DNA of 64,000 bases from Paenibacillus sp. 453mf (GTDB lineage: Bacteria; Bacillota; Bacilli; Paenibacillales; Paenibacillaceae), in contig NZ_FPAC01000001.1 in assembly GCF_900116105.1 (NCBI RefSeq), positions 1,850,862 to 1,914,861 on the forward strand. Reading direction: 5' to 3'. The notes under the pieces are model-generated. The model had not been told where the DNA came from. It saw only the letters and a program-made list of their open reading frames with translations, and did no database searches. Positions 1 through 64,000 of this stretch are shown here, piece after piece. Positions within the stretch are counted from its first letter, which is position 1. Each line of letters starts with the position of its first letter. The position numbers and the translations under genes are program-made.

Positions 1-184
1 CATGATCTGTATATACCAGGGTTAGTTTATCATGGATCTCATGGCTTAATCCTTTGAAAAGCTCATGCTTCTCCTTCATTTGGTGAAGCAAGGATTCAAT
101 ATCTGTATACAGCTCGATCCATCTAGCTTTGCGTTTGTGGTTGTTAGAGAATAAATTCGGCATATCATCATCCAACTCTTTCAT
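1..184 (-). CDS. Hypothetical protein, C-terminus outside window
   Basis: An open frame from an ATG at 184 runs to the window edge without a stop, giving about 61 residues starting MKELDDDMPNLFSNN. It is charged and looks helical (IESLLHQMKEKHELFKG). Its start overlaps the 3' end of the lipase gene by 17 bases, in the same direction, suggesting translational coupling as third gene of a small operon. I do not recognise the family. Confidence 0.5.
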   Translation of the reverse strand, partial: MKELDDDMPNLFSNNHKRKARWIELYTDIESLLHQMKEKHELFKGLSHEIHDKLTLVYTDH

Positions 185-989
185 TATTCTGATCGTGCTC
201 CAACTTGGATTGAGCGATACATGATAGATACGTTTCAAGCTTGTGATATTGGGTGATTCCTCGTCCAATTGCGGGATTGTTCAAGGAATTCACTGGATAT
301 CCCGATTCAGGATGAACGTATCCCAGCTCGTAACTCGGCAGCTTCGGAACGATATCGGGCACATTATAAATACGAAACGTACGAGGGACTGCCTGTTCAT
401 AGGTCTCTGTGAACACCCGATCGCCCACCATAGGTGAACCAAAAGTGTAAACTTCTGTATCTATATCGTAAAAAGCGGCTGCAAAAGCAGTAAGCATGGC
501 TAATGCACCACCAAGACTATGGCCTGCAACAGTCAATTGAGAAGCATTCATTTCCTCAACATATGTAGTGAGCATCTGCTCCTTATTTGTAGCGGTACAG
601 CATACCTTCAAGGAACGATACATCCTTGCGAATCCTTCCTCCACCTTGCCAATTCCTCCCGGTTCAGTATAGGACAGCAGGAAGAAATCGAAAACATCAG
701 CCCATTCCAGCGCCTTGGCTGTCCCGCGAAATACGATCGCTTGTATTGAAGGATCGGTGATCGACTGAGCGATACAACCGATACAACCGATACAACCGAT
801 ACATTGTTCCGAATGCCATTGAAATTTGGAAGGCTCAAGCGTAATATTCGCAATGATGCGCCAGTTGGATGGAGTAGAAATTTTAGGAAAAGCACTCGCA
901 TTTGACGAACCGGCATCTCCTGTATATAAAGCCTTAATCATGTTCCCCCACCGCATTGCCTCATCTCGATTAAGCAAGGGCTTAACCAT
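168..989 (-). CDS. Lipase family (class 3) protein
   Basis: This 273-residue protein has the nucleophile elbow GHSLGGALA at about residues 155-163, which with the surrounding TVAGHSLGG..TFGSPMVGD pattern is typical of class 3 (fungal-type) lipases and is expected to carry the catalytic Ser. A later Asp (NVPDIVPKLP) and His (YHKLE) are placed as the rest of the triad. No signal peptide is seen. A 9-base repeat near 771-800 encodes a Cys-Ile-Gly tandem in the N-terminal part. The start overlaps the preceding ORF by 8 bases (ATGGTTAA), so the two are probably co-translated. Substrate unknown. Confidence 0.8.
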   Translation of the reverse strand: MVKPLLNRDEAMRWGNMIKALYTGDAGSSNASAFPKISTPSNWRIIANITLEPSKFQWHSEQCIGCIGCIGCIAQSITDPSIQAIVFRGTAKALEWADVFDFFLLSYTEPGGIGKVEEGFARMYRSLKVCCTATNKEQMLTTYVEEMNASQLTVAGHSLGGALAMLTAFAAAFYDIDTEVYTFGSPMVGDRVFTETYEQAVPRTFRIYNVPDIVPKLPSYELGYVHPESGYPVNSLNNPAIGRGITQYHKLETYLSCIAQSKLEHDQNNERVG

Positions 990-1347
990 AATTTACAGCT
1001 CCAATATGAGCTTCAATGACTCGTATCGTTTCGCCCATCGTTGAAGAGATCAGCTCTATACGCTCGATCCACTCCCCGGTCATCTCCTGTTCAAGCCTCA
1101 GTGCAAATACATGCAGAACGAAAGGTGCTAATAATGCATTTTCTTTAACGGGAATAGGGATATATACCTCACTTGTTACCGTTATCGGAGAACCCGGCTC
1201 AACTCTCCAGTCGTATCCGGTTGAACCCGAATCGTCTCTGACAGCAACAAACGTTTCCTCCCCTTTCGCCAATCTGACGATGACTTTTGTCACAGGAATT
1301 GATGGGGTATGCATCATAATCTTCCTTTCTATAATGGGGATCATCAC
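982..1347 (-). CDS. Hypothetical protein upstream of lipase
   Basis: A 121-residue ORF without recognisable domain, beta-rich in appearance (VIVRLAKGEETFVAVRDD, SPITVTSEVYIPIPV). Its stop overlaps the lipase start, so it is the first gene of a three-gene unit. No signal peptide or membrane segment. It could be a partner or chaperone of the lipase, but that is inferred from position only. Confidence 0.6.
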   Translation of the reverse strand: MMIPIIERKIMMHTPSIPVTKVIVRLAKGEETFVAVRDDSGSTGYDWRVEPGSPITVTSEVYIPIPVKENALLAPFVLHVFALRLEQEMTGEWIERIELISSTMGETIRVIEAHIGAVNYG

Positions 1348-1502
1348 TTAGTACTTATGATCTTACAAGAATCGGTTAAAGCTACGTTCAAGCCAATCTA
1401 AAGATTAGTTAAAGATCGTTCTTAAACGCTCTTTAACATAAGTTAAACCATCACTTTAAAATGATGTGCATACTTTATCACGTAAAACGGCTAATTCTGA
1501 GT

Positions 1503-1532
1503 ATAAAAAAACACCGTCTTTTACAAGACGAT
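1503..1532 (-). terminator. Rho-independent terminator after FAD oxidoreductase
   Basis: Stem CGTCTT/AAGACG at 1515-1520 and 1525-1530 with a TTAC loop, followed on the minus strand by GTGTTTTTTT. It lies 20 bases past the stop of the oxidoreductase gene. Confidence 0.8.
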
Positions 1533-1550
1533 GCTTCGAGAATTAAGCAA

Positions 1551-3191
1551 TTATAATTTTCCGTCCCATGGAAGTCCCTTGTGATATCGGTGACGGTCAT
1601 GTGCATGCCATGGTGCCAAATAATCAACACCAAGAAGATCAAATTCATACATCTCCCATATCTTGCATTGCTTCTGGCTAGAGCCGGCTGCATGAAGAAC
1701 GGCATTCACCGCTCTTCTCCCTGCCTCATTAGCACCTTCCATCGTAGCGAGATCTGTATTGGTCTTAACATAGTCGGATGCGAGGAATAGATTTGGAATG
1801 GAGGTATATGCATTCGGGCGAAGCTCCCAAGTCCCTACTTCATTTATTAAGAGTGGCTCCAGATTAACCGTATGATGTGGATTCTCAAAATGGATATCTG
1901 TATCCAAGAACCATGAATGAAGCACTTCATCATGCAAAATGATGCTGTCCACATTTAATCCTCTTTTTAACTGCTCCCATACTTCTTCTTTGATCTCCTC
2001 CGGTGTACAATCCATAGCCGGTTTACGAATATGTATTCCTTCCGTTTCCCAATCGGATATATCTACTGATAATACGCCTCTAACTTGTCCATCCCCATAA
2101 CTGCTCCAATCGAATCCATCCCAGAATTGTGCCTGCGATATTGAGGTTAACGACCATGGAGAATCAAAATACATTACATGGCCTGGGGCCACAGGGACAT
2201 CTTCCTTCAAATAGAATTGAATTCCGTTCATCCAGTCAATGGACTTCGATAGCACCCGGATGTTCGCTAATTCATGATGAGCCGCTGCCATTTCATTCGT
2301 AATAAATTCCGACATAATCTCGACTGGAAATGCAGCTACATAATAATCAGCTGTAATCGTGCTGCTCTCTCCATTCTTGATCACCGAAACTCCAGAGATT
2401 TGACCGTTCTCATAATGAAACTCTGTCACTTGCGCCTCAGTTTCGTACAACGCTCCTTTGCTCTGTATATAATGAACCCACGCGTCAATCCAGCGATTAT
2501 TCGTAGGACCATCCAGTATACGTACAAACGACAAGCCTGGTGTCAGAACATCCAGTGTCATCTGTGCAGCAACTGTACCGACTGTTTTGGTATTCGCCTT
2601 GGTGGACTTACAGGCTACCAGCGTCTTCGTAATATTCCCAAACACTTTGCGGAAGGCTGGAGAAAATTGATCTGCTTCAATGAAGTCCCACCAAGGGATA
2701 TCCTGATATTCATTCTCCCGTCTCTCGTCACAGCTGGTCATCACCTGCCATAGCTTGGATGTATATTGCTCCAGATCGGCTTCCGTTAAGCCAAGACCAT
2801 TATCAAATAGCAATTTGATTAAATCTCTTAAATCATCAAGTGAGAATTTCATTTCCGTCACGAGTGGAACGAGTGGATGTGTGTCTGTTGAGATGTCAAG
2901 ACGAGGCACTTCCACCAGATTATCGTACACCATCTTCCCATTTTCATAAGGGATTTTCTTCATTGAGTCTATGACATGTCTATAAAACTTCGGGAACAAC
3001 CGAAATCCGTGCTCACCCGGAAGATCAGAACGATCCCCTACACCAGAACCGGAATATGGCATGCTGCGAGCTTTCCCCCCTGGGATTGCTTTGAATTCGT
3101 ACACCTCAACTTCAAACCCCCGATCGACCAGCTCATGCGCTGCTGTTAGACCTGCAACTCCTCCACCTAATACTGCCACTTTCTTGCCCAT
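1551..3191 (-). CDS. FAD-dependent amine oxidase/desaturase-like oxidoreductase
   Basis: The N-terminus carries a dinucleotide-binding motif, KKVAVLGGGVAGLTAAHEL, followed by an Asp/Glu-type strand end (VEVYEFKAIPGGKARS), as in the NAD(P)/FAD amine-oxidase, phytoene-desaturase and HpnE superfamily. The C-terminal LFLASDYVKTNTDLATMEGA..AGRRA is the matching FAD-closing motif. I chose the ATG at 3191 (546 aa) because GGGGAGGGGAAGT precedes it; a longer frame to 3251 has no such site. The gene stands alone, with its own terminator. Substrate cannot be read from sequence; a carotenoid-type or hydroxysqualene-type substrate is possible. Confidence 0.75.
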   Translation of the reverse strand: MGKKVAVLGGGVAGLTAAHELVDRGFEVEVYEFKAIPGGKARSMPYSGSGVGDRSDLPGEHGFRLFPKFYRHVIDSMKKIPYENGKMVYDNLVEVPRLDISTDTHPLVPLVTEMKFSLDDLRDLIKLLFDNGLGLTEADLEQYTSKLWQVMTSCDERRENEYQDIPWWDFIEADQFSPAFRKVFGNITKTLVACKSTKANTKTVGTVAAQMTLDVLTPGLSFVRILDGPTNNRWIDAWVHYIQSKGALYETEAQVTEFHYENGQISGVSVIKNGESSTITADYYVAAFPVEIMSEFITNEMAAAHHELANIRVLSKSIDWMNGIQFYLKEDVPVAPGHVMYFDSPWSLTSISQAQFWDGFDWSSYGDGQVRGVLSVDISDWETEGIHIRKPAMDCTPEEIKEEVWEQLKRGLNVDSIILHDEVLHSWFLDTDIHFENPHHTVNLEPLLINEVGTWELRPNAYTSIPNLFLASDYVKTNTDLATMEGANEAGRRAVNAVLHAAGSSQKQCKIWEMYEFDLLGVDYLAPWHAHDRHRYHKGLPWDGKL

Positions 3192-3354
3192 ACTTCCCCT
3201 CCCCATGTTATCTGAAGTTTCATTCTTCCTCATCATAGCAAATTTCGACAAAAAAGTGTTTCAAATATTTTGATGGATAGAAGCAGTCTCATCATTCGAT
3301 CAGTTGTCTAAATCATGAGATGGTTTCATATTTTTCAGTAAGACTCTATTTCAT

Positions 3355-3483
3355 TTAATGGTTATTTTTATCCTCGAGACCCTGCTTATTCTTATCCGGT
3401 TCTTTGGTCATCTTCTCGAATACGACCCTGCCTATCAAGATTAGTGCGATAATACCTATCGCAAAAAATACACCTGCATACAC
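3355..3483 (-). CDS. Small single-pass membrane protein, 42 aa
   Basis: A GTG start at 3483 preceded by GGGGAGGAACGTTTA opens a 42-codon frame. Residues 2-20 (YAGVFFAIGIIALILIGRV) form one membrane helix, followed by a charged tail rich in Lys, Asp and Glu. The good ribosome site and the clean membrane/charged division make it credible. It sits alone between the FAD oxidoreductase and gnd. Function unknown. Confidence 0.6.
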   Translation of the reverse strand: MYAGVFFAIGIIALILIGRVVFEKMTKEPDKNKQGLEDKNNH

Positions 3484-3590
3484 TAAACGTTCCTCCCCAT
3501 TCCCTCATCATCTATGAGGTTGTCTACATTGTATTATAACCTTCTTCCCACTTGAGATGATTGAACACTATGTGAAATCAAACGATATTA

Positions 3591-3632
3591 AAAAAAGCAC
3601 TCACGACAACTTTAGATTGTAGTCGTGAGTGC
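3591..3632 (-). terminator. Terminator of gnd
   Basis: Perfect 11-bp stem GCACTCACGAC/GTCGTGAGTGC at 3597-3607 and 3622-3632, followed on the minus strand by a run of T (3591-3596 and beyond), 33 bases past the gnd stop. Confidence 0.9.
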
Positions 3633-3665
3633 TCGTAATATGTTGAATCTACTTATTGCGGTGTA

Positions 3666-5102
3666 TTATTTCGTCTCCAGAACCTTGTCAGCGGACTCCA
3701 TCCATTGGAAATGGAAGGTTCCTTCCTTGTCCACACGATTGAACGTATGGGCGCCGAAGTAATCACGCTGTGCTTGCAATAAGTTCGCCGGGAGACGCTC
3801 TGTGCGATAGCTGTCATAGTAGGCTAACGCAGAAGCAAAGGCAGGAACCGGAATGCCATATTGAACAGCAATAGAAACCACTTGTCTCCAAGCTTCCTGA
3901 TAGTTGTTCACAACCCAGCCGAAGTAATCATCCAGCAGCAGATTTTTCAGCTCCGGATTCTTATCGTAAGCTTCCTTGATATTCTCGAGGAAACGGGCAC
4001 GAATAATGCAGCCTCCTCTAAAGATCATGGCAATACTTCCGAAATTCAGGTTCCAATTGTACTCTTCTGATGCGGATCGAAGCTGTGCAAAACCTTGGGC
4101 GTAAGAAGCAATTTTGCTCGCATACAGAGCTTTGCGAACGGCTTCGATAAATTCTTTTGCATCCCCATCATAAGGTTTGGTATCAGGACCTTTTAGAATT
4201 TGGCTAGCCTGTACGCGCTCTTCCTTCATCGCAGACAGGAAGCGTGCAAATACAGATTCCGTAACAATGGAGAGTGGAACTCCCAGATCTAGAGAGCTTT
4301 GACTCGTCCATTTACCGGTGCCCTTCTGACCTGCCGCATCCAGAATAACATCCACCATCGGCTTGCCCGTATCAGGATCTTGTTTGGAGAAGATATCGGC
4401 TGTAATCTCAATCAGATAGCTGTCCAGTTCACCGCGATTCCACTCGGTAAAGATCTCATGCAGCTCATCCGTACCCAGATGAAGAACATCCTTCAAGAGG
4501 TGATATGCCTCACCGATCAGCTGCATATCGCCGTATTCGATACCATTGTGAACCATCTTCACATAATGGCCGGAGCCACCTTCTCCAATATAAGTCGAAC
4601 AAGGATCTCCGTTTACTTTTGCAGAAATTCCGGTAAGGATGGGCTCGACGAGCTCATAAGCATCTTTTTGTCCGCCTGGCATGATGGCTGGCCCTTTAAG
4701 TGCCCCTTCTTCACCGCCGGATACACCAGCGCCGATAAACCGCAGCCCTTTGGCAGCAAGCTCTTGATATCTGCGTTCTGTGTCAGGGAAATAGGCGTTT
4801 CCGCCGTCAATTAATATATCTCCCTCTTCCAAGTGAGGTACGAGCTGCTCAATAAGCGCATCCGTCGGCTCACCTGCTTTGACCATCATCATGATCTTAC
4901 GCGGTGTTTCAAGAGATGCAACAAATTCCTCGATACTGTATGTGCCTACAAAATTTTTGCCTTCGGCTTCTGCAAGCAGTTCTTTCGTCTTCTCAGACGA
5001 CCGATTGTACAGTGCTACAGAGAATCCTTTGCTCTCCATATTCAAGGCCAAATTTTTACCCATGACGGCAAGGCCAGCCACTCCGATTTGTTGTTTGCTC
5101 AC
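3666..5102 (-). CDS. gnd: 6-phosphogluconate dehydrogenase, decarboxylating
   Basis: A 478-residue enzyme converting 6-phosphogluconate to ribulose 5-phosphate, CO2 and NAD(P)H. The N-terminal Rossmann motif is [12 protein letters not shown]; the substrate motif [19 protein letters not shown] lies near residue 130; the catalytic Lys/Asn region is [16 protein letters not shown]. The C-terminal [19 protein letters not shown] is typical of the long-chain family. Length matches the family (about 470). It follows tal and zwf in the same direction, completing the oxidative pentose-phosphate branch, and ends at a strong terminator. Confidence 0.96.
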
Positions 5103-5130
5103 GAATCTCTTCTCCCCCTGTATACTTGAA

Positions 5131-5796
5131 TTACTTCACGCTTTTTTGCCAATCTGCTGCGAACTTATCAAGACCTTGATCCGTTAATGGATGCTTCGAA
5201 ATTTGCTCAATGACAGAGAAAGGTACAGTAGCGATATGGGCTCCAGCCATAGCTACACGTGTTACGTGATCCGGATGACGAACAGAAGCTGCGATAATTT
5301 GTGTGTCCAAGCTGTGCGTACGGAACAATTCAGCTACTTTGGATACCAATTGAACTCCATCTTCAGAGATATCATCCAGACGGCCAAGGAATGGTGAAAC
5401 ATAAGTTGCACCTGCACGAGCAGCAAGAAGTGCTTGGTTCACCGTGAAAATTAATGTAACGTTGGTTTTAACACCTTTATGAGCAAGATAACGGCATGCT
5501 TCAAGACCTGCGAGGGTCATTGGCAGCTTGATCGTTATGTTCTTATCGTTATTGTTGATCTTAATGAGCTCATTCGCTTGTTCGATCATCTCTTCAGCAG
5601 ACACCGCGTCAGGAGTTACTTCCGCAGATACAGATTCCACATCAGGTACAAGTTGCAGGATTTCCTCGATCCGATCCTCGAATTTCACGCCTTCTTTGGC
5701 TACCAAGGATGGATTCGTTGTTACTCCAGATAATACTCCGATTTTATAAGCCTTTTTAATATCCTGTACATTCGCTGTGTCAATAAAGAATTTCAT
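5131..5796 (-). CDS. tal: Transaldolase (TalC/FSA-like)
   Basis: A 221-residue class I aldolase beginning [16 protein letters not shown], the usual start of the short TalC/fructose-6-phosphate aldolase-like transaldolases. The Schiff-base Lys is in [15 protein letters not shown]; other family motifs are [13 protein letters not shown] and [12 protein letters not shown]. It lies between zwf and gnd, 28 bases before gnd, matching a role in the non-oxidative pentose-phosphate pathway. Confidence 0.95.
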
Positions 5797-5891
5797 TTGT
5801 ATAGCCTCCTGTAATGTGTATTGGGATGGATTTGGTAATACTCGATGCGCTTGGGATTAATGAACAATCCCGATTTACAAAATAATCTGCA

Positions 5892-5945
5892 GCTGAATGA
5901 ATCTCACATCCTATAATATACTGAAGATTATGAGATTCATTCAGC
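5892..5945 (-). terminator. Long inverted repeat between zwf and tal
   Basis: Perfect 15-bp arms, GCTGAATGAATCTCA at 5892-5906 and its complement at 5931-5945, with a 24-base loop. There is no strong T-run on either strand, so it may be a partial terminator, attenuator or mRNA stabiliser separating zwf from tal and gnd. Confidence 0.5.
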
Positions 5946-5967
5946 CTGAACAGAACTTACCCAAAAT

Positions 5968-7530
5968 TTATCCTACAATAACTTGTGCAACGGGAGTAGC
6001 TGCTGAAGATTCATCTTCAGCTGTTCTCGCAGTCTCATTTAAGACAAAGGTCTCATCCGGCTCATCAAACCACCAGCGATAACCGTCTTGAGCAAGCATT
6101 TCGTTCGCTGCTGCCGGACCATGTGAACCCGCAGGGTACGGATGAAGCGGCACTTCATTCTCCGCAAAAGCCTCCAGTATCGGTTGAACCCACTTCCATG
6201 AGAGCTCCACTTCATCCCAGTGGACGAAGAAGGTGGAGTCGCCAATCAAGGCATCGTTGATCAATGTCTCGTAAGCTTCAGGCGCTTCGGTCCGGTCTGG
6301 GTACAGATCAATGTTGACTGGCTTGAATCCACCTTGATGTTCATGGTCCTTCGTATTCAGCTGCAGCGTGATTCCTTCATCCGGTCCAATATCAAAGATC
6401 AACAGATTTGGCGTAATGGATTGTTGTGTGCTTCCGAGTGATTTAATCGGATCTTTAAATTCGACAACCATGCGTGTGTGCTTGGATTTCAGACGTTTGC
6501 CCGTACGGATATAGAACGGAACTCCACGCCAGTAGTAGTTGTCAATGTTCAGCTTGGCTGCGATAAACGTATCGTTCATCGAGTCTTCTGCAATACCCGG
6601 CTCAGAAGTATAACCTTGAACTGGCGTACCATGGAGTGTTCCTGCAGCGTATTGACCGCGCACGATGCGTGTGGCTACATCCTGTCTCTGCAGTGGTTCA
6701 ATGGCTTCAAGCACCTTTTTCTTCTTCAATCTGACATTCTCCGCTGTGGTGCTGTTCTGAGGTACTTGGATGGCCAGCATCATGAGCAGCTGCAGCATAT
6801 GATTCTGGAACATATCCCGTACAGCGCCGACATGATCATAATAGCCTGCACGTTCTTCTACCCCAACGGTTTCATCAGCTGTAATCTGAACGTTTGCGAT
6901 GTAACGATTGTTCCACAAGGCCTGAATTACCGGGTTCGCCTGCTGTAATGCTTCAAGACGCTGAACCATCGGCTTGCCAAGATAATGGTCAATTCGATAT
7001 ATTTCCTCTTCTGCGAATGCCTCGCTAAGCTGAGCATTGAGCACCCGAGCCGAAGCCAGATCATGTCCGAAAGGCTTCTCGATCACAAGTCTCTTCCAGC
7101 CCGTAACCTCACCAAGCCCGCTGTTCTCAATTTGGGATGAGATCGTTCCGAAGAACTCAGGTCCTACAGAAAGGTAGAACAATCGATTTACAAGGCCTTC
7201 ATGACCTTGTTCCCATGCTTCAACGCGTCCTTTTAATTGAACAAAGTCCTCTTGTTTATCAATATTTAAAATATTAAAGCCGAATAAGCTTAGAAATGCT
7301 TGTAAGGTTTGATCTTCCTTCACTTCAAACCGATAAAAATCATAAAGAGATTGTTTAACATGGGCCTGGAAGGTTGCATCAGATAAGCTCCTTCTCCCAA
7401 GTCCAATCAGAGAAAATGCCTCCGGCAGCTTTCCGTTCAGGAACAAATGATAAAGTGCAGGATATATTTTTCGTTTGGCCAAATCGCCTGTAGCTCCAAA
7501 CAATACAAAAGTTGTAGGATTCACTTCCAT
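5968..7530 (-). CDS. zwf: Glucose-6-phosphate 1-dehydrogenase
   Basis: A 520-residue enzyme oxidising glucose 6-phosphate to 6-phosphogluconolactone. The NADP-binding motif FGATGDLAKRK is at residues 12-22 and the catalytic signature RIDHYLGK near 180. The C-terminus has an extra Ala/Glu/Thr-rich tail (RTAEDESSAATPVAQVIVG) beyond the usual end. It is transcribed divergently from a LysR regulator and is first of the zwf-tal-gnd set. Confidence 0.96.
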   Translation of the reverse strand: MEVNPTTFVLFGATGDLAKRKIYPALYHLFLNGKLPEAFSLIGLGRRSLSDATFQAHVKQSLYDFYRFEVKEDQTLQAFLSLFGFNILNIDKQEDFVQLKGRVEAWEQGHEGLVNRLFYLSVGPEFFGTISSQIENSGLGEVTGWKRLVIEKPFGHDLASARVLNAQLSEAFAEEEIYRIDHYLGKPMVQRLEALQQANPVIQALWNNRYIANVQITADETVGVEERAGYYDHVGAVRDMFQNHMLQLLMMLAIQVPQNSTTAENVRLKKKKVLEAIEPLQRQDVATRIVRGQYAAGTLHGTPVQGYTSEPGIAEDSMNDTFIAAKLNIDNYYWRGVPFYIRTGKRLKSKHTRMVVEFKDPIKSLGSTQQSITPNLLIFDIGPDEGITLQLNTKDHEHQGGFKPVNIDLYPDRTEAPEAYETLINDALIGDSTFFVHWDEVELSWKWVQPILEAFAENEVPLHPYPAGSHGPAAANEMLAQDGYRWWFDEPDETFVLNETARTAEDESSAATPVAQVIVG

Positions 7531-7677
7531 TATCTCCTTCCTGCTGAGAATGCACAGTAACCGAATATTTGGTATTGCCTGTGATCATCTCTGGTATCTA
7601 TTTCTTAAATACACTATAATACAAAGCACAGTTATACATGTAATTAATATATTTCAGAGGAGATATAGACCACATCT

Positions 7678-8556
7678 ATGACAAATAATTATGAACTATA
7701 CAAAGTTTTCTATTGGGCTGCGAAAACAGGGAGTTTAACCCAGGCAGCAAAAGCGTTGTACCTTACCCAACCCAGTGTAAGCCATGCCATCAAACAGCTT
7801 GAAGAGAGCTTTGGTGTGACACTCTTTCACCGTACTTCCAAGGGAGTTAATCTAACACAGGAAGGAACAATTCTATTTTCATATATTGAACAGTCTCAAA
7901 TTATGATCTCACTTGCTGAGGAAAAAATGGCTGCATTAAAAAACCTGGACAGCGGGGAACTCCGAGTCGGGGGCAGCGATTCGTTATTTAAACACTACCT
8001 GCTTCCATTTCTTGAGGACTATCACGCTAAATACCCGAGCGTCAAGCTGCATCTAAACCATGGAACTACACCCGAGGTGATCTCATACCTCAAAGAAGGC
8101 CGCATCGACCTTGGTGTCGTCAGAATGCCAATCGTCGATTCTCATATTGAAGTATCCGAAAGCATCCAACTGCAGGATTGTTTCGTCGCTGGAGAGCATT
8201 ATGCGGAGCTCAAAGGGGTACAGCTGTCTATGGAAGAGCTGATGGAATATCCCGTCATTTTATTCTCCCGCAACAGCCGTGCTCGAATGGCAGTCACTGA
8301 GCTGTTTGAACGATATGGATATGAGCTAAAACCTGAAATTGAAGTCGGAAGCGTGGATTTACTCATTGAATTTGCCCGAAGAGGTCTGGGTATTTCATAT
8401 GTCACACGTGAATTCGTGTCTAAAGAGCTGAGAGAAGGATCCTTATTTGAAATTGAACTAGACATCAAGCTGCCTCCATCCAAGGTAGGCGTCATGATTA
8501 TGCGTAATATGCCTATATCCAGTGCAGCAACAAGGTTCCTTGAAATGGTGAGGTGA
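7678..8556 (+). CDS. LysR-family transcriptional regulator
   Basis: Residues 1-60 hold the LysR winged helix-turn-helix (AAKTGSLTQAAKALYLTQPSVSHAIKQLE), followed by a substrate-binding-like effector domain. At 292 aa it has normal length. It is divergent from zwf with 147 bases between the starts, so control of zwf and/or itself is the simplest hypothesis. An upstream AGAGGAGAT lies about 13 bases before the ATG, farther than usual. Confidence 0.9.
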   Translation: MTNNYELYKVFYWAAKTGSLTQAAKALYLTQPSVSHAIKQLEESFGVTLFHRTSKGVNLTQEGTILFSYIEQSQIMISLAEEKMAALKNLDSGELRVGGSDSLFKHYLLPFLEDYHAKYPSVKLHLNHGTTPEVISYLKEGRIDLGVVRMPIVDSHIEVSESIQLQDCFVAGEHYAELKGVQLSMEELMEYPVILFSRNSRARMAVTELFERYGYELKPEIEVGSVDLLIEFARRGLGISYVTREFVSKELREGSLFEIELDIKLPPSKVGVMIMRNMPISSAATRFLEMVR

Positions 8557-8862
8557 GTCAAGGCGGGTATAAAAAAGTATACTCAGCGTACAGGAGGATC
8601 TGATCTGGGGATTGGCATGAAGAACACATTTTCTGAATATTAAAATACCTTTATGAAAAAGTTAATAAGAAGTTCACAATTTATTGAATGAATTATTAAA
8701 TATTTAACAAACAAACATTTTTACCTTAAAAATTGGTATGCTGTATACAGTTGAACTAAAGAAGATTTAACAGCAAAAATGTAACATTCAGGCTAGACAG
8801 TAGATCAAATTTAGTTCAATCTATATAGATATACTAATTTAATCATAGAAGTGAGTGGAATT

Positions 8863-9792
8863 ATGAGTACAATTAATAATAGTTCAGGATCAAGTGCAGC
8901 AGCGGATGTTCAATCCCTGCCACAGGTTTTCTTTGCGACCATTAAGACAGGAATCATAAAATCAAATCTCATCGCGATGTTCGCCGGACTAAGTATGGCT
9001 CTCTATGTATTCAATGTTTCGTTTATTGACCATTTGGGCGCTATTATCTTGTCGATTATTGGTTCATCGCTCGTTATCGGTTCTGCCGGTACATTTAACA
9101 ATCTGTATGATCGGGATATCGATGCCATCATGCAGCGAACCAAGGACCGCCCGACAGTAACCGGCAAAGTGGATACAAAGTCAGGTTTAATTCTCGGATT
9201 CCTAATGAGTATTCTCGGTATATTACTTCTCTATTTGAGTTCACCACTAGCCGCATTTTTTGGATTTCTCGGCTTATTCCTATATGTCGTGCCTTACACG
9301 ATGTGGACGAAGCGGACAACCATTTACAATACGGAAGTAGGTAGTTTCTCTGGAGCAGTTCCGCCACTCATTGGCTGGTCTGTCATCTCGAACGAGCTCG
9401 GACACTTCGAAATCTGGGCCTTGGTTACAACAATGCTCATATGGCAGATGCCTCATTTTTATGCAATTGCTATCCGTCGTTTAGACGAGTACAAAGCAGC
9501 TGAAGTACCAATGCTCCCAGTCGTAAAAGGAATTAAACGAACTTATCTCCAAACCAATTTTTATCTGATCCTGCTCACGGCTTCAAGTGCCCTATTCTGG
9601 ACATTTAACCCGTACATTGCTGGAATTGCCTTTGCTCTAAGTCTTGCCTGGTTAATCTTCAGCCTGGTAAGCTACCGCAAATCAGACATTACGAGCTGGG
9701 CTAAGAAGATGTTCATCTTCTCCTTGAATCATATGACATTATTGTTCCTGATCGTGATTATCTTCTCTCTGATTGCCCAAATGCTAAGATAG
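8863..9792 (+). CDS. ctaB: Protoheme IX farnesyltransferase
   Basis: A UbiA-superfamily membrane prenyltransferase that turns heme B into heme O for cytochrome oxidase. The first Asp-rich motif is NNLYDRDIDAIMQRTKDRP; the second region is AIAIRRLDEYKAAEVPMLPVVKG. About nine hydrophobic segments follow. The frame is open from a GTG at 8851, but the ATG at 8863 (309 aa) fits the spacing after GAAGTGAGTGG better. It stands alone, without ctaA or oxidase genes, and is followed by a terminator. The 306 bases upstream show no gene. Confidence 0.9.
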   Translation: MSTINNSSGSSAAADVQSLPQVFFATIKTGIIKSNLIAMFAGLSMALYVFNVSFIDHLGAIILSIIGSSLVIGSAGTFNNLYDRDIDAIMQRTKDRPTVTGKVDTKSGLILGFLMSILGILLLYLSSPLAAFFGFLGLFLYVVPYTMWTKRTTIYNTEVGSFSGAVPPLIGWSVISNELGHFEIWALVTTMLIWQMPHFYAIAIRRLDEYKAAEVPMLPVVKGIKRTYLQTNFYLILLTASSALFWTFNPYIAGIAFALSLAWLIFSLVSYRKSDITSWAKKMFIFSLNHMTLLFLIVIIFSLIAQMLR

Positions 9793-9828
9793 TACGAAAT
9801 ATCAGCTAAAATTGCTCCCTTAAATAGC

Positions 9829-9878
9829 AAAGCCCTAAGTTTTTTCTTTAACATAGAAGAAAATACTTAGGGCTTTTA
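9829..9878 (+). terminator. Terminator after ctaB
   Basis: Arms AAAGCCCTAAGT (9829-9840) and ACTTAGGGCTTT (9865-9876) form a 12-bp stem ending in T residues. Confidence 0.85.
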
Positions 9879-9920
9879 CATTTGGAATTTTATGTATTGT
9901 AATAGAAGCAAATTCATTGC

Positions 9921-10216
9921 TCAAGTGACTCGCATCACAGCTAGCTTAAATCTCTTTTCCTCTATAATTTCCTGAGCAAGTTCATCAGGTCGCTTAATGG
10001 TATTTCATCATTAATCCCGAATTTGCGATCCATTCCATAGACTCAGGATGATCGGTATTCATTTTTGGTAGTTTCGACGATAATTCAAGCTTATACTGAT
10101 CCCGTCTCCGTTTGTCTCACGCCTCCAAAGCTCGTATTACTTCCCGGACCTCAGTTTGTAGTGTATGCAATCCATCCTTTTTCAAATTCTTGTAAACTAG
10201 CTTGCATGTTCAACAT
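9921..10216 (-). pseudogene. Decayed small ORF
   Basis: Reading the minus strand from ATG 10216 (preceded by GGAAAGG), the coding signal moves between frames: MLNMQASLQEFEKGW, then LHTLQTEVREVIRALEA, a stop, KRRRDQYKLELSSKLPK, and finally LAQEIIEEKRFKLAVMRVT before a stop at 9921. Together they would make a charged, helical protein of about 95 residues broken by frameshifts and stops. Family not recognised. The rest of 9793-10393 shows no gene. Confidence 0.4.
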
Positions 10217-10393
10217 CCTTTCCTGAATCATCCTATGTCTTAGATATATTCAGTGAAGGTTCGTTAGGCAACTGCCCGTATGCTTGTTATGTTCCTATGA
10301 CATGTGAGGATATTTACTCTTAAAGGATGTTTAACCAGTCAAGTCATATGAGATTGCATAGAATATAGCATGATCAGCAAGGAGGTGGATTAC

Positions 10394-10513
10394 ATGAGCG
10401 GATATGAATATGTTGGCGGTGCTTACAACGGAGGTTACGGCAACAGCGTTGCTGCCATTCTTGTATTGTTCATTTTGCTAGTCATCATCGTAAAGGCTTT
10501 TAAAGGATATTAA
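10394..10513 (+). CDS. YjcZ-like small membrane protein, 39 aa
   Basis: Strong ribosome site AAGGAGGTGGATTAC before ATG at 10394. The 39-residue product starts MSGYEYVGGAYNGGYGN, then has one hydrophobic helix (VAAILVLFILLVIIV) and a short basic end. Gly/Tyr-rich head plus one helix is the pattern of the YjcZ/sporulation small protein family of Bacillales. Followed directly by a terminator, so monocistronic. Confidence 0.8.
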   Translation: MSGYEYVGGAYNGGYGNSVAAILVLFILLVIIVKAFKGY

Positions 10514-10537
10514 TAAGTAAAACGATTCAAAAAATAC

Positions 10538-10568
10538 GCCCATCCGATTGTATATCGGATGGGCTTTG
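10538..10568 (+). terminator. Terminator after the YjcZ-like gene
   Basis: Stem GCCCATCCGAT/ATCGGATGGGC at 10538-10548 and 10554-10564 followed by TTTGC. 25 bases past the stop. Confidence 0.8.
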
Positions 10569-10904
10569 CTATTGAGATATTCGGTTGTGGATGAGTAGAT
10601 GAAGCAGTTTCGCTACTTCCTGTCATTTTTTGATTACTACTAGTCTCGTGATTATACTTACCGGTATAACGTTCAATATCATTCTCATGTGTATTCCTCT
10701 TATACTGATCCATACCCATATTCACATCATTCTTCACCTTAACGATCGCTCCCCAGCCTGAAATGAACAACAGGAGTACCCCCATTAATGCATATGCAAT
10801 CGTAAAGTATATCTAGCTCGTATTTTATGTGCTCGTGGTAATACGACCCATTTAGTTGAAAGTTCCAATATTACATAATTTAAGTGAAGAGACAAGATTT
10901 CATC

Positions 10905-10966
10905 AAAAAACTGCACCTCTATTGCTGGTTAGGGTACCTAGCAATACGGTGCAGTTCCATTTTTTA
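10905..10966 (-). terminator. Terminator after anti-sigma gene
   Basis: Stem AACTGCACC/GGTGCAGTT (10909-10917, 10948-10956) with a second inner pairing TATTGCT/AGCAATA. T-runs flank it on both strands, so it may work both ways; it lies just past the stop at 10975. Confidence 0.8.
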
Positions 10967-10974
10967 AATAGCTG

Positions 10975-12297
10975 CTAATCAAAAGGAATCGGTACAATCT
11001 TATTATAGGTTTTAATATAATGATATCCACCAAGAATCAATGATTCTGGTTGGTCCGTGGTATTAAATGAATAGGTTCGCTCCCACAGGATGTTTCCATT
11101 GTTTAAGTCCCATGGACGCTCGGAAGAAATGGACGATACGGGAACCTCAGTACCGCCTGCTTGTACAAATATATTGTCATTTTCCAGAATCGTAAATTGT
11201 TTAGTAGCCATCACGATATCATAACCTGTATCCGTTTTGCTCACACTTCGAATCCATAGTTTCTCACTTCCCATTTTAATGGATTGATCGGAAGGTGAGA
11301 CAAGAGAGATTGTTTCCTGTTGATTATGATAACCGCTGGAATTTTTAAGTATTAGCTCAAGACTTCTGATCTCGTCCGTTGGTAGCGCATCAAATCCAAG
11401 TTCAAATTCGCTAAGGCCAGTAGCTGCGTCATATTGTGACTCCATGAAGTCAAAATTCATTTCAATTCCATTTACGTAGAGAAGTGTCGTTCCAAAAAAC
11501 CAAGGTTGCCGCTCCTGTGCCCATTCTTCATTCATTTTAATATGTCCTTTAATGACGGTAGAGGTTAGTGAAGCTGTAATAGACTCATAATATATTTCTC
11601 CCTGATCGACAGCAACTGATTTTGAGATTTTTTCTTTAACCAAGCTCTTCATTGCTTTGCTGGTATCAAATTTAAATGAAATCGGATATGTCTCACGTTC
11701 CCCATTTTTTTGGAATTCATAAAAAGTCACGGTTAATGTTCTAGACAAAGGACTAACGGATTCAAAACGTTGTATTCCATGGAGTACGGTTTCGTCCTCA
11801 CTGTAATCATTACTGCCTTCTTCGGGAGATGAATTGGTCATGAAGCCTTCTATATGGTCTACGCCGAAACGAGATGAATCCCTTCTGATTATTTCTCCTT
11901 CTGGAGCCTTAATGGTGTAGTACATAGAGAACGAGTTATCATCGGCGATTACCCTATCCACTGTAATAAGCGTACCATCATCTAGTGTTGTACTCTTATT
12001 GACCTCCTGCCCGTATCCCTCTGTGGCAGCTTCTGAGAAGCTGGAGGCATTCAGCCCCATATTGAACAACTCGTTTCCATAATAGGTCAATGCCGGATAT
12101 TGATAAGTTCCAACGATAAGCACTAACGCTGCTGCGGTGAGCCCAAACCACAGGACGACTTCATTCTTCTTCTTTTTGTTCGGAACACGGTCTAGTGCAT
12201 TACGAAGTCTGTCCTCCAGCTCTGACGGTGCCTGCATTCTTTCAGAGGTCTGCTTGTGTTCTTGTAATCTCTCCTCGATCGTTCTCATAACGATCAC
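10975..12297 (-). CDS. DUF4179-type anti-sigma/membrane protein
   Basis: A 440-residue protein: cytoplasmic N-terminal part (about 1-45), one membrane helix (VVLWFGLTAAALVLIVGTY), then a large extracytoplasmic beta-rich part. This layout, directly following and overlapping an ECF sigma gene, fits the DUF4179/DUF5643 anti-sigma-like proteins common in Paenibacillus. Its first 56 bases overlap the sigma gene, so the pair is co-translated. It probably holds the sigma factor inactive at the membrane; the signal is unknown. An ATG at 12288 is an alternative start. Confidence 0.75.
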   Translation of the reverse strand: MIVMRTIEERLQEHKQTSERMQAPSELEDRLRNALDRVPNKKKKNEVVLWFGLTAAALVLIVGTYQYPALTYYGNELFNMGLNASSFSEAATEGYGQEVNKSTTLDDGTLITVDRVIADDNSFSMYYTIKAPEGEIIRRDSSRFGVDHIEGFMTNSSPEEGSNDYSEDETVLHGIQRFESVSPLSRTLTVTFYEFQKNGERETYPISFKFDTSKAMKSLVKEKISKSVAVDQGEIYYESITASLTSTVIKGHIKMNEEWAQERQPWFFGTTLLYVNGIEMNFDFMESQYDAATGLSEFELGFDALPTDEIRSLELILKNSSGYHNQQETISLVSPSDQSIKMGSEKLWIRSVSKTDTGYDIVMATKQFTILENDNIFVQAGGTEVPVSSISSERPWDLNNGNILWERTYSFNTTDQPESLILGGYHYIKTYNKIVPIPFD

Positions 12298-12817
12298 CTC
12301 CGATCGTAGATTTCAGTTTAACTAGACCCTGTGAGATTCTTGATTTGATCGTACCAATCGGTGCACCTGTCATGTCCGCAATGGTCTGATAAGGAAGGTC
12401 ATGTATATAGCGAAGCTCGATCGCTTCACGCTGACGTGGATTTAGCTTGGATAGAAGCTCTTTCATATCTGTCTCAGACTCAAAGTGAAGATAAGGATCA
12501 ACTTCAGTCAGATTAGCTATGAAAGACTCCTGTTTTCCTTCAATGAGAATAAGTTTATCTTTTTTTCGAAGTGCTGATTTGCAGTGGTTTACAAGTATCG
12601 TTTTACTCCAGCTGTAGAATGCCTCCCTCTTCTGCAATTGCTCAAGCTTCTCATAGAGAGTTATGATCATATCTTCCATGGCATCCATTGCATCATGCTT
12701 ATTTCCCATATACTTATAGGCAAGACGATAATAAGCGTCCTGTTCTGCTAAGATGAGCTGTAGTAAAGCTTCTTTGTTCCCCCTTTGGGCTTGTCTAACA
12801 AGACGGCTTATATTCAT
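12242..12817 (-). CDS. ECF-type RNA polymerase sigma factor
   Basis: A 191-residue sigma-70 family protein. Region 2 spans about residues 20-85 (AYRLAYKYMGNKHDAMDAMED, then KREAFYSWSKTILVNHC). Region 4 is LNPRQREAIELRYIHDLPYQ with the DNA-binding helix APIGTIKSRISQGL. Preceded by GGGGGGAGACC. It overlaps the anti-sigma gene downstream by 56 bases. No clear ECF promoter was made out upstream. Confidence 0.9.
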   Translation of the reverse strand: MNISRLVRQAQRGNKEALLQLILAEQDAYYRLAYKYMGNKHDAMDAMEDMIITLYEKLEQLQKREAFYSWSKTILVNHCKSALRKKDKLILIEGKQESFIANLTEVDPYLHFESETDMKELLSKLNPRQREAIELRYIHDLPYQTIADMTGAPIGTIKSRISQGLVKLKSTIGGDRYENDRGEITRTQADL

Positions 12818-13012
12818 GGTCTCCCCCCTTTTCTAAATAAGAGATATTAACAGTAAATAAAGTTCATTTTGAAACAAAAAAACAAAAATCAGCCGATCCA
12901 GATTCATTTTCTCTTTATATAAAATTCTTGCTCCCATTGCTTTTGAATTTCTTCATCTTTATCCGAATGTTCCCTGTCATTAGGGGTAAACTACGGTCGA
13001 GGTGAAAAACAT

Positions 13013-13462
13013 ATGAGAAAATGGCTAATCATGCTCCTTATCATTTTATTGATTAATGGAATTTGTATAGCTGAAATTAACGCCACTCCCGATCCACCTG
13101 AAGAATCAAACCAAATGGAACAAAACAGCACTATAGAACCGTTTAGACGAGGCGGATTTCGATCACCAAGAGGAACCTATAACCCCGGAATCCGGAATCC
13201 CAATCGTACAAATCCATCTAGACAGGATAATAACGTGAATAATCCATCCCAACCAAGAACGACACCTGCAACAAGAACGGGTTTTGGTGGTTTTGGCGGC
13301 TTATTCGGCGGTCTGGCTCTAGGCACAATTATAGGATCACTGTTTAATCCGTTTGCCGGATTCTCACTTGGTGCCCCTATACTTTCCCTACTCAGTCTGG
13401 CTTTGTGGATCGTCGTAATTATCGCCGTCGTTCGTTTGTTTCGCAGGAAGAAAGAATATTAG
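13013..13462 (+). CDS. Secreted/membrane protein with Pro/Asn/Arg and Gly-rich linker
   Basis: This 149-residue protein has an N-terminal signal or anchor (KWLIMLLIILLINGICIA), a low-complexity stretch rich in Asn, Pro, Arg and Thr (about 40-90), a Gly-rich segment (GFGGFGGLFGGLALG) and a C-terminal helix (ILSLLSLALWIVVIIAVV) before a basic RLFRRKK end. It recalls the N-terminal half of Tim44-like membrane proteins of Firmicutes, but that is a resemblance only. The preceding GTCGAGGTGAAAAACAT gives a plausible ribosome site. Confidence 0.65.
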   Translation: MRKWLIMLLIILLINGICIAEINATPDPPEESNQMEQNSTIEPFRRGGFRSPRGTYNPGIRNPNRTNPSRQDNNVNNPSQPRTTPATRTGFGGFGGLFGGLALGTIIGSLFNPFAGFSLGAPILSLLSLALWIVVIIAVVRLFRRKKEY

Positions 13463-13543
13463 GAATGACGGATTGTTGCCTATAAATTCCGCCATCAGCA
13501 AATTCATTAAAGAGAAACAATTAATATAACAAATTTGTACAAT

Positions 13544-13590
13544 TAAAAAGGATGACTTCAGATGAAAACCGAAGCCATCCTCTATTATTT
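13544..13590 (-). terminator. Bidirectional terminator
   Basis: GGATGACTTC (13550-13559) pairs with GAAGCCATCC (13571-13580) with one mismatch. The minus strand ends in TTTTT and the plus strand in TCTATTATTT, so it can serve the converging genes on both sides. Confidence 0.75.
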
Positions 13591-13605
13591 GATTAAATAT
13601 ATCCT

Positions 13606-14400
13606 TTATCCAGTAACTCTTGGCTTTGTTGGATCGCAATTAGGGCTCTGAATCTCACCCAGTGCAGCCAGCTTCGATAGATAATAACATTCTTCTCGAT
13701 ACATATGGTCCGGCATTAACGGATTTATTCGATCCAGCACTTCCCCGCGCAGCTCAAATTCCTCAAGCTCGGCTAGAAAGTGCATGAATACCTTCATTTC
13801 AAGGTCTACATCCGCATGAAATTTCGTCAATGCCGGGAAGTCCTTTAAATGGGTACGTAAATATCCAGCCATTTCCACGGATTTGAGATAAAACCCTTTG
13901 AAATTTTTCTGAAAAGCATTACTTTTTTTAATGAGCTGCATTTCTGCAAAATCTAAATCGGCAGCGAGACTGGCTGCATGTCCATATGCATCCTGTAACC
14001 AAAGCATATCATAATGCAGCGGATGAAATAGAGGAACACCTTGCCCTTCAAGCAATGATTTTAAGATTCGCTGATATTCCTCTAATTCATTCACCATGTG
14101 GTTAATGAAGGAGGGCGTCAGAAGTATATCTACTTTGCCTTCAAGCTGACGTTTCAGTAAATTCAGTTTGAAATTTCGAAGTTCTTGAGTGGCACCATTT
14201 GCTTCATGCGTTAGATTTGAGATATTTGTCGATGCATTCGAACGTCTCGCCTCATCGAGCAGCACATCAAATCGGTTCATCAATCGTTCAGCGATGGCGA
14301 TATCAGCTTTTTCTTTAGGTGAGAGTGCAGTAAAAATAAACCGACAATGATCACCAAGAATTTGCAGCCAAAACCGATGCTCATATAAAGCATCCTCCAT
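13606..14400 (-). CDS. DUF2935 protein
   Basis: The start MEDALYEHRFWLQILGDHCRF is characteristic of DUF2935, a helical two-domain family of Firmicutes. The second half repeats the pattern (HPLHYDMLWLQDAYGHAASL). I start at ATG 14400 because GAGAGGAGG stands 9 bases upstream; the longer frame begins at 14436 within that site. His/Glu in each repeat suggest metal binding, as in hemerythrin-like bundles, but this is inference. Confidence 0.85.
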   Translation of the reverse strand: MEDALYEHRFWLQILGDHCRFIFTALSPKEKADIAIAERLMNRFDVLLDEARRSNASTNISNLTHEANGATQELRNFKLNLLKRQLEGKVDILLTPSFINHMVNELEEYQRILKSLLEGQGVPLFHPLHYDMLWLQDAYGHAASLAADLDFAEMQLIKKSNAFQKNFKGFYLKSVEMAGYLRTHLKDFPALTKFHADVDLEMKVFMHFLAELEEFELRGEVLDRINPLMPDHMYREECYYLSKLAALGEIQSPNCDPTKPRVTG

Positions 14401-14498
14401 CCATTTCATCCTCCTCTCACAGCCGTTATTCACCAAATATATGCTGCTTGAGGCTATGTAGAACGCTAGTAGAACTGTAAATTATTTTTAATAGATCG

Positions 14499-15023
14499 TT
14501 AAAACCTCATATCCATATGCACCGTCTGCCAAACAGGGTCATTCTCGTACAATCGTTCACTGAAGCCTTTTGCTGTCCAGAATGGAATGGCCCCTGGTAA
14601 GAAAGCATGCGTATGTAAGTATAACGTTTCATAACCAGCTTCCCGGCTAAAGGCCGTCGCAGCTTCAAATAAGGCGGTACCAATGCCTGAACGGCGGCAA
14701 GTCGAATCTGTGTAACACTTGACGACTTCGGCGGTTGTTGTTAAGTCATAGACTCCTTCAATCTGTTTCAGCCTTCCGTCGTAAGGACAAATTCCGATTG
14801 TACCAAGCACTGAACCATCCTCGGATATAGCAGCAAAAACAGCAGCATTTTTTCTAAGCACATAATACTGCTCGAATTGATCCAAGTCCTGGGGAAGCTG
14901 TTCCGTTGACAGCATAGGAAATACTTCCTTCCTTATTTTCATGACAAATGCGATAACTTGATCATAGGGCTCTGCTTCAATCTTTTGTATCGTATAAGCA
15001 TGCGCTAATCTGATCTTACTCAT
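14499..15023 (-). CDS. GNAT family N-acetyltransferase
   Basis: A 174-residue acetyltransferase with the acetyl-CoA loop TCRRSGIGTALFEAA and the following strand ETLYLHTHAFLPGAIPFWTAKGF. Start at ATG 15023 chosen because AAGGAG lies 5-6 bases before it. Substrate unknown. It faces the same way as the DUF2935 gene but 98 bases apart. Confidence 0.88.
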   Translation of the reverse strand: MSKIRLAHAYTIQKIEAEPYDQVIAFVMKIRKEVFPMLSTEQLPQDLDQFEQYYVLRKNAAVFAAISEDGSVLGTIGICPYDGRLKQIEGVYDLTTTAEVVKCYTDSTCRRSGIGTALFEAATAFSREAGYETLYLHTHAFLPGAIPFWTAKGFSERLYENDPVWQTVHMDMRF

Positions 15024-15151
15024 ATATGCTCCTTCTGTTTGCATGTATTATTGCAGAGTTGTTGTATGCTATAAATTACTTACAACTATATATTAAGATA
15101 AAATATTTGCAGTAAAAAGTACAACAATTAAGGCAGCTATCTTTTTCCCAT

Positions 15152-15198
15152 AAAAAAAGAAGCCCCTCAAAATTCACACTCTCAAGGACTTCTCTTTT
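15152..15198 (-). terminator. Terminator after COG0523 gene
   Basis: An imperfect stem (GAAG...CTTC with GU pairs) just past the stop at 15202 and followed on the minus strand by seven T. Confidence 0.6.
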
Positions 15199-15201
15199 GA
15201 T

Positions 15202-16410
15202 TTATTGCAGCTTAGGGAATGGATCTTTAAATTCTCTCCAATTGGAATGAAGCTCTTCCTCAGTTAATAGCGCTGTATCCAGGCTCTTTTCAATTTCCTC
15301 ACGATCCATATCAATTCCAATGAACACAATCTTCGTAATCCGATCTCCCCACACCTCATCCCAATCAGGAATGTCAGGGATCTTTCCGTTAAAATGAAAA
15401 TCGATTTCTTCTTGGCTTAGTGAAGCAATCCAAACTCCTGCGGGAGAGAGTTGTTTCGATGTACCCGCATGACTATACGAAATGGCCATATGATTCCGAG
15501 TGGCTAACCACATTAAGCCTTTGGATCGAACAATCGAGGATGGATATTTAGAAATCCAGCGAAGCAGCCGTTCTGGATGAAACGGAACCTTTCGCTTGTA
15601 CACAAACGAGTGAATCCCGTATTCTTCTGTTTCAGGCACATGCTCTTCCTTTAACATCTCCTTAATCCAACCCGCAGACTGGCTAGCTTTATCGAAGTTG
15701 AATCGACCTGTATTTAGTATTTCTTTGGGATCAATGCGTCCTTGTACTGAATGAATGAGCTTCGCCTCTGGTTGTAAGGCAGTCAGTGCCTTCTCAAGAC
15801 GAGTCAACTCCTCTTCAGAAATAAGATCTACCTTATTAAGGATTAGTACGTCGCAGAATTCGACCTGATCCGTTAATAAGTGTACAATTCCACGTTGATC
15901 TTCCTCACCGACTGCCTGACCGCGGTCCCTTAAAGATTCCTTAGAATTAAAATCGATCCAGAACTGAGCAGCATCCACCACCGTAACCATGGTATCCAGT
16001 CTTGTATACTGAGTTAGATCAATCCCATTCTCCTCATCCACATAGCTGAACGTTTGAGCAACCGGAACAGGTTCTCCAATGCCCGTTGATTCAATAAGTA
16101 TGTAGTCAAATTTCTGTTCTTTAGCAAGACGTTCTACTTCTACAAGAAGGTCCTCACGCAGCGTGCAGCAGATACAGCCATTGGACATCTCGACTAATTT
16201 TTCATCCGTACGAGATAATCCACCTCCATCTCGTATCAGATCAGCATCGATATTGACCTCGCCCAGGTCATTAACGATCACTGCTACTCTAAGACCCTCT
16301 CGATTGTTTAACACGTGATTCATAATTGTTGTCTTCCCGGCTCCTAAATAACCGCATAATACGGTAACGGGAATTCTACCATCTTGTGCTGCTGAGGTTT
16401 GGAGGTTCAT
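15202..16410 (-). CDS. COG0523 (CobW-family) GTPase, likely zinc metallochaperone
   Basis: A 402-residue P-loop GTPase. Walker A is [15 protein letters not shown]; the metal site Cys-x-Cys-Cys is in [12 protein letters not shown]; the GTP base motif is LNKVD. A C-terminal CobW_C domain includes the FHPERLLRW segment. B. subtilis YciC is a relative known to be Zur-controlled. Position beside zinc-free S14, L33 and L31 supports a role in zinc limitation. It follows the S14 terminator, and no Zur box was made out directly upstream, so its promoter is unclear. Confidence 0.88.
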
Positions 16411-16470
16411 ATTATCGCTTCCTTTCCATTCATATAGCGCAGAAATAACTACACAAGGTCTATCTGAGTA

Positions 16471-16502
16471 AAAATAAGGCTCCTTTACAGGTAAGGAGCC
16501 CC
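16471..16502 (-). terminator. Terminator after rpsN
   Basis: Stem GGCTCCTT/AAGGAGCC (16478-16485, 16493-16500), followed on the minus strand by TTATTTTTAC. Confidence 0.85.
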
Positions 16503-16537
16503 ATCTTAGCTAACATAAACTTCTTCTGCGGTTTGGT

Positions 16538-16807
16538 TTACCAGCTTGATTTTTTCACACCTGGGATTTGACCCTTGTGTGCGAGTTCTCGGAATACAAT
16601 TCGGGATACACCGAATTTACTAATATATCCTCTCGGTCTGCCGCTCACCGCGCAGCGATTATGAAGACGTGTAGGAGAGGAATCCCGAGGCAGCTTCTGC
16701 AGGGCTTCATAATCTCCCTTTTCTTTTAACTCCCTGCGTTTATCCGCATACTTTTGCACCATCTGCTGTCTTTTCAGCTCTTTTACTACTTTTGATTTTT
16801 TCGCCAA
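16538..16807 (-). CDS. rpsN: 30S ribosomal protein S14, zinc-independent type
   Basis: An 89-residue S14 ([16 protein letters not shown] ... [18 protein letters not shown]). The zinc-binding S14 of Firmicutes is about 61 aa with two CxxC pairs; this long form keeps only one Cys, so it needs no zinc. In B. subtilis the equivalent paralog replaces the zinc form under Zur derepression. It lies last in the L31-L33-S14 row. Confidence 0.95.
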
Positions 16808-16892
16808 CGCAAGTAACCTTCTTTCAACAATATTCTGTGTTTTACAACTACGTATGGTTCATTTCGCAAATTCCGTTATGGAGTTGTTCCTT

Positions 16893-17042
16893 TTAGCGAG
16901 TTTCACGATGTAACGTGTATCTTTTCAATCTAGGACTGTACTTTTTCATTTCCAGTCTTTCAGGGTGGTTCCGTTTATTCTTCGTTGTTGTATAATTCCG
17001 ATCACCTGTTTCGGTGCAAGCCAAGGTTACGATCACTCTCAC
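16893..17042 (-). CDS. rpmG: 50S ribosomal protein L33, zinc-free paralog
   Basis: A 49-residue frame from GTG 17042 to TAA at 16893-16895 matches L33 end to end: [20 protein letters not shown], then [20 protein letters not shown] and YTLHRETR. In zinc-binding L33 the pairs are C-x-x-C in CTECGDRN and KKYCPR; here the second Cys of pair one is Thr and that of the second pair is Ser, so the ribbon is broken. This is the usual look of Zur-derepressed paralogs and it lies between the equivalent L31 and S14 paralogs. AAGGG precedes the GTG. Confidence 0.93.
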
Positions 17043-17137
17043 TGAATTCACATCCCTTATTTCATTTTGTTATTTTGCCAAAGACCAGATTGGCACTTAA
17101 GCTCTGTTTAGATAATGCTTAAGATTACTGCTTATAT

Positions 17138-17389
17138 TTACTTCTTGTGCTGTAATCTCTGTTTAAACTTATCAACACGTCCGCCAATTTCCGCATTCTT
17201 TAGTTTTCCTGTGAAGAAAGGATGTGACGCTGAGCTTGAGTCTACACGAATGACGGGATAGGTATTACCATCCTCCCACTCCATTAGCTCCGATGAGGTC
17301 TTTGTAGAACCACTGAGAAATTTATAGCCTACACTTGCGTCCAAGAAAATAACGGTTTGATACTTTGGATGTATACCATTTTGCATCAT
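17138..17389 (-). CDS. rpmE2: 50S ribosomal protein L31 type B
   Basis: An 83-residue L31 without the CxxC zinc ribbon of type A ([36 protein letters not shown]). Type B L31 is a Zur-regulated substitute in many bacteria. A Zur-like palindrome stands 42 bases upstream of the ATG, making this the likely first gene of the zinc-sparing ribosomal operon with L33 and S14. Confidence 0.95.
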
Positions 17390-17430
17390 AATCCTGCCTT
17401 TCTATGTGTGTATTATTGTTCATTTCATTT

Positions 17431-17449
17431 ATTCGTAATTATTACGATT
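17431..17449 (-). promoter_or_regulatory. Zur-like box upstream of rpmE2
   Basis: ATTCGTAATTATTACGATT is an almost perfect palindrome that matches the B. subtilis Zur consensus core TCGTAATnATTACGA. Confidence 0.85.
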
Positions 17450-17533
17450 AATAAAGATTAAATTACACCATAATCTCGCTTCTGTCAACCTTAGCAACAA
17501 GAAACGAAACTCGGTATTTCTATTGTTCTAGCT

Positions 17534-18349
17534 TTAGTGAACCATGGTGTGTGGAAAATAGTCATGAAATGCATTCTTTATTTTGGTATAGTCCATGCTG
17601 CACTCTTCAATAATGACTTTGCGTTTGGCTTTAATAATAACCTGCTCCATATCTGCAAAGCTGCAGCCCTTTAACAACTGAGCGGCCTGTTTAATCATAG
17701 AAGATTCAATAGGTTCATTCCCCAATAGCTTGGATAGATAGCTTCTGCACTCCGTCTCCTCAGGTAAATCATAATGCATCCGGGTATCAAATCTGCGCCA
17801 TATGGCATGATCCAGCTCGGCCTGAAGATTCGTTGCGGCCACAAATATGCTGTCGCCATCGAATTCATCCAGACACTGTAACAGTGTATTCACGACACGA
17901 GCCATCTCTTTCACTTCGTCGATGGAATCTCTTGCCCTGGCGATCGCGTCCACTTCATCCAAGAACAGGACACAGGAGAGCGACTTCGCATATTCGAATA
18001 TTTTGCGCAAATTACTGCCTGTCTCCCCTAAATGACTGTGAATAATCGCATCCAAACGAACCATGATGAGTGGAAGATCCAATTGCTCTGCAATGTAAAA
18101 AGCGGTAAGTGTCTTCCCCGTGCCCGGCGGACCAAACATCACCATCTTATTCGGCATCGGAACATCAGCAGCTTCAAATTTATCTCGTAATTGTTGAATA
18201 TGGAGAAACTCATCAACGATCTTAGAGTTAGTTTCATTAAGTACGATATGCTTTACCTTTTTGCGGCATTCTGCAGCAGTGTATACGGAAGCAGCATCAA
18301 TACCTTTTGATTTAGGCAGCATTTTCGATTTATTTTTCTGTTGACCCAT
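17534..18349 (-). CDS. AAA-family ATPase, probably zinc-responsive
   Basis: A 271-residue AAA protein: Walker A FGPPGTGKTLTAFYIAE near residue 90, Walker B CVLFLDEVDAIARAR near 140, sensor AATNLQAELD and arginine region WRRFDTRMHYDLPEE. The first 60 residues are basic and unlike a known domain. It resembles ClpX/SpoVK-class single AAA modules. A second Zur-like box lies 33 bases upstream, so it is probably derepressed on zinc loss with the neighbouring ribosomal paralogs. Function in zinc stress is inferred only. Confidence 0.85.
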   Translation of the reverse strand: MGQQKNKSKMLPKSKGIDAASVYTAAECRKKVKHIVLNETNSKIVDEFLHIQQLRDKFEAADVPMPNKMVMFGPPGTGKTLTAFYIAEQLDLPLIMVRLDAIIHSHLGETGSNLRKIFEYAKSLSCVLFLDEVDAIARARDSIDEVKEMARVVNTLLQCLDEFDGDSIFVAATNLQAELDHAIWRRFDTRMHYDLPEETECRSYLSKLLGNEPIESSMIKQAAQLLKGCSFADMEQVIIKAKRKVIIEECSMDYTKIKNAFHDYFPHTMVH

Positions 18350-18381
18350 CTTAATTCTCCTGTCTATTGCAAAGCCGATTT

Positions 18382-18400
18382 ATTAGTAAATATTACGATT
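18382..18400 (-). promoter_or_regulatory. Zur-like box upstream of AAA ATPase
   Basis: ATTAGTAAATATTACGATT keeps one perfect Zur half (ATTACGATT) and a weaker second half, in the same place relative to its gene as the box before rpmE2. Confidence 0.65.
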
Positions 18401-18495
18401 AACAAAGTATATATTATTCTTTTTCAATGAAGTTGTCAAAGAACTATCCAATATCTCTTAATTACATTTTTGCATTTCGTTCATATAGTGAAAAA

Positions 18496-18536
18496 ACGAG
18501 CCAGCCATAGATAGCTCTTATCTTTGGCCGGCTCGT
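18496..18536 (-). terminator. Hairpin with shared loop, probable terminator
   Basis: ACGAGCCaGCC pairs with GGCcGGCTCGT around the loop region TAGATAGCTCTTATCTT. On the minus strand it is followed by TTTTTTC. It lies downstream of the GH30 end and upstream of the AAA gene. The loop recurs in cassette elements E11 and E12. Confidence 0.7.
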
Positions 18537-18598
18537 GTATCGTCTGATTAATATTCCATTATTATACATTAATTAATTAAATTTTATAACTCTATTGA

Positions 18599-20005
18599 TT
18601 ATGACTCTCTAAGTGTAACTTCATTAATAACCAAAGTCGTTATTGAGTTTGCACCAATATTCAGTGTCAGTTGTCCATTTGCTGGTACATGCATATCATC
18701 TAACTTCTCCAGATTATGTGCTGGAGAGGTTACATACATTTGAGCCACTGCAGTATCTGGATAGTTAAAATGAGTTAACTCAACCGCCTTGTCCTCAGCT
18801 GAACGTTCATTACGAATCACGAGCACGAGCTGTCGGCTCATCTTTTCGTATGTAGCAAGTGTACGACAATCACTCGTCGGTATGATCAGCGAACCCGGAC
18901 GGATAAATTTACTGAAATGGGCCATACCGTAGTATTGCTTAGTGATGTCATATTGCTCTGACCTACCAAAGTCTGCATGGATGAATCCCCAATTATTATT
19001 TGCCCCCTCATCCTCCACCGCCTGCCAATAAATCCATGCTGAAGGCTGCATAATACTCAGATCCAGCATGATACGTTCTGCCAGCTCCTGAACCGAGACC
19101 ATATCCTCATGATGATGTGGCTCTGTTCCGCCTGTTCCGTATTCAGACATCCATAACCTTTTCCCATGTCCTTTGGCCAGCGTTCTCAATTCCTCCATAG
19201 AGCTGCCATGATAGGAATGCGTGTTGATCTGAGCGATCACATTCAATGTATTGTCATCATAGTTATTTAAGCTTTTCACCGTTTCATCAATGCTGTTATC
19301 GTCGGCTGCACTGATGTTCGTGCCTATCAGCCCTTTTTGAACTAGAGAGTTCGCTGTTTTTTGAATAATCTCCGCTTGCTTGTCAACTGTAAAGTGACAG
19401 CCCTCCTGAATATTTCCTTTTTTCCACCAGTTTGAAGAAGGTTCATTCAGAGGGTTAAGCGTACGGAAAATAATGCCCCATTGATCACGATAATGCAATA
19501 CCACCTCGGTAAGATAATCGGCAAAAGCGTCATATTGGTCTTCTCTCAAATTGTTTCCACCTTCGACTGCGCCTGTAACTGACCCACTAATCGTCATCCA
19601 ATATGGCGGGGAATTCGAGAATGCTTCGGTAATGTTAACACCACGCTTCAGCGCACCTTGCAGTACATTAAGCTGACCTGTGTCCGCTTCCCAGTCCCAT
19701 ACTCCAGGCTCAGGTTGAAAACCAGGGACATCACCTCCGGGTCTCAGCTTCTGCATGTTTGGATTCTCTCCACCTCCGATATTATAACGGACGATGTTTA
19801 AACCAAGCCCTTGTTCCAGGTCGAAGACGAGATCCAGAACTTCATTTAACTTGGATTGATTCCCCCATTGACCTAATTCATGCGCCCACCAAGCTAATGA
19901 AGTTCCCCAGCCCTCAAAATGTTCATATGCGTCCTGCAGCTTCAAACGGACGGCATCACTCGAAGGCGCTATCCATGTATCTGCTTCGTAATTAGATTTG
20001 TTCAT
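18599..20005 (-). CDS. Glycoside hydrolase family 30 protein
   Basis: A 468-residue GH30 (glucosylceramidase / endo-beta-1,6-galactanase type). The acid/base Glu is in LNPLNEPSSNWW and the nucleophile in LWMSEYGTGG; SNSPPYWMTISGSVTG is a family signature. A C-terminal beta domain follows. No signal peptide, so it probably acts on oligosaccharides inside the cell. It is the last gene of an ABC transporter operon, 51 bases after the second permease. Confidence 0.88.
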   Translation of the reverse strand: MNKSNYEADTWIAPSSDAVRLKLQDAYEHFEGWGTSLAWWAHELGQWGNQSKLNEVLDLVFDLEQGLGLNIVRYNIGGGENPNMQKLRPGGDVPGFQPEPGVWDWEADTGQLNVLQGALKRGVNITEAFSNSPPYWMTISGSVTGAVEGGNNLREDQYDAFADYLTEVVLHYRDQWGIIFRTLNPLNEPSSNWWKKGNIQEGCHFTVDKQAEIIQKTANSLVQKGLIGTNISAADDNSIDETVKSLNNYDDNTLNVIAQINTHSYHGSSMEELRTLAKGHGKRLWMSEYGTGGTEPHHHEDMVSVQELAERIMLDLSIMQPSAWIYWQAVEDEGANNNWGFIHADFGRSEQYDITKQYYGMAHFSKFIRPGSLIIPTSDCRTLATYEKMSRQLVLVIRNERSAEDKAVELTHFNYPDTAVAQMYVTSPAHNLEKLDDMHVPANGQLTLNIGANSITTLVINEVTLRES

Positions 20006-20056
20006 TAGATCTCCCCTCCAGCAGTATAAATAAAGTCAACTTACAGCAGTTCCCCG

Positions 20057-20902
20057 TTACTTTATACCACTGCTTCCACCAGTTATATTTGCTTCATATA
20101 CATAACGCTGACCAAATAGATAGACCAGCACCATAGGCATCGTCAAGAACAACGAGGCGACCATGACTAAATTCCACGGAGGCATCTGTCCACCACCAAC
20201 GGTAGTGAGCAGCTGCACACCCAGTGCGAGCGGCATTTTCTCAGGATCATTAATATAGATGAGAGGCCCCATGAAATTGCCCCAGTTCCAAGAGAACGAA
20301 AAGATAGCGATTGCAGTAAGTATCGGATAGGTTAGCGGCATGATGATTCTAAAGTAGATTCCGGGATGCCCCATGCCATCGATCATGGCTGCTTCATCCA
20401 ATGATTTTGGTATACTCATGATGAACTGCCGGATAAGGAATACATTGAAGGCTCCAGCAAAAAAGCTCGGAACAATTAAGGGATAAAACGTGTTAATCCA
20501 GTCAAGATGTCGGAAAATGATAAACTGCGGTACCATCGTAACTTCACCTGGTATCATCATGGTGCTAAGTAGAACAATGAATAAGAGGCGACTTCCCTTC
20601 GCCTTGATGCGGGCAAATCCATACGAAACAACGGATGCAGACAGGACCGAGCCAATAATCGTAAAGAATGTAATGATGATTGAATTTTTTAGATAAGTAC
20701 CTAAATTGTTATTTGTGAATATCGTTAGGAAATTAGACACCTGGAACTCTCGTGGGATAAATGTAAAGGCAGATTGTACGGTTGTAGACTCGCTGGCAAG
20801 GGCAATGGAGATCATGTACATAAATGGTGAGGCCAGGAGCACACCTACGAGTATCAAGAATATGTAGGAGACCGCTTTTTCGGTGGTAGATAGATTAGCC
20901 AT
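20057..20902 (-). CDS. Carbohydrate ABC transporter permease (MalG type)
   Basis: Six hydrophobic segments and the EAA loop SLDEAAMIDGMGHPGIYFRIIMPL typical of MalG-like permeases. ATG 20902 chosen: GGAGGGAAAGG precedes it and it overlaps the upstream permease stop by 8 bases. Confidence 0.92.
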   Translation of the reverse strand: MANLSTTEKAVSYIFLILVGVLLASPFMYMISIALASESTTVQSAFTFIPREFQVSNFLTIFTNNNLGTYLKNSIIITFFTIIGSVLSASVVSYGFARIKAKGSRLLFIVLLSTMMIPGEVTMVPQFIIFRHLDWINTFYPLIVPSFFAGAFNVFLIRQFIMSIPKSLDEAAMIDGMGHPGIYFRIIMPLTYPILTAIAIFSFSWNWGNFMGPLIYINDPEKMPLALGVQLLTTVGGGQMPPWNLVMVASLFLTMPMVLVYLFGQRYVYEANITGGSSGIK

Positions 20903-21782
20903 TATCCTTTCCCTCCTCATAGTGCACCCATAGAGCTGATGAACGGAAGACCAACAGGGTTAATGCCATGATCATGATAAACAGCACCCATGCAATCGCT
21001 GAAGCATAGCCCATTTTGTAGAATTGGAATGCATTTTGAAATAAATAAGGAACCACCATCTGACTGGCATTGTCAGGCCCCCCTGATGTAACGATGAATA
21101 CTTGTGCAAAAGTTTGCAGCGCCCCGATGATACCCGTCACTAGATTAAAAAAGATGACAGGTGTCAGCATTGGAAAGGTAATGTGGAAGAAGGATTGTGC
21201 GCTCTTCGCCCCATCGATCGCGGCTGCCTCATACAACTCTTGTGGAATCCCCTTCATTCCTGCAAGGAGCAATACGACTCCGCCCCCAACTCCCCAAAGA
21301 GACATCAGTATAAGGGCCGGTTTCACCCAATTCGGATCGAGCAGCCAGGCAGGACCTTGAATACCAAAGATGGATAAGGTCTTATTAATAAGTCCTTCGG
21401 TTGGAGCCAGTAAATGGACGAATAACAGGGAGCTTGCTACAACAGGAACGACCGAAGGAAGATAAAATAGAATTCGAAAAAAAGTGATCCCTTTAATTTT
21501 TTTGTTCAGATAATAAGAGATCCATAATGAAATGGCCATACCGAGCGGTATTGAAATCAGCGCATAGAAGAAGGTATTCCCCACCGATTTCCAGAATAGA
21601 GGATCATCCGTCAGCAATGTCTTGTAATTATCCAGTCCGATAAAAGTTGGTGACTGAAACAGATCCCAATTCGTAAAGCTCATATAGATTGAGAACAGAA
21701 TCGGGCCTAGAGTCAGACTAATAAATCCGATCAGCCAAGGCGAGATAAAGAGATAGAACCATTTTCCGTCCTTTTGTCTCAC
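20895..21782 (-). CDS. Carbohydrate ABC transporter permease (MalF type)
   Basis: A 295-residue inner-membrane permease with six predicted helices and the EAA motif ELYEAAAIDGAKSAQSFFHI. Partner of the MalG-type permease; the ATPase subunit is not encoded here, so a shared MsmK-like ATPase is presumably used. Confidence 0.92.
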   Translation of the reverse strand: MRQKDGKWFYLFISPWLIGFISLTLGPILFSIYMSFTNWDLFQSPTFIGLDNYKTLLTDDPLFWKSVGNTFFYALISIPLGMAISLWISYYLNKKIKGITFFRILFYLPSVVPVVASSLLFVHLLAPTEGLINKTLSIFGIQGPAWLLDPNWVKPALILMSLWGVGGGVVLLLAGMKGIPQELYEAAAIDGAKSAQSFFHITFPMLTPVIFFNLVTGIIGALQTFAQVFIVTSGGPDNASQMVVPYLFQNAFQFYKMGYASAIAWVLFIMIMALTLLVFRSSALWVHYEEGKDNG

Positions 21783-21885
21783 GTCAAACCCTCCCTATAA
21801 CAAGAGATAAGACGAAATCCGCACCCGGATTTCATCTTTCTCCCATCTCTGAACTACAAATATTACCGTATAATCGAACGTCTGT

Positions 21886-23148
21886 TTACTGATACAGTCT
21901 ATCCAATCCGCTCTGAATCTGAGTAACCGTATCATCAAGGGTCGCTTTATCATTGAAGTATACGCCCAGCTTATCGTTAATCAGCTTCATCATTTCGTTC
22001 CACTGCGGATTAAGCGGTTCTGCATAGATCTCGGAATCACTAAAAGCAGCCATGTTTATCTTCTTGCCACCGTACTCTGCATTAAGGAATGCGTCACTTT
22101 CTAGTCCTGCCTTGGTTGCAGGAGCATCCTGGCCAGCATCGATCATAGGCATTTGGGCTTCAATGGTTGTCAGCGCTTCAATGACCTTAAATGCCTCTTC
22201 CTTGTGCTTGGAATCATTCGTAATTGTAAATCCGTTAAAGAACGCATTCGTTACACCCCAGACCGGTGATATGTCCCAGTTAATGCCTTCTACTTGTGCC
22301 AGTGAACCAATATTCCAGAAACCAGTCGTTTCCATTGCAATTTTTCCTTGTGCAAATAGCGGATCTGCACCGATATTCCCCATATCTGCGATTTCGGTTG
22401 GCGTTGGGCTTACCCCATACTTAAAAGTTAGATCATTCATAAATTGCAGTGCATTTCGTACAGGCTCAGTGTTAAAAGTAGGCTTGCCGTTCTCATCGAA
22501 CAGTGAACCGCCATTCTGGTAGATCAGCTGCATCCATTGCGGCCACCAGCTGCTTGGATAATAGCCCCACTGCACCGTCTTTCCGTTCTCCTTGATGGTA
22601 AGTTTTTGAGCAGCATCGAGTAAATCTTGCTGAGTCCAATCCTTTGTCGGGTATTCCACACCAGCCTGATCAAACAAGTCTTTGTTATAAAAGAGCACCA
22701 TGGCACCTGCACGATCCGGCATGCCATACTGTTTACCTTCATACTTCATTAGCTTCGAAATGTCATCGGAATAGCGTTCCGTCATATTCACATTGTTCGC
22801 TGTGATTAAATCATCGAGTGGAATAATCTGATTCTTGCTTGCATACGCTTGATAATTCTCTGCTATCATCATAATATCTGGGGCTGTACCTCCAGCAATC
22901 ATGGTCTGTACTTTCTGGTCGTAGTCACCTGCGACAACATTCAGTTTCACATTAATTTCGGGATACTTTCCTTTGACAATGGCGAGCCGTTCCTCATAAA
23001 TTTTCTTCTCATCCTCAGAACCCCATATGGTCATGTTGAGATTAACCTGGCCGTCGGATGCAGCTCCACTATCTCCATTGCTGCAGCCACTTATGATCAT
23101 GACCATGATCAACAAAAGTAATGGAATGATTCTAAAGCCTCTCTTCAT
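21886..23148 (-). CDS. Sugar-binding lipoprotein of ABC transporter
   Basis: A 420-residue extracellular solute-binding protein. The signal peptide MKRGFRIIPLLLLIMVMIIS ends in a lipobox ISGC, so the mature protein is lipid-anchored. Start at ATG 23148 chosen for the GAGGGGGCG site; a longer frame begins at 23193 inside the operator. It is first of the operon with the two permeases and GH30. Confidence 0.93.
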   Translation of the reverse strand: MKRGFRIIPLLLLIMVMIISGCSNGDSGAASDGQVNLNMTIWGSEDEKKIYEERLAIVKGKYPEINVKLNVVAGDYDQKVQTMIAGGTAPDIMMIAENYQAYASKNQIIPLDDLITANNVNMTERYSDDISKLMKYEGKQYGMPDRAGAMVLFYNKDLFDQAGVEYPTKDWTQQDLLDAAQKLTIKENGKTVQWGYYPSSWWPQWMQLIYQNGGSLFDENGKPTFNTEPVRNALQFMNDLTFKYGVSPTPTEIADMGNIGADPLFAQGKIAMETTGFWNIGSLAQVEGINWDISPVWGVTNAFFNGFTITNDSKHKEEAFKVIEALTTIEAQMPMIDAGQDAPATKAGLESDAFLNAEYGGKKINMAAFSDSEIYAEPLNPQWNEMMKLINDKLGVYFNDKATLDDTVTQIQSGLDRLYQ

Positions 23149-23182
23149 ACTGGACGCCCCCTCAATATAATTTGGAGAATTT

Positions 23183-23212
23183 ATGAAACCCATTTCATGA
23201 AATGGGTTTCAT
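23183..23212. promoter_or_regulatory. 30-bp perfect palindrome, LacI-family operator candidate
   Basis: Arms ATGAAACCCATTTCA meet at the centre with no spacer at 23183-23212, directly before the solute-binding gene. A second weaker site lies at 23243-23258 and a half site before the LacI gene. Confidence 0.8.
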
Positions 23213-23242
23213 AACATTGAAACTTAAAACCCATTCCAGCTA

Positions 23243-23258
23243 ATGAAAGGGGTTTCAT
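23243..23258. promoter_or_regulatory. Secondary operator candidate
   Basis: ATGAAAGGGGTTTCAT has 6-bp inverted arms identical to the ends of the 30-bp palindrome 31 bases away. Confidence 0.55.
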
Positions 23259-23318
23259 TTACGGACCCATTATATTCCTCACGACCATTATATGTCAACG
23301 CTTTCTTTTCTTGGCTCC

Positions 23319-24353
23319 TTATATCTTAGCAGGGGCAGGACCAGTGCTCTGCCTTACAATCAGCTCTGGCTGCAAAGTTGTATTCCTTCTCGGTTTCTTC
23401 TGAAGAATTAACTCATGTAATATATCAACTGCGAGCTTGCCAAGCTGATAGGTATTCTGGGATACGGTGGTCAGCTCGGGAATAACGGCTGTCGCAAGCG
23501 GTGTATCGTCATATCCAACAATGGAGACATCCTTGGGAATAGAAAGGCCATGTTCAATCGTTGCTTTGATTGCACCGATAGCTGTATAGTCGTTTACACA
23601 CATGACTGCTGTTGGTCGGTTATCCTGTTCTAGCAGCTCGGACATCAACCTTTTACCATCATCAATTGAAAAACTGCCCAGAAGTAAACGATCTTTTGGA
23701 ATCTCAAGGCCATGTTCCTTCAGCGTCTTCTGAACAGCCTTTACTTTAAGCATGGTCGTAGACATTTTCTGCAAACCTCCGACAAAAGCAATCTCACGAT
23801 GTCCCAGATCTAATAGATGCTTAACAGCCAGTACAGCTCCTGCAGCTTCGTCTGTATAGACCCGGTGAATTCGGCTCTTGGGTAAATTTCCATTCACCAA
23901 TACAATCGGCAGTCGCTCCGCGATATCGTTCAATTCCTGAGCCATATCCTCCGGGCAATTCTGCAAGTTAACCCTGCCACCGAGAAAAATGATGCCATCC
24001 ACCCTTTTCTCGCGAAGAATAGATAAGTATTCACTTTCTCGATCATGATCTCCCCCTGTGTTGCATAGAAAGAAGGTATACCCTAGGCCCCGAGCCTCAT
24101 TCTCAGCCCCCGAAAACACTTCTGGAAAGAACGGGTTTGTAATATCAGGCAGTATAATTGCTATTGTCCCTGTCTCTTTCTTGATCAAACTTCTAGCGAG
24201 CGCATTGGGCTGGAACTGGTGCTTTTCTATGATCGATAACACCTTCTGTCTGGTGCTGGCGCGTACAGGTGCAGTATCATTCAGCACCCTTGAAACTGTA
24301 GAAACCGATACATCAGCTTCACGTGCAATATCATATATCGTGATTGGTGTCAT
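23319..24353 (-). CDS. LacI-family transcriptional regulator
   Basis: The N-terminal HTH ITIYDIAREADVSVSTVSRV and hinge (FQPNALARSLIKK) are followed by a periplasmic-binding-like sugar domain (IAIILPDITNPFFPEVFSG). Length 344 aa. It stands immediately upstream of the transporter operon it probably represses. A half operator ATGGGTTTCAT (24418-24428) before its own start suggests autoregulation. Confidence 0.93.
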   Translation of the reverse strand: MTPITIYDIAREADVSVSTVSRVLNDTAPVRASTRQKVLSIIEKHQFQPNALARSLIKKETGTIAIILPDITNPFFPEVFSGAENEARGLGYTFFLCNTGGDHDRESEYLSILREKRVDGIIFLGGRVNLQNCPEDMAQELNDIAERLPIVLVNGNLPKSRIHRVYTDEAAGAVLAVKHLLDLGHREIAFVGGLQKMSTTMLKVKAVQKTLKEHGLEIPKDRLLLGSFSIDDGKRLMSELLEQDNRPTAVMCVNDYTAIGAIKATIEHGLSIPKDVSIVGYDDTPLATAVIPELTTVSQNTYQLGKLAVDILHELILQKKPRRNTTLQPELIVRQSTGPAPAKI

Positions 24354-24417
24354 ATGTATACCCTTCCTTTAACTCTTAATTTCCAAATTATCATATCAAA
24401 TTAGCAGGAATGATGAT

Positions 24418-24428
24418 ATGGGTTTCAT
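24418..24428. promoter_or_regulatory. Half operator upstream of LacI gene
   Basis: ATGGGTTTCAT equals one arm of the 30-bp palindrome. The remaining intergenic stretch to 24687 contains a perfect 22-bp palindrome (24461-24482, arm AAGCTATTATT) and no gene that I can support. Confidence 0.5.
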
Positions 24429-24687
24429 TAATGACATTAAACTAATCCCAATCTCCACATAAGCTATTATTAATAATAGCTTTCGTAGATGGGAAACTCC
24501 CAATGCTATTACATTATCTTTTACCACTGCATATATTTCCCTAATATAGACATGACGAATTCTGGTTAAATTGTTTGTGACACTTAAAGGCATTACAAAG
24601 AGACCACCTACATTTGTCCGTTATATTTTACTTCCCATCTACGTACAAGCGTTCTTATATTTTGACTTTGCTAACGATTGTGTCCCT

Positions 24688-25197
24688 TCATAAAGTTAAT
24701 CTGTATTGAATGAGTTGTGTGTCGATTCCTAAATACGCTTCACTACCCATTCTACTAACTTCTTTGAAGCCTATTCTCTCAAGCATTTTTCTGGATCTAA
24801 TATTTGAGTCGTGTGTTTCTGCGTTAAAGTCTGTAATTCCTAAATTGTTTAACGCGTAGTCTATCATAGATATAGCTGATAAATATCCGATGCCCTTCCC
24901 CCACAATCTACTCTCACCGATTGCAATACCTAATTCAGCAGAATTAGCTTTAATACAGGCCAAGTCAGCATATCCAATTAACTCTTCATTAAATTCGATT
25001 CCCAATCGAATAAAATCTTCAGCAGCATTATTTACACAACTCAGCCACCATTTATATAATTCTTTAGGGCTTCTATTCTTCTCCCATCCATTTACTGAAC
25101 AGAAAGAATCGTCCTTACTCCAATTTAGAACTTTGCTATAGTCATCTACAGTTAAACTTCTTAGCTTTATCGATACTGAATTGTTATTTCTGTTCAT
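24688..25197 (-). CDS. GNAT acetyltransferase, RimJ/RimL type
   Basis: 169 residues with the RimJ/RimL layout: a beta strand IKLRSLTVDDYSKVLNW, the acetyl-CoA loop ESRLWGKGIGYLSAISMI and the closing NIRSRKMLERIGFKEVSRM. AT-rich like the cassettes to its right, but no cassette element lies between it and the next gene, so it may be a former cassette or ordinary cargo. Substrate unknown. Confidence 0.85.
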   Translation of the reverse strand: MNRNNNSVSIKLRSLTVDDYSKVLNWSKDDSFCSVNGWEKNRSPKELYKWWLSCVNNAAEDFIRLGIEFNEELIGYADLACIKANSAELGIAIGESRLWGKGIGYLSAISMIDYALNNLGITDFNAETHDSNIRSRKMLERIGFKEVSRMGSEAYLGIDTQLIQYRLTL

Positions 25198-25251
25198 TTA
25201 TTTCTCCTAACTTACTCGTCTTCTTGAACTTTTCATATTATCTTCTTCAAA

Positions 25252-25282
25252 TAGAAATAGCCCTAACTTTATTGCTAGGGCC
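25252..25282 (-). terminator. Hairpin downstream of VOC gene
   Basis: GCCCTA/TAGGGC (25260-25265, 25276-25281) with minus-strand T-rich tail (TATTTCTATTTG). Confidence 0.5.
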
Positions 25283-25414
25283 CTGAATTTATGTCTCCTC
25301 TAGGTCCTGTACGAAAGAATGCGTACTGGGATAACTCTGTCAATTTCCATAGGCGTTTTAATACTTCACTTGAAAATGGACTTTATATTCCGAGCTCACG
25401 TAATCGCCACTTAG

Positions 25415-25867
25415 TTATTTGCTGCCGAGTTGTTCCGCCAAACCAATTAGAAGTCCTTCGATTCCACGAATATAGCAGAGCCGATACGAGTCCTCATACT
25501 GTACCACTTCGCCAACGATCTCAGCACCATACTTACTTAGTCTGGTTACCATTTCGTCAATGTCTTGAACTGTAAACATGACACGTAGATAGCCAAGGGA
25601 GTTTACAGGAGCAGTCCGGTGATCTGATATTGCAGGTGGAGTGAGAAATCTCGAAAGTTCGATTCGGCTATGACCATCTGGGGTAACCATCATAGCAATC
25701 TCTACGCACTGAGAACCTAGTCCGGTTACGCGGCCAGCCCACTCGCCTTCAACATTGGCTCTCCCTTCAAGGATCAAACCAATCTCCTCGAAGAAAGAGA
25801 CTGCGTTATCAATAGATTCTACAACGATGCCAACATTGTCCATTCTTAGTAATTTGTTAATTGTCAT
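25415..25867 (-). CDS. VOC (glyoxalase/bleomycin-resistance fold) protein
   Basis: 150 residues with paired beta-alpha-beta modules: MDNVGIVVESIDNAVSFFEE at the start and VNSLGYLRVMFTVQDIDEMV in the second half, ending GIEGLLIGLAEQLG. Metal ligands of the fold (Glu in SRIELSRF) are present. The 130 bases between its stop and the hairpin downstream read as a partly open frame but match nothing that I know. Confidence 0.82.
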   Translation of the reverse strand: MTINKLLRMDNVGIVVESIDNAVSFFEEIGLILEGRANVEGEWAGRVTGLGSQCVEIAMMVTPDGHSRIELSRFLTPPAISDHRTAPVNSLGYLRVMFTVQDIDEMVTRLSKYGAEIVGEVVQYEDSYRLCYIRGIEGLLIGLAEQLGSK

Positions 25868-26024
25868 ATATTTATCTCCTCGTGTACAAATTTGCTACTT
25901 CATCAATTTCGGTATTGTTCAAATCAAAACTTCAATTATTCTAAAATGATGCTGCTTTGTAAACAATTGTTGACGACAATTCAATATTCATTTCTTCTTT
26001 CGCTTAATTACAAAGTTCTTATCC

Positions 26025-26061
26025 GAGAACGGCCCTTAGCAAGATATTATGTTAGATGATG
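26025..26061 (-). repeat. E0: truncated cassette element
   Basis: Ends in GTTAGATGATG (26051-26061), like the other elements, and is followed by the same flank GTCAACGCCTTCTCCGAA, but only about 25 bases of element-like sequence (GAACGGCCC...) remain to its left. It marks the sense-downstream edge of the recognisable array. Confidence 0.6.
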
Positions 26062-26155
26062 TCAACGCCTTCTCCGAACTTTCCATCAGAATACTTTAAT
26101 AATCATCCTGATTTCAAAGGTTCGAGCAACGCTGCGATATTAATAAGACAAATCA

Positions 26156-26380
26156 TTACTTTATTTTTATATTCATTTGATTAAGAATCCTACTAAGCAA
26201 ACTCTCAATTCCTGATACATAGCTTAACACATAATTGTAATGGTGATATCTCTTGTAACCACTTAATCTAGTCGAGTCTCCTCTAGATATACCATAAACA
26301 TAGTTTTCTTCTTCAAGAAGCACCTTAGATACTTCCTCACCTATACCTCTCGACGTTCCTGTAATAATGAAATGTTTCAT
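26156..26380 (-). pseudogene. Short-chain dehydrogenase, N-terminal fragment
   Basis: Starts MKHFIITGTSRGIGEEVSK, the NAD(P)-binding TGxxxGIG of SDR enzymes (YueD-like), then stops after about 74 residues (RILNQMNIKIK), where a normal SDR has about 245. The catalytic Tyr/Lys region is missing, so it is a remnant. It abuts the RCC1 fragment, and the interval has mismatched cassette ends (see findings). Confidence 0.75.
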
Positions 26381-26501
26381 CACTTACAATACATTGGCCA
26401 TAATTATTATCACCCACAGCCTTTACCGTTCCGTCAGATTTAACACCAACAGTATGACGCCTACCTGCAACTATAATATTGTTCGATGAAATGGAGTTCA
26501 T
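26337..26501 (-). pseudogene. RCC1-repeat protein, N-terminal fragment
   Basis: ATG 26501 with GGAGATAAAC upstream encodes MNSISSNNIIVAGRRHTVGV followed by KSDGTVKAVGDNNYGQC, one RCC1-type repeat. The frame then runs into the SDR start and ends within it. Full RCC1-like proteins have several repeats, so this is a truncated gene joined to the SDR fragment. Confidence 0.65.
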
Positions 26502-26628
26502 GTTTATCTCCATCAAAAACAAGTTCTATTCGAAAATCTTATCGATTTCACCCATTGAATGAAACATGGGATAGGAAAGTAGAACTTTCTGCTCTTGCTT
26601 CTTCTTGTTACAGGCTTTCCCCTGATTT

Positions 26629-26794
26629 CTTATAACGTTCTTGTATCTACGAACCCGAGAGGCTTAAGGAGCCTAGCGACAGGGTCCGACAGACTTAGCC
26701 TTGCAGAGTTGTGAGCTGAATCCTCTTCTCTGCTTACTACTTCTTGCGAACCAAGGACGTAGCCCACAACGTAGATACAGTGTTTTATAAGATG
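26629..26794 (-). repeat. E1: cassette recombination-site-like element (166 bp)
   Basis: Bounded by CTTATAAC and GTTTTATAAGATG. Outer stem TATCTACG pairs with CGTAGATA. Inner arm begins AACCCGAGAGGCTTAAG and closes with CTTAGCCTTGCAGAGTT. Belongs to the CGAACC sub-type. Its right boundary has two extra T compared with the others. Confidence 0.85.
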
Positions 26795-26819
26795 TTGACG
26801 CCATCTGTGAATAAGCTAT

Positions 26820-27755
26820 TCATCGTAATGCACCATGTGGAAGTACAGCATGCACACCTTTAACTCCATTTACAACTTGAGTAATTCTTAAATCAACCAC
26901 TGTACTTCCTAATGCAATAGCTTCAACACGATTAAGATTAAAAAGTTTACACATAAGATTTAACATCCCATCCATAGCTTGAACCGTAGCTTCATTTAAA
27001 TCTTCATGAAATCCAAAACTAACCCAGCCATTAGGGGTATTAGCTATTGGCATTGAAAGATTCATATCTTTACGTACTGTAAAAGTTAGTTCAACAAACT
27101 CCATAGGACACTCAATCGCTTGGCAACTGATTTCTCCATCCCCTTGTACAGCATGACCATCCCCAACAAAAAAATAGGCACCGTCTACTGAGATGGGAAG
27201 ATATAACACACTTCCTTTGGTTAGCTCTTTACAATCTATATTTCCACCACAAAACCGAGGTGGCCAAGTAATATGGACTCCCCCTTGTTCAGGAGGCATC
27301 GCATATATACCCATGAAAGGCTTGAGACCCACTGAAAATACTTGATCATTTATTGTTGTTTTTCCAATCATAGTTCTATGATCTAGCTCCCACTGAAGAA
27401 CAATCTCTTTGTAATCGGTCAATCCCAGTTTTTGATTTTGCCAATTTGGATATTGACCCGCAGCTGTAAAGCCAAAGGGACCTGGAATGATTTCATTTAT
27501 CCTAACTTCCAATGTCATCCCTTTTTTTGCATCTATTATTTCTATAGGACCACAAAGAGCATGTCCAGAATCAATTTCTTTTCGTCTTTCAAATGGTTTT
27601 ATTCTCTTCCCTTCATTAGACGGTGTGCCCCAACCAGCATCAAATATTGAATATTGAACGGTATCTCCGGAACTAATTGTTAATATAGGATCAAATTCAG
27701 CAGATAAAGAGCCGTATAAATTACTTCGATCTGGATTCACTTTAAATACGGTCAT
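26820..27755 (-). CDS. Acetamidase/formamidase family protein
   Basis: A 311-residue enzyme of the FmdA/AmdA family, hydrolysing small amides to ammonia and acid. Visible family segments are the N-terminal ILTISSGDTVQYSIFDA, GHALCGPIEIIDAKKGMTLE, the metal-site region PPRFCGGNIDCKEL and the following GDGHAVQGDGEISCQAIE. Complete in length. It occupies one cassette between E1 and E2, whose facing ends match. Confidence 0.88.
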   Translation of the reverse strand: MTVFKVNPDRSNLYGSLSAEFDPILTISSGDTVQYSIFDAGWGTPSNEGKRIKPFERRKEIDSGHALCGPIEIIDAKKGMTLEVRINEIIPGPFGFTAAGQYPNWQNQKLGLTDYKEIVLQWELDHRTMIGKTTINDQVFSVGLKPFMGIYAMPPEQGGVHITWPPRFCGGNIDCKELTKGSVLYLPISVDGAYFFVGDGHAVQGDGEISCQAIECPMEFVELTFTVRKDMNLSMPIANTPNGWVSFGFHEDLNEATVQAMDGMLNLMCKLFNLNRVEAIALGSTVVDLRITQVVNGVKGVHAVLPHGALR

Positions 27756-27789
27756 GAAATAACCTCCAATATTATGCTTGCGTCAATTT

Positions 27790-27915
27790 CTTATAACGTT
27801 GTTGTATTTACGACGTCCGACGGAGTCGGATGTGTTCGGCTGCTAAAGCTTCCACGAAATCCCTCTGCCGGACCGAGGGTGTATGCCCGATGCGTGAACA
27901 CAATGTTATAAGATG
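27790..27915 (-). repeat. E2: cassette element (126 bp, shortest)
   Basis: CTTATAAC to GTTATAAGATG. Outer stem TATTTACG/CGTGAACA (one G-T). CGACGTCC sub-type with a reduced first arm: CCGAC GGA GTCGG. Third arm TTCGGC/GCCGGA and final hairpin GGGTGTATGCCC are kept. Confidence 0.85.
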
Positions 27916-28556
27916 CTGGCGTCTTCTTCGAGCAATCTAACCTTTATCTTACCTTTTGATGCCTTTAAAAAATATTCTGTTTTCATGTATAGAGGATGTA
28001 CTGGATAACTAACATCCAAGAGTGTACCTTTGTAGTTTAATTTATTTACCACTATTGCTTGTGGGTATTTTGTAAGGATGTCTCTTTGACGTTCTATCCC
28101 TATATCTAACTTGCCCCAAGCTATAAACACAAAATTATAATTGTCCAATAATTCTCTCGATTTAAACATTAAATGGTTCATTCCGCTTATACTTTTTGCA
28201 TATCTTTTAGCCTTATCACTATTTTTTTCACGAATATTAAATATATTTTCAATATGAATTGAGTATTTATCTGGAAGTGTAATTCCATCTTGATAGTAAG
28301 CCTCCTCGATCATCCGCATAACCTTCTTCATTGTATTATCGGGTACTGTCAGAACCGGCTCGTTAGTTTCATATTCAAAATTTTCGAGCCGTCTATAGAG
28401 GGTTTCATTAATTGGTCTTGCGTCTCCTGGGTTCATCATGACCACTAATCCTATTACCTCCCCAGGACCATTAGTAGAATGAAACTCCGTATGGTGTCTG
28501 AATATCTTTATCTCGTTCTCTATTTTCTTCGAAACAAAGTGAGCGTAAGTTTGCAT
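27906..28556 (-). CDS. DUF1643-like protein
   Basis: About 216 residues from ATG 28556 (AGAGAGGAATATT upstream). The motifs VVMMNPGDARP, FVFIAWGK and YPVHPLYMK correspond to the NPs-, WG- and HPL-containing pattern of DUF1643 proteins. Function unknown. The stop codon is the TAA of the element boundary itself, so the last residues EEDASIL are encoded by the cassette end. Confidence 0.65.
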   Translation of the reverse strand: MQTYAHFVSKKIENEIKIFRHHTEFHSTNGPGEVIGLVVMMNPGDARPINETLYRRLENFEYETNEPVLTVPDNTMKKVMRMIEEAYYQDGITLPDKYSIHIENIFNIREKNSDKAKRYAKSISGMNHLMFKSRELLDNYNFVFIAWGKLDIGIERQRDILTKYPQAIVVNKLNYKGTLLDVSYPVHPLYMKTEYFLKASKGKIKVRLLEEDASIL

Positions 28557-28583
28557 AATATTCCTCTCTCTTTGCACCAATTT

Positions 28584-28749
28584 CTTATAACGATTTTGTA
28601 TCTACGAACCCGAGAGGCTTAAGGGAGCGCAGGCGACCGGGTCCGACGGACTTAGACTCGCAGGGTTATGAGCTGAATCGACACCTCTGCCATCCTCATC
28701 TTGCGAACCAAGGGCAGAGCCCGCAGCGTAGATACGTTGTTATGTGATG
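28584..28749 (-). repeat. E3: cassette element (166 bp)
   Basis: CTTATAAC to GTTATGTGATG. Outer stem TATCTACG/CGTAGATA. CGAACC sub-type: AACCCGAGAGGCTTAAG/CTTAGACTCGCAGGGTT, with GTCCGACGGAC inside and GGGCAGAGCCC at the end. Confidence 0.88.
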
Positions 28750-28782
28750 GATCGACCTTCTCTGAAATATCTGCGTTTTCAT

Positions 28783-29238
28783 TTATACTCCAGTTTTCCT
28801 TTCCAAGTTCAATACGTGACTTGCTTTATCTATTCCTTCTGCTCTTAAGAAACCAATATTTCTATAAAACCTATCAGCAATTGGGTTCTCAGTATATAAA
28901 GTTAATATCCTAAAATACTTTCTTGCTTCATCTTCAATAATTCTTAAAAGTTTACTCCCTACTCCTTTGCTTCTGTGTATCGGTGAAACATATAAGTGTC
29001 TCACTCGACCAACATCATTGAACTTGAGATAGGGATCAATATTCAAACCACATACCCCTATGACTTCCTTTTCAATTATTGCTACAAATAACGATTCTCC
29101 AAACTTATTAAATCTATTATCTCCTTGCATGTATTCATCAAGTAATTTCTGAACAAATTTATATCCCTCAGACATACTCTCATCCAACAACAAATAAAAA
29201 TTATACTCTTCTAGACAAGTAACTCTTTCAATATGCAT
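28783..29238 (-). CDS. GNAT acetyltransferase
   Basis: 151 residues from ATG 29238 (GAGGTGAACACTACG upstream); the frame is open to 29301 inside E4 but that start has no ribosome site. Acetyl-CoA motif VSPIHRSKGVGSKLLRIIED and C-terminal TENPIADRFYRNIGFLRAEG are clear. One cassette between E3 and E4, with matching ends (GTTATGTGATG and TTTCACATAAC). Confidence 0.88.
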   Translation of the reverse strand: MHIERVTCLEEYNFYLLLDESMSEGYKFVQKLLDEYMQGDNRFNKFGESLFVAIIEKEVIGVCGLNIDPYLKFNDVGRVRHLYVSPIHRSKGVGSKLLRIIEDEARKYFRILTLYTENPIADRFYRNIGFLRAEGIDKASHVLNLERKTGV

Positions 29239-29279
29239 CGTAGTGTTCACCTCATTTATTACATGGTTTACACATCTTT

Positions 29280-29472
29280 CACATAACATTCTTGTATTCA
29301 CGAACCCGAAAGCTTAAGCTGCAGATCAATCAAGCACAGCGATTAATTCTTGCCGGGTGGCTCAGCCACTTAGCCTTGCAGGGTTGTCCGGCTAATTCCA
29401 CTTCCTCGCCTCTCAACTTTTGCCGGACCGAGGAGCGAACCTGACAAAACGTGAACATGTTGTTATAGGATG
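29280..29472 (-). repeat. E4: cassette element (193 bp)
   Basis: CACATAAC to GTTATAGGATG. Outer stem TATTCACG against ACGTGAACA. CGAACC sub-type in the first arm (AACCCGAAAGCTTAAG ... CTTAGCCTTGCAGGGTT), but third arm GTCCGGC/GCCGGAC as in the other sub-type: a mosaic. Confidence 0.85.
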
Positions 29473-29489
29473 ATGGTGTCTTCCCCGAA

Positions 29490-29972
29490 TCAGCTAATAA
29501 TATATTCCATCCTTCTACTTCTAGTCTTCATTCCTATATTCTTATAAAATCCAATAGCTGATTGGTTAAATTCGGCTACAGTTAAATCTATACTTTGAAC
29601 TTTAAATTCCCTTCCTTTTTTTATTACGAATTCAAATAGATACTTACCAATACCTTGTCCTCGGTATTTCTCGTTCACTGTTAGTTCATTCACAAATAGG
29701 GTTTTTCGATCTTACATGATTAAGCTTCCAGCAATTGTTTCGATCTTTAGTATTGTATAAGCTATTACCTCTCTATTATTTGTTTCCTCTACAACATAAA
29801 TATAATGATTATCTTTGTTTAGAAGTTCTTGATAATACTTTTCTACAAGTGGTCTATCCGTCTGCATATATAGATCATTTCGAGCATTAGAGTGTAATTC
29901 TTGTATTTGTTTTATCAGTCCTAAAAGAGAATCAAAATCTGTTATTTCTGCATTTCGAATAGCCAGCTTCAT
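29490..29972 (-). pseudogene. GNAT acetyltransferase broken by one in-frame TAA
   Basis: From ATG 29972 (GGGGGTATTC upstream) the frame reads MKLAIRNAEITDFDSLLGLI to ...ETIAGSLIM, then a single TAA at 29712-29714, then in the same frame DRKTLFVNELTVNEKYRGQG, IGKYLFEFVIKK and NQSAIGFYKNIGMK to the stop at 29490. Both halves are good GNAT sequence with no frameshift. Either a recent nonsense mutation or read-through. Facing cassette ends match (GTTATAGGATG/TTTCCTATAAC). Confidence 0.85.
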
Positions 29973-30014
29973 GAATACCCCCAAAGATACTTATTATGTT
30001 CATTACACCAATTT

Positions 30015-30187
30015 CCTATAACGTTACTGTATCCACGACGTCCCACCGACTTAAGCCACGTTAGGGGCGGCCGCGATGCGGTTAGTCGGTGCGGATGTGT
30101 CCGCCTGATTCCACTTCCCTGCCAATTCCCTTCGGGCTGACCGAGGGAGCGTCAGGACCCGAATCTTGGATATAATGTTATCTGACG
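30015..30187 (-). repeat. E5: cassette element (173 bp)
   Basis: CCTATAAC to GTTATCTGACG. Outer stem TATCCACG/TTGGATA. CGACGTCC sub-type: CCACCGACTTAAG/GGTTAGTCGGTG, with CCGCGATGCGG inside. Confidence 0.88.
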
Positions 30188-30194
30188 TAAACCT

Positions 30195-30914
30195 CTACTG
30201 CGAATTAGCTATAATCTTCTTTGTTAAGTTAAACTCATGACGGCATTCGTAGTAATAACTTTTGAGTTTATATCCCCCAGCTTTAAATACAGGCTTATGT
30301 TGATACCACACTATAATTAGCGTTCCTTCAAAAAGGATTCTACGAAGGATATAAACTATTCTGTTAAAGAGAACGCTTCTATTTTGAGCAAATTTATGAA
30401 GTGTTTCGGATTGAAACTGAACATGTTTCTCCTCATCACTTAAAATCTGATTACATAAATCTATTAATACTTCTGACTTTGTAGATTTTTGCGAGGCTTT
30501 ATAGTACAACTTAGCAATGATCTCAGCAGTTAATAGAACAATGACTGATTGTTCTAGACTCGCATATCGACGTAATCTTCTAAATACATTGTCCACCCAA
30601 TGTCTACGAAGGAGTGGGATTCCCTGTACCTTCATAAATCTGCCTAGATCTCTAGCGTGCCTCTGTTATTCTTTAATGAATTCTATAAGTGCTTCATAGT
30701 AATCCTGATCTTGTGTCTGGTGTACATATTCTTGCGCACGTTTAATTAGATGTTTACCTTCAGAGTTTTCTCCTAATTGAAACTGTTGAATTGACTTAAT
30801 GATTATTTCTCTTTCATTAGTTGTTAATTTATAGTTGTCATCCCAATGAATATATTTGAGGTTTTGATTATTTCTTCGATAATATTGCACCCATTTCGAG
30901 AAAGTGATATTCAT
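30195..30914 (-). pseudogene. Ferritin-like helical protein broken by one in-frame TAA
   Basis: ATG 30914 opens MNITFSKWVQYYRRNNQNLK to ...YYEALIEFIKE, then one TAA, then QRHARDLGRFMKVQG continues in the same frame to 30195. The join FIKE-x-QRHARDLGRF would read naturally with Glu (GAA to TAA). Pairs such as E-QRHA and LSDEEKHVQFQSETLHKF are the Glu-x2-His spacing of ferritin-like di-iron proteins. About 239 residues when restored. Cassette ends match over nine bases (GTTATCTGACG/TGTCAGATAAC). Confidence 0.7.
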
Positions 30915-30945
30915 TATTTGCTCCTAAAATGTAATAGGTTTATGT

Positions 30946-31119
30946 CAGATAACGTTCCCGTATTCATGAACCCGAAAGGCTTAAGGGAGCGTTTAGAGAT
31001 CGGGTGGCTCTGCCAGTTAGCCTTGCAGGGTTGTCTACCTGAATCCGCTTCTTCGAAAGTGCCGCGGGCAGACCCAGGGAGCGTCAGCGACCGCGGTATG
31101 AATACATTGTTATGCGATG
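30946..31119 (-). repeat. E6: cassette element (174 bp)
   Basis: CAGATAAC to GTTATGCGATG. Outer stem GTATTCATG/TATGAATAC, i.e. both arms changed relative to TATTCACG/CGTGAATA. CGAACC sub-type in the first arm. Confidence 0.88.
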
Positions 31120-31153
31120 TTCATTGACTTCTTTGAATAATTAATCAATTCTT

Positions 31154-31600
31154 TTAAGTCATAAGACGACGAACCACTTCACCGTCAATTAATTCTTTAC
31201 TTACTCTTTCAAATCCCAGAGATTCATATAGATTACCTGCAACTGTATTCTCGGGTCTATGTCCAATCATAATTCTTTGGCAGTTCAATGTTTCTTTCAT
31301 TAATTCTATCAATTCTTTCATCGATTCTTTTCCATGCCCTTTTCCCTGGTATCTTTCATCAATCATCAGTGCTGGAATCCAATAGTTACCCTCATTATCC
31401 GGTATCTTACAATACACAATAAAACCTATAATATCCGCACTAAAATAGATCGCCATCGGTTCAAAGTCAGTGACATACTTAGATTCAGCAATCCAGTATA
31501 CTATTGGGGCTGGGAATACTTTCTTTTGATCTTTTGTTACTTCCAATTGGGTGCAGTTATACCAGTTATTAACCGATACAGGCTTCAAACTAATTGCCAT
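31154..31600 (-). CDS. GNAT acetyltransferase with leader peptide
   Basis: 148 residues; acetyl-CoA motif DERYQGKGHGKESMKELIEL and the PENTVAGNLYESLGFERVSK end resemble diamine/spermidine-type GNATs. Ribosome site AGGAGGAATCTAAA. Unlike its neighbours it has 176 bases between its start and the element, holding a 18-residue ORF and mutually exclusive hairpins that can hide its ribosome site, so translation may be inducible. Substrate unknown; a drug is possible given this control. Confidence 0.87.
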   Translation of the reverse strand: MAISLKPVSVNNWYNCTQLEVTKDQKKVFPAPIVYWIAESKYVTDFEPMAIYFSADIIGFIVYCKIPDNEGNYWIPALMIDERYQGKGHGKESMKELIELMKETLNCQRIMIGHRPENTVAGNLYESLGFERVSKELIDGEVVRRLMT

Positions 31601-31605
31601 TTTAG

Positions 31606-31669
31606 ATTCCTCCTAGTCAAGTTACACAGAGGAATCACTTAATCGTTCCTCTGTGTTAAATCAAAACAC
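31606..31669 (-). promoter_or_regulatory. Putative translational attenuator
   Basis: On the minus strand four segments follow one another: GTGTT, AACACAGAGGAA (31646-31657), TTCCTCTGTGT (31624-31634) and the ribosome site GAGGAAT (31606-31612). Segment 1 can pair with 2 and 3 with 4 (site hidden), or 2 with 3 over 11 bp (site free). This is the logic of erm and cat leaders. Confidence 0.55.
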
Positions 31670-31712
31670 CTCTTAAATCACTGTTGGTTTTACTCTTATT
31701 CGTATTATTCAT
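31656..31712 (-). CDS. Leader peptide, 18 aa
   Basis: AAGGAG 9 bases before ATG 31712 and a short frame MNNTNKSKTNSDLRGVLI ending in TAA inside the first arm of the hairpin. Its position over segments 1-2 of the attenuator suggests that a ribosome stalled here would free the downstream ribosome site. Confidence 0.55.
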   Translation of the reverse strand: MNNTNKSKTNSDLRGVLI

Positions 31713-31775
31713 ATTACATCACTCCTTTCATGCTATTTGATTATTCATATTTTATTAGACTATTTCAATGAATTT

Positions 31776-31967
31776 CGTATAACGTTCGTGTATTCACGAC
31801 GTCCTACCACCTTAAGCCCGAATGGCGGCCGAGATGCGGTTAGGTGGGGGGATGTGTCCGGCCGATTCCGCTTCCTGCTACTGAAAATCCTTCTTAGAGT
31901 TCACTTCTAACTTCTTGCCGGACCGAGGGCCGAATGGCCCGAAGCGTGAATATGGTGTTATAAGATG
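31776..31967 (-). repeat. E7: cassette element (192 bp)
   Basis: CGTATAAC to GTTATAAGATG. Outer stem TATTCACG/CGTGAATA. CGACGTCC sub-type: CCACCTTAAGCCCGAATGGC and GGTTAGGTGG; third arm GTCCGGC/GCCGGAC; last hairpin GGGCCGAATGGCCC. Confidence 0.9.
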
Positions 31968-31990
31968 TGGGGGCCATCTCGAATATACTT

Positions 31991-32464
31991 TCAAATGTTT
32001 TTCTTGTTCATTAATTCATCATCAAATATTCTCTTTAATTGACTGCTCTCAATAATATATTTCACTTCTCCTCTTGAAACATAGATATTCTCTTTATCAT
32101 ATTGAATTCTTACTTCTGATCTATCCTTTAATCTAATTGCAATTCCTGATACAATGCTTGGATTTGACGTATCTTTCCAACTTGTTTCTTTTGGAGATAA
32201 AGAATTAAATGTTGTAATGATTCTGTGAATCTGGTCTTTACTTAGATCTATATCAATATGTTTAAAAGTCGAGTTAATAAGAACAACTTTACTCATTCTA
32301 ATACTATCAATATCCTGTTCTTCTATCTTCTGGTGCAAAGATAGTTGTTCCATAAATTTCTCTTCTGAATCGTCTGTTAAAAACGAGTAAAGAACAACAG
32401 CAGTAAATATCATGAATACAGCAAGCAAACCTATTATTGCTTTGTTATTGATTGTATTCATCAC
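31991..32464 (-). CDS. Membrane-anchored protein of unknown family
   Basis: 157 residues: an N-terminal helix (KAIIGLLAVFMIFTAVVLYSFL) then an extracytoplasmic domain with alternating beta strands (KVVLINSTFKHIDIDLSKDQ, SGIAIRLKDRSEVRIQYDKE). No lipobox. Not recognised. One cassette between E7 and E8 with matching ends. Confidence 0.7.
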   Translation of the reverse strand: MMNTINNKAIIGLLAVFMIFTAVVLYSFLTDDSEEKFMEQLSLHQKIEEQDIDSIRMSKVVLINSTFKHIDIDLSKDQIHRIITTFNSLSPKETSWKDTSNPSIVSGIAIRLKDRSEVRIQYDKENIYVSRGEVKYIIESSQLKRIFDDELMNKKNI

Positions 32465-32476
32465 TTGCCTCCATTT

Positions 32477-32604
32477 CTTATAACGTTTCTGTATTCACGA
32501 CGCTCGACTTTGTTGGGTGTGTCCGGTTGATTTCACTTCCTTGCTATAGCCTCTGTCGGACCAAGAGCAAAAGCGACGAAGCTTGAATATGTTGTTATAC
32601 GAAG
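32477..32604 (-). repeat. E8: cassette element (128 bp, reduced)
   Basis: CTTATAAC to GTTATACGAAG. Outer stem TATTCACG against GCTTGAATA. The first arm has shrunk to a short CGACTTTGTTGGGTG, and the third arm is TCCGGTTGA...TGTCGGACC. A shortened but recognisable copy. Confidence 0.8.
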
Positions 32605-32679
32605 CATACTTGAATTAGCCCACACTCTATTCATTCGATAAAAAAGACATCATGAAGTACAAACTAATAAATCATGATG

Positions 32680-32976
32680 TCACTTATATTCTTGTTTAAT
32701 TAATCGTCTTGATTGGTGTAAAAAAGTAACCAATTCGATATTGGTTTCTGTAATTCTATAAATAATTCGATAACTCTTATAAATCTTTTCTCTTACTTCG
32801 TCTCTATTTAATTCAGGTACTAGTCGTCCCTTATAAGGAAAATCAATTATTGTACTCGTTTCATAAATCAATTCATTAACAAACTCTCTGGCTTGTTCAA
32901 TTGAATCTTGTTTAATGTACTCATAAATGATTTCAAGATCTTTTAATGACCTTGGTGACCATACTAATTCAGCCAT
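32680..32976 (-). CDS. ParE/RelE-family toxin
   Basis: 98 residues starting MAELVWSPRSLKDLEIIYEY and ending in FLHQSRRLIKQEYK; REKIYKSYRIIYRI is the core strand of ParE/RelE toxins. It overlaps the antitoxin gene by 13 bases. ParE-like members poison gyrase, RelE-like members cut mRNA; the choice cannot be made here. As cargo it would favour keeping the array. Confidence 0.9.
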   Translation of the reverse strand: MAELVWSPRSLKDLEIIYEYIKQDSIEQAREFVNELIYETSTIIDFPYKGRLVPELNRDEVREKIYKSYRIIYRITETNIELVTFLHQSRRLIKQEYK

Positions 32977-33146
32977 GATTTTATTTTCTCCATTACTTCT
33001 GTATGAGATATCCCTCGTCCTGCATCTAATTCATTGATTCCCTCTTCAATTCTTGCTCTGGCATATAGTTTATATAAGATGTCTTCAACTGTTACATTAT
33101 CAGGAAGATCTTGAATCAATTTAATTACTTCGTCCTTTACACTCAC
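32964..33146 (-). CDS. Antitoxin of ParE/RelE-type pair
   Basis: A 60-residue acidic protein (MSVKDEVIKLIQDLPDNVTV, EDILYKLYARARIEEGINEL, DAGRGISHTEVMEKIKSWL), the typical short antitoxin that precedes ParE-like toxins. Together with the toxin it fills one cassette (E8-E9) whose ends match over ten bases (GTTATACGAA/TTCGTATAAC). Confidence 0.88.
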   Translation of the reverse strand: MSVKDEVIKLIQDLPDNVTVEDILYKLYARARIEEGINELDAGRGISHTEVMEKIKSWLN

Positions 33147-33245
33147 GTTAGATCACCTCTCTAGATCTTAATGTCTTTCCTTATTATAATACACAAATCA
33201 TTTCGTTGTTAGACGCTTATTGATCTTATGCCCTACTTCATGTTT

Positions 33246-33410
33246 CGTATAACGTTCTTGTGTTTACGAACCTGAGAGGCTTAAGGCGCAACGCGCCGGG
33301 TCGAAGACTTAGCCTCGCAAGGTTATTCGCGTGTACTACTTCCAGCTTTATAACCTCGGGCGAATCAAGGGGGCTTGACCCCCGCAGCGTGAACACTATG
33401 TTAGATGATG
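33246..33410 (-). repeat. E9: cassette element (165 bp)
   Basis: CGTATAAC to GTTAGATGATG. Outer stem TGTTTACG/CGTGAACA, first arm AACCTGAGAGGCTTAAG/CTTAGCCTCGCAAGGTT, third arm ATTCGC/GCGAAT, last hairpin GGGGGCTTGACCCCC: several stems differ from the consensus on both sides at once. Confidence 0.9.
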
Positions 33411-33425
33411 CCTGCGCCTTCTCGA

Positions 33426-34339
33426 TTAAACCCACCATCTTCTCTGCCTTAATAACTTTGTATTAACGTTCAATTCCCTATCAATCCAACTCTTCATTTG
33501 AGTCTTCATAACAAAAAATTCAGATGCGGCATGTGATAATCCAATTAGGGACATTTGTGTTTCCGATATGTAATCTTTCATTAATTGATATTTGTGTCTA
33601 CCATAATCGTTATCAATATGACAATGGATTTCACCAGTAATGTACGCTTGTGCACCTTTACTTTCTGCAATTCTCATATCTGACACCACATCACCACACC
33701 CAGCAATAATGGCTATTCTTGTTATCTCTTCGTGTTCTAATCCTTCAAAATCAACATACGGTATTTCACATAAATTTATTAAGCTTTCAATTATTTTTTT
33801 GTATTTGTTATTTGAATATCGCATATCAGCCCAGCATACCCATTCCCATATTCACAAAACTCATCGACAACTATAGCATTCAATGCTTCTGCTAATGCAT
33901 CACTTGTGCCTACTTTACGATTGTAATCTAATGGAGCATGACAAGTATAAACGGAAAGTCTCTTATTTATTAATTCATCAATTAAGTCTACTGAAATTGG
34001 AATAAATCCTCTACCCCAATTTCCTCTTGGATCACCACATTCCATAGGGATTGGATGATGCATAAATAATAGATCACCTTCAGAAGCATCTTTAATAAAT
34101 TCACTAACTACATCATCCGTTGGAAAAACAGTTAGATATATTGTATTAACCTCTTGGCTTCCTTTAATCATCAGGCCATTAAATCTCTCTGTAAATGCAA
34201 CTTCAAATTTGCTCTTCCAATTAAAATGTAAGGGGTCATACACCATTGGGATAAATCTACTAAATGCAGGATCTTTATTTAACTTATTAATATCAAATAA
34301 AGAATCCAATTCAGTTTTAATTTGATCAAGTAGCATCAT
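33426..34339 (-). pseudogene. NIF3-family protein split by a frameshift at A7
   Basis: The upstream frame (33791-34339) holds the NIF3 metal motif LLFMHHPIPMECGDP and VYTCHAPLDYN; the downstream frame (33426-33824) holds AIIAGCGDVVSDMRIAESKG and the C-terminal SLIGLSHAASEFFVMK. They join if the ribosome or polymerase slips by -1 on seven A residues (ACA AAA AAA TAA), giving ITNTKK-IIESLINLCE. Either a one-base indel in the A-run or programmed slippage. Restored length about 290 residues. Cassette ends match (GTTAGATGATG/TTTCATCTAAC). Confidence 0.8.
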
Positions 34340-34372
34340 AATATTTTTCTCCTTTCAGTTTTGCGCCGGTTT

Positions 34373-34570
34373 CATCTAACGTTCCCGTATTCACGACGTC
34401 CCACCGACTTAAGGGACCCGCCAGGGTCCGGCCGCGATGCGGTTAGTCGGTGCGGATGTGTCCGGCTGTATCCACTTCCCTACAGCTGAAATGCTTCATC
34501 GAATCCACATCTAACTTCTGCCGGACCGAGGGCCGAATGGCCCGATGCGTGAATATAATGTTATATGCTG
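34373..34570 (-). repeat. E10: cassette element (198 bp)
   Basis: CATCTAAC to GTTATATGCTG. Outer stem TATTCACG/CGTGAATA; first arm CCACCGACTTAAG/GGTTAGTCGGTG with inner hairpin GGACCCGCCAGGGTCC and CCGCGATGCGG; third arm GTCCGGC/GCCGGAC; last hairpin GGGCCGAATGGCCC. Confidence 0.9.
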
Positions 34571-34581
34571 TGGCTGGCTTC

Positions 34582-35232
34582 TTAGATAATTCCCTCAAAT
34601 ATCTTATTAATAGATTCCCTATCATAATTTAATATCCAGTCGTTGTACTTAATAAAAATATTCTTTAGTACTGAAGTAGAATTGGAAACTACATCACATC
34701 CACGATCGTCGTAAATATGAAAAATAATGCCTTTACCAAGATTGATGAAGAAAACATCATGTTTAATTGATGGCTTAGTTCCCAAATCCTTATTACAGAT
34801 AGCTTTAATTAAATTTAGATAATCTAAATCACTTACTTTACAAGCTATTTGAAATCGATATGTTTTATTGTCCTCGTCGGGAATTTCATCTGGTTCTGCA
34901 AAGATATCCGGAATTACATTTAGCTTTAGATTCCATAGAATTTGTCTATTCTTTATGTATCTTCGGTATAGGTTTACCTTTTTAATTTGGTTTTTTAATT
35001 TATAAGCGAAATAGGCATTTGTAACGAGTAAGAGATCATCATCTTTTACAAACAATTCTTTAAACAATTCAATTGATCTACTATATACTCGATCCATGTA
35101 CTGATTTTTATCTACATCGTATAAATGTGGATCGCCAAGCTCAAATCGAATACCTATATCCCAGCTATAAAATAATGGCGGTCTTAGTATCAAACTTGGA
35201 AAATGATCTTTCATATACTGATCAACTGACAA
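34582..35232 (-). CDS. DUF3885 protein
   Basis: 216 residues with the DUF3885 pattern LFYSWDIGIRFELGDP near the start, YDVDKNQYMDRVYSRSIELF next and the closing IFHIYDDRGCDVVSNS. These proteins occur widely, often in accessory DNA; function unknown. One cassette between E10 and E11; ends match except one G-T pair. Confidence 0.82.
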   Translation of the reverse strand: MSVDQYMKDHFPSLILRPPLFYSWDIGIRFELGDPHLYDVDKNQYMDRVYSRSIELFKELFVKDDDLLLVTNAYFAYKLKNQIKKVNLYRRYIKNRQILWNLKLNVIPDIFAEPDEIPDEDNKTYRFQIACKVSDLDYLNLIKAICNKDLGTKPSIKHDVFFINLGKGIIFHIYDDRGCDVVSNSTSVLKNIFIKYNDWILNYDRESINKIFEGII

Positions 35233-35268
35233 TTCGATTCACCTCTTTAATTTGCTTTCCAGCCATTG

Positions 35269-35419
35269 CACATAACGTTTCTGTATTCACGACGCGAGCC
35301 GGCCTTAGATAGCTCTTATCTTAGGCCGGCTCGTGTGTCGTCCGAGTTATCTTCCATGATTATACATCGGACGACCAAGGGGTGTAAGCCCCGTAGCGTG
35401 AATATTATGTTATGCGATG
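35269..35419 (-). repeat. E11: cassette element with replaced first arm (151 bp)
   Basis: CACATAAC to GTTATGCGATG. Outer stem TATTCACG/CGTGAATA, last hairpin GGGGTGTAAGCCCC. The usual first arm is replaced by CGAGCCGGCCT...AGGCCGGCTCG around TAGATAGCTCTTATCTT (35295-35333), the same hairpin as the chromosomal one at 18496; third arm GTCGTCCG/CGGACGAC. Confidence 0.88.
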
Positions 35420-35447
35420 CCTCGGTCATCTTCGGTTTACTTTCATA

Positions 35448-35918
35448 TTAGTCCTTTTTTAATTGCAATTTATAAATCTTTAATATATATTCTTTATCTT
35501 CTGAGTCATCATTATGTCCTTCTATTGGTAACCCATTATGAAATGGGGACCCTAAAAAATCATCAAGTATTTCTCTTGGATTATTCAATATTCGTATTTC
35601 ACAGCTAAATGGTAATTTCTTGTTTATGTCAGATATCAGATTGAATCTTAATTGACTTGCCATAATATCAAACCATAAATATAAATACATACCTAGATTT
35701 GAACTAGAGCTTTCTATTTGATCTTTCCGATTCTGTATAACTTTATTTATAAATTCGTTGAAATCGTCAGTTGTAATTTGATTAATCAATTCAGGAGAAA
35801 TCGAGATTCTCCACATATTTGTTTCAATTTCTTCTTGAAGATCAGCTTCAGAGGAACCGATATAAATTAAATCGTTTATTATATCTTGAAGATCTTCAAA
35901 ATACTGTTCCTTATTCAT
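35448..35918 (-). CDS. Hypothetical cassette protein
   Basis: 156 residues, acidic at the start (YFEDLQDIINDLIYIGSSEA), with a hydrophobic middle (NLGMYLYLWFDIMASQLRFN) and a C-terminal LGSPFHNGLPIEGHNDDSED. Predicted soluble. No family recognised; it recalls small immunity-type proteins. One cassette between E11 and E12, the pair with the weakest end match (two differences). Confidence 0.7.
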   Translation of the reverse strand: MNKEQYFEDLQDIINDLIYIGSSEADLQEEIETNMWRISISPELINQITTDDFNEFINKVIQNRKDQIESSSSNLGMYLYLWFDIMASQLRFNLISDINKKLPFSCEIRILNNPREILDDFLGSPFHNGLPIEGHNDDSEDKEYILKIYKLQLKKD

Positions 35919-35952
35919 TTGTTTTTCCTTCTTTCATACAATACCGAGGTTT

Positions 35953-36104
35953 CATATAACGTTGGTGTATTCGCGACGTCCATTCCCCATAGATAGCTCT
36001 TATCTTGGGGAATGGATGTATCTGCCCGATTCTTCTTCCTCGAAAACACTCCTGGCAGATCAAGGGACGAATGGCCCGCAGTGTGAATATTTTGTTATAT
36101 GAAG
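35953..36104 (-). repeat. E12: cassette element with replaced first arm (152 bp)
   Basis: CATATAAC to GTTATATGAAG. Outer stem TATTCGCG/GTGTGAATA. First arm CCATTCCCC/GGGGAATGG (35980-36015) carries the same TAGATAGCTCTTATCTT loop as E11 on a different stem. Third arm ATCTGCC/GGCAGAT. Confidence 0.88.
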
Positions 36105-36132
36105 GATATGCCGTTTCGAACAACTCACAAAA

Positions 36133-36561
36133 TTACTTATTGCCTTCGTTAAAATATGTTATTTCATATCCATCTATTAATCTTCTTAATCCATCTTTAT
36201 AGTAAGGCATTAATTGTTCAGCCTTCTCTATATCAATCCAAGCTATTTCAGAAATTTCATTAGGTCTAACTATTTCTTCATTTCCACCGATTATCTCACC
36301 TTTAAATGTTATAAATATTACATGTTCTCTTTTTTTCGGAAATTTACATTCATTTACTGCCACTATTCCATGAACTTTAATATCTAGTCCAGTTTCTTCT
36401 TTAGCTTCCCTTACTGCTGCTTGGTCTAATGATTCTTCTCTTTCAACAGCCCCGCCTGGAAGTGACCATCGGTCACTATAATCATCTACATTCCTTACCA
36501 TTAATATTTTGGAATTGGTTGGATCAGTAATTAAGGAATAAGCTACATCGACTCTGATCAT
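36133..36561 (-). CDS. Nudix hydrolase
   Basis: 142 residues with a complete Nudix box, GGAVEREESLDQAAVREAKE followed by ETGLD, at about residues 36-60. Such enzymes cut nucleoside-diphosphate-linked substrates using Mg. A G-x-x-W end is not evident; substrate unknown. One cassette (E12-E13) with ends matching over eleven bases (GTTATATGAAG/CTTTCATATAAC). Confidence 0.9.
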   Translation of the reverse strand: MIRVDVAYSLITDPTNSKILMVRNVDDYSDRWSLPGGAVEREESLDQAAVREAKEETGLDIKVHGIVAVNECKFPKKREHVIFITFKGEIIGGNEEIVRPNEISEIAWIDIEKAEQLMPYYKDGLRRLIDGYEITYFNEGNK

Positions 36562-36601
36562 TATGTTTGACTTCCCTTCTGATTTAGATCTGAATATCTT
36601 T

Positions 36602-36792
36602 CATATAACGTTCTTGTATTCACGACGTCCCACCACCTTAAGCCCGAAGGGCGGCCGCGATGCGGTTAGGTGGTCCGGATGTGTCGGGCCGAATATGCTT
36701 CCCCGCTACTGAGATGCCTCTGCGAATAACATCGTACTTCTGCCGGACCGAGGGCAGGATGGACCGAAGCTTGAATATGGTGTTATACGCTG
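36602..36792 (-). repeat. E13: cassette element (191 bp)
   Basis: CATATAAC to GTTATACGCTG. Outer stem TATTCACG against GCTTGAATA; CCACCACCTTAAG with GCCCGAAGGGC inside, closing GGTTAGGTGG; third arm ends TGCCGGACC. Confidence 0.9.
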
Positions 36793-36830
36793 CCCTTGCC
36801 CCCTTAAGTGATTATCATATTGTTCTTTAT

Positions 36831-37262
36831 TCATTCTATTAGGAGGTAATTATCAATGTGTTGATCTTTAAATACGGTTTTATTGTTCGTTACTGCATCT
36901 ATCAATCTTTCTACTGTAAAATTTGAAATCGGTCTTGGTAAATTATCAATATCAAAAAATCCATATTCATCTATTTCTTTATTATCAACTTCTATGCGAC
37001 CAACATATCCATCTGACTTAAAAGTATAAATGTATCCATTCCGATGAGACATAAAATAGATACCTGATAAATCCATTTCATTGACTTCAATATTGACTTC
37101 TTCCTTCAGTTCTCTTCTTTAACCATCCCACACTGATTCACCTTCTTCTACTACTCCGCCTAGTACAGACTATTGTTTCTTTCCATATGTTTGATGAACC
37201 AATAGCACTCTATTATGCTCATCAATAATGATAATTCCTGAGGCATCATGGGATCGCTTCAT
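36831..37262 (-). pseudogene. Nudix hydrolase with two in-frame stops
   Basis: Reading from ATG 37262 gives MKRSHDASGIIIIDEHNRVL and LVHQTYGKKQ, a TAG, SVLGGVVEEGESVWDG, a TAA, then RRELKEEVNIEVNEMDLSG and so on to 36831. The Nudix box is evident across the stops, with Trp (TGG to TAG) expected at the first. One frame throughout, so only nonsense changes separate it from an intact 143-residue gene. Cassette ends match (GTTATACGCTG/TTGCGTATAAC). Confidence 0.8.
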
Positions 37263-37301
37263 TTTGTACCTCTTTCCTTTTATTTACTATAGCAAGGGTT
37301 G

Positions 37302-37492
37302 CGTATAACGTTGTTGAATTCACGACGTCCCTCCACCTTAAGCCCCAACGGGGCGGCCGAGATGCGGTTAGGTAGAGGGATGTGTCCGGCTGATTCGCTT
37401 CCTCATAATGAAATGCCTCTGCGAATCCGCATCTAACTCCGGCCGGACGGAGGGCCGAATGGCCCGAAACGTGAATATGTTGTTATAAGATG
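37302..37492 (-). repeat. E14: cassette element (191 bp)
   Basis: CGTATAAC to GTTATAAGATG. Outer stem AATTCACG/CGTGAATA; CTCCACCTTAAG with GCCCCAACGGGGC inside, closing GGTTAGGTAGAG; last hairpin GGGCCGAATGGCCC. Confidence 0.9.
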
Positions 37493-37515
37493 TTGGCGCC
37501 TTCCTCGTGTAGACC

Positions 37516-38122
37516 TTAAACGATTTCCTTTATTCTTTGATAATTCTCTTTACTAAGTGAGAACTTAAGTAAATCAGAATTATACCCTACTCTTCTAAAG
37601 ACATCGATTATGTTGGCAATTCTATCTTCAAGGTTTCTATTCAATTCGTTTCCAATTGAATTTCCAAAGGTAATACTGAAATAGTCGTGCCCTCAAGAAT
37701 GACTTGCTTGATGTATGGCCAAATAATTGGACCACTCTCCCATATACCTGTTTCTGGGACATATTCAAAATCAGAAGTTGGACATATATTTGCAATTTCC
37801 ACTTAATATCATTGATAAGTACACGAGCAAAAGTCCAAGTATTATTAAAAGGATCTACAAAATCTATAACAGCCCTTGATTTAGTAGAAAACCAGTCAGC
37901 AACATTTGTAATCTCAGACGCTTGCGACTCTGATAAGAAATCTTCAAATATAAATACTACTTTCTCTACATCTCCGGGATTCTGCAAAATTACATCAATA
38001 TCGTTTGGTTTAATTGAAGTACAACCATTTATTGCTGTTGCAGTCGAACCTCCGATAACATAGGGAATGTCTTTTTGATTTATTCTTCTTGCCACTTCAA
38101 TAAGTGCATTAATAATGTTCAT
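37516..38122 (-). pseudogene. Nucleotidyltransferase-like protein with frameshifts
   Basis: From ATG 38122 the frame gives MNIINALIEVARRINQKDIP and YVIGGSTATAINGC..KPNDIDVIL, the GS..D-x-D pattern of nucleotidyltransferases of the AbiEii/MNT type. Near 37800 the coding signal moves frame (PTSDFEYVPETGIWESGPII, then VILEGTTISVLPLEIQLETN) and again near 37640 (NRNLEDRIANIIDVFRRVG to EIV at 37516). At least two indels. Ends match (GTTATAAGATG/TTTCTTATAAC). Confidence 0.7.
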
Positions 38123-38155
38123 TGAGATTTGATCCTTTCGCACTTGCACCAATTT

Positions 38156-38345
38156 CTTATAACGTTCTTGTATTCACGACGTCCTACCACCTTAAGCCCG
38201 AAGGGCGGCCGCGATGCGGTTAGGTGGTGGGATGTGTCCGGCTGAAATACTTCCCTGCTGCTGAAATGCCTCTTCGATTCCACTTCTAACTAATGCCGGA
38301 CCGAGGGCCGAATGGCCCGATGCGTGAATATGGTGTTATCGGATG
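38156..38345 (-). repeat. E15: cassette element (190 bp)
   Basis: CTTATAAC to GTTATCGGATG. Outer stem TATTCACG/CGTGAATA; ACGTCC/GGATGT; CCACCTTAAG with GCCCGAAGGGC and CCGCGATGCGG, closing TTAGGTGG; third arm GTCCGGC/GCCGGAC; last hairpin GGGCCGAATGGCCC. The most regular copy. Confidence 0.92.
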
Positions 38346-38387
38346 CATCCGACTTCTCGAACAACTCATAAATAGATCTCATTATTA

Positions 38388-38756
38388 TTATTTTATGGTC
38401 CTGAATTGCCCTTTTTCGTCTGACAATGTAGAGATTAATTCTTCGTTTTTTACTTCAATAAGATATTCCCTGTATACATGATCTCTGCCCCCATATCTTT
38501 CATACCAATCAACGATCTTTTTATTATGTTCTTTGTCACTTCTTACAAGCCGTTCAATTTCTTCATATTTTTCATAGCTATCATATTCCCAAATAGCAAA
38601 TATTTCAGTTGTATTCTCTGAATGTTGAGCCATCCATCTTCCTACTAGACGAGCTCCATTCTTCAACTGATTTGGTAAATTGGTTTCAATGAAATGTTTA
38701 TTAAAGATGTCAACAAAGTCACTGTTGACGATATAAAACTTTCTGCGATAAAACAT
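38388..38756 (-). CDS. NIPSNAP-like protein
   Basis: 122 residues, ferredoxin-like fold expected: MFYRRKFYIVNSDFVDIFNK, TNLPNQLKNGARLVGRWM, TEIFAIWEYDSYEKYEEIE. This combination is seen in NIPSNAP-family proteins, which have no agreed bacterial function. One cassette (E15-E16) with matching ends (GTTATCGGATG/TTTCCGATAAC). Confidence 0.7.
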   Translation of the reverse strand: MFYRRKFYIVNSDFVDIFNKHFIETNLPNQLKNGARLVGRWMAQHSENTTEIFAIWEYDSYEKYEEIERLVRSDKEHNKKIVDWYERYGGRDHVYREYLIEVKNEELISTLSDEKGQFRTIK

Positions 38757-38815
38757 TGTGTAGCCTCCTGTAATTTAGATGTATTGTTCTTGGACCTTTC
38801 GCACTTCGGATGTTT

Positions 38816-38986
38816 CCGATAACGTTGTTGTGTTCCCGACGCCTTACCGTCCTAAGGCTCCGTAGGAGCCGGGTCCGCTTGCGGACTTGGGCGGTGCAGG
38901 TGTGTCTGCTGAATATGCTTCCTCGAAATCCCTCTTGCAGACCAAGGGGCGTTAGCCCCGCAGTGGGAACACGGTGTTAGCTGATG
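38816..38986 (-). repeat. E16: cassette element (171 bp)
   Basis: CCGATAAC to GTTAGCTGATG. The outer stem is TGTTCCCG/TGGGAACA, changed on both arms. First arm ACCGTCCTAAG/TTGGGCGGT with GGCTCCGTAGGAGCC and GTCCGCTTGCGGAC inside; third arm TCTGC/GCAGA; last hairpin GGGGCGTTAGCCCC. Confidence 0.9.
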
Positions 38987-39007
38987 TTATTGCCTTCTTC
39001 GACCAAC

Positions 39008-39670
39008 TTACACTAAGGGTTTGATCTGAAATCTCTTTACTGTTACAGGATCTATAAATTCAATATCCCTTATATTTCTCGACTCAAATTCTTCCATGAT
39101 TCTTAAAAAGATTCGTCCAATTAATATACTGTCCCCTAATGCATCATGTCTTCTAAGATCCTTATCGTAAATCTTATAGTAGTGAATCAAATAGTCTGTC
39201 CATATAATGTCCTTTACTTCTGGGTGTAAATAGGAAAATAATGCTTTAGTATCTATGCATGGAGTCGTTATCATTGGTAAATGGTTTCTGACACATTCAT
39301 TCTTTAGTAAAGGTAAATCAAATTCATATCCTGCATGAGTAACTAAAATACATTCTTTAGTAAATTTCACAAAGTCGTTATATACTTCTTGTAATACTGG
39401 CGCGCCTTCTATATCCGTATTATAAATTCCAGTGAATCGTTCAACCGCTTCTGGTATTGGTTTTGGAGATTTAATATATGTATTGAACGTTTTTCTTTCT
39501 TGTATAATATTGTTCTCTATTATGACGGCACCAATTTGAGTAATAAATTCTGTCTCATGATTTATTCCTGTTGATTCAAAATCAAACACACAAAACTTCT
39601 GTGAATGAATGTTTTTAATTGATAATCCTGAAACAAGATAATCTATATCCGAAATATTCTTAATCTCCAT
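39008..39670 (-). CDS. DnaQ-like 3'-5' exonuclease
   Basis: 220 residues from ATG 39670 (GGGGGG 9 bases upstream; a TTG at 39679 is possible). Exo I FCVFDFESTGIN with the Asp/Glu pair, Exo II ECILVTHAGYEFDLPLL and Exo III RRHDALGDSILIGR give a complete DEDDh set. A nuclease acting on DNA or RNA 3' ends; partner unknown. One cassette (E16-E17) with matching ends (GTTAGCTGATG/TTTCAGCTAAC). Confidence 0.9.
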   Translation of the reverse strand: MEIKNISDIDYLVSGLSIKNIHSQKFCVFDFESTGINHETEFITQIGAVIIENNIIQERKTFNTYIKSPKPIPEAVERFTGIYNTDIEGAPVLQEVYNDFVKFTKECILVTHAGYEFDLPLLKNECVRNHLPMITTPCIDTKALFSYLHPEVKDIIWTDYLIHYYKIYDKDLRRHDALGDSILIGRIFLRIMEEFESRNIRDIEFIDPVTVKRFQIKPLV

Positions 39671-39707
39671 TGATTCCAACCCCCCAATTAAAATCTTGCA
39701 GTAATTT

Positions 39708-39873
39708 CAGCTAACGTTACTGTATCTACGAACCCGAGAGGCTTAAAGGAGCGCTAGCGACTGGGTCCAACGGACTTAGCCTCGCAGGGTTGTCTGCTGA
39801 GTGACCTCCTTGAAATGCCTCTTGCAGACCAAGGGCCGAACGGCCTGTAGCGTAGATACTTTGTTATCGGATG
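39708..39873 (-). repeat. E17: cassette element (166 bp)
   Basis: CAGCTAAC to GTTATCGGATG. Outer stem TATCTACG/CGTAGATA; AACCCGAGAGGCTTAAA/CTTAGCCTCGCAGGGTT; third arm GTCTGC/GCAGAC; last hairpin GGGCCGAACGGCCT. Confidence 0.9.
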
Positions 39874-39882
39874 TTAATGCCT

Positions 39883-40425
39883 TCATTGAGATGCCTGAAT
39901 CATGTAATTAAAGTGTTTCATAGTGTTCTTGAATATAGAATGTTGCTTTGCTTCAATTTCCCTTACTAAATTTCCCGCTGTATTCTTAGCCAGTATGTAT
40001 TCCTCTTCTGTGATGTGATTACTATTTAAAGCTTCTTCTAGCTCATCCTCATCCTTCATATAAAAGTCACCGTTAGGAAAAACGATAACATCTAGATAAA
40101 GATCTTCCCAATATCGAATACCCTCCTCGCTTATACCGTTGCTCTTGGTTATATCGAAATACCATTGAACTATTTCTTTCTTCTTATTAAGCATTGTAGT
40201 AACACAATAATTTGCTTCCTCAGGAAAGTGCTGCATCCAATAATAACCTTCATCGACTAAACAGATTTCTTGATCCGCAATTCTTCTTATTAAGGGTTCC
40301 GTTACTTCATGGATACTGATTAAGGTAATATGCCCTTTGAAGACTGCCTCATCGAAAAACCTGCTTACAAAATCATTCTTTATTACTCGATGCCAGTCTA
40401 ATCGATCTGCATGTTTTCTTTTCAT
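39883..40425 (-). CDS. DUF402 protein
   Basis: 180 residues from ATG 40425 (AGGAGGTGTGAA). DUF402/FomD-like features: DEGYYWMQHFPEEANYCVTT, IVQWYFDITKSNGI, and the acidic YLDVIVFPNGDFYMKDEDEL motif that binds metal in this family of nucleotide phosphatases (relatives include B. subtilis YgaC). One cassette (E17-E18) with matching ends (GTTATCGGATG/TTTCCGATAAC). Confidence 0.87.
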   Translation of the reverse strand: MKRKHADRLDWHRVIKNDFVSRFFDEAVFKGHITLISIHEVTEPLIRRIADQEICLVDEGYYWMQHFPEEANYCVTTMLNKKKEIVQWYFDITKSNGISEEGIRYWEDLYLDVIVFPNGDFYMKDEDELEEALNSNHITEEEYILAKNTAGNLVREIEAKQHSIFKNTMKHFNYMIQASQ

Positions 40426-40473
40426 TTCACACCTCCTAATTACTTTCATATTTTATTTTCTTTGCATTAATTT

Positions 40474-40639
40474 CCGATAACGTTCTTGTATCTACGAACC
40501 CTCACTGGTTAAGGCGCTATAGCGCCGGGTCCGACGGACTTACCCAGTGCAGGGTTGTCTGCTGAATATCCTTCGTCGAAATTCCTCCTGCATACCAAGG
40601 GGCGTAAGCCCCGAAGCGTAGATACGATGTTAGAGGATG
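40474..40639 (-). repeat. E18: cassette element (166 bp)
   Basis: CCGATAAC to GTTAGAGGATG. Outer stem TATCTACG/CGTAGATA; first arm CACTGGTTAAG against CTTACCCAGTG, a both-sided change from GAGAGGC/GCCTCGC; inner hairpins GGCGCTATAGCGCC and GTCCGACGGAC; last hairpin GGGGCGTAAGCCCC. Confidence 0.92.
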
Positions 40640-41166
40640 TTATTGCCTTCTTCGAATTTACTATTTAATTGATCTATTAAGTTTGTTACTTCTCTTGGTG
40701 TTTTAAGTATTATTATTTTCTTTACTTTTTCATATTTTTGTAGTTTTTCGAGTACTCCTGGTCTTTTTTGTTTTCTGAAATTCCATACCCATTTAATGAA
40801 CTCCCAATCTAATTGCTCAGGACATCCTTCATTTAAATCAGGTCTCGTTCTTCTATGGTATTTAATTCTTCGTTTAATGACTCTAAAAGTAGTTATCCAC
40901 GGAGGTAAATCGAGGAAAATTATTGTATCTGCTCTCGAAATTCTAATATCTAATGTCCTATTATAGTTCCCATCAATAATCCATTCATCATTTAGAATGA
41001 GCTTTCTTTGAAATTCATCCCATTCGTGATTAGGGGTTGCAATCCATCCAGGTTTCCAATAATAGGAATCTAAATGGTACAAAGGTAATCCTAAAACTTC
41101 TGAGAGTTTACTTGAAAGTGTAGATTTCCCTGATCCTCCAGATCCAATTATCATAATTCTCTTCAT
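40630..41166 (-). CDS. P-loop nucleoside-kinase-like ATPase (FlaR-like)
   Basis: 178 residues: Walker A MIIGSGGSGKSTLSSKLSEV, then LPLYHLDSYYWKPGWIATPN, EWIIDGNYNRTLDIRIS and IIFLDLPPWITTFR, the layout of topology-modulation (FlaR)/adenylate-kinase-like proteins. It is the sense-first cassette. Its TAA stop is the boundary triplet of E18 and its last residues EEGNNIL come from the conserved cassette flank. The facing half-site at 41222 matches. Confidence 0.85.
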   Translation of the reverse strand: MKRIMIIGSGGSGKSTLSSKLSEVLGLPLYHLDSYYWKPGWIATPNHEWDEFQRKLILNDEWIIDGNYNRTLDIRISRADTIIFLDLPPWITTFRVIKRRIKYHRRTRPDLNEGCPEQLDWEFIKWVWNFRKQKRPGVLEKLQKYEKVKKIIILKTPREVTNLIDQLNSKFEEGNNIL

Positions 41167-41221
41167 TCGTGTTCTCCTGATTATTAATGGTTTAAAATCA
41201 CTTCAAATGTTGCAATAATTT

Positions 41222-41229
41222 CCTCTAAC
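41222..41229 (-). repeat. Orphan boundary box at sense-first end of the array
   Basis: CCTCTAAC preceded by TTT, matching the GTTAGAGGATG of E18 across the last cassette, but no structured element follows it. This is where an attI-like site or a degraded element would lie. Confidence 0.55.
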
Positions 41230-41332
41230 TCTTTTATCTCTGAACTTCGTAAATATCCTCTCGCAACCAATATCTGCGAACCTCAAACAGACAGATTAGC
41301 TATTCAACAACACACCACCCAGAGTCTACTCA

Positions 41333-41878
41333 TCAGATACAAGAATGCATGGTGTCTAACTTCCTAATTATACCACGATTACCTAAATCCAATAGCCTAT
41401 CATTTCCCTTTCTCAAAATGCAGCTTAACATTAACTTCTGATCCAGGATGAAGCTTATTTCAGCCATACGGGAATGAGCGAACAGAAGTAGAACATAATC
41501 CAATCTGGCTTCCATACATCGTTCAGAAGTAATGCCACGCTCCGCTCAACAACAGATAATACGTAATTTATTTTGTACAGCCAAAATAACCTTCTCAGTC
41601 GGTCATGAAGCATCAGCATGATAAATAAGAGCAAAAACATAAATATGGATAATGGAACTATTAAAGCCATCATAAAACCTAAGAACCCACTGAAAGAAGT
41701 GAATTCCCGCTAAAATAAAGATCATACGGATCTATGGAGCTTAGAATGAACAGAACCATAATGACAGTAATTGAGCTTATCAGAACCCATAGCATGAATT
41801 TGCTGAATTATCTGTTGCTTCACTTTTGCAGAACTTATCACTTTTTGTGAATTCCTCAGCTGTTTCTCTGTTATTCAT
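41333..41878 (-). pseudogene. Decayed multi-helix membrane protein gene
   Basis: ATG 41878 has a strong GGAGGAGGGGGCGTA site and begins MNNRETAEEFTKSDKF, but coding moves between frames: MLWVLISSITVIMVLFILSS, then GFMMALIVPLSIFMFLLLFI and DRLRRLFWLYKINYVLSVVE, then SRMAEISFILDQKLMLSCIL, ending at 41333. At least three indels. Two or more membrane helices are visible. Not recognised. The remaining 41230-41332 and 41879-42026 show no gene. Confidence 0.6.
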
Positions 41879-42026
41879 TACGCCCCCTCCTCCATCAGAT
41901 GACGCATAAACCAGCTTGAAAGTTGTTTTACTAACATCCAAATGCCCATCATTCATATAAAAAAGACCACCATACTAGATGGCAGCCTGTCTATCACACA
42001 ATTGAATGAAATCCTATACTCTTAGC

Positions 42027-44072
42027 TTAACTGCTAATCGTCTCTGGTACATTAAAATCTCTAACCCACTGCCCAATCCGCTCATTTTTCATCGGCTTTC
42101 CATAGTAATATCCTTGCATGACATAACAGCCGAGCTCAGTTAAGAACTCAATATGCTCCTCATTCTCTACGCCCTCCGCGATCACTTCTAGCTGGAGCTT
42201 CTCAGCCATCAATATAATGGCATGAACGATGGCGCGCTTACTAGGCGTGTCCAGATCATATGTAAACAACCGATCCAGCTTCAGGGAGTCGAGCGGAAGT
42301 CGATCCAGTAAACCTATCGAGGAGTATCCTGTTCCAAAGTCGTCCATGGAAACACGAACGCCTGAATTGCGAATCTTATGCAGCTGCTGAATGATGTCAT
42401 TGATATTGTGAAAAACCATAGATTCGGTAATTTCAAGCTCCAGCATTTCAGGCTCAAGTCCTGTCTCCTCTAATACCCATGGGATTAACTCGGTTAGATT
42501 GTCGGTCTGAAATAATCGAACCGATAAGTTTACGGAGATTGGCTGATGAATCCCTTGTGTCTGCCATTCCTTACACTGGCGGCACGCTTCTAACAGGACC
42601 CATTTGGTCATCGGAATCACTAGCCCTGTCTCTTCCGCAATCGGTATAAATTCAGCTGGAGATATCTGACCTAATCGAGGATGCTGCCACCTAATCAGAG
42701 CCTCAAATCCGACCAGACTATTCGTTCTCACATTACACTTCGGCTGGTACACCATATAGAACTGCTGCTGCTCAATCGCAAGCAGCAAATCCTTCTCCAG
42801 CTCCATCTTCCTTACTTCATTGACACCCAAATCCTCGGTGTAGATACAATACTGGTTCTTACCCAGCCCTTTGGCCTTGTACATGGCGGTATCCGCCGTT
42901 TTGAGCAGACTAGACCGCTCTGTATGCTGAATGGATCCAATGCTGATTCCAATACTGCCTGTCACATACAGCTCATTTCCTTCAATACGATGGACCTTCT
43001 TAATTTCTTTGATGACCCTCTCCGCATAGGCTTTAGCTTGTTGTAAGCTGCAATTCTTAATAATAAACAAGAACTCGTCTCCACCAATTCGATAAGCCTG
43101 CAGATCAACATCAACAAATTGTTGTAAGCGGGAGCCTACCTCCTGAATGAGCAAATCCCCAATATCATGGCCGAGTGTGTCATTGATCGCTTTGAACTGA
43201 TCCAAATCCAGGAATAGCACCGCCAGCTCTTCATCTCCTGCATAAGTATCAAAGAATCGATTCATCTCATTACGATTAGGCAGCCCAGTAAGGCTATCCT
43301 CATAAGCCATTCTCTCAAGCACATGACGGTCAAGAAATAAGGCCCCCCATGACACAAGTAAAATAACGAATGTAGCCACGGTCACTCCGTATAGCAAAAA
43401 TAAATCCACGGAAGCAGCATGATCATCCATAGTCATATGAACATGTCCTCCATGGCTTAGATAGTCCTCATCGCCAGTAAATGTAGCAGCCTTCATTCCT
43501 GTGTAATGCATTCCGCAGACAGCAAAGCCCATCACGATGGAGGATATCCATTTCAGCCAGCTGACAGAAGCTTGATTTCGAAACTTCAAGAACAAGAACA
43601 GTGCTGCATAAGAAGCTGCATATGCAATAATCGCAGACAGGATCCAGAGCAAGGGATCATAGCTGATGTCCATCGGCATGATCATCGCTTCCATCCCTAC
43701 ATAATGCATCGTAATTATGCCGCTGCCCATGAAGAATCCGCCAAATGCGATTTTCAACCGGCTGACATTCTTGGGCTTAGTGATGTAAAACGCAACAAAG
43801 GATGAAAGGACACTCGCCACCATGGAGAGCACCGTAAGCCATACATCATATTCCACTATCGTATGTACATGAAAAGCCAGCATGCCAACAAAATGCATAG
43901 ACCATATTCCAGCTCCCATCACAAGGGCTCCGGCAAATAACCAGAAGAGCTGCATTTTACCTTTAGAATTCGATATTTTAGACGTAATACTAAGTGCAGA
44001 ATAAGACGCAAGAATTGCAATAATAACGGAGAGCACTACTATATAGTAGTTGTAATCCCCATGAATGATCAT
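42027..44072 (-). CDS. MHYT-GGDEF-EAL cyclic-di-GMP protein
   Basis: 681 residues. The first 240 hold an MHYT sensor with repeated motifs MHFVGM, MHYVGM and MHYTGM within seven membrane helices. A GGDEF domain follows (about 260-420) with intact RIGGDEFLFII, then an EAL domain with GFEALIRWQHP and the metal-binding DDFGTGYSS. Both c-di-GMP synthesis and hydrolysis are therefore possible. MHYT is thought to sense gases such as O2 or NO through copper. Transcribed alone. Confidence 0.95.
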   Translation of the reverse strand: MIIHGDYNYYIVVLSVIIAILASYSALSITSKISNSKGKMQLFWLFAGALVMGAGIWSMHFVGMLAFHVHTIVEYDVWLTVLSMVASVLSSFVAFYITKPKNVSRLKIAFGGFFMGSGIITMHYVGMEAMIMPMDISYDPLLWILSAIIAYAASYAALFLFLKFRNQASVSWLKWISSIVMGFAVCGMHYTGMKAATFTGDEDYLSHGGHVHMTMDDHAASVDLFLLYGVTVATFVILLVSWGALFLDRHVLERMAYEDSLTGLPNRNEMNRFFDTYAGDEELAVLFLDLDQFKAINDTLGHDIGDLLIQEVGSRLQQFVDVDLQAYRIGGDEFLFIIKNCSLQQAKAYAERVIKEIKKVHRIEGNELYVTGSIGISIGSIQHTERSSLLKTADTAMYKAKGLGKNQYCIYTEDLGVNEVRKMELEKDLLLAIEQQQFYMVYQPKCNVRTNSLVGFEALIRWQHPRLGQISPAEFIPIAEETGLVIPMTKWVLLEACRQCKEWQTQGIHQPISVNLSVRLFQTDNLTELIPWVLEETGLEPEMLELEITESMVFHNINDIIQQLHKIRNSGVRVSMDDFGTGYSSIGLLDRLPLDSLKLDRLFTYDLDTPSKRAIVHAIILMAEKLQLEVIAEGVENEEHIEFLTELGCYVMQGYYYGKPMKNERIGQWVRDFNVPETISS

Positions 44073-44221
44073 TTTTTCACTCCTAATGTGCTCTGAAATG
44101 TTTCACTCTGAGCTGTTGAATATAGCAGACTCTATATTATATCGACAGAATGAGAGATTCCCTTTAAGCAATTCATTATTTTGATCGGTGACAAGATGAG
44201 CAGCATCCAGACCAAACAAAT

Positions 44222-44255
44222 AGCCCTCCTACTTCTCAAAAGAAGTAAAAGGGCT
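44222..44255 (-). terminator. Terminator after yidC
   Basis: AGCCCT/AGGGCT with inner ACTTCT/AGAAGT (44222-44255), T-rich on the minus strand beyond. Confidence 0.7.
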
Positions 44256-44264
44256 CTATTCTAG

Positions 44265-45110
44265 TTAAGCAGGGTTCGTACCTTTGGTCTTGGCTGCTGA
44301 GGAAGGAGTGCTCTCCTCTTGAACAAGGTCCATCGGATACATCTTTTGGAACAGCAGGGTTTGAAAAATAAGGAAGGTTCCTCCTGCCATCCAATATAGC
44401 GGAATCGCTGCAGGTGCGCTGATCGAGAAGAATGCCATCATAATTGGGGATATATAGCCCATTATGGCAAACTGCTTCCGCTGCTCAGCGGGCATGTTCT
44501 TCATCGAAATTCGAGTCTGCAGCAAGTAGATCGCAGCTACAATAATCGCCAGAATCACATCTGGCTCTCCGAGTGTAAACCACAAGAATGTATGGCTGCT
44601 CATTTCCGGCATAAGCCTTATGGCTGTATATACACCTGTCAGTATAGGCAGCTGAATGAGAATTGGCAGACAGCCGATATTGAGCGGGTTGAATTTGTGC
44701 TTTTTGTAGAGCTCAAGCATCTCCTGCTGCATCTTCTGTGCACTTTCCGGATCCTTCTTGTTCTCGTACTTTTTCTTGAGCGCATCCAGCTCGGGCTGCA
44801 TTCCCTTCATCACACGCCTCATGTTCTGCTGAGACTTCGTCTGTCTGAGCATGAGCGGGAACAGCAGCAAGCGGACAACGATAGTCAATATAATAATCGC
44901 AAGTCCGTAGCTTCCCTGAAACCATCCCGCCATATGTGATATCACATAAGAAATGGGAAACACAATGTAATGATTAAAGAAACCAGGCGTCGTGCTCGTA
45001 ATCTCCGTTACATTCGTGCTGCAACCTGATAACAATAATGCGATGAGCACACTTGCGATGATGCCGTATAACCGTACCTTCCGTCTAGGGAATCCTTTTG
45101 ATATGTCCAT
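44265..45110 (-). CDS. yidC: YidC/OxaA membrane protein insertase
   Basis: 281 residues, Gram-positive short form. A lipoprotein-type signal ends in LLLSGC (about residue 30), then five helices; YGLAIIILTIVVRLLLFPLM has the conserved Arg in the first core helix, and KHKFNPLNIGCLPILIQLPI the cytoplasmic loop and second. The C-terminus is short, as in SpoIIIJ/YqjG. Inserts and folds membrane proteins. It overlaps the 3' end of a preceding small gene. Confidence 0.93.
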   Translation of the reverse strand: MDISKGFPRRKVRLYGIIASVLIALLLSGCSTNVTEITSTTPGFFNHYIVFPISYVISHMAGWFQGSYGLAIIILTIVVRLLLFPLMLRQTKSQQNMRRVMKGMQPELDALKKKYENKKDPESAQKMQQEMLELYKKHKFNPLNIGCLPILIQLPILTGVYTAIRLMPEMSSHTFLWFTLGEPDVILAIIVAAIYLLQTRISMKNMPAEQRKQFAIMGYISPIMMAFFSISAPAAIPLYWMAGGTFLIFQTLLFQKMYPMDLVQEESTPSSAAKTKGTNPA

Positions 45111-45412
45111 CTATATCCTCCTCGTTGATCGATCTTACGTGTAATCAACGGGGACAGGCATTCATCCGAATCATCATCAGGTGAAATTTTTATTCTACGA
45201 ATTAATCTGAGTATCGAGCGTACTGCCCGCTTTTTAAAGGTCAGGCTCTGTTGTGGAACGAACTCAGGCCATTCTGCTGTTCGCCGTATTCCAAATTCCT
45301 CGAGTCTTCCCATCAGATGAAGCAGTGAGGCGCATGTTACGGCAAATACCAAGCCGGCTGATGCCAAATATGGAATCAAATGTTGCAGATCTTGAAGCTC
45401 AAACCATAGCAA
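45008..45412 (-). CDS. Hypothetical membrane protein preceding yidC
   Basis: 134 residues from a TTG at 45412 with AAAGGAGGTGA 6-9 bases upstream, a strong site. One membrane helix (LIPYLASAGLVFAVTCASLL) and then a basic stretch (FKKRAVRSILRLIRRIK). The last 34 residues overlap the yidC start in another frame, so the genes are probably coupled. Not recognised; the true C-terminus may be under weak selection. Confidence 0.6.
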   Translation of the reverse strand: MLWFELQDLQHLIPYLASAGLVFAVTCASLLHLMGRLEEFGIRRTAEWPEFVPQQSLTFKKRAVRSILRLIRRIKISPDDDSDECLSPLITRKIDQRGGYRWTYQKDSLDGRYGYTASSQVCSSHYCYQVAARM

Positions 45413-45489
45413 AAGGATTCACCTCCTTTGAATATCTACCATTATACGCTTTTTGTACGCAGGATATAAGGGTTAGATTTCGGCAGCAA

Positions 45490-45530
45490 AAAAAGCATAA
45501 AGTCGCAAGCATACGCCTCCATGCTTTTGA
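45490..45530 (-). terminator. Terminator-like hairpin upstream of yidC operon
   Basis: On the minus strand AAAGCAT ... ATGCTT is followed by TTATGCTTTTTTT. It would end transcription arriving from the CxxC small gene. Sequence 45531-45644 shows no gene that I can support. Confidence 0.5.
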
Positions 45531-45644
45531 TTAGCTGCTGTTCAGCTTCTGTATAGTTACGTCGCTCATTTTTGTCCATTCAATCACACATGCATCATCC
45601 GCAAATAATGCGGTGTATCCTTCGGTGCTTCATCCTCCCTATTG

Positions 45645-45773
45645 TCAAGCAAACCCTGCTCTGTCCAACAATTCAGACAAATCTTCTTCTGTAGTACATA
45701 ATGCAGCATCCTCACAGGTATAACAGTGTTGTAAATACAAACGTGTCAATTGATCGGGCATGATGTCTTTCAT
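45645..45773 (-). CDS. Small Cys-containing protein, 42 aa
   Basis: AGAAGGAGATGAGACAA before ATG 45773 opens MKDIMPDQLTRLYLQHCYTC followed by EDAALCTTEEDLSELLDRAG, ending at 45645. The CYTCEDAALC cluster is a potential metal or redox site and the C-terminal part is an acidic helix. The ribosome site and composition favour a real gene; family unknown. Confidence 0.55.
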   Translation of the reverse strand: MKDIMPDQLTRLYLQHCYTCEDAALCTTEEDLSELLDRAGFA

Positions 45774-45972
45774 TTGTCTCATCTCCTTCTGATCTCTTGA
45801 GTACAATGTAACATGAATGCTTCCGTTATATTGTGATTATTTTCACATATATTTTATCAGCAGCATTTATTTTCTTTCTCCCCGTAAACAGAGAAAAAGC
45901 CGGCTCGCGCCAGCTCCCATCTCCTTAATTTCACTTATAATGACCTATGCCGGCCGGCCTATACTTGCTCCA

Positions 45973-46473
45973 TTACTTCGCTTGGTTTTGCAGGTCACTC
46001 CATACCTTCTTATTACTATACTCCTTGCTCGTACTAATATCTCGGCCAAACCATTCCGGTGCAATGAAGTTCTCTGCTTCCTCCAGGGTTAGGAACTCAA
46101 CCTCCAGCACTGCCAGATGGATCTGATCATATTCATCGATTTCAATGACTTTGTTATTCCACGTTGCCGTTGTTCTCTTCTTGGTTAGAGGAATGGTGCC
46201 ATGAGCCTTCATAATCTGTTTGTACAGCCCTTCCGAGATATTATATTCGACTTCCTCTCTCGCCAAGCCCCACCCTTTCTTGAAGGTATGCGTATACTCG
46301 ACTTCATTCGTGCTCAGGTCGGTTATTTTCCGCGCTCTCAGCTCCTGATCCCCGTCTAAGGCCAAATACGTTTGTTCTATAAACTGCTCCTTCATAATCA
46401 CGATATCTCCAGCTTGTATTAAGGCAATTGGATAGGCTGTGAGCATAAATTTGCGTTCGATCTCTACTCCCAT
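45973..46473 (-). CDS. CYTH-domain protein (triphosphate tunnel enzyme)
   Basis: 166 residues opening with VEIERKF, the hallmark ExExK of CYTH/ThiTPase enzymes, with further strand charges (QELRARKITD, EYTHTFKKG, KRTTATW, EIDEYDQIHLAVLEVEF). Hydrolyses triphosphates such as inorganic PPPi; exact substrate unknown. It may be co-transcribed with the HD-domain gene 67 bases upstream. Confidence 0.92.
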   Translation of the reverse strand: MGVEIERKFMLTAYPIALIQAGDIVIMKEQFIEQTYLALDGDQELRARKITDLSTNEVEYTHTFKKGWGLAREEVEYNISEGLYKQIMKAHGTIPLTKKRTTATWNNKVIEIDEYDQIHLAVLEVEFLTLEEAENFIAPEWFGRDISTSKEYSNKKVWSDLQNQAK

Positions 46474-46540
46474 TGTGATATAGCTCCTCTGTCTTCTAAT
46501 CTATTTGCAACTGAAACAATTTCATAAATTAATTCAACTA

Positions 46541-47203
46541 TTATACACTACCTTCCCATTCGTCAAAAAATTGCTCCAAGTACTGCTCCATGAAGGCATG
46601 TCTTTGTTCTGCCAGCTTCCGTCCCTCCTTGGTATTCATTAAATCCTTCAATTTCAGAAGCTTCTCATAGAAATGATTAATCGCGGTGCTTTCTTCATTC
46701 CGATATTGGTCCTTCGACATGACCTCTCTTGGCTTCACTTCTGGATCATAGATAAGATGTCCTTTTGCGCCAGCATACACAAACGCCCTGGCAATCGATA
46801 TAGCCCCGACCGCGTCCAGCCTGTCCGCATCCTGCACAACCTTTCCTTCGATGGTGCGCATCGGCGGGTTATGACCACCGTTATAGGACATGGTGGAGAT
46901 AATCTCCAGGATATGCTCCTGATCCGCAGTCCCTACCGTATGATCCTGCAGCCATTTCTCGACCTTGGCCATTCCCGCTTCTTTGGATGGATTCAGCTTC
47001 TCATCGGCGATGTCATGCAGATACGCAGCAAGCATACAGACGAACATGTCTGCCTGCTCCGCGGCAGCTATTTTTTCTGCTGACCGCACGACCCGGTGGA
47101 TATGCCACCAGTCGTGACCTGTGGTCTCCTGCCCCAATTCATGCTTCACATATGTCTCAGCAGCTTTTAATATGTTCTGTTCAATTTCTGACAAATTCAT
47201 CAT
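46541..47203 (-). CDS. HD-domain phosphohydrolase
   Basis: 220 residues with HDWWHIHRVVRSAEKIA, the HD pair in AAYLHDIADEKL, and the later VQDADRLDAVGAISIARAF, as in YpgQ/YedJ-type metal-dependent nucleotide pyrophosphohydrolases. Cytoplasmic. Confidence 0.92.
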   Translation of the reverse strand: MMNLSEIEQNILKAAETYVKHELGQETTGHDWWHIHRVVRSAEKIAAAEQADMFVCMLAAYLHDIADEKLNPSKEAGMAKVEKWLQDHTVGTADQEHILEIISTMSYNGGHNPPMRTIEGKVVQDADRLDAVGAISIARAFVYAGAKGHLIYDPEVKPREVMSKDQYRNEESTAINHFYEKLLKLKDLMNTKEGRKLAEQRHAFMEQYLEQFFDEWEGSV

Positions 47204-47250
47204 CGGATGATATCCCCGCGATCTATATGGTGTAAGAGAAAGAACCGGCC

Positions 47251-48858
47251 TTACTCCTGCTCAAAATATTCTTTAAGTGCTTGGTGGGCACGATATTCGG
47301 CTAGATTAAAGGACCACCAAGCTTGTTCCCTCTCATTCAGTCTATTATAGTCTGCTCGAAGATCAATTTGAATCTCGGGATTTTCACGGCTGAATTCAAT
47401 AAGCACAGGAACAGCATCCATAGAGAGTGAACTAAGAAAATAAGTATCCATCTTCTGATGGATGTGGTACCGCTCGATATTTTTCTCGGCGATATAAGTG
47501 TCCATCCCTGCATAGTTAATCGCAACATATGACGCTAGTCCGAAGACAATATAGCACTTGGCCAAGGGAATCCGCTCAAAATGTATTCGAAGTCCAGCGA
47601 TGACCATCAGTACAGCAAGAAGCAGCATGAATGCATGCACCAAGAACCTGAGATAAGTGAAACCATAAGCTTCTTCATACATTGTCAGTCTGGAGAAGGC
47701 CGAATACAAAATAATGATTGAACAAATCACAAGAATGTAGAGCATCCCTTTTTGGAACAAGCGTAGCCTGGATGACCCCCTATTCTCGGTGTACAGAAGG
47801 ATCGTCATGAGAATTCCGAAATTAAGCAGCGCGACCAGCATCAGCTCAGCAAAGCCCCTTCTTGCATAATCGGCGTAAGTCATCCCTTCTGGCAGCGCAC
47901 CTTCAAAGGCCCCAAACAAATAAGTGAACTGCAGGATAACGAATACCAGATAAACGACATTCACCATGGTCAGAACTGTTGATGCAATAATCGGATCGAT
48001 TCGCAGGCGCAGGGTATCTGAATTGCTCTCATGGATTTTATCCTTAATGACCGTTGTTCCGGTATCCCATTCGAATTCACCTTTCGAGATATCGTCCTCT
48101 TGAGCAGTACTTGTGTTCGTCTCTTTCCAATAAGCGATCTCCGGATCCATCTTTCTTGCGGACACAGGCTGAACAAAGCCATACACATAACCAAAGAAGA
48201 ACAAAGTGAACAGGAAGATCCACATGAATCGAAAAAAGCCTTCACTATATGTAACCTCATCAAGCCACCTCGGAATACCGAACATTAGTCGCTCAAACAT
48301 ACCGTCAGCAGAAGATAGCAACGAGATGACAATAATGACGAGCGGTGCGGAAATGGCTAGACCGAACAATATTTTACGACTAACAGCTCTTGATCCTTCA
48401 TTAACCCGCTTCGAGTAAGATGATGTAATGCTGGTAAAAGCGGTTGGGAAATGTCGAAGGTTCCTTGGGATCAAATGCAACAGCATATCTTTCATAATCC
48501 CCGCCTTCCACCAGGCCCGTGGCTTGTAACCCAGCAGCAGCGTCACATGATAGGCAATCAGGGTTGGTATGATGAGGATATTAAGCACATAAAATATCGG
48601 ATTGTCAAACAATAAGTAGGTTATCGACAGCATGAAAATAACAGCAAACATAAAAATAGCAAATGGTGATAGTCCGTGCAGCCGATCCCCTGCAAATCCC
48701 AATATAAATCCATAGAACAGGAGGATAAATATAGGAATGGATAGTCCTGGCGCATGGGCGTAGAACAAATACTGGTGGATGATCGCCAGGATCACAGCAC
48801 CGAGGAGTGTGTATAAGCTGCGAGCTGGTGATGTTATGACAGGTAAAATCAACTTCAT
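47251..48858 (-). CDS. DUF4173 multi-pass membrane protein
   Basis: About 535 residues with at least ten hydrophobic segments. Start at ATG 48858, preceded by GGGGGACG. PRNLRHFPTAFTSITSS and YADYARRGFAELMLVALLNF are the recognisable DUF4173 stretches (the latter near residue 330). The C-terminal 90 residues are soluble (KNIERYHIHQKMDTYFLSSL). Function unknown. Divergent from the SgrR-like gene. Confidence 0.82.
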   Translation of the reverse strand: MKLILPVITSPARSLYTLLGAVILAIIHQYLFYAHAPGLSIPIFILLFYGFILGFAGDRLHGLSPFAIFMFAVIFMLSITYLLFDNPIFYVLNILIIPTLIAYHVTLLLGYKPRAWWKAGIMKDMLLHLIPRNLRHFPTAFTSITSSYSKRVNEGSRAVSRKILFGLAISAPLVIIVISLLSSADGMFERLMFGIPRWLDEVTYSEGFFRFMWIFLFTLFFFGYVYGFVQPVSARKMDPEIAYWKETNTSTAQEDDISKGEFEWDTGTTVIKDKIHESNSDTLRLRIDPIIASTVLTMVNVVYLVFVILQFTYLFGAFEGALPEGMTYADYARRGFAELMLVALLNFGILMTILLYTENRGSSRLRLFQKGMLYILVICSIIILYSAFSRLTMYEEAYGFTYLRFLVHAFMLLLAVLMVIAGLRIHFERIPLAKCYIVFGLASYVAINYAGMDTYIAEKNIERYHIHQKMDTYFLSSLSMDAVPVLIEFSRENPEIQIDLRADYNRLNEREQAWWSFNLAEYRAHQALKEYFEQE

Positions 48859-48974
48859 TTGAACGTCCCCCAAAACTTTAGGTTTATAATCCTAATTTTA
48901 GGTGATAAAATATGAAAATAAATAGAAAATATAAATGTATATATTTCGTATTTTAATAAGGGGTTGAATGATGA

Positions 48975-50687
48975 GTGAAGCTTCATTCCCAATTTTTACG
49001 GCTGCATGGTTACTATGGAAGCGAGGCAAGCGTACAGATTACACTCGATGAGATGGCAGACACGCTGGAGTGCACACACCGCAATGCCCTGAATATTATT
49101 CGCAAAATGGAGGCAGAAGGCTGGATTGAGTGGCATTCACAGCGGGGACGCGGTAAGCGCTCTAAGCTTATTTTCCTGGTGGATCCAGAGGAAATTGCAG
49201 CCATCTCCATGATCAAGGCGATTGACCGCCACGAGATTAAGAAAGTCATGGATGATATTAAGGCGTATACGGATTCTGCGAAATTACCTGGACGGCTGCA
49301 GGGCTGGATGATGCAGTATTTTGGACACCACACCCAAATGAATGAGGATAAAGAGGAAATTGATATTCTCCGTCTGCCTTTGCGTCAGCAAATTCATACA
49401 ATTGACCCGCTAGCGATGAATCTGCTGGCAGAGTCTTTTGTCGCAAGTCACGTCTATGATGGGCTTCTGACACGGAACGAGACGGGTGAGGTCATCCCTC
49501 ATCTTGCTCATGATTATGATGTCAGTGAGGATCGAATGACATGGGTATTCTATTTGCGTAAGGATGTATACTTTCATCATGGAAAAACACTGACTGCTGA
49601 CGATATCGTGTACACCTTTGAACGATTAAGACAGCATAGAGAGCCTCTCTTATATAATTTTATCGTTAAGTCCATCGCATCGATCACTGCACTCAGCAGC
49701 ACATGTGTTCGGTTTACGCTGACATCTCCGAACGAGCATTTTGTGCCTTTCTTATGTACAAGCAGAGCCGTGATCGTTCCCTCCGGCCTGGACGAAGCAG
49801 CAGAACATGACGAAGTTAGATTTAGCGGAACAGGCCCCTTCAAGGTTACCGAGCTCAATTCAAGTATGTGTATCCTTGTCGCGTTCTCTTCCTATTTTAT
49901 CTCTCGTCCGCATTTGGATATTGTGGAGATTATCCAGATTCCCTGGTCACTGCCTGAACAGAATACGGAGGCACAGGACGGAGCTGACCCGCTCTTTCAC
50001 GTGCTGCTTGGCAACAACCATGTTCAACAGAACCCGGGCAAGTTTAATTCACATACCTTGGTACGCAAGCTGCTTACCTGCAATACGAGAAAAGACGGAC
50101 CGCTAAGAGATCCAGATGTACGTAAACATGTATTTCAGTGTATAGCGTATGAGGATCAGATGTTATCCGCCCAAAATCCAGGGACTTCGAAGCCAGCTGC
50201 CGTTGATGGAACCTATCTTGTACTTATCACCATTCCCCAATATCGGCCGGACGCCATGGATATTGCCGAGCGGCTGGAGCAGTTTGGTTACAGCGTAAGA
50301 GTAAAGGTGTTTATGCCCGAGGATTTCAAAGGCTCTATTCGGATGGAGTCGGATCTGATTCTGTTCTCACTCCTTATGGACAGAGACGAGCCTCTCCGTC
50401 GTCATGACTTGTACTTAACCTTGTCATCCCATGTAGAGTCTTCTGTTGAAAAAAGCATATTACATGGCCTTGACCAGATATTATTAATACAGGACGCCGA
50501 TAAGAGATTACGGATGCTGCAGCAGATGGAGCAACAATTGATCGAACAGGATCATCTGTACGTCATGTACGATCGTCCCTTTCAGACCTCATTCCTGCCC
50601 TCCGTCCGAGGGATTAAGCCCGGTTCTCAGGGATGGGTGGATTTGAGATACCTCTGGTTTCCACCTGCAGCGCAGCAGAATAAGTAG
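48975..50687 (+). CDS. SgrR-like regulator with solute-binding domain
   Basis: 570 residues. Residues 1-70 are a winged helix (QITLDEMADTLECTHRNALN, IIRKMEAEGWIEW). From about 120 follows a SBP_bac_5-type domain (DPLAMNLLAESFVASHVYDG, FYLRKDVYFHHGKTLTADDI). This is the SgrR design: a cytoplasmic regulator sensing a small ligand with a borrowed transport domain. GTG start, AAGGGG upstream. Target unknown; the divergent DUF4173 gene is a candidate. Confidence 0.9.
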   Translation: MKLHSQFLRLHGYYGSEASVQITLDEMADTLECTHRNALNIIRKMEAEGWIEWHSQRGRGKRSKLIFLVDPEEIAAISMIKAIDRHEIKKVMDDIKAYTDSAKLPGRLQGWMMQYFGHHTQMNEDKEEIDILRLPLRQQIHTIDPLAMNLLAESFVASHVYDGLLTRNETGEVIPHLAHDYDVSEDRMTWVFYLRKDVYFHHGKTLTADDIVYTFERLRQHREPLLYNFIVKSIASITALSSTCVRFTLTSPNEHFVPFLCTSRAVIVPSGLDEAAEHDEVRFSGTGPFKVTELNSSMCILVAFSSYFISRPHLDIVEIIQIPWSLPEQNTEAQDGADPLFHVLLGNNHVQQNPGKFNSHTLVRKLLTCNTRKDGPLRDPDVRKHVFQCIAYEDQMLSAQNPGTSKPAAVDGTYLVLITIPQYRPDAMDIAERLEQFGYSVRVKVFMPEDFKGSIRMESDLILFSLLMDRDEPLRRHDLYLTLSSHVESSVEKSILHGLDQILLIQDADKRLRMLQQMEQQLIEQDHLYVMYDRPFQTSFLPSVRGIKPGSQGWVDLRYLWFPPAAQQNK

Positions 50688-50701
50688 GCTTAAATTAAAT
50701 T

Positions 50702-50757
50702 CAGCAGCATTTCAAGTGATAATGGATACTTCCCCTGCTTGAAATGCTGCTGTTTTA
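50702..50757 (+). terminator. Terminator after SgrR-like gene
   Basis: 14-bp arms AGCAGCATTTCAAG and CTTGAAATGCTGCT followed by GTTTTATC. Confidence 0.85.
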
Positions 50758-50758
50758 T

Positions 50759-51103
50759 CTTCGTTACAAAAATAGTCGGAATAATGGCAAGCAGTAAAAA
50801 ATAGGTCCAATCCGAAAGGTTATATTCAATCAAAGAATAACGATTAATCATGTTATAGATGAGCATTACCGTACCACCAATAAAAAAGACAATAATACTG
50901 TAAGCATTTGCATCTACTTTGTTGCTCACTTTTTGGCCTGCGAGTAAGTATGCAGACACGAAAATGGTGCCGATTAACGATAAGCCGTCTCCTATTAAGG
51001 CTTCTGATGAAACATTGATGTCTCCCCATGCGATTAAGACGGAACCAAAGAGAGCAATGATCAGGCAACAAACCGTCAGTAGACGAACACGTTCCTTGAA
51101 CAA
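50759..51103 (-). pseudogene. EamA/DMT transporter fragment
   Basis: The reading frame FKERVRLLTVCCLIIALFGS and DGLSLIGTIFVSAYLLAGQK is the start of the second EamA repeat of a drug/metabolite transporter. The first five helices are absent upstream and coding quality ends at IIPTIF, after which the frame reads through the SgrR terminator. Thus truncated at both ends, about 115 residues left of about 300. Confidence 0.7.
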
Positions 51104-51140
51104 AATATAGCTTAAATGCGATTAGACTCTGCTTAAGTGA

Positions 51141-51989
51141 TCAATTCCTTCTGCCAAACAATCTCCGATACTCCGTTGGTGTGACACCTTCATGCTCCAG
51201 AAACTTGCGGTTGAAATAGCTGCTGCTCGGGTAACCCGCTTCCTCTGCAATGTCACCAATGGTACGCTCTTCCTGCACCAATAGTGCCTGCTTCGCATAC
51301 TGGAGTCTGCATTGGGTCACGAAATCCATCGGCGTCATATTGATCGCTTTGCGAAACAATTTGCAGAAATAATGGACACTCACCCCGGCTTTGCCTGCCC
51401 ACAATTCTAACTCAAATGGCTTAACCGCCTCCTGCTGAAGCTCAGGGAGTAAATCCATAATGCGCTGGATGGACCCTCCGGATCTGCTGCCATTGCCTGT
51501 ACGCGGTACAGCCTGATGTACAAACTCCGTAACGACAGCATAGGTAAGCGTAGACAGCACCGTAGGATTCAGCATCTTGTTATTCTCCGCTTCGGTCAAT
51601 AGCTCGAGATGCACTTTTTCCCATTCCGCCCCATTTCGTAAGGTCCATATTCGATGATGCTGAAATCCCCGATCCAGCATATATTCCGTCATATTGCTTC
51701 CATAGAAGTGAACCCACCGAATGTCCCAAGGCTCCTGCTCATTACTGAAATATCTTTGCTCCTGCAGCGGAAAGTACAAGAAGGCATCGCCCGCCCCGAG
51801 CTCCTGCAGAAAACCATCGATCTCGATGTAGCCTTTACCGGAAGCAATATAGTGAATATTAAAATTGTTTAATGCTCCCTTCTGTCTCGTCACCGTATGT
51901 TTGGGCATATCGCTGTACATCCCTACCGATTCTGGGTAACAAAAAAAACGGGGATTCTGAGTTGTCACCAGGTGACTTTGCCGCTGCAT
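51141..51989 (-). CDS. AraC-family transcriptional regulator
   Basis: 282 residues from ATG 51989 (GGAGGAGAAGGCG). N-terminal cupin sensor (about 20-140) and C-terminal double HTH: LWAGKAGVSVHYFCKLFRKA and TIGDIAEEAGYPSSSYFNRK. Divergent from the Gfo/Idh/MocA and aldo/keto reductase pair, which it probably activates in response to a sugar. Confidence 0.92.
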   Translation of the reverse strand: MQRQSHLVTTQNPRFFCYPESVGMYSDMPKHTVTRQKGALNNFNIHYIASGKGYIEIDGFLQELGAGDAFLYFPLQEQRYFSNEQEPWDIRWVHFYGSNMTEYMLDRGFQHHRIWTLRNGAEWEKVHLELLTEAENNKMLNPTVLSTLTYAVVTEFVHQAVPRTGNGSRSGGSIQRIMDLLPELQQEAVKPFELELWAGKAGVSVHYFCKLFRKAINMTPMDFVTQCRLQYAKQALLVQEERTIGDIAEEAGYPSSSYFNRKFLEHEGVTPTEYRRLFGRRN

Positions 51990-52116
51990 CGCCTTCTCCT
52001 CCATTGTAGAACAATATTGTGTTATTCCAACACAAAATCGTATTATTTTAATTTCATTCCAAATTCAATACAATGACAATATCATCATAATATTTCGTCA
52101 GGAGGAATAAAAGCAC

Positions 52117-53115
52117 ATGAGTAAAAAACTTCGATGGGGCATTCTCAGCACTGCCAATATAGGAAGAAAATCCGTCATTCCCGGACTACAATACTCGCAG
52201 TTTAATGAAGTAACCGCAATTGCCAGCCGGAATCAAGCGAAGGCAGAAGAAGCAGCCAAGGAACTGAATATTAAGAATGCATATGGCAGTTATGAAGAGC
52301 TGCTTGCTTCAGACGACATCGATGCTGTCTATATTCCATTGCCGAACCATCTGCATATGGAATGGACCATCAAAGCTGCCGAAGCAGGTAAGCACGTGCT
52401 GTGTGAGAAACCTATCGCTCTGACGGCTGAGGAAGCTGAGCGAATGGTTATTGCTTGTGAGCAAGCAGGCGTTCATTTGGCTGAGGCATTCATGTACCGC
52501 CATCATCCCAGATATCAAATGATCAAAGATGTAATCGCTTCCGGCGAAATTGGAACGGTACGTGGTATTCATGCAAATTTCACATTCAATAGCGGGGACA
52601 GCACGAACAACATCCGCTTTAACAAGGAGATGGGCGGCGGGTCCATATATGATGTCGGCTGCTATCCAATCAGTGTTGCCCGCTTCTTGACAGGGCTGGA
52701 GCCGGAGGCCGTAACAGCACAGTCGTTCTTCTCACCGAAGCATGGGGATGTCGATATGATGACCTCTGGATTCCTTGAATTTCCGAATGACGTCTCACTG
52801 ATCTTCGATTGCGGCATGTGGGCTACCTTCCGTAATCGGCTTGAAGTGCTTGGAACCGATGGAACCATTGAAGTCCCTTCTGCCTTCGTATGCAGTCATG
52901 ACAGTGAAGCTGGATTTATCGTTAATGGCAAGCTGGGTAAACGTGAAATCGAGGTGCCGGTCATTAATCAATACTCGGCTATGGTCGATCATTTTGCGGA
53001 TGTCGTGTTTGAACGCAGTACACCTGTATTCACACCATCGGATGCCGTCCGCAATATGAGAGTCGTTGAGTCCGCTCTTGTCTCTGCAACGAAGCGAGAA
53101 AGAATCACGCTTTAA
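52117..53115 (+). CDS. Gfo/Idh/MocA-family oxidoreductase
   Basis: 332 residues. N-terminal Rossmann motif WGILSTANIGRKSVIPGL, then YIPLPNHLHMEW and the catalytic-Lys motif HVLCEKPIALTAEEA. GGGSIYDVGCYPISVARFL belongs to the C-terminal domain. NAD(P)-dependent sugar dehydrogenase; ribosome site AGGAGGAATAAAAGCAC. First gene of an operon with an aldo/keto reductase. Confidence 0.95.
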   Translation: MSKKLRWGILSTANIGRKSVIPGLQYSQFNEVTAIASRNQAKAEEAAKELNIKNAYGSYEELLASDDIDAVYIPLPNHLHMEWTIKAAEAGKHVLCEKPIALTAEEAERMVIACEQAGVHLAEAFMYRHHPRYQMIKDVIASGEIGTVRGIHANFTFNSGDSTNNIRFNKEMGGGSIYDVGCYPISVARFLTGLEPEAVTAQSFFSPKHGDVDMMTSGFLEFPNDVSLIFDCGMWATFRNRLEVLGTDGTIEVPSAFVCSHDSEAGFIVNGKLGKREIEVPVINQYSAMVDHFADVVFERSTPVFTPSDAVRNMRVVESALVSATKRERITL

Positions 53116-53180
53116 TTTAGTCAAGCTAAGACACATGAAACAGAATAATTCTGCACTTTACTCTCAAGGAGGAAACGGTT

Positions 53181-54125
53181 ATGGAATATATATCTATTCA
53201 AGGATCAAAAAAATCAATTTCTCGTTTGATTAAAGGTTCCGATTATTTCACGCACGAAAATTATGATCAGGTCGTGACCAATATCGAAGCATTCTTGGCA
53301 ATCGGCGGCAACACGATCGATACTGCACATATTTATACCGGGGGCCAGAGTGAAGAGGTTATCGGACGCTACCTGCAAGAGTCAGGCAATCGGGACAAGA
53401 TCGCCATCTTTACCAAAGGGGCTCATCATGACAGACAAGGCCCACGCGTGAACAAACAGGCTATTGACCATGATCTGGCTGTCAGCTTGGAACGGCTGCA
53501 GACCGATCATATTGAACTGTATGGTCTTCATCGGGATGATCCGTCGATCCCAGTCGAGCATATCATCGATGCGCTGAATGAGCATATTGCTGCCGGCCGG
53601 ATTGGAGCAGCAGGTGCATCCAACTGGACCTGGCAGCGCCTGACAGAAGCGAATGCATATGCCGAGAGCAATGGACTCGCCGGCTTTACATTCAGCAGTC
53701 CGAATTTAAGTCTTGCCAAGGCGAATGAACCCTTCTGGCCGGGATGTGTATCCGTGGATCAAGAAACCAGCAAGTGGCATGAACAAACCCAGCTCCCGCT
53801 GCTATCCTGGTCGTCACAGGCACGCGGTTTCTTCACAGGCAAATTCACGCCTGATATCAAGGATGATGCTGATCTTGTACGTGTGTTCTATAATGATCAG
53901 AACTGGGAGCGACTGAACAGAGCGAAGCAGCTTGCAGTAGATAAAGGGGTAACCGTTATTCAGATCGCACTGGCTTATGTGCTAAACCAGAATTATCCGA
54001 CCTGTGCCTTGATCGGAGCCCGCAATCCAGAGGAATTGGCATCCTGCGACGAAGGGGCTAATATTCAGCTGACACAACAAGAAATAGAGTGGCTGGACTT
54101 GACGAGTGAAGGGGTCCAGTATTAA
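53181..54125 (+). CDS. Aldo/keto reductase
   Basis: 314 residues. TIDTAHIYTGGQSEEVIGRY has the Asp-x4-Tyr; IAIFTKGAHHD the Lys; LYGLHRDDPSIPVE the His of the AKR tetrad. GAAGASNWTWQRL and LLSWSSQARGFFTGKF line the cofactor site. AAGGAGG upstream. Acts with the preceding dehydrogenase on an unknown sugar or carbonyl compound. Confidence 0.93.
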   Translation: MEYISIQGSKKSISRLIKGSDYFTHENYDQVVTNIEAFLAIGGNTIDTAHIYTGGQSEEVIGRYLQESGNRDKIAIFTKGAHHDRQGPRVNKQAIDHDLAVSLERLQTDHIELYGLHRDDPSIPVEHIIDALNEHIAAGRIGAAGASNWTWQRLTEANAYAESNGLAGFTFSSPNLSLAKANEPFWPGCVSVDQETSKWHEQTQLPLLSWSSQARGFFTGKFTPDIKDDADLVRVFYNDQNWERLNRAKQLAVDKGVTVIQIALAYVLNQNYPTCALIGARNPEELASCDEGANIQLTQQEIEWLDLTSEGVQY

Positions 54126-54137
54126 CAAGAAATTGGA

Positions 54138-54555
54138 ATCGCAATCAGAAGGCTGACCAGGCTCTATAATCAGTCCATTGAGAGCGATCGGGAGCACCGA
54201 AAAGACCTGCTTCGTAAATTGTTTGGCAGCGTTGGTGACAACATTTATGTGGAATCCACTTTCCGCTGCGATTATGGATACAATATTCCTGTCGGAGACG
54301 GCTTCTATGCCAACTTTGACTGCGTGATTCTTGATGTGTGCGAGGTCAGAATCGGGACGAATTGATGAGGATTTCGGCAAGCCGGTTACGATTGGAGACA
54401 ATGTCTGGATCGGCGGTCGTGCTATTTTTAATCCGGGGATAGCGATTGGAGATAATGTCGTCGTTGCCAGTGGAGCGGTTGTCACCATGGATGGGCCGGA
54501 CAATGTCGTAGTTGGAGGCAACCCTGCCCGCATCATTAAGCAGCTTGACGTATAA
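54138..54555 (+). pseudogene. Maltose/galactoside O-acetyltransferase remnant
   Basis: Without a start codon the frame reads RLTRLYNQSIESDREHRKDL and SVGDNIYVESTFRCDYGYNI, typical of LacA/Maa hexapeptide acetyltransferases, to EVRIGTN and a stop; after an internal deletion the ending [20 protein letters not shown] and [13 protein letters not shown] is present in the same family order. The N-terminus and about 30 central residues are lost. Confidence 0.8.
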
Positions 54556-54577
54556 GTTTAATAGCGACTCATAGATT

Positions 54578-54616
54578 AGACCCAGGTGCTTTATCAAGCA
54601 CCTGGGTCTATTTGTA
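54578..54616 (+). terminator. Terminator hairpin
   Basis: 14-bp perfect arms AGACCCAGGTGCTT/AAGCACCTGGGTCT (54578-54591, 54596-54609) then ATTTGT. Can serve both flanking remnants. Confidence 0.85.
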
Positions 54617-54624
54617 TAACAGAA

Positions 54625-55115
54625 TCACTGGGGTAATGGTTCTGATCTTCGATCTAGAAGACGCAGTATCCGAGCCCGGTTATATCGAAGCGAAAATATA
54701 CAGGGAAGGTTGGCTGCCAGTGCATACAGGATCATCATCCCAACCATAGGTGTATTCCATAGGAAGAACAATGGAGCCGGCAGCGGACCGGCATTTACAA
54801 TCCTCGCTCCGCGTTTAGCTGCAATTTCAGCTGTACGATCTGTCGATTCGTCATCTACAACAATGATTTCATCGGTTGGATTCACCTGCTCTTGCAAGGA
54901 CTTCAACAGCCTTCCAATATTCCTCTCTTCATTCCGAGCGGGAATCATCACACGCTTCTGGTCATTGGGTTCGCAGCTTTTGTGGAATGCCCCAGGGATT
55001 GCTCTTGATCGTTCAGCCCCTGATGCAGCCCTCTGTTTCTTGGCAACAGTCTAAGCTCTGACCATAGCAAGATGCCGGAAATCAGGCCAGCCAGTATCCA
55101 ATTTAGTGACACCAT
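54625..55115 (-). pseudogene. CrtQ-like glycosyltransferase remnant
   Basis: ATG 55115 with GGAGGAGGCACAAT starts MVSLNWILAGLISGILLWSE; a frameshift near 54950 leads to MIPARNEERNIGRLLKSLQE and EIIVVDDESTDRTAEIAAKR of family 2 glycosyltransferases. After RGARIV the middle (about 200 residues) is missing and only the hydrophobic end NTPMVGMMILYALAANLPCI remains. It is divergent from a carotenoid desaturase, which fits a diaponeurosporenoate glycosyltransferase origin. Confidence 0.75.
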
Positions 55116-55283
55116 ATTGTGCCTCCTCCAAGCTCTCGGCAGGAAATCAAACCTCACCTGCTGTTTATTTCATCGCACTTCCGGTAAGTATGGTAATTAA
55201 GCATTTTTACTTCAATTATGATCCGTACATCACCCTATGTATACAGTGTGACGAGATCAGATAAGGAGAAGAGGAGAACGTTT

Positions 55284-56804
55284 ATGCGCAAAAAAGTAAT
55301 TGTCATCGGCGGAGGATTGGGCGGCCTATCAGCGGCAATGAGACTTGCAGCCGATGGTCATGAAGTTACAGTTCTTGAAAAAAACGAACGTGCCGGGGGC
55401 AAGCTGAACATCCGATCAGGTGCAGGTTACTCCTTCGATACAGGACCGTCTATTTTGACAATGCCTTGGGTACTGGAACAGCTGTTTGAAAGTACAGGAC
55501 GCAAGCTGTCGGACTATATGAAGCTCGTACGGATTGAGCCACAGTTGAGAACTTTTTTTGAAGATGGGGTATCCATTGATGTGACCAGTGATTTGCCGGA
55601 AATGCTGTCTACGATCAAGGAGATTTCAACAGAAGATGCGGCAGATTTCCTGAAATATCTGCAGTACTGTCAGAAGCTGTACGATATGAATAGACGCAGC
55701 AGCTATACGAGAAGTCTCTCGGGTCTTGAAGAGCTTCGCGGCATGCATTCGATCAAAGAGCTGCTCGCGATGGACCCGCTTCGCACGATGGCGCAAAGCA
55801 CCGACAAATTCCTGAAGGACAAGCATTTAAAACAGCTGTTTAATTTCTTCATTATGTATACCGGCTCTTCCCCTTATCGTGCTCCTGCTGTCCTGTCACA
55901 GCTTGTATATGTACAGCTCGGACTCGGGATCTATTATGTGGATGGCGGGATGTTCAACATAGCTAAGGGAATGCTGAAGGTCCTCGATGAGCAAGGTGTA
56001 ACTATACACACCAATGCCAAAGTAACGAAGATTAACACGAAGGAAAAGGTAGCAACAGGCGTAACACTGCAAGACGGAACCGTGCTGGATGCAGACCTTG
56101 TGGTCTCTAATTTGGATGCCATTCCAACCTATCATTCGTTACTGAAGGATCAGAACGGAGCTCTGAATTCAGCTAAAAAGCTGAGTAAATTCGCGCCAAC
56201 GGTATCTGGGCTTGTTCTGCTCTTAGGGATTAACAAGAAGTATGAGCAGCTGCTCCATCATAACTTTTTCTTCTCCCAGGATCCGGCGAAGGAATTTGAC
56301 GACATCTTTAACAAGGGGATTCCTTCCGACGATCCAACCGTATATATCGGGGTTTCCAGCAAATCGGATGCCACTCAAGCTCCGGAGGGAAAAGAAAATT
56401 TATTCGTCCTCACCCACGTTCCGCCGCTTAAGCCGGGTAAGAGCTTCGAATCCAATACAGAAAGGTACCGGGAGCTGATACTGAATAAGCTTGAACGAAT
56501 GGGACTTAAGGATATACGTCAGCATATCGAATTCGAGTACACTTTCGTTCCCGATGATCTTCAGCGGTTATATGGTGCAAATGGAGGATCCATATACGGA
56601 GTAGTCACCGACCGGAAGATGAACGGAGGATTCAAGGTTCCAAGTCGCAGTGATTTGATTGAGAATCTGTATTTTGTCGGCGGTTCTACACATCCTGGCG
56701 GAGGCGTTCCAATGGTTACTTTATCAGGTCAGCTAACAGCAGACCTCATCAAAGAACAATACACGAAAACAACGAAGTCAGGGAAAGCCAAAAAAGCGAA
56801 CTAA
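55284..56804 (+). CDS. CrtN/CrtP-like carotenoid desaturase/oxidase
   Basis: 506 residues from ATG 55284 (AAGAGGAGAACGTTT). FAD motif KVIVIGGGLGGLSAAMRLAA, YSFDTGPSILTMP typical of the phytoene-desaturase superfamily, and C-terminal NLYFVGGSTHPGGGVPMVTL. In Bacillales such enzymes act on C30 diapocarotenes. No crtM is nearby, and the adjoining glycosyltransferase is broken, so the pathway here looks incomplete. Confidence 0.88.
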   Translation: MRKKVIVIGGGLGGLSAAMRLAADGHEVTVLEKNERAGGKLNIRSGAGYSFDTGPSILTMPWVLEQLFESTGRKLSDYMKLVRIEPQLRTFFEDGVSIDVTSDLPEMLSTIKEISTEDAADFLKYLQYCQKLYDMNRRSSYTRSLSGLEELRGMHSIKELLAMDPLRTMAQSTDKFLKDKHLKQLFNFFIMYTGSSPYRAPAVLSQLVYVQLGLGIYYVDGGMFNIAKGMLKVLDEQGVTIHTNAKVTKINTKEKVATGVTLQDGTVLDADLVVSNLDAIPTYHSLLKDQNGALNSAKKLSKFAPTVSGLVLLLGINKKYEQLLHHNFFFSQDPAKEFDDIFNKGIPSDDPTVYIGVSSKSDATQAPEGKENLFVLTHVPPLKPGKSFESNTERYRELILNKLERMGLKDIRQHIEFEYTFVPDDLQRLYGANGGSIYGVVTDRKMNGGFKVPSRSDLIENLYFVGGSTHPGGGVPMVTLSGQLTADLIKEQYTKTTKSGKAKKAN

Positions 56805-56864
56805 CCCTGTATTATGAACATATGATCTGATCCTGTGCAAGATCGTATGTATGCTATAACAAAT

Positions 56865-56913
56865 AAGGCATGAGACTCTTCCCTGAAGGAAGATCACTCA
56901 TGCCTTGATTTTT
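56865..56913 (+). terminator. Terminator between desaturase and GH43
   Basis: AAGGCATGAG/CTCATGCCTT (56865-56874, 56897-56906) with inner CTTCC/GGAAG pairing, followed by GATTTTT; T-rich on both strands. Confidence 0.8.
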
Positions 56914-56923
56914 GGCGATTTAA

Positions 56924-58513
56924 CTATTCCTTGCCTGTATAACGGAAATAAGAAAAGTCTGCATAGCTTCCCATGAACTGATTCATATCATGAGCTGCAA
57001 TACCGACGAAGTTCCCAGTGAACCCTCCTGATAAAAATCCGATATGATGCGTCTCACCGAGCTCATTCCATTCGCCTTCACCCGTTCGGTAATAGAACTG
57101 TCCATTTACACCAGACACATTGACAGCGAGCTGTACAGCCTCATCTTCTTCCAGCTTTACAATGACTGGCTCCAATGTAAATTCATCTTTTTCACAGCGC
57201 ATGAGCCGAAGCACCTTGCCATGCTCCAACTCTTTCGTCACATACGCAAACCAATAGTTGTCTTCGTTCAAATACAGCATGAGCCCCGCCATTTGAAGAT
57301 ACATCGCTGGCTCATACTCTACTTCCGTTTCGGCACGAAAATGAGTATCTGCCTGCCGAACAGCCAGGATGTGATGCTCGAACAGACTTTGAGCCGATTC
57401 TCCTGCATGAATTCTTAAATAACCCGGTCTCTCTGATAAATTGCACCAGCGATCGTCCGCCACTATACGCAGTGTATTCCACTCGGGTCTCAACTGAGCT
57501 CCTGTAAAATCATCCTGGAACTCCGTGCTTCGCTTCCCTCTAACAGCAACACCTTTCGGAACAGGAACCTCTGTCTGGGGAGAATGACCGCCAGTAGTTA
57601 ATCGAAGCCAACCCTCCGAGTCCCAATACACTTGCTGTAATGCCGTTTCTCTGCCCAGAATGGGGAACTTTCCTTCAATCGGCCGAGTGCATAGATGAGC
57701 CATATACCACTCGCCTTCGGGTGTCTCAACCAGGCTCCCGTGCCCTGCACATTGCAGCTCAAGCTCTGGGTTATCACTTGAAGTCAGCATTGGATAGTGA
57801 GGATCAACTTCGTAAGAACCAAGCAGCTCCGTAGACCGGGCTACAGTAACTGCATGTCCGCTGCCCGTCCCACCTTCTGCTGTGATTAAGTAATAATATC
57901 CGTTTCGTTTATAGATATGAGGTGCTTCCGTTTTCTTAAGCGGAGTACAGTCAAAGAGCTTAACAGGATCACCAATCAGTTTCTCCTGCTTCGGATCATA
58001 TTCTTGAATGACAATCCCGCTTGATTTGTTCCCCTCGGTAATTCGATAATCCCACAAGCAGTTTAACAGCCATTTTCGCCCGTCGTCATCGTGATATAGG
58101 GACGGATCAAAACCACTGCTGTTTAAATAGATGGGCTCCGACCAAGGTCCGCTGATAGACTTGGATGTAATGAGGTAATTATGGCTGTCTTTAAAGGGAC
58201 GTTTCGTGCTCTTCACATCGGTATACATCAGATAAAATAGGCCGTCATGGTAGCTAAGCTGTGGAGCCCAGATACTGCAGTTCTTGGGATTACCCTTGAG
58301 ATTCACCTGATTTGTTAAGACATCTGTGCAGAATTCCCATTCCGCCAAATTATCGGATTGATAGATCCGAACACCCGGAAGCCATTCGAAGGAAGATACC
58401 GCAATGTAATAAATATCGTCGACACGGATCATACACGGGTCCGGATTAAATCCGGGAAGTATCGGGTTCTGAATGGTCTTGGTATTCATTTCTTTCGTAT
58501 TGTTTGTAATCAA
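56924..58513 (-). CDS. Glycoside hydrolase family 43 (beta-xylosidase-like)
   Basis: 529 residues from a TTG at 58513 with GGGAGGCGG upstream. Five-bladed propeller start NPILPGFNPDPCMIRVDDIY with the catalytic-base Asp, pKa Asp in NSSGFDPSLYHDDDG, and acid Glu in KKTEAPHIYKRNGYYYLI. The C-terminal 200 residues form the beta-sandwich found in GH43 xylosidases. No signal peptide, so intracellular. Last of the polysaccharide operon. Confidence 0.92.
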   Translation of the reverse strand: MITNNTKEMNTKTIQNPILPGFNPDPCMIRVDDIYYIAVSSFEWLPGVRIYQSDNLAEWEFCTDVLTNQVNLKGNPKNCSIWAPQLSYHDGLFYLMYTDVKSTKRPFKDSHNYLITSKSISGPWSEPIYLNSSGFDPSLYHDDDGRKWLLNCLWDYRITEGNKSSGIVIQEYDPKQEKLIGDPVKLFDCTPLKKTEAPHIYKRNGYYYLITAEGGTGSGHAVTVARSTELLGSYEVDPHYPMLTSSDNPELELQCAGHGSLVETPEGEWYMAHLCTRPIEGKFPILGRETALQQVYWDSEGWLRLTTGGHSPQTEVPVPKGVAVRGKRSTEFQDDFTGAQLRPEWNTLRIVADDRWCNLSERPGYLRIHAGESAQSLFEHHILAVRQADTHFRAETEVEYEPAMYLQMAGLMLYLNEDNYWFAYVTKELEHGKVLRLMRCEKDEFTLEPVIVKLEEDEAVQLAVNVSGVNGQFYYRTGEGEWNELGETHHIGFLSGGFTGNFVGIAAHDMNQFMGSYADFSYFRYTGKE

Positions 58514-58546
58514 GCTGCCGCCTCCCTATACAAAAATGTTTGTAGA

Positions 58547-59446
58547 CTACAAGTGCTTGAGTAAAAATTCCTTCCAGTAATAGCGCATCTCTGCCGTTTC
58601 CATATGTCCCGATCCCGTCTCCATATGCTGCCAATGCTCAGGATACCCTGCCTTCTCATATGCTTCATGCAGGCCTTCAGCCAGCAGCATCACTCCTTCG
58701 TACGGGCATAGACGATCATCCCTCCCATTCAAGCTCAGTCTGGGGCGCGGGACGATCCTTTCCTGAATGGAAAGTGTTGTGAAATGCTTAAGCAGCCCGG
58801 GAACATAGGAGTAAAATCCGTGATGATCAAGGCCCCTCTTCTGAATCAAGGTATGGGCATCCACCTGACCACAAATATCGACGATCACCTTGATTCGAAC
58901 ATCCAGTGCCGCAAGCCACCACGCCATAAGGGCTCCCATAGACATGCCGATGGTACCGATGCGGCTTGCGTCTACATCCACTCGTGTGCAAATATAGTCA
59001 ATCAAGCATTGATTATCACGAAGCATTCTGCCCCACAGCACTTCTCCCCGCCACAGCATTTCTTTGACAAGCTCGCTTTCTGTTCTGCCTGAGCGCTCAT
59101 TGAATCCGCGCATATCCATACAGCAGGCGGCATATCCCATAGAGGTCAGTGTCTTGGCAAAGGAAGGCTGCTGCAGATAATGGCTGCTCGTTACAAATTC
59201 CTTGCGCCCTCCAGCATAGTTGCCGCCATGGGAATGGTTGAATATAACCATAGGAAACGGGCCTTCCTGTAGTAGCGGCAAGGCGAAGGATACAGCGACC
59301 TGCTCCATTCCATACAGCTCTAATCCTACCGTCTGCAGTAGATAGCCTTCCTTCTCTTCTTCTGCCAGCAGGCGCGAATTCGTTACTCCCCCTTCAGGCA
59401 AGTCGCCCAACAGCTGCCACAGTGGATCCACTGGTGATGACTTCAT
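58547..59446 (-). CDS. Alpha/beta hydrolase (esterase-like)
   Basis: 299 residues with nucleophile elbow RIGTIGMSMGALMAWW, oxyanion region IFNHSHGGNYAGGRKEF, and acid/His near LSLNGRDDRLCPYEG and GSGHMETAEMRYYW. Dienelactone-hydrolase-like; among pectin and xylan genes an acetyl- or feruloyl-esterase role is likely. Start overlaps the GH28 stop by 4 bases. Confidence 0.85.
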   Translation of the reverse strand: MKSSPVDPLWQLLGDLPEGGVTNSRLLAEEEKEGYLLQTVGLELYGMEQVAVSFALPLLQEGPFPMVIFNHSHGGNYAGGRKEFVTSSHYLQQPSFAKTLTSMGYAACCMDMRGFNERSGRTESELVKEMLWRGEVLWGRMLRDNQCLIDYICTRVDVDASRIGTIGMSMGALMAWWLAALDVRIKVIVDICGQVDAHTLIQKRGLDHHGFYSYVPGLLKHFTTLSIQERIVPRPRLSLNGRDDRLCPYEGVMLLAEGLHEAYEKAGYPEHWQHMETGSGHMETAEMRYYWKEFLLKHL

Positions 59447-60801
59447 ACCGGATTCTCCTGTGAAGGTAATACTGTTACTTCCTGAATGAGTTCTTCGGTT
59501 CTGCCCACATTCCTGGACTCACAGCCCTCAAGTTTAACGGCTTCTCCATTCTCAACGTAAAAAGCCGGTCCTTGATGATTCTCGATGGTCACATGCCGGA
59601 ACCGAACATCCCTTACGTTCCCGAGGAAGAACCCGCGATTGTTCATTTCCTCAACACCTGCCATCATGGCAGGGACAGCCGGTGCTGCATTTTCAGCCAT
59701 GGAAATATCAATCTGATCAAATGTAATTTCAGAGACATACTGCTCTGCCAGACCATAGATAAATCCGGCTGCTGCGTGAACGTTACGGGCGGTAATCCCT
59801 GAGAAATGAATCCGTCGAAATCGTGGAGTTTCCATCGTTACAGGATAGGGATTTTTGTCCCAAACATATTTGTCTGTGCCGCGAGGACCGCAGAAGTAAT
59901 ACAGATTTAATATGAATGGACAGATCACATCCTCCATAACGATATTGCTTACGCGAATATCTTCAACTGTACCGCCCCGCCCCCGTCTTGACTTGAGACG
60001 AATTCCCCGATCCGTATGCTTGAATACACAGTTTGTAATCACCACATTACGCACATCACCGCTCATCTCGCTGCCAATAACGACAGCTCCATGTCCGTGC
60101 ACCATGGTACAGTTCGTGATTGTGATGTTCTCGCATGGAAATCTGTCTGCGGTATCCTCCGTGCCTGCTTTGATGGCAATACAATCATCGCCTACATCGA
60201 TGTGGCAATTGCTGATTCTGACGTTCGAACAGGATTCGGGATTAATGCCGTCCGTATTCGGTGAATCGGCTGGATTAAGAATGGAGAGATTATCGATGGT
60301 TACGTCATGACATAGGATCGGATTCACGGTCCAGCTTGGCGAGTTGATTAGCTGCACATCCTTGATCGTTACTCGGTGGCAGCTGTCAAAGCTGATCAGC
60401 TTCGGTCTTGGATACGTCAGCTCTTCCGGACGATTCCTTTGCTTATCCCACCATTCCGCACCATTTCCTTCGATCCGGCCTGTGCCCGAGATCATTACAT
60501 TCTCCAGCTGCTCACCATAAATACAGGAAGCGTGTACCTTCCGTTTAACACCTTCCCAGCGGGAGGTAACCACCGGATAATCCTCCGGTTTATCACTGAA
60601 GGATAGTTCAGCACCTGGACTTAAATACAAATGGATATTGCTTCTTAGAATGACTGCTCCAGTAGCATAGGTACCCGCAGGAATTACTACCGTTCCCCCA
60701 CCTGCTGCTTCTGCAGCAGCTATAGCAGCAGCAATGGCCTTCGTTGACAGCTCACTGCTGTTTTTTCTTGCTCCGTAATTATCAATGTTATAGATGGTCA
60801 T
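59443..60801 (-). CDS. Glycoside hydrolase family 28 (polygalacturonase-like)
   Basis: 452 residues. All four GH28 signatures are present: NTDGINPES, DVGDDCIAIKAG, HGHGAVVIGSEMSG and RGIRLKSRRGRGG. No signal peptide, so it probably trims imported oligogalacturonides or rhamnogalacturonan pieces. It overlaps both neighbours by 4 bases. Confidence 0.94.
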   Translation of the reverse strand: MTIYNIDNYGARKNSSELSTKAIAAAIAAAEAAGGGTVVIPAGTYATGAVILRSNIHLYLSPGAELSFSDKPEDYPVVTSRWEGVKRKVHASCIYGEQLENVMISGTGRIEGNGAEWWDKQRNRPEELTYPRPKLISFDSCHRVTIKDVQLINSPSWTVNPILCHDVTIDNLSILNPADSPNTDGINPESCSNVRISNCHIDVGDDCIAIKAGTEDTADRFPCENITITNCTMVHGHGAVVIGSEMSGDVRNVVITNCVFKHTDRGIRLKSRRGRGGTVEDIRVSNIVMEDVICPFILNLYYFCGPRGTDKYVWDKNPYPVTMETPRFRRIHFSGITARNVHAAAGFIYGLAEQYVSEITFDQIDISMAENAAPAVPAMMAGVEEMNNRGFFLGNVRDVRFRHVTIENHQGPAFYVENGEAVKLEGCESRNVGRTEELIQEVTVLPSQENPV

Positions 60802-61955
60802 TGCTGGGCTCCTCTCGTTACAGACATACTTGACTCTCCTGTCTGTGCCAGCTCTTCATATTCAGCACAAGCTAAGAGGAATGCACCAAGTCCCTTCTGA
60901 TCATTCGTAATAATGGGCTCGCTAATGTAATAAGCATAGGTGCCGTCACGACGGTCTGCGCCTCCGAGGCCTGCCACTTGACAAGTCTTGTTGAGGTTCA
61001 GCCAGCCTTCCTTGGTTTCTAATATAAATTCAGTAATGAGTCCCTTAAGAGCCCGGTGCAGCGGGTTGTTCCATTCGGAACCGAGAATCTCCAATCGTAT
61101 TCCCTTCGCCATCGCGTAGGTGAACATGCTGGAAGCCGAGGCTTCCAAATAATTGCCTTTACGATCAGACTCATTAAGAACCTGGTACCATACTCCGGAT
61201 GCATCGTCCTGAAAGTCTGCAACTGCCGTAAGCGTATCCTTGAATATCCGTTCAAGCTCGTTATAATCAGCATGATCCCTAGGCAAAATTTCAAGAACAT
61301 CTGCTATAGCCATGAGGAACCAGCCTAGTGATCTGCCCCAGAAATTCGGTGATAATCCGGTATCAGGATCGCACCATGGCTGTACACGTTTCTCATCCCA
61401 AGCGTGAAATAATAACCCGGTTCTTTCGTCTCTCGTGTGCTTCTCGCATAGAATGAACTGCTTCGTTACATCACTAAGATCCCCCTCAGACTCGAAAGTG
61501 AGCAAATATTCCAAGTAGAACGGGGACCCCATATATAAGCCATCCAGCCAGATTTGATAAGGATATATTTCTTTATGCCAAAAAGCCCCCTCGGAAGTCC
61601 GGGGATGCGTCAGCAGCTGGTTCCGTAATGTTGAGGCGGCATGTTTGTATTTATCATCACCCGTCTCCTTATATAGGACATAAAGAAGCTTGCCGTTATT
61701 CAAGTGATCAATGTTATGCTCGTCTTGTCGATAGCCCCGAATCGATCCATCCTCCTGAATGAAGTGATCCATATTGCTCTTAATGTAGTTGAAATACTGC
61801 TGATCACCTGTAGTTCGCCACAAATGTTCAAAGCCTTTGAGAATAACTCCGTAATCATAGGACCACTTCTCGTTGTATCCTTTATCTTCATACAGCCTTG
61901 GTGTCCGTTCCATAATGGACTGTGCCATTCTCACTGCCCAGCTGATCTCGCTCAT
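60798..61955 (-). CDS. GH105 unsaturated rhamnogalacturonyl hydrolase
   Basis: 385 residues with YteR/YesR features: WSYDYGVILKGFEHLWRTTG, the catalytic-Asp region IWLDGLYMGSPFYLEYLLTF, and LSPNFWGRSLGWFLMAIADV. Removes the unsaturated uronic acid left by pectate/rhamnogalacturonan lyases. Follows the binding protein and precedes GH28. Confidence 0.92.
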   Translation of the reverse strand: MSEISWAVRMAQSIMERTPRLYEDKGYNEKWSYDYGVILKGFEHLWRTTGDQQYFNYIKSNMDHFIQEDGSIRGYRQDEHNIDHLNNGKLLYVLYKETGDDKYKHAASTLRNQLLTHPRTSEGAFWHKEIYPYQIWLDGLYMGSPFYLEYLLTFESEGDLSDVTKQFILCEKHTRDERTGLLFHAWDEKRVQPWCDPDTGLSPNFWGRSLGWFLMAIADVLEILPRDHADYNELERIFKDTLTAVADFQDDASGVWYQVLNESDRKGNYLEASASSMFTYAMAKGIRLEILGSEWNNPLHRALKGLITEFILETKEGWLNLNKTCQVAGLGGADRRDGTYAYYISEPIITNDQKGLGAFLLACAEYEELAQTGESSMSVTRGAQQ

Positions 61956-62000
61956 GCGCTGTCATCCTCCTATAAAAGTAGATTCCTTCATGATAGATAA

Positions 62001-62044
62001 GCCGCTCCGAGAATCAAATCGACCCTGTTGAAGAACGGAGCGGC
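62001..62044 (-). terminator. Hairpin between binding protein and GH105
   Basis: GCCGCTCCG/CGGAGCGGC (62001-62009, 62036-62044) with no strong T-run. Probably a partial terminator or mRNA stabiliser that keeps the binding protein in excess. Confidence 0.55.
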
Positions 62045-62141
62045 CTTAATTAGTTAGTGAGTCATAAATCTAGTAAGATTAGCCCCTTAATGAGCATCTT
62101 GATTGATGGTCGTATAATCCCTCTGAGATTTTAGCGAGCTA

Positions 62142-63662
62142 TTATTGACCGTGAACTGCCTGGTAAGCAGCTTCGTATTCAGTAATAATTTGATCACCGC
62201 CTGCTTTTCTCCAGCTGCTGACAGCTTCATTAAACTGATCAAGGTTAATTTTGCCTAGAATATATTTGTAAGTCGCATCCGTAATCGTTTTTTGCAGCTC
62301 AGATCCTTGTGATGAGAAGGTAGCTGATTCGAGCGAATACAGAGGGTTCAGCACCGCAAACGTTGAATTCTCCTCGATCAAACGGTCCGATTCCTTCTTC
62401 AGTGGATCGTTGTCATGGATTTCATAGCCTGTTTCGTTAGGACGGGAGGATGCGAATGGCTGAACCTCTTGCTGCCACAATTCGGTGTTGGTAATCGTTA
62501 CCGCTTTTTCTTCGTTCACCGTGTAATGCGTTCCTTCAATACCGTAGGTCATCAGCGTGTATACTTCCTCGGACATGAGATCATCCATAAACTGCAGGAG
62601 ACGTTTGAGCTCAGCTTCGTCCTTGACTTCCGATTTAGGAAATGCCAGCAATCCTCCAACCCCATTGGATATAGACCAGATTGCCCGATCGGCTTCATTG
62701 CCTGTCGATGTAATGTCATTTACAAGCGTAAGCTCCATATCGTCCTGAACGCCCTTGGCCATATTGAGCAGGTTCTTACTGTCAAATAGAGCACCTACAT
62801 AAATACCGGCTTTACCTTGAGCAAAATTTTGCTGCTGATCTGTCTTCGCTGTTACAGCGAAGTCTTGATTGATGTAACCGTTCTCATAAAGCTCTTTCAT
62901 GTAATCCATCGTTTTCACATAGCCCTCAGTTTCGAACTCAGGAGTTACCTTGCCATCCTCCCCTACACTCCATACACTTGGTGTGCCAAAATAGGAGCTC
63001 AAGGTCTTGAATGCGCCATAGATAAGATCACTGCGGTCCATAAAGCCAGTAGTATCCTTCACTCCATTCCCGTCGGGATCCTGCTCTGTGAAGGCTTTTG
63101 CCACCTCCATTAATTCATCCGTCGTCTTAGGAACCTCTAGTCCTAATTTATCCAGCCAATCCTTCCGAATAACGACACCATTTCTAGCTACTTGCTTCTG
63201 CATTGGAATTCCGTAGAGCTTGCCTTCAATGGATGCAGAATTGCGCATATCTTCTGAAATGGTGGCTAAATTCGGATATTCATCCAGGTAAGGACCGACT
63301 TCCCAGAACACATTCGCTTTGAGCGCGTTGCGAACAGCCGAGTTCTCCATGAGTGTAATCGTTACAATATCAGCCAGGGAATCGGAAGCAAGCGATGTAT
63401 TAAGACGCTCTTCCTTCGATGCATCCGGAATCCAGGAGAATTCAATGTTGGCATTCGTTGCCTCTTCAATTTTGTTCAGTACGGTATCGGTTGGTGGAGA
63501 AGCCGTATGCAGAATATTCAGCCATGTAATATTTGTTTTGCCATCTGCATCAACGGACGGCTCTGAAGAACCGGACGTGTCTCCTCCGCAAGCACTAAGC
63601 ACAAGTCCACCCGCAAGAGTAAGCGCTAACAATTTAGATAATTGTTTTTGTTTCATGTACAT
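62142..63662 (-). CDS. Sugar-binding lipoprotein (LplA-like)
   Basis: 506 residues with signal LLALTLAGGLVLSAC (lipobox LSAC). The mature protein is a type 1 extracellular binding protein of the LplA/YtcQ class (WLNILHTASPPTDTVLNKIE, YGIPMQKQVARNGVVIRKDW). It follows transporter permease genes that lie at the window end, and probably captures pectin-derived oligosaccharides. An ATG at 63656 is an alternative start. Confidence 0.93.
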   Translation of the reverse strand: MYMKQKQLSKLLALTLAGGLVLSACGGDTSGSSEPSVDADGKTNITWLNILHTASPPTDTVLNKIEEATNANIEFSWIPDASKEERLNTSLASDSLADIVTITLMENSAVRNALKANVFWEVGPYLDEYPNLATISEDMRNSASIEGKLYGIPMQKQVARNGVVIRKDWLDKLGLEVPKTTDELMEVAKAFTEQDPDGNGVKDTTGFMDRSDLIYGAFKTLSSYFGTPSVWSVGEDGKVTPEFETEGYVKTMDYMKELYENGYINQDFAVTAKTDQQQNFAQGKAGIYVGALFDSKNLLNMAKGVQDDMELTLVNDITSTGNEADRAIWSISNGVGGLLAFPKSEVKDEAELKRLLQFMDDLMSEEVYTLMTYGIEGTHYTVNEEKAVTITNTELWQQEVQPFASSRPNETGYEIHDNDPLKKESDRLIEENSTFAVLNPLYSLESATFSSQGSELQKTITDATYKYILGKINLDQFNEAVSSWRKAGGDQIITEYEAAYQAVHGQ

Positions 63663-63691
63663 ATCCCCTTTTTATATATGATAAAAAAAGA

Positions 63692-64000
63692 TTAATACAC
63701 ACCGTCTTCTCCAAACTTTTTGGCCAGCTTGTTGGCAATGATGACGAGAATGAGTCCTACCAGCCCTTTAAACAAACCTACTGTGGTACTAAAGCTGAGT
63801 TGTCCATTCTTTAGACCGGCAGTATAAACATAGGTATCAAAGATTTCTCCGACTTCCCGATTAAGGGAGTTCAGGAGCAGAAACATATGCTCAAATCCCA
63901 GCTCAAGCGTGTTGCCGATCTTAAGAATGAGCAGTGTAATAATGACGGGGCGAATAGCCGGCAATGTAACGTGCCAAATTTTGCGAAGCCTGCTCGCGCC
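63692..64000 (-). CDS. ABC transporter permease, C-terminal part
   Basis: The frame is open to the window edge. The visible 102 residues hold the end of the EAA loop (ASRLRKIWHVTLPAIRPVII), two helices and FGEDGVY at the C-terminus, typical of YtcP/LplC-type permeases. Partner of the LplA-like binding protein; its start is outside the window. Confidence 0.88.
   Translation of the reverse strand, partial: GASRLRKIWHVTLPAIRPVIITLLILKIGNTLELGFEHMFLLLNSLNREVGEIFDTYVYTAGLKNGQLSFSTTVGLFKGLVGLILVIIANKLAKKFGEDGVY

What the first reader, a model, noticed from the sequence alone, without database searches (positions are those of the whole stretch)
26025..41229. Integron-like gene cassette array in a Gram-positive chromosome
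Eighteen related 126-198 bp elements (E1-E18) alternate with short AT-rich genes, all on the minus strand and nearly always one gene or one toxin-antitoxin pair per interval. Cargo is what mobile cassettes carry elsewhere: GNATs, Nudix, a toxin-antitoxin pair, DUFs. Integron arrays are established mainly in Proteobacteria; I know of no well-described family of this form in Paenibacillus. The inference that these are recombination cassettes rests on the boundary rule and covariation reported separately.
Basis: partly seen in the sequence, partly recalled or inferred. Interest (0 to 1): 0.95.

Follow-up and report, generated by a model that had tools for sequence, protein, structure and literature searches.

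The report
Gram-positive integrons with a HARP-type integrase
A Paenibacillus chromosome carries a row of 18 one-gene units with integron-style ends, two of them nearly identical to units in distantly related species, and they are likely moved by an unusual recombinase that sits beside sister arrays in related bacteria; this matters because integrons were thought to be very rare in Gram-positive bacteria.

Summary
In detail: 18 complete attC-like elements and one truncated one separate single-gene cassettes on the minus strand. The cassette reading passes a test independent of the fold. The flank 5' of each element is the reverse complement of the start of its own cassette (76 of 80 positions in cassettes 2-17; maximum of 100,000 shuffles 68), repeated over 329 cassettes of this and related loci. 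Two window cassettes are 96.5-96.9% identical, from G/TT to G/TT, to cassettes of other species whose gnd gene is 72% identical, with unrelated flanks. The window has no integrase, but keeps an attI-like site at 41229. Related genomes carry a dedicated ~380 aa tyrosine recombinase upstream of the array, followed by attI and cassettes (38 of 42 loci). Elements occur in 164 of 246 genomes of the order. The integrase resembles IntI4 most among solved structures but lacks the IntI-specific I2 insertion (52 of 52 aligned). It has an N-terminal domain resembling HARP, a branched-DNA-binding domain. Related integrase loci lie in other phyla and five archaeal MAGs. Recombination is untested. I file it as a new class of integron-like system; the window array is its integrase-less remnant.

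The parts
41229..41258 (-). attI-like site: GGATATTTACGAAGTTCAGAGATAAAAGAG, whose last G belongs to the GTTA that starts cassette 1
   Evidence: GTTAGAGG at 41229 is the predicted start of cassette 1 (reverse complement of the 5' flank of E1); the upstream sequence matches the Paenibacillales attI consensus found 3' of integrase genes
40481..41228 (-). cassette 1: 178 aa P-loop/kinase-like protein (Pfam matches under cut-off) + attC-like E1 (40478-40632)
39715..40480 (-). cassette 2: DUF402 protein + E2 (39712-39866)
38823..39714 (-). cassette 3: DnaQ-like exonuclease (RNase_T) + E3 (38820-38979)
38163..38822 (-). cassette 4: NIPSNAP-like protein + E4 (38160-38338)
37309..38162 (-). cassette 5: DUF6036-like nucleotidyltransferase, under cut-off + E5 (37306-37485)
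36609..37308 (-). cassette 6: Nudix-like gene (by its motif, not scanned) with two in-frame stops + E6 (36606-36785)
35960..36608 (-). cassette 7: Nudix + E7 (35957-36097); 96.5% identical to a cassette of genome G001
35276..35959 (-). cassette 8: 156 aa protein without Pfam match + E8 (35273-35412)
34380..35275 (-). cassette 9: DUF3885 + E9 (34377-34563)
33253..34379 (-). cassette 10: NIF3 family split over two ORFs + E10 (33250-33403)
32484..33252 (-). cassette 11: ParE-type toxin with a 60 aa partner ORF (no Pfam match) + E11 (32481-32597)
31783..32483 (-). cassette 12: 157 aa protein without Pfam match + E12 (31780-31960)
30953..31782 (-). cassette 13: GNAT + E13 (30950-31112)
30022..30952 (-). 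cassette 14: two small ORFs without Pfam match + E14 (30019-30180); 96.9% identical end to end to a cassette of genome G011
29287..30021 (-). cassette 15: GNAT with one in-frame stop + E15 (29284-29465)
28591..29286 (-). cassette 16: GNAT + E16 (28588-28742)
27797..28590 (-). cassette 17: DUF1643-like (under cut-off) + E17 (27794-27908)
26636..27796 (-). cassette 18: acetamidase/formamidase + E18 (26633-26785), whose R'' is irregular (TAAAAC)
26040..26060 (-). E19: truncated element, 5' half (R'' and the start of L'') only; distal end of the array
   Evidence: read from sequence; its flank does not match the cassette start after E18 (GTTATAAG), so this unit is damaged

Best explanation
The window holds an integrase-less cassette array of an integron-like system, in which an I2-less tyrosine recombinase encoded beside sister arrays in related genomes likely inserts and excises single-gene circles at the G/TT boundary of attC-like sites predicted to fold into hairpins. 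Shown by sequence: cassette boundaries, end complementarity within each cassette, covarying stems, an attI-like site in front of the first cassette and 3' of the integrase gene elsewhere, and whole cassettes shared between distant species with breakpoints at G/TT. Inferred: a cassette circle re-forms the R box from its own two ends; the folded strand is bound by the integrase through its core domains, with the HARP-like N-terminal domain probably reading the hairpin or junction in place of the IntI I2 helix; the asymmetric spacer (4 against 7 nt between R and L stems) may set strand choice in place of extrahelical bases. No integrase was found in this genome, so the array is now probably a fixed remnant unless an integrase is supplied from elsewhere.
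For: End complementarity in the window, cassettes 2-17: 76 of 80 own-cassette positions, shuffled mean 52.5, maximum 68 in 100,000; 13 of 16 match at all five positions. In 329 consecutive cassettes: 1774 of 1974 own-cassette (0.899) against shuffled 0.648, maximum of 5,000 0.672; fully complementary 209 against 26 for the same element's other flank. Stem covariation in E1-E18 and in 96 elements of ten other loci. Cassette sharing: window cassettes 14 and 7 are 96.9% and 96.5% identical to cassettes in G011 and G001 with flanks near background, while the gnd gene is 72% and a Xer-like gene 67-69% identical. In 80 loci fetched by integrase sequence alone, 220 of 232 element hits lie downstream on the integrase strand; attI in 38 of 42 assessable loci, 31 exact. 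Model-free chains of 3 or more cassettes: 23 of 81 loci downstream, 0 upstream, 0 in reversed sequence. Co-occurrence in the order: 85 of 86 integrase genomes have elements against 79 of 160 without integrase, Fisher p 2e-18 (the 85 was counted by hand from the two lists). Integrase: R, K, H, R, H invariant and Y at least 90% in 52 rows, best PDB match IntI4 2a3v by sequence and by Foldseek. HARP: PF07443 matches 19 of 38 N-terminal domains, best E 1.3e-4, and the profile finds SMARCAL1 HARP 4o66 at E 4.5e-4; fold rows include UvsW and XPB.
Confidence: 0.9

Rival explanations
1. The elements are structured RNAs (regulators, terminators or processing sites) between independently acquired genes, not recombination sites.
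For: They fold with covarying stems, and some structured RNAs are repeated.
Against: An RNA role does not predict that the flank of an element matches the start of its own cassette across the gene rather than its own other flank, nor an attI-like site before cassette 1, nor cassette exchange at G/TT. No Rfam family reaches its gathering score in the window.
Confidence: 0.03
2. It is an ordinary proteobacterial-type integron cluster (CALIN) picked up by horizontal transfer and served by a classical IntI.
For: Same general layout as integron cassettes; C just before GTT (consensus), which corresponds to the G next to AAC on the other strand of most attC sites (PMC2727003 passages).
Against: No match over the TIGR02249 cut-off in the 10 genomes searched with that model, G000 among them; the associated integrases lack I2; only 89 of 406 elements fit GTTRRRY; elements occur in 29 of 46 genera of the order.
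Confidence: 0.04
3. A chromosomal Xer-like recombinase (the 336 aa L010 type) acts on the arrays in trans, and the adjacent integrase is incidental.
For: A relative at 44-51% identity to the L011 query is in each of the 36 genus members searched, also in genomes without a match to the array integrase.
Against: It is not near any of the three arrays of G000, and no match at E 1e-40 exists in element-rich genomes such as G048 and G053; the array integrase is next to attI and tracks the arrays.
Confidence: 0.05
4. Rival for the strand step only: the I2-less integrase recombines double-stranded attC as an ordinary Xer-type enzyme, the hairpin is a by-product of inverted repeats, and the HARP-like domain does something else.
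For: Xer enzymes lack I2 (PMC7790495 passages); an inverted repeat is needed for any tyrosine recombinase site.
Against: The pairs covary over internal helices beyond the R and L boxes, which double-stranded recognition would not require.
Confidence: 0.3

Closest known systems
Integrons with canonical IntI (mobile and chromosomal classes; VchIntIA/IntI4, PDB 2a3v)
   Same: Arrays of single-gene cassettes in one direction, attC with R''/L''/L'/R' boxes, cassette ends complementary across the cassette, attI next to an integrase gene, G/TT boundary, C-terminal SPLD-like motif shared with IntI
   Different: Integrase lacks the ~40 aa I2-containing insertion (58-61 aa in 52 of 52 aligned members, against 100 aa in IntI), carries a HARP-like N-terminal domain, gene lies upstream of and in the same direction as the array, attC has branched internal stems, no bulge in the best L-stem register, GTTRRRY in only 89 of 406
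Archaeal integrons (Ghaly et al. 2022, PMC9668308; passages read)
   Same: attI immediately downstream of the integrase gene, patchy distribution over phyla
   Different: Those integrases were selected for and reported to have the IntI-specific additional domain; the family here lacks it
Limnochorda pilosa integron and scattered Firmicutes CALINs (IntegronFinder 2.0, PMC9024848; passages read)
   Same: Bacillota host; clusters without an integrase
   Different: Reported as extremely rare; the family here is found in 164 of 246 genomes of one order
Reverse-orientation spirochaete integrons (mentioned in PMC9668308 passages; Treponema details recalled)
   Same: Integrase gene not divergent from the cassettes
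   Different: Their IntI is a canonical IntI as far as I recall; not tested here
Integron-like subgroup of tyrosine recombinases (Smyshlyaev et al. 2021, PMC8138268; passages read)
   Different: It calls the insertion essential for integron function; the passages read describe no cassette arrays for I2-less members; whether its members are this family was not tested
SMARCAL1 HARP / XPB damage-recognition / UvsW N-terminal domains
   Same: Sequence (PF07443, 4o66) and weak fold resemblance of the integrase N-terminus
   Different: Those sit on helicases (recalled); here the domain is fused to a tyrosine recombinase

Membership tests
Integron | Array of cassettes, each mostly one gene plus a recombination site, same direction | tested here: met
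   18 of 18 cassettes in the window; 363 cassettes delimited in this and related loci, overlapping loci not removed, median 824 bp
Integron | R''/R' complementarity formed by the two ends of one cassette, G/TT boundary | tested here: met
   exchange breakpoints at G/TT
Integron | attC folds by L''/L' pairing | tested here: met
   (294 of 406 with at least 7 of 8 pairs); pairing inferred from covariation, not measured
Integron | Extrahelical bases in the attC L stem | tested here: inconclusive
   the best register has none; a 1-nt bulge improves pairing in 106 of 406; no conserved bulge position was searched for
Integron | RYYYAAC / GTTRRRY core boxes | tested here: not met
   90 and 89 of 406; usual form GTTATNNG
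Integron | attI adjacent to the integrase gene | tested here: met
   38 of 42 assessable loci, within 260 bp; no integrase in the window, attI-like site retained
Integron | Tyrosine recombinase related to IntI | tested here: met
   with Xer as outgroup the family and IntI group together, but only these three groups were sampled
Integron | IntI-specific additional domain (I2) | tested here: not met
   58-61 aa in 52 of 52 aligned members against 100 aa in IntI2, IntI3 and a cyanobacterial IntI; no extra helix in the model
Integron | Score over the curated integron-integrase cut-off TIGR02249 | tested here: not met
   192-202 bits against 265 in the four scanned
Integron | SOS (LexA) control of the integrase | tested here: not met
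   GAACN4GTTC upstream of 2 of 75 integrases, 3 of 1400 control windows; 7 of 75 with a looser pattern, no control run for it. Only the Gram-positive type box was looked for
Integron | Recombination of attC with attI by the integrase | not testable with these tools
   needs an assay
CALIN (attC cluster without integrase) | Two or more attC sites, no integrase nearby | tested here: met
   18 attC-like sites, no integrase found in window or genome; the sites are of the new type and were not scored with the IntegronFinder model
HARP domain (PF07443) | Match to the family model | tested here: inconclusive
   19 of 38 members at E up to 5, best 1.3e-4; none for the first member; PDB profile hit 4o66 E 4.5e-4
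NF040815 XerA-type recombinase | Score over cut-off 220 | tested here: inconclusive
   212.8-224.4 bits; one of four over the cut-off

The most novel reading that the evidence does not exclude
There is a second great class of integrons, spread over many phyla and some archaea and near-universal in Paenibacillus, in which a HARP-domain integrase without the I2 helix captures hairpin cassettes; integron recombination therefore either does not need I2 or solved the hairpin problem independently with a DNA-junction-reading domain.
Probability: 0.6. Interest if true: 0.97.

Novelty: new variant of a known kind. Interest (0 to 1): 0.93.

Why it matters
IntegronFinder 2.0 describes integrons as extremely rare in Firmicutes (PMC9024848 passages). 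Here one order carries these cassette elements in 164 of 246 genomes, probably missed because search tools ask for the I2 domain and for attC sites of the known type. The I2 helix is regarded as the innovation that let integrases use single-stranded attC (PMC7790495, PMC4792948 passages), and the authors note that they lack an ancestor sequence; an I2-less group with hairpin-type cassettes makes that question directly testable. It also points to a large reservoir of cassette genes in Gram-positive bacteria that I found no survey of.

Tried and rejected
Rfam: no match at gathering scores in the window. The genome's Xer-like recombinases were first suspected: the L010 type lies far from the arrays and has no match at E 1e-40 in element-rich f7 genomes, so it was set aside. 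tblastn for an integrase remnant in the window and in the two other array loci: best E 0.5, nothing beyond chance. No attI was found before the second array of G000 (L051) within 2.5 kb. SOS boxes: not a general feature. Phages: 55 records matched the integrase, none over at least 80% of it. Plasmids: 669 records, 4 covering at least 80%; a Chryseobacterium plasmid has a near full-length relative, but only one chain link downstream. The fold rows for the whole integrase model cover residues 96-379, so the N-terminus was predicted alone.

Rows dropped or not seen: 52 of 474 hits without xAAC/GTTx at the expected offset, and gaps over 4 kb; 52 of 458 unique elements; in the attI test 37 of 80 loci had no downstream element and L219 was skipped. 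Searches scored at most 11 and 7 candidates per genome, so their counts are lower bounds. The 88 homologous pairs include repeats from overlapping loci; I picked 13. In one search seven of 80 family rows gave gaps outside 58-62 aa from my motif pattern (L189, L222, L224, L238, L241, L249, L259); the alignment count (52 members, including L222, L238, L241) gives 58-61 in all. No shuffled control was run for the attI positions. The tree used 52 chosen rows; L254, labelled IntI1 by me, is near-identical to class 3 IntI3, so the IntI side is class 2, class 3 and one cyanobacterial sequence; it warns of long Xer branches.

Papers: searches showed no report of Paenibacillus integrons in the rows listed; several lists were cut (12-20 rows of up to 581), and only open-licence PMC papers are held, no preprints. 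PMC9024848, PMC8618304, PMC9668308, PMC7790495, PMC4792948, PMC8138268 and PMC2727003 were seen as passages, the rest as search listings.


Full report
WHAT IS THERE. On the minus strand of 26025-41229 I find 18 complete elements and one truncated one. Each element reads about TAAC-A-NNN-TATTCACG ... CGTGAATAC-NNNAAC-GTTA with a variable, branched middle; lengths TAAC..GTTA are 115-187 bp. Elements are 53% G+C, the rest of the cassettes 33%. The stem structure that I wrote down from E1-E18 is 87.7% paired in them (shuffled 77.6%, 0 of 500 as high), 16 of 32 pairs with changes on both sides. In 96 elements of ten other loci, aligned to the model and so leaning towards it, it is 90.4% paired with 24 of 31 pairs changed on both sides.

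THE CASSETTE TEST. In integrons the R box of a circular cassette is made from its two ends, so the flank 5' of an element should match the start of its own cassette and not the next one. For cassettes 2-17 of the window the own-cassette match is 76 of 80 positions, the same-element match 54, the shuffled mean 52.5 and the maximum of 100,000 shuffles 68; 13 of 16 match at all five positions, cassettes 8, 9 and 13 do not, and cassette 18, not counted, fails in the register found. Over 329 consecutive cassettes from 474 hits (422 with intact cores) it is 1774 of 1974, 0.899, against a shuffled maximum of 0.672; 209 are fully complementary against 26 for the same element. For 18 pairs from loci outside Paenibacillales it is 94 of 108, 0.870, against a shuffled maximum of 0.778.

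EXCHANGE. Of 88 homologous cassette pairs between loci (some repeated through overlapping loci) I looked at 13 of my choice. Window cassette 14 (30022-30952) is 96.9% identical to a cassette of G011 and window cassette 7 (35960-36608) 96.5% to one of G001. Both matches run from G/TT to G/TT. Flanks, measured 200-400 bp upstream and 20-220 bp downstream, are 0.55-0.58 identical against a background of 0.54 (sd 0.03). The hosts are 72% identical in gnd (in pieces for G001) and 67-69% in a Xer-like gene. Eleven of the 13 pairs have both flanks within the background range; two share one flank (0.94 and 0.96).

THE MISSING INTEGRASE. No window ORF and no recombinase gene found in the genome is a convincing integron integrase. 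A covariance model found two further arrays in the genome and elements in 48 of 59 genomes, the own one included. Looking beside arrays in related genomes revealed a ~380 aa tyrosine recombinase, intact in some and broken in others, upstream of the array and in the same direction. In the order, elements occur in 164 of 246 genomes and 29 of 46 genera and the integrase, intact or broken, in 86; both are lower bounds. By hand count 85 of these 86 have elements (exception G044) against 79 of the other 160. The genus is Paenibacillus: G012, in the same genus group as the window, has a contig of the same length and integrase position as the P. xylanilyticus record.

ATTI. From 80 loci found with the integrase alone, 45 have element hits; 220 hits lie downstream on the integrase strand, 9 downstream on the other strand, 3 upstream, although more bases were searched upstream (663,278 against 385,240). 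The predicted start of cassette 1 lies within 260 bp of the integrase end in 38 of 42 loci, exact in 31 (no shuffled control). In 25 Paenibacillales loci the sequence before it is a small palindrome plus spacer, about GGTATTTACGAAGTTCGTAAATTAGATG^TTA. The window keeps this at 41229 and the third array of the genome too; the second does not within 2.5 kb. Twenty-two of the 80 contigs end within about 310 bp after the integrase match, which repeats in arrays would explain (inference).

BREADTH. Model-free chains of cassettes (3 or more links) occur downstream of the integrase in 23 of 81 loci, never upstream or in reversed sequence; with 2 or more links it is 35 against 1 upstream and 9 reversed. 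Ten of the 23 are outside Paenibacillales: Clostridium sp. CS001, Acididesulfobacillus, a Clostridia and a Peptococcaceae MAG, and Bacteroidota, Spirochaetales, Atribacteria, Nitrospirae, Dehalococcoidia and Altarchaeum records. Several of these have only 3 links, uneven element lengths or a start far from the integrase, so single cases are uncertain, and for MAGs binning errors cannot be excluded.

PRIOR KNOWLEDGE. IntegronFinder 2.0 reports one complete integron in Firmicutes and a few CALINs (PMC9024848 passages). Archaeal IntIs were reported with the additional domain (PMC9668308 passages). The I2 helix is regarded as the step from double- to single-strand recombination (PMC7790495, PMC4792948 passages). 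[quoted passage not shown] Novelty outside the open library is not excluded.

VERDICT. Observation and cassette interpretation confirmed. It works like an integron; by strict membership it fails the I2 feature and the usual core consensus, so I file it as a new class within the integron kind. Activity is untested and, in this strain, unlikely.

Noticed in passing
G000:C9:438422-443858 (L051) and C9:1679450-1680818 (L052): Two further arrays of the same elements in the same genome (8 and 3 hits), on different strands; L052 keeps an attI-like site at L052:9360, L051 has none within 2.5 kb.
   Followed up: partly
G000:C9:1495848-1496738 (L010) and G000:C5:125648-126571 (L011): A Xer-like tyrosine recombinase of unknown role with a relative in each of the 36 genus members searched, and a paralogue (L011, 47% identical to it) whose 71-76% relatives occur in a few genus members and other families.
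   Followed up: partly
L259 (Chryseobacterium plasmid NZ_CP041688.1, 8035-25048): A near full-length relative of the integrase followed by small genes mostly in the same direction and a group II intron gene; possibly a plasmid-borne array of this class in Bacteroidota.
   Followed up: partly
G064:C1:2185923-2257359 and G088:C1:4793873-4816180: Very large arrays (about 20-70 kb) next to an integrase gene (split in two pieces in G088), in the size range of superintegrons.
   Followed up: no
G138:C1 (integrase hits at 27469, 2175624, 4596750, 4614279): One genome has four integrase-like hits, two with identical scores; three of them cover only about residues 103-372, so they may be other recombinases or copies of one.
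   Followed up: no
L200 and L204 upstream of the integrase: Perfect LexA-type boxes (GAACATATGTTC, GAACGTATGTTC) before two clostridial integrases, so SOS control may exist in that branch only.
   Followed up: no
window 36609-37308, 33253-34379, 29287-30021: Cargo genes of cassettes 6 (two in-frame stops), 15 (one) and 10 (two ORFs) look interrupted, as expected of a decaying array.
   Followed up: partly
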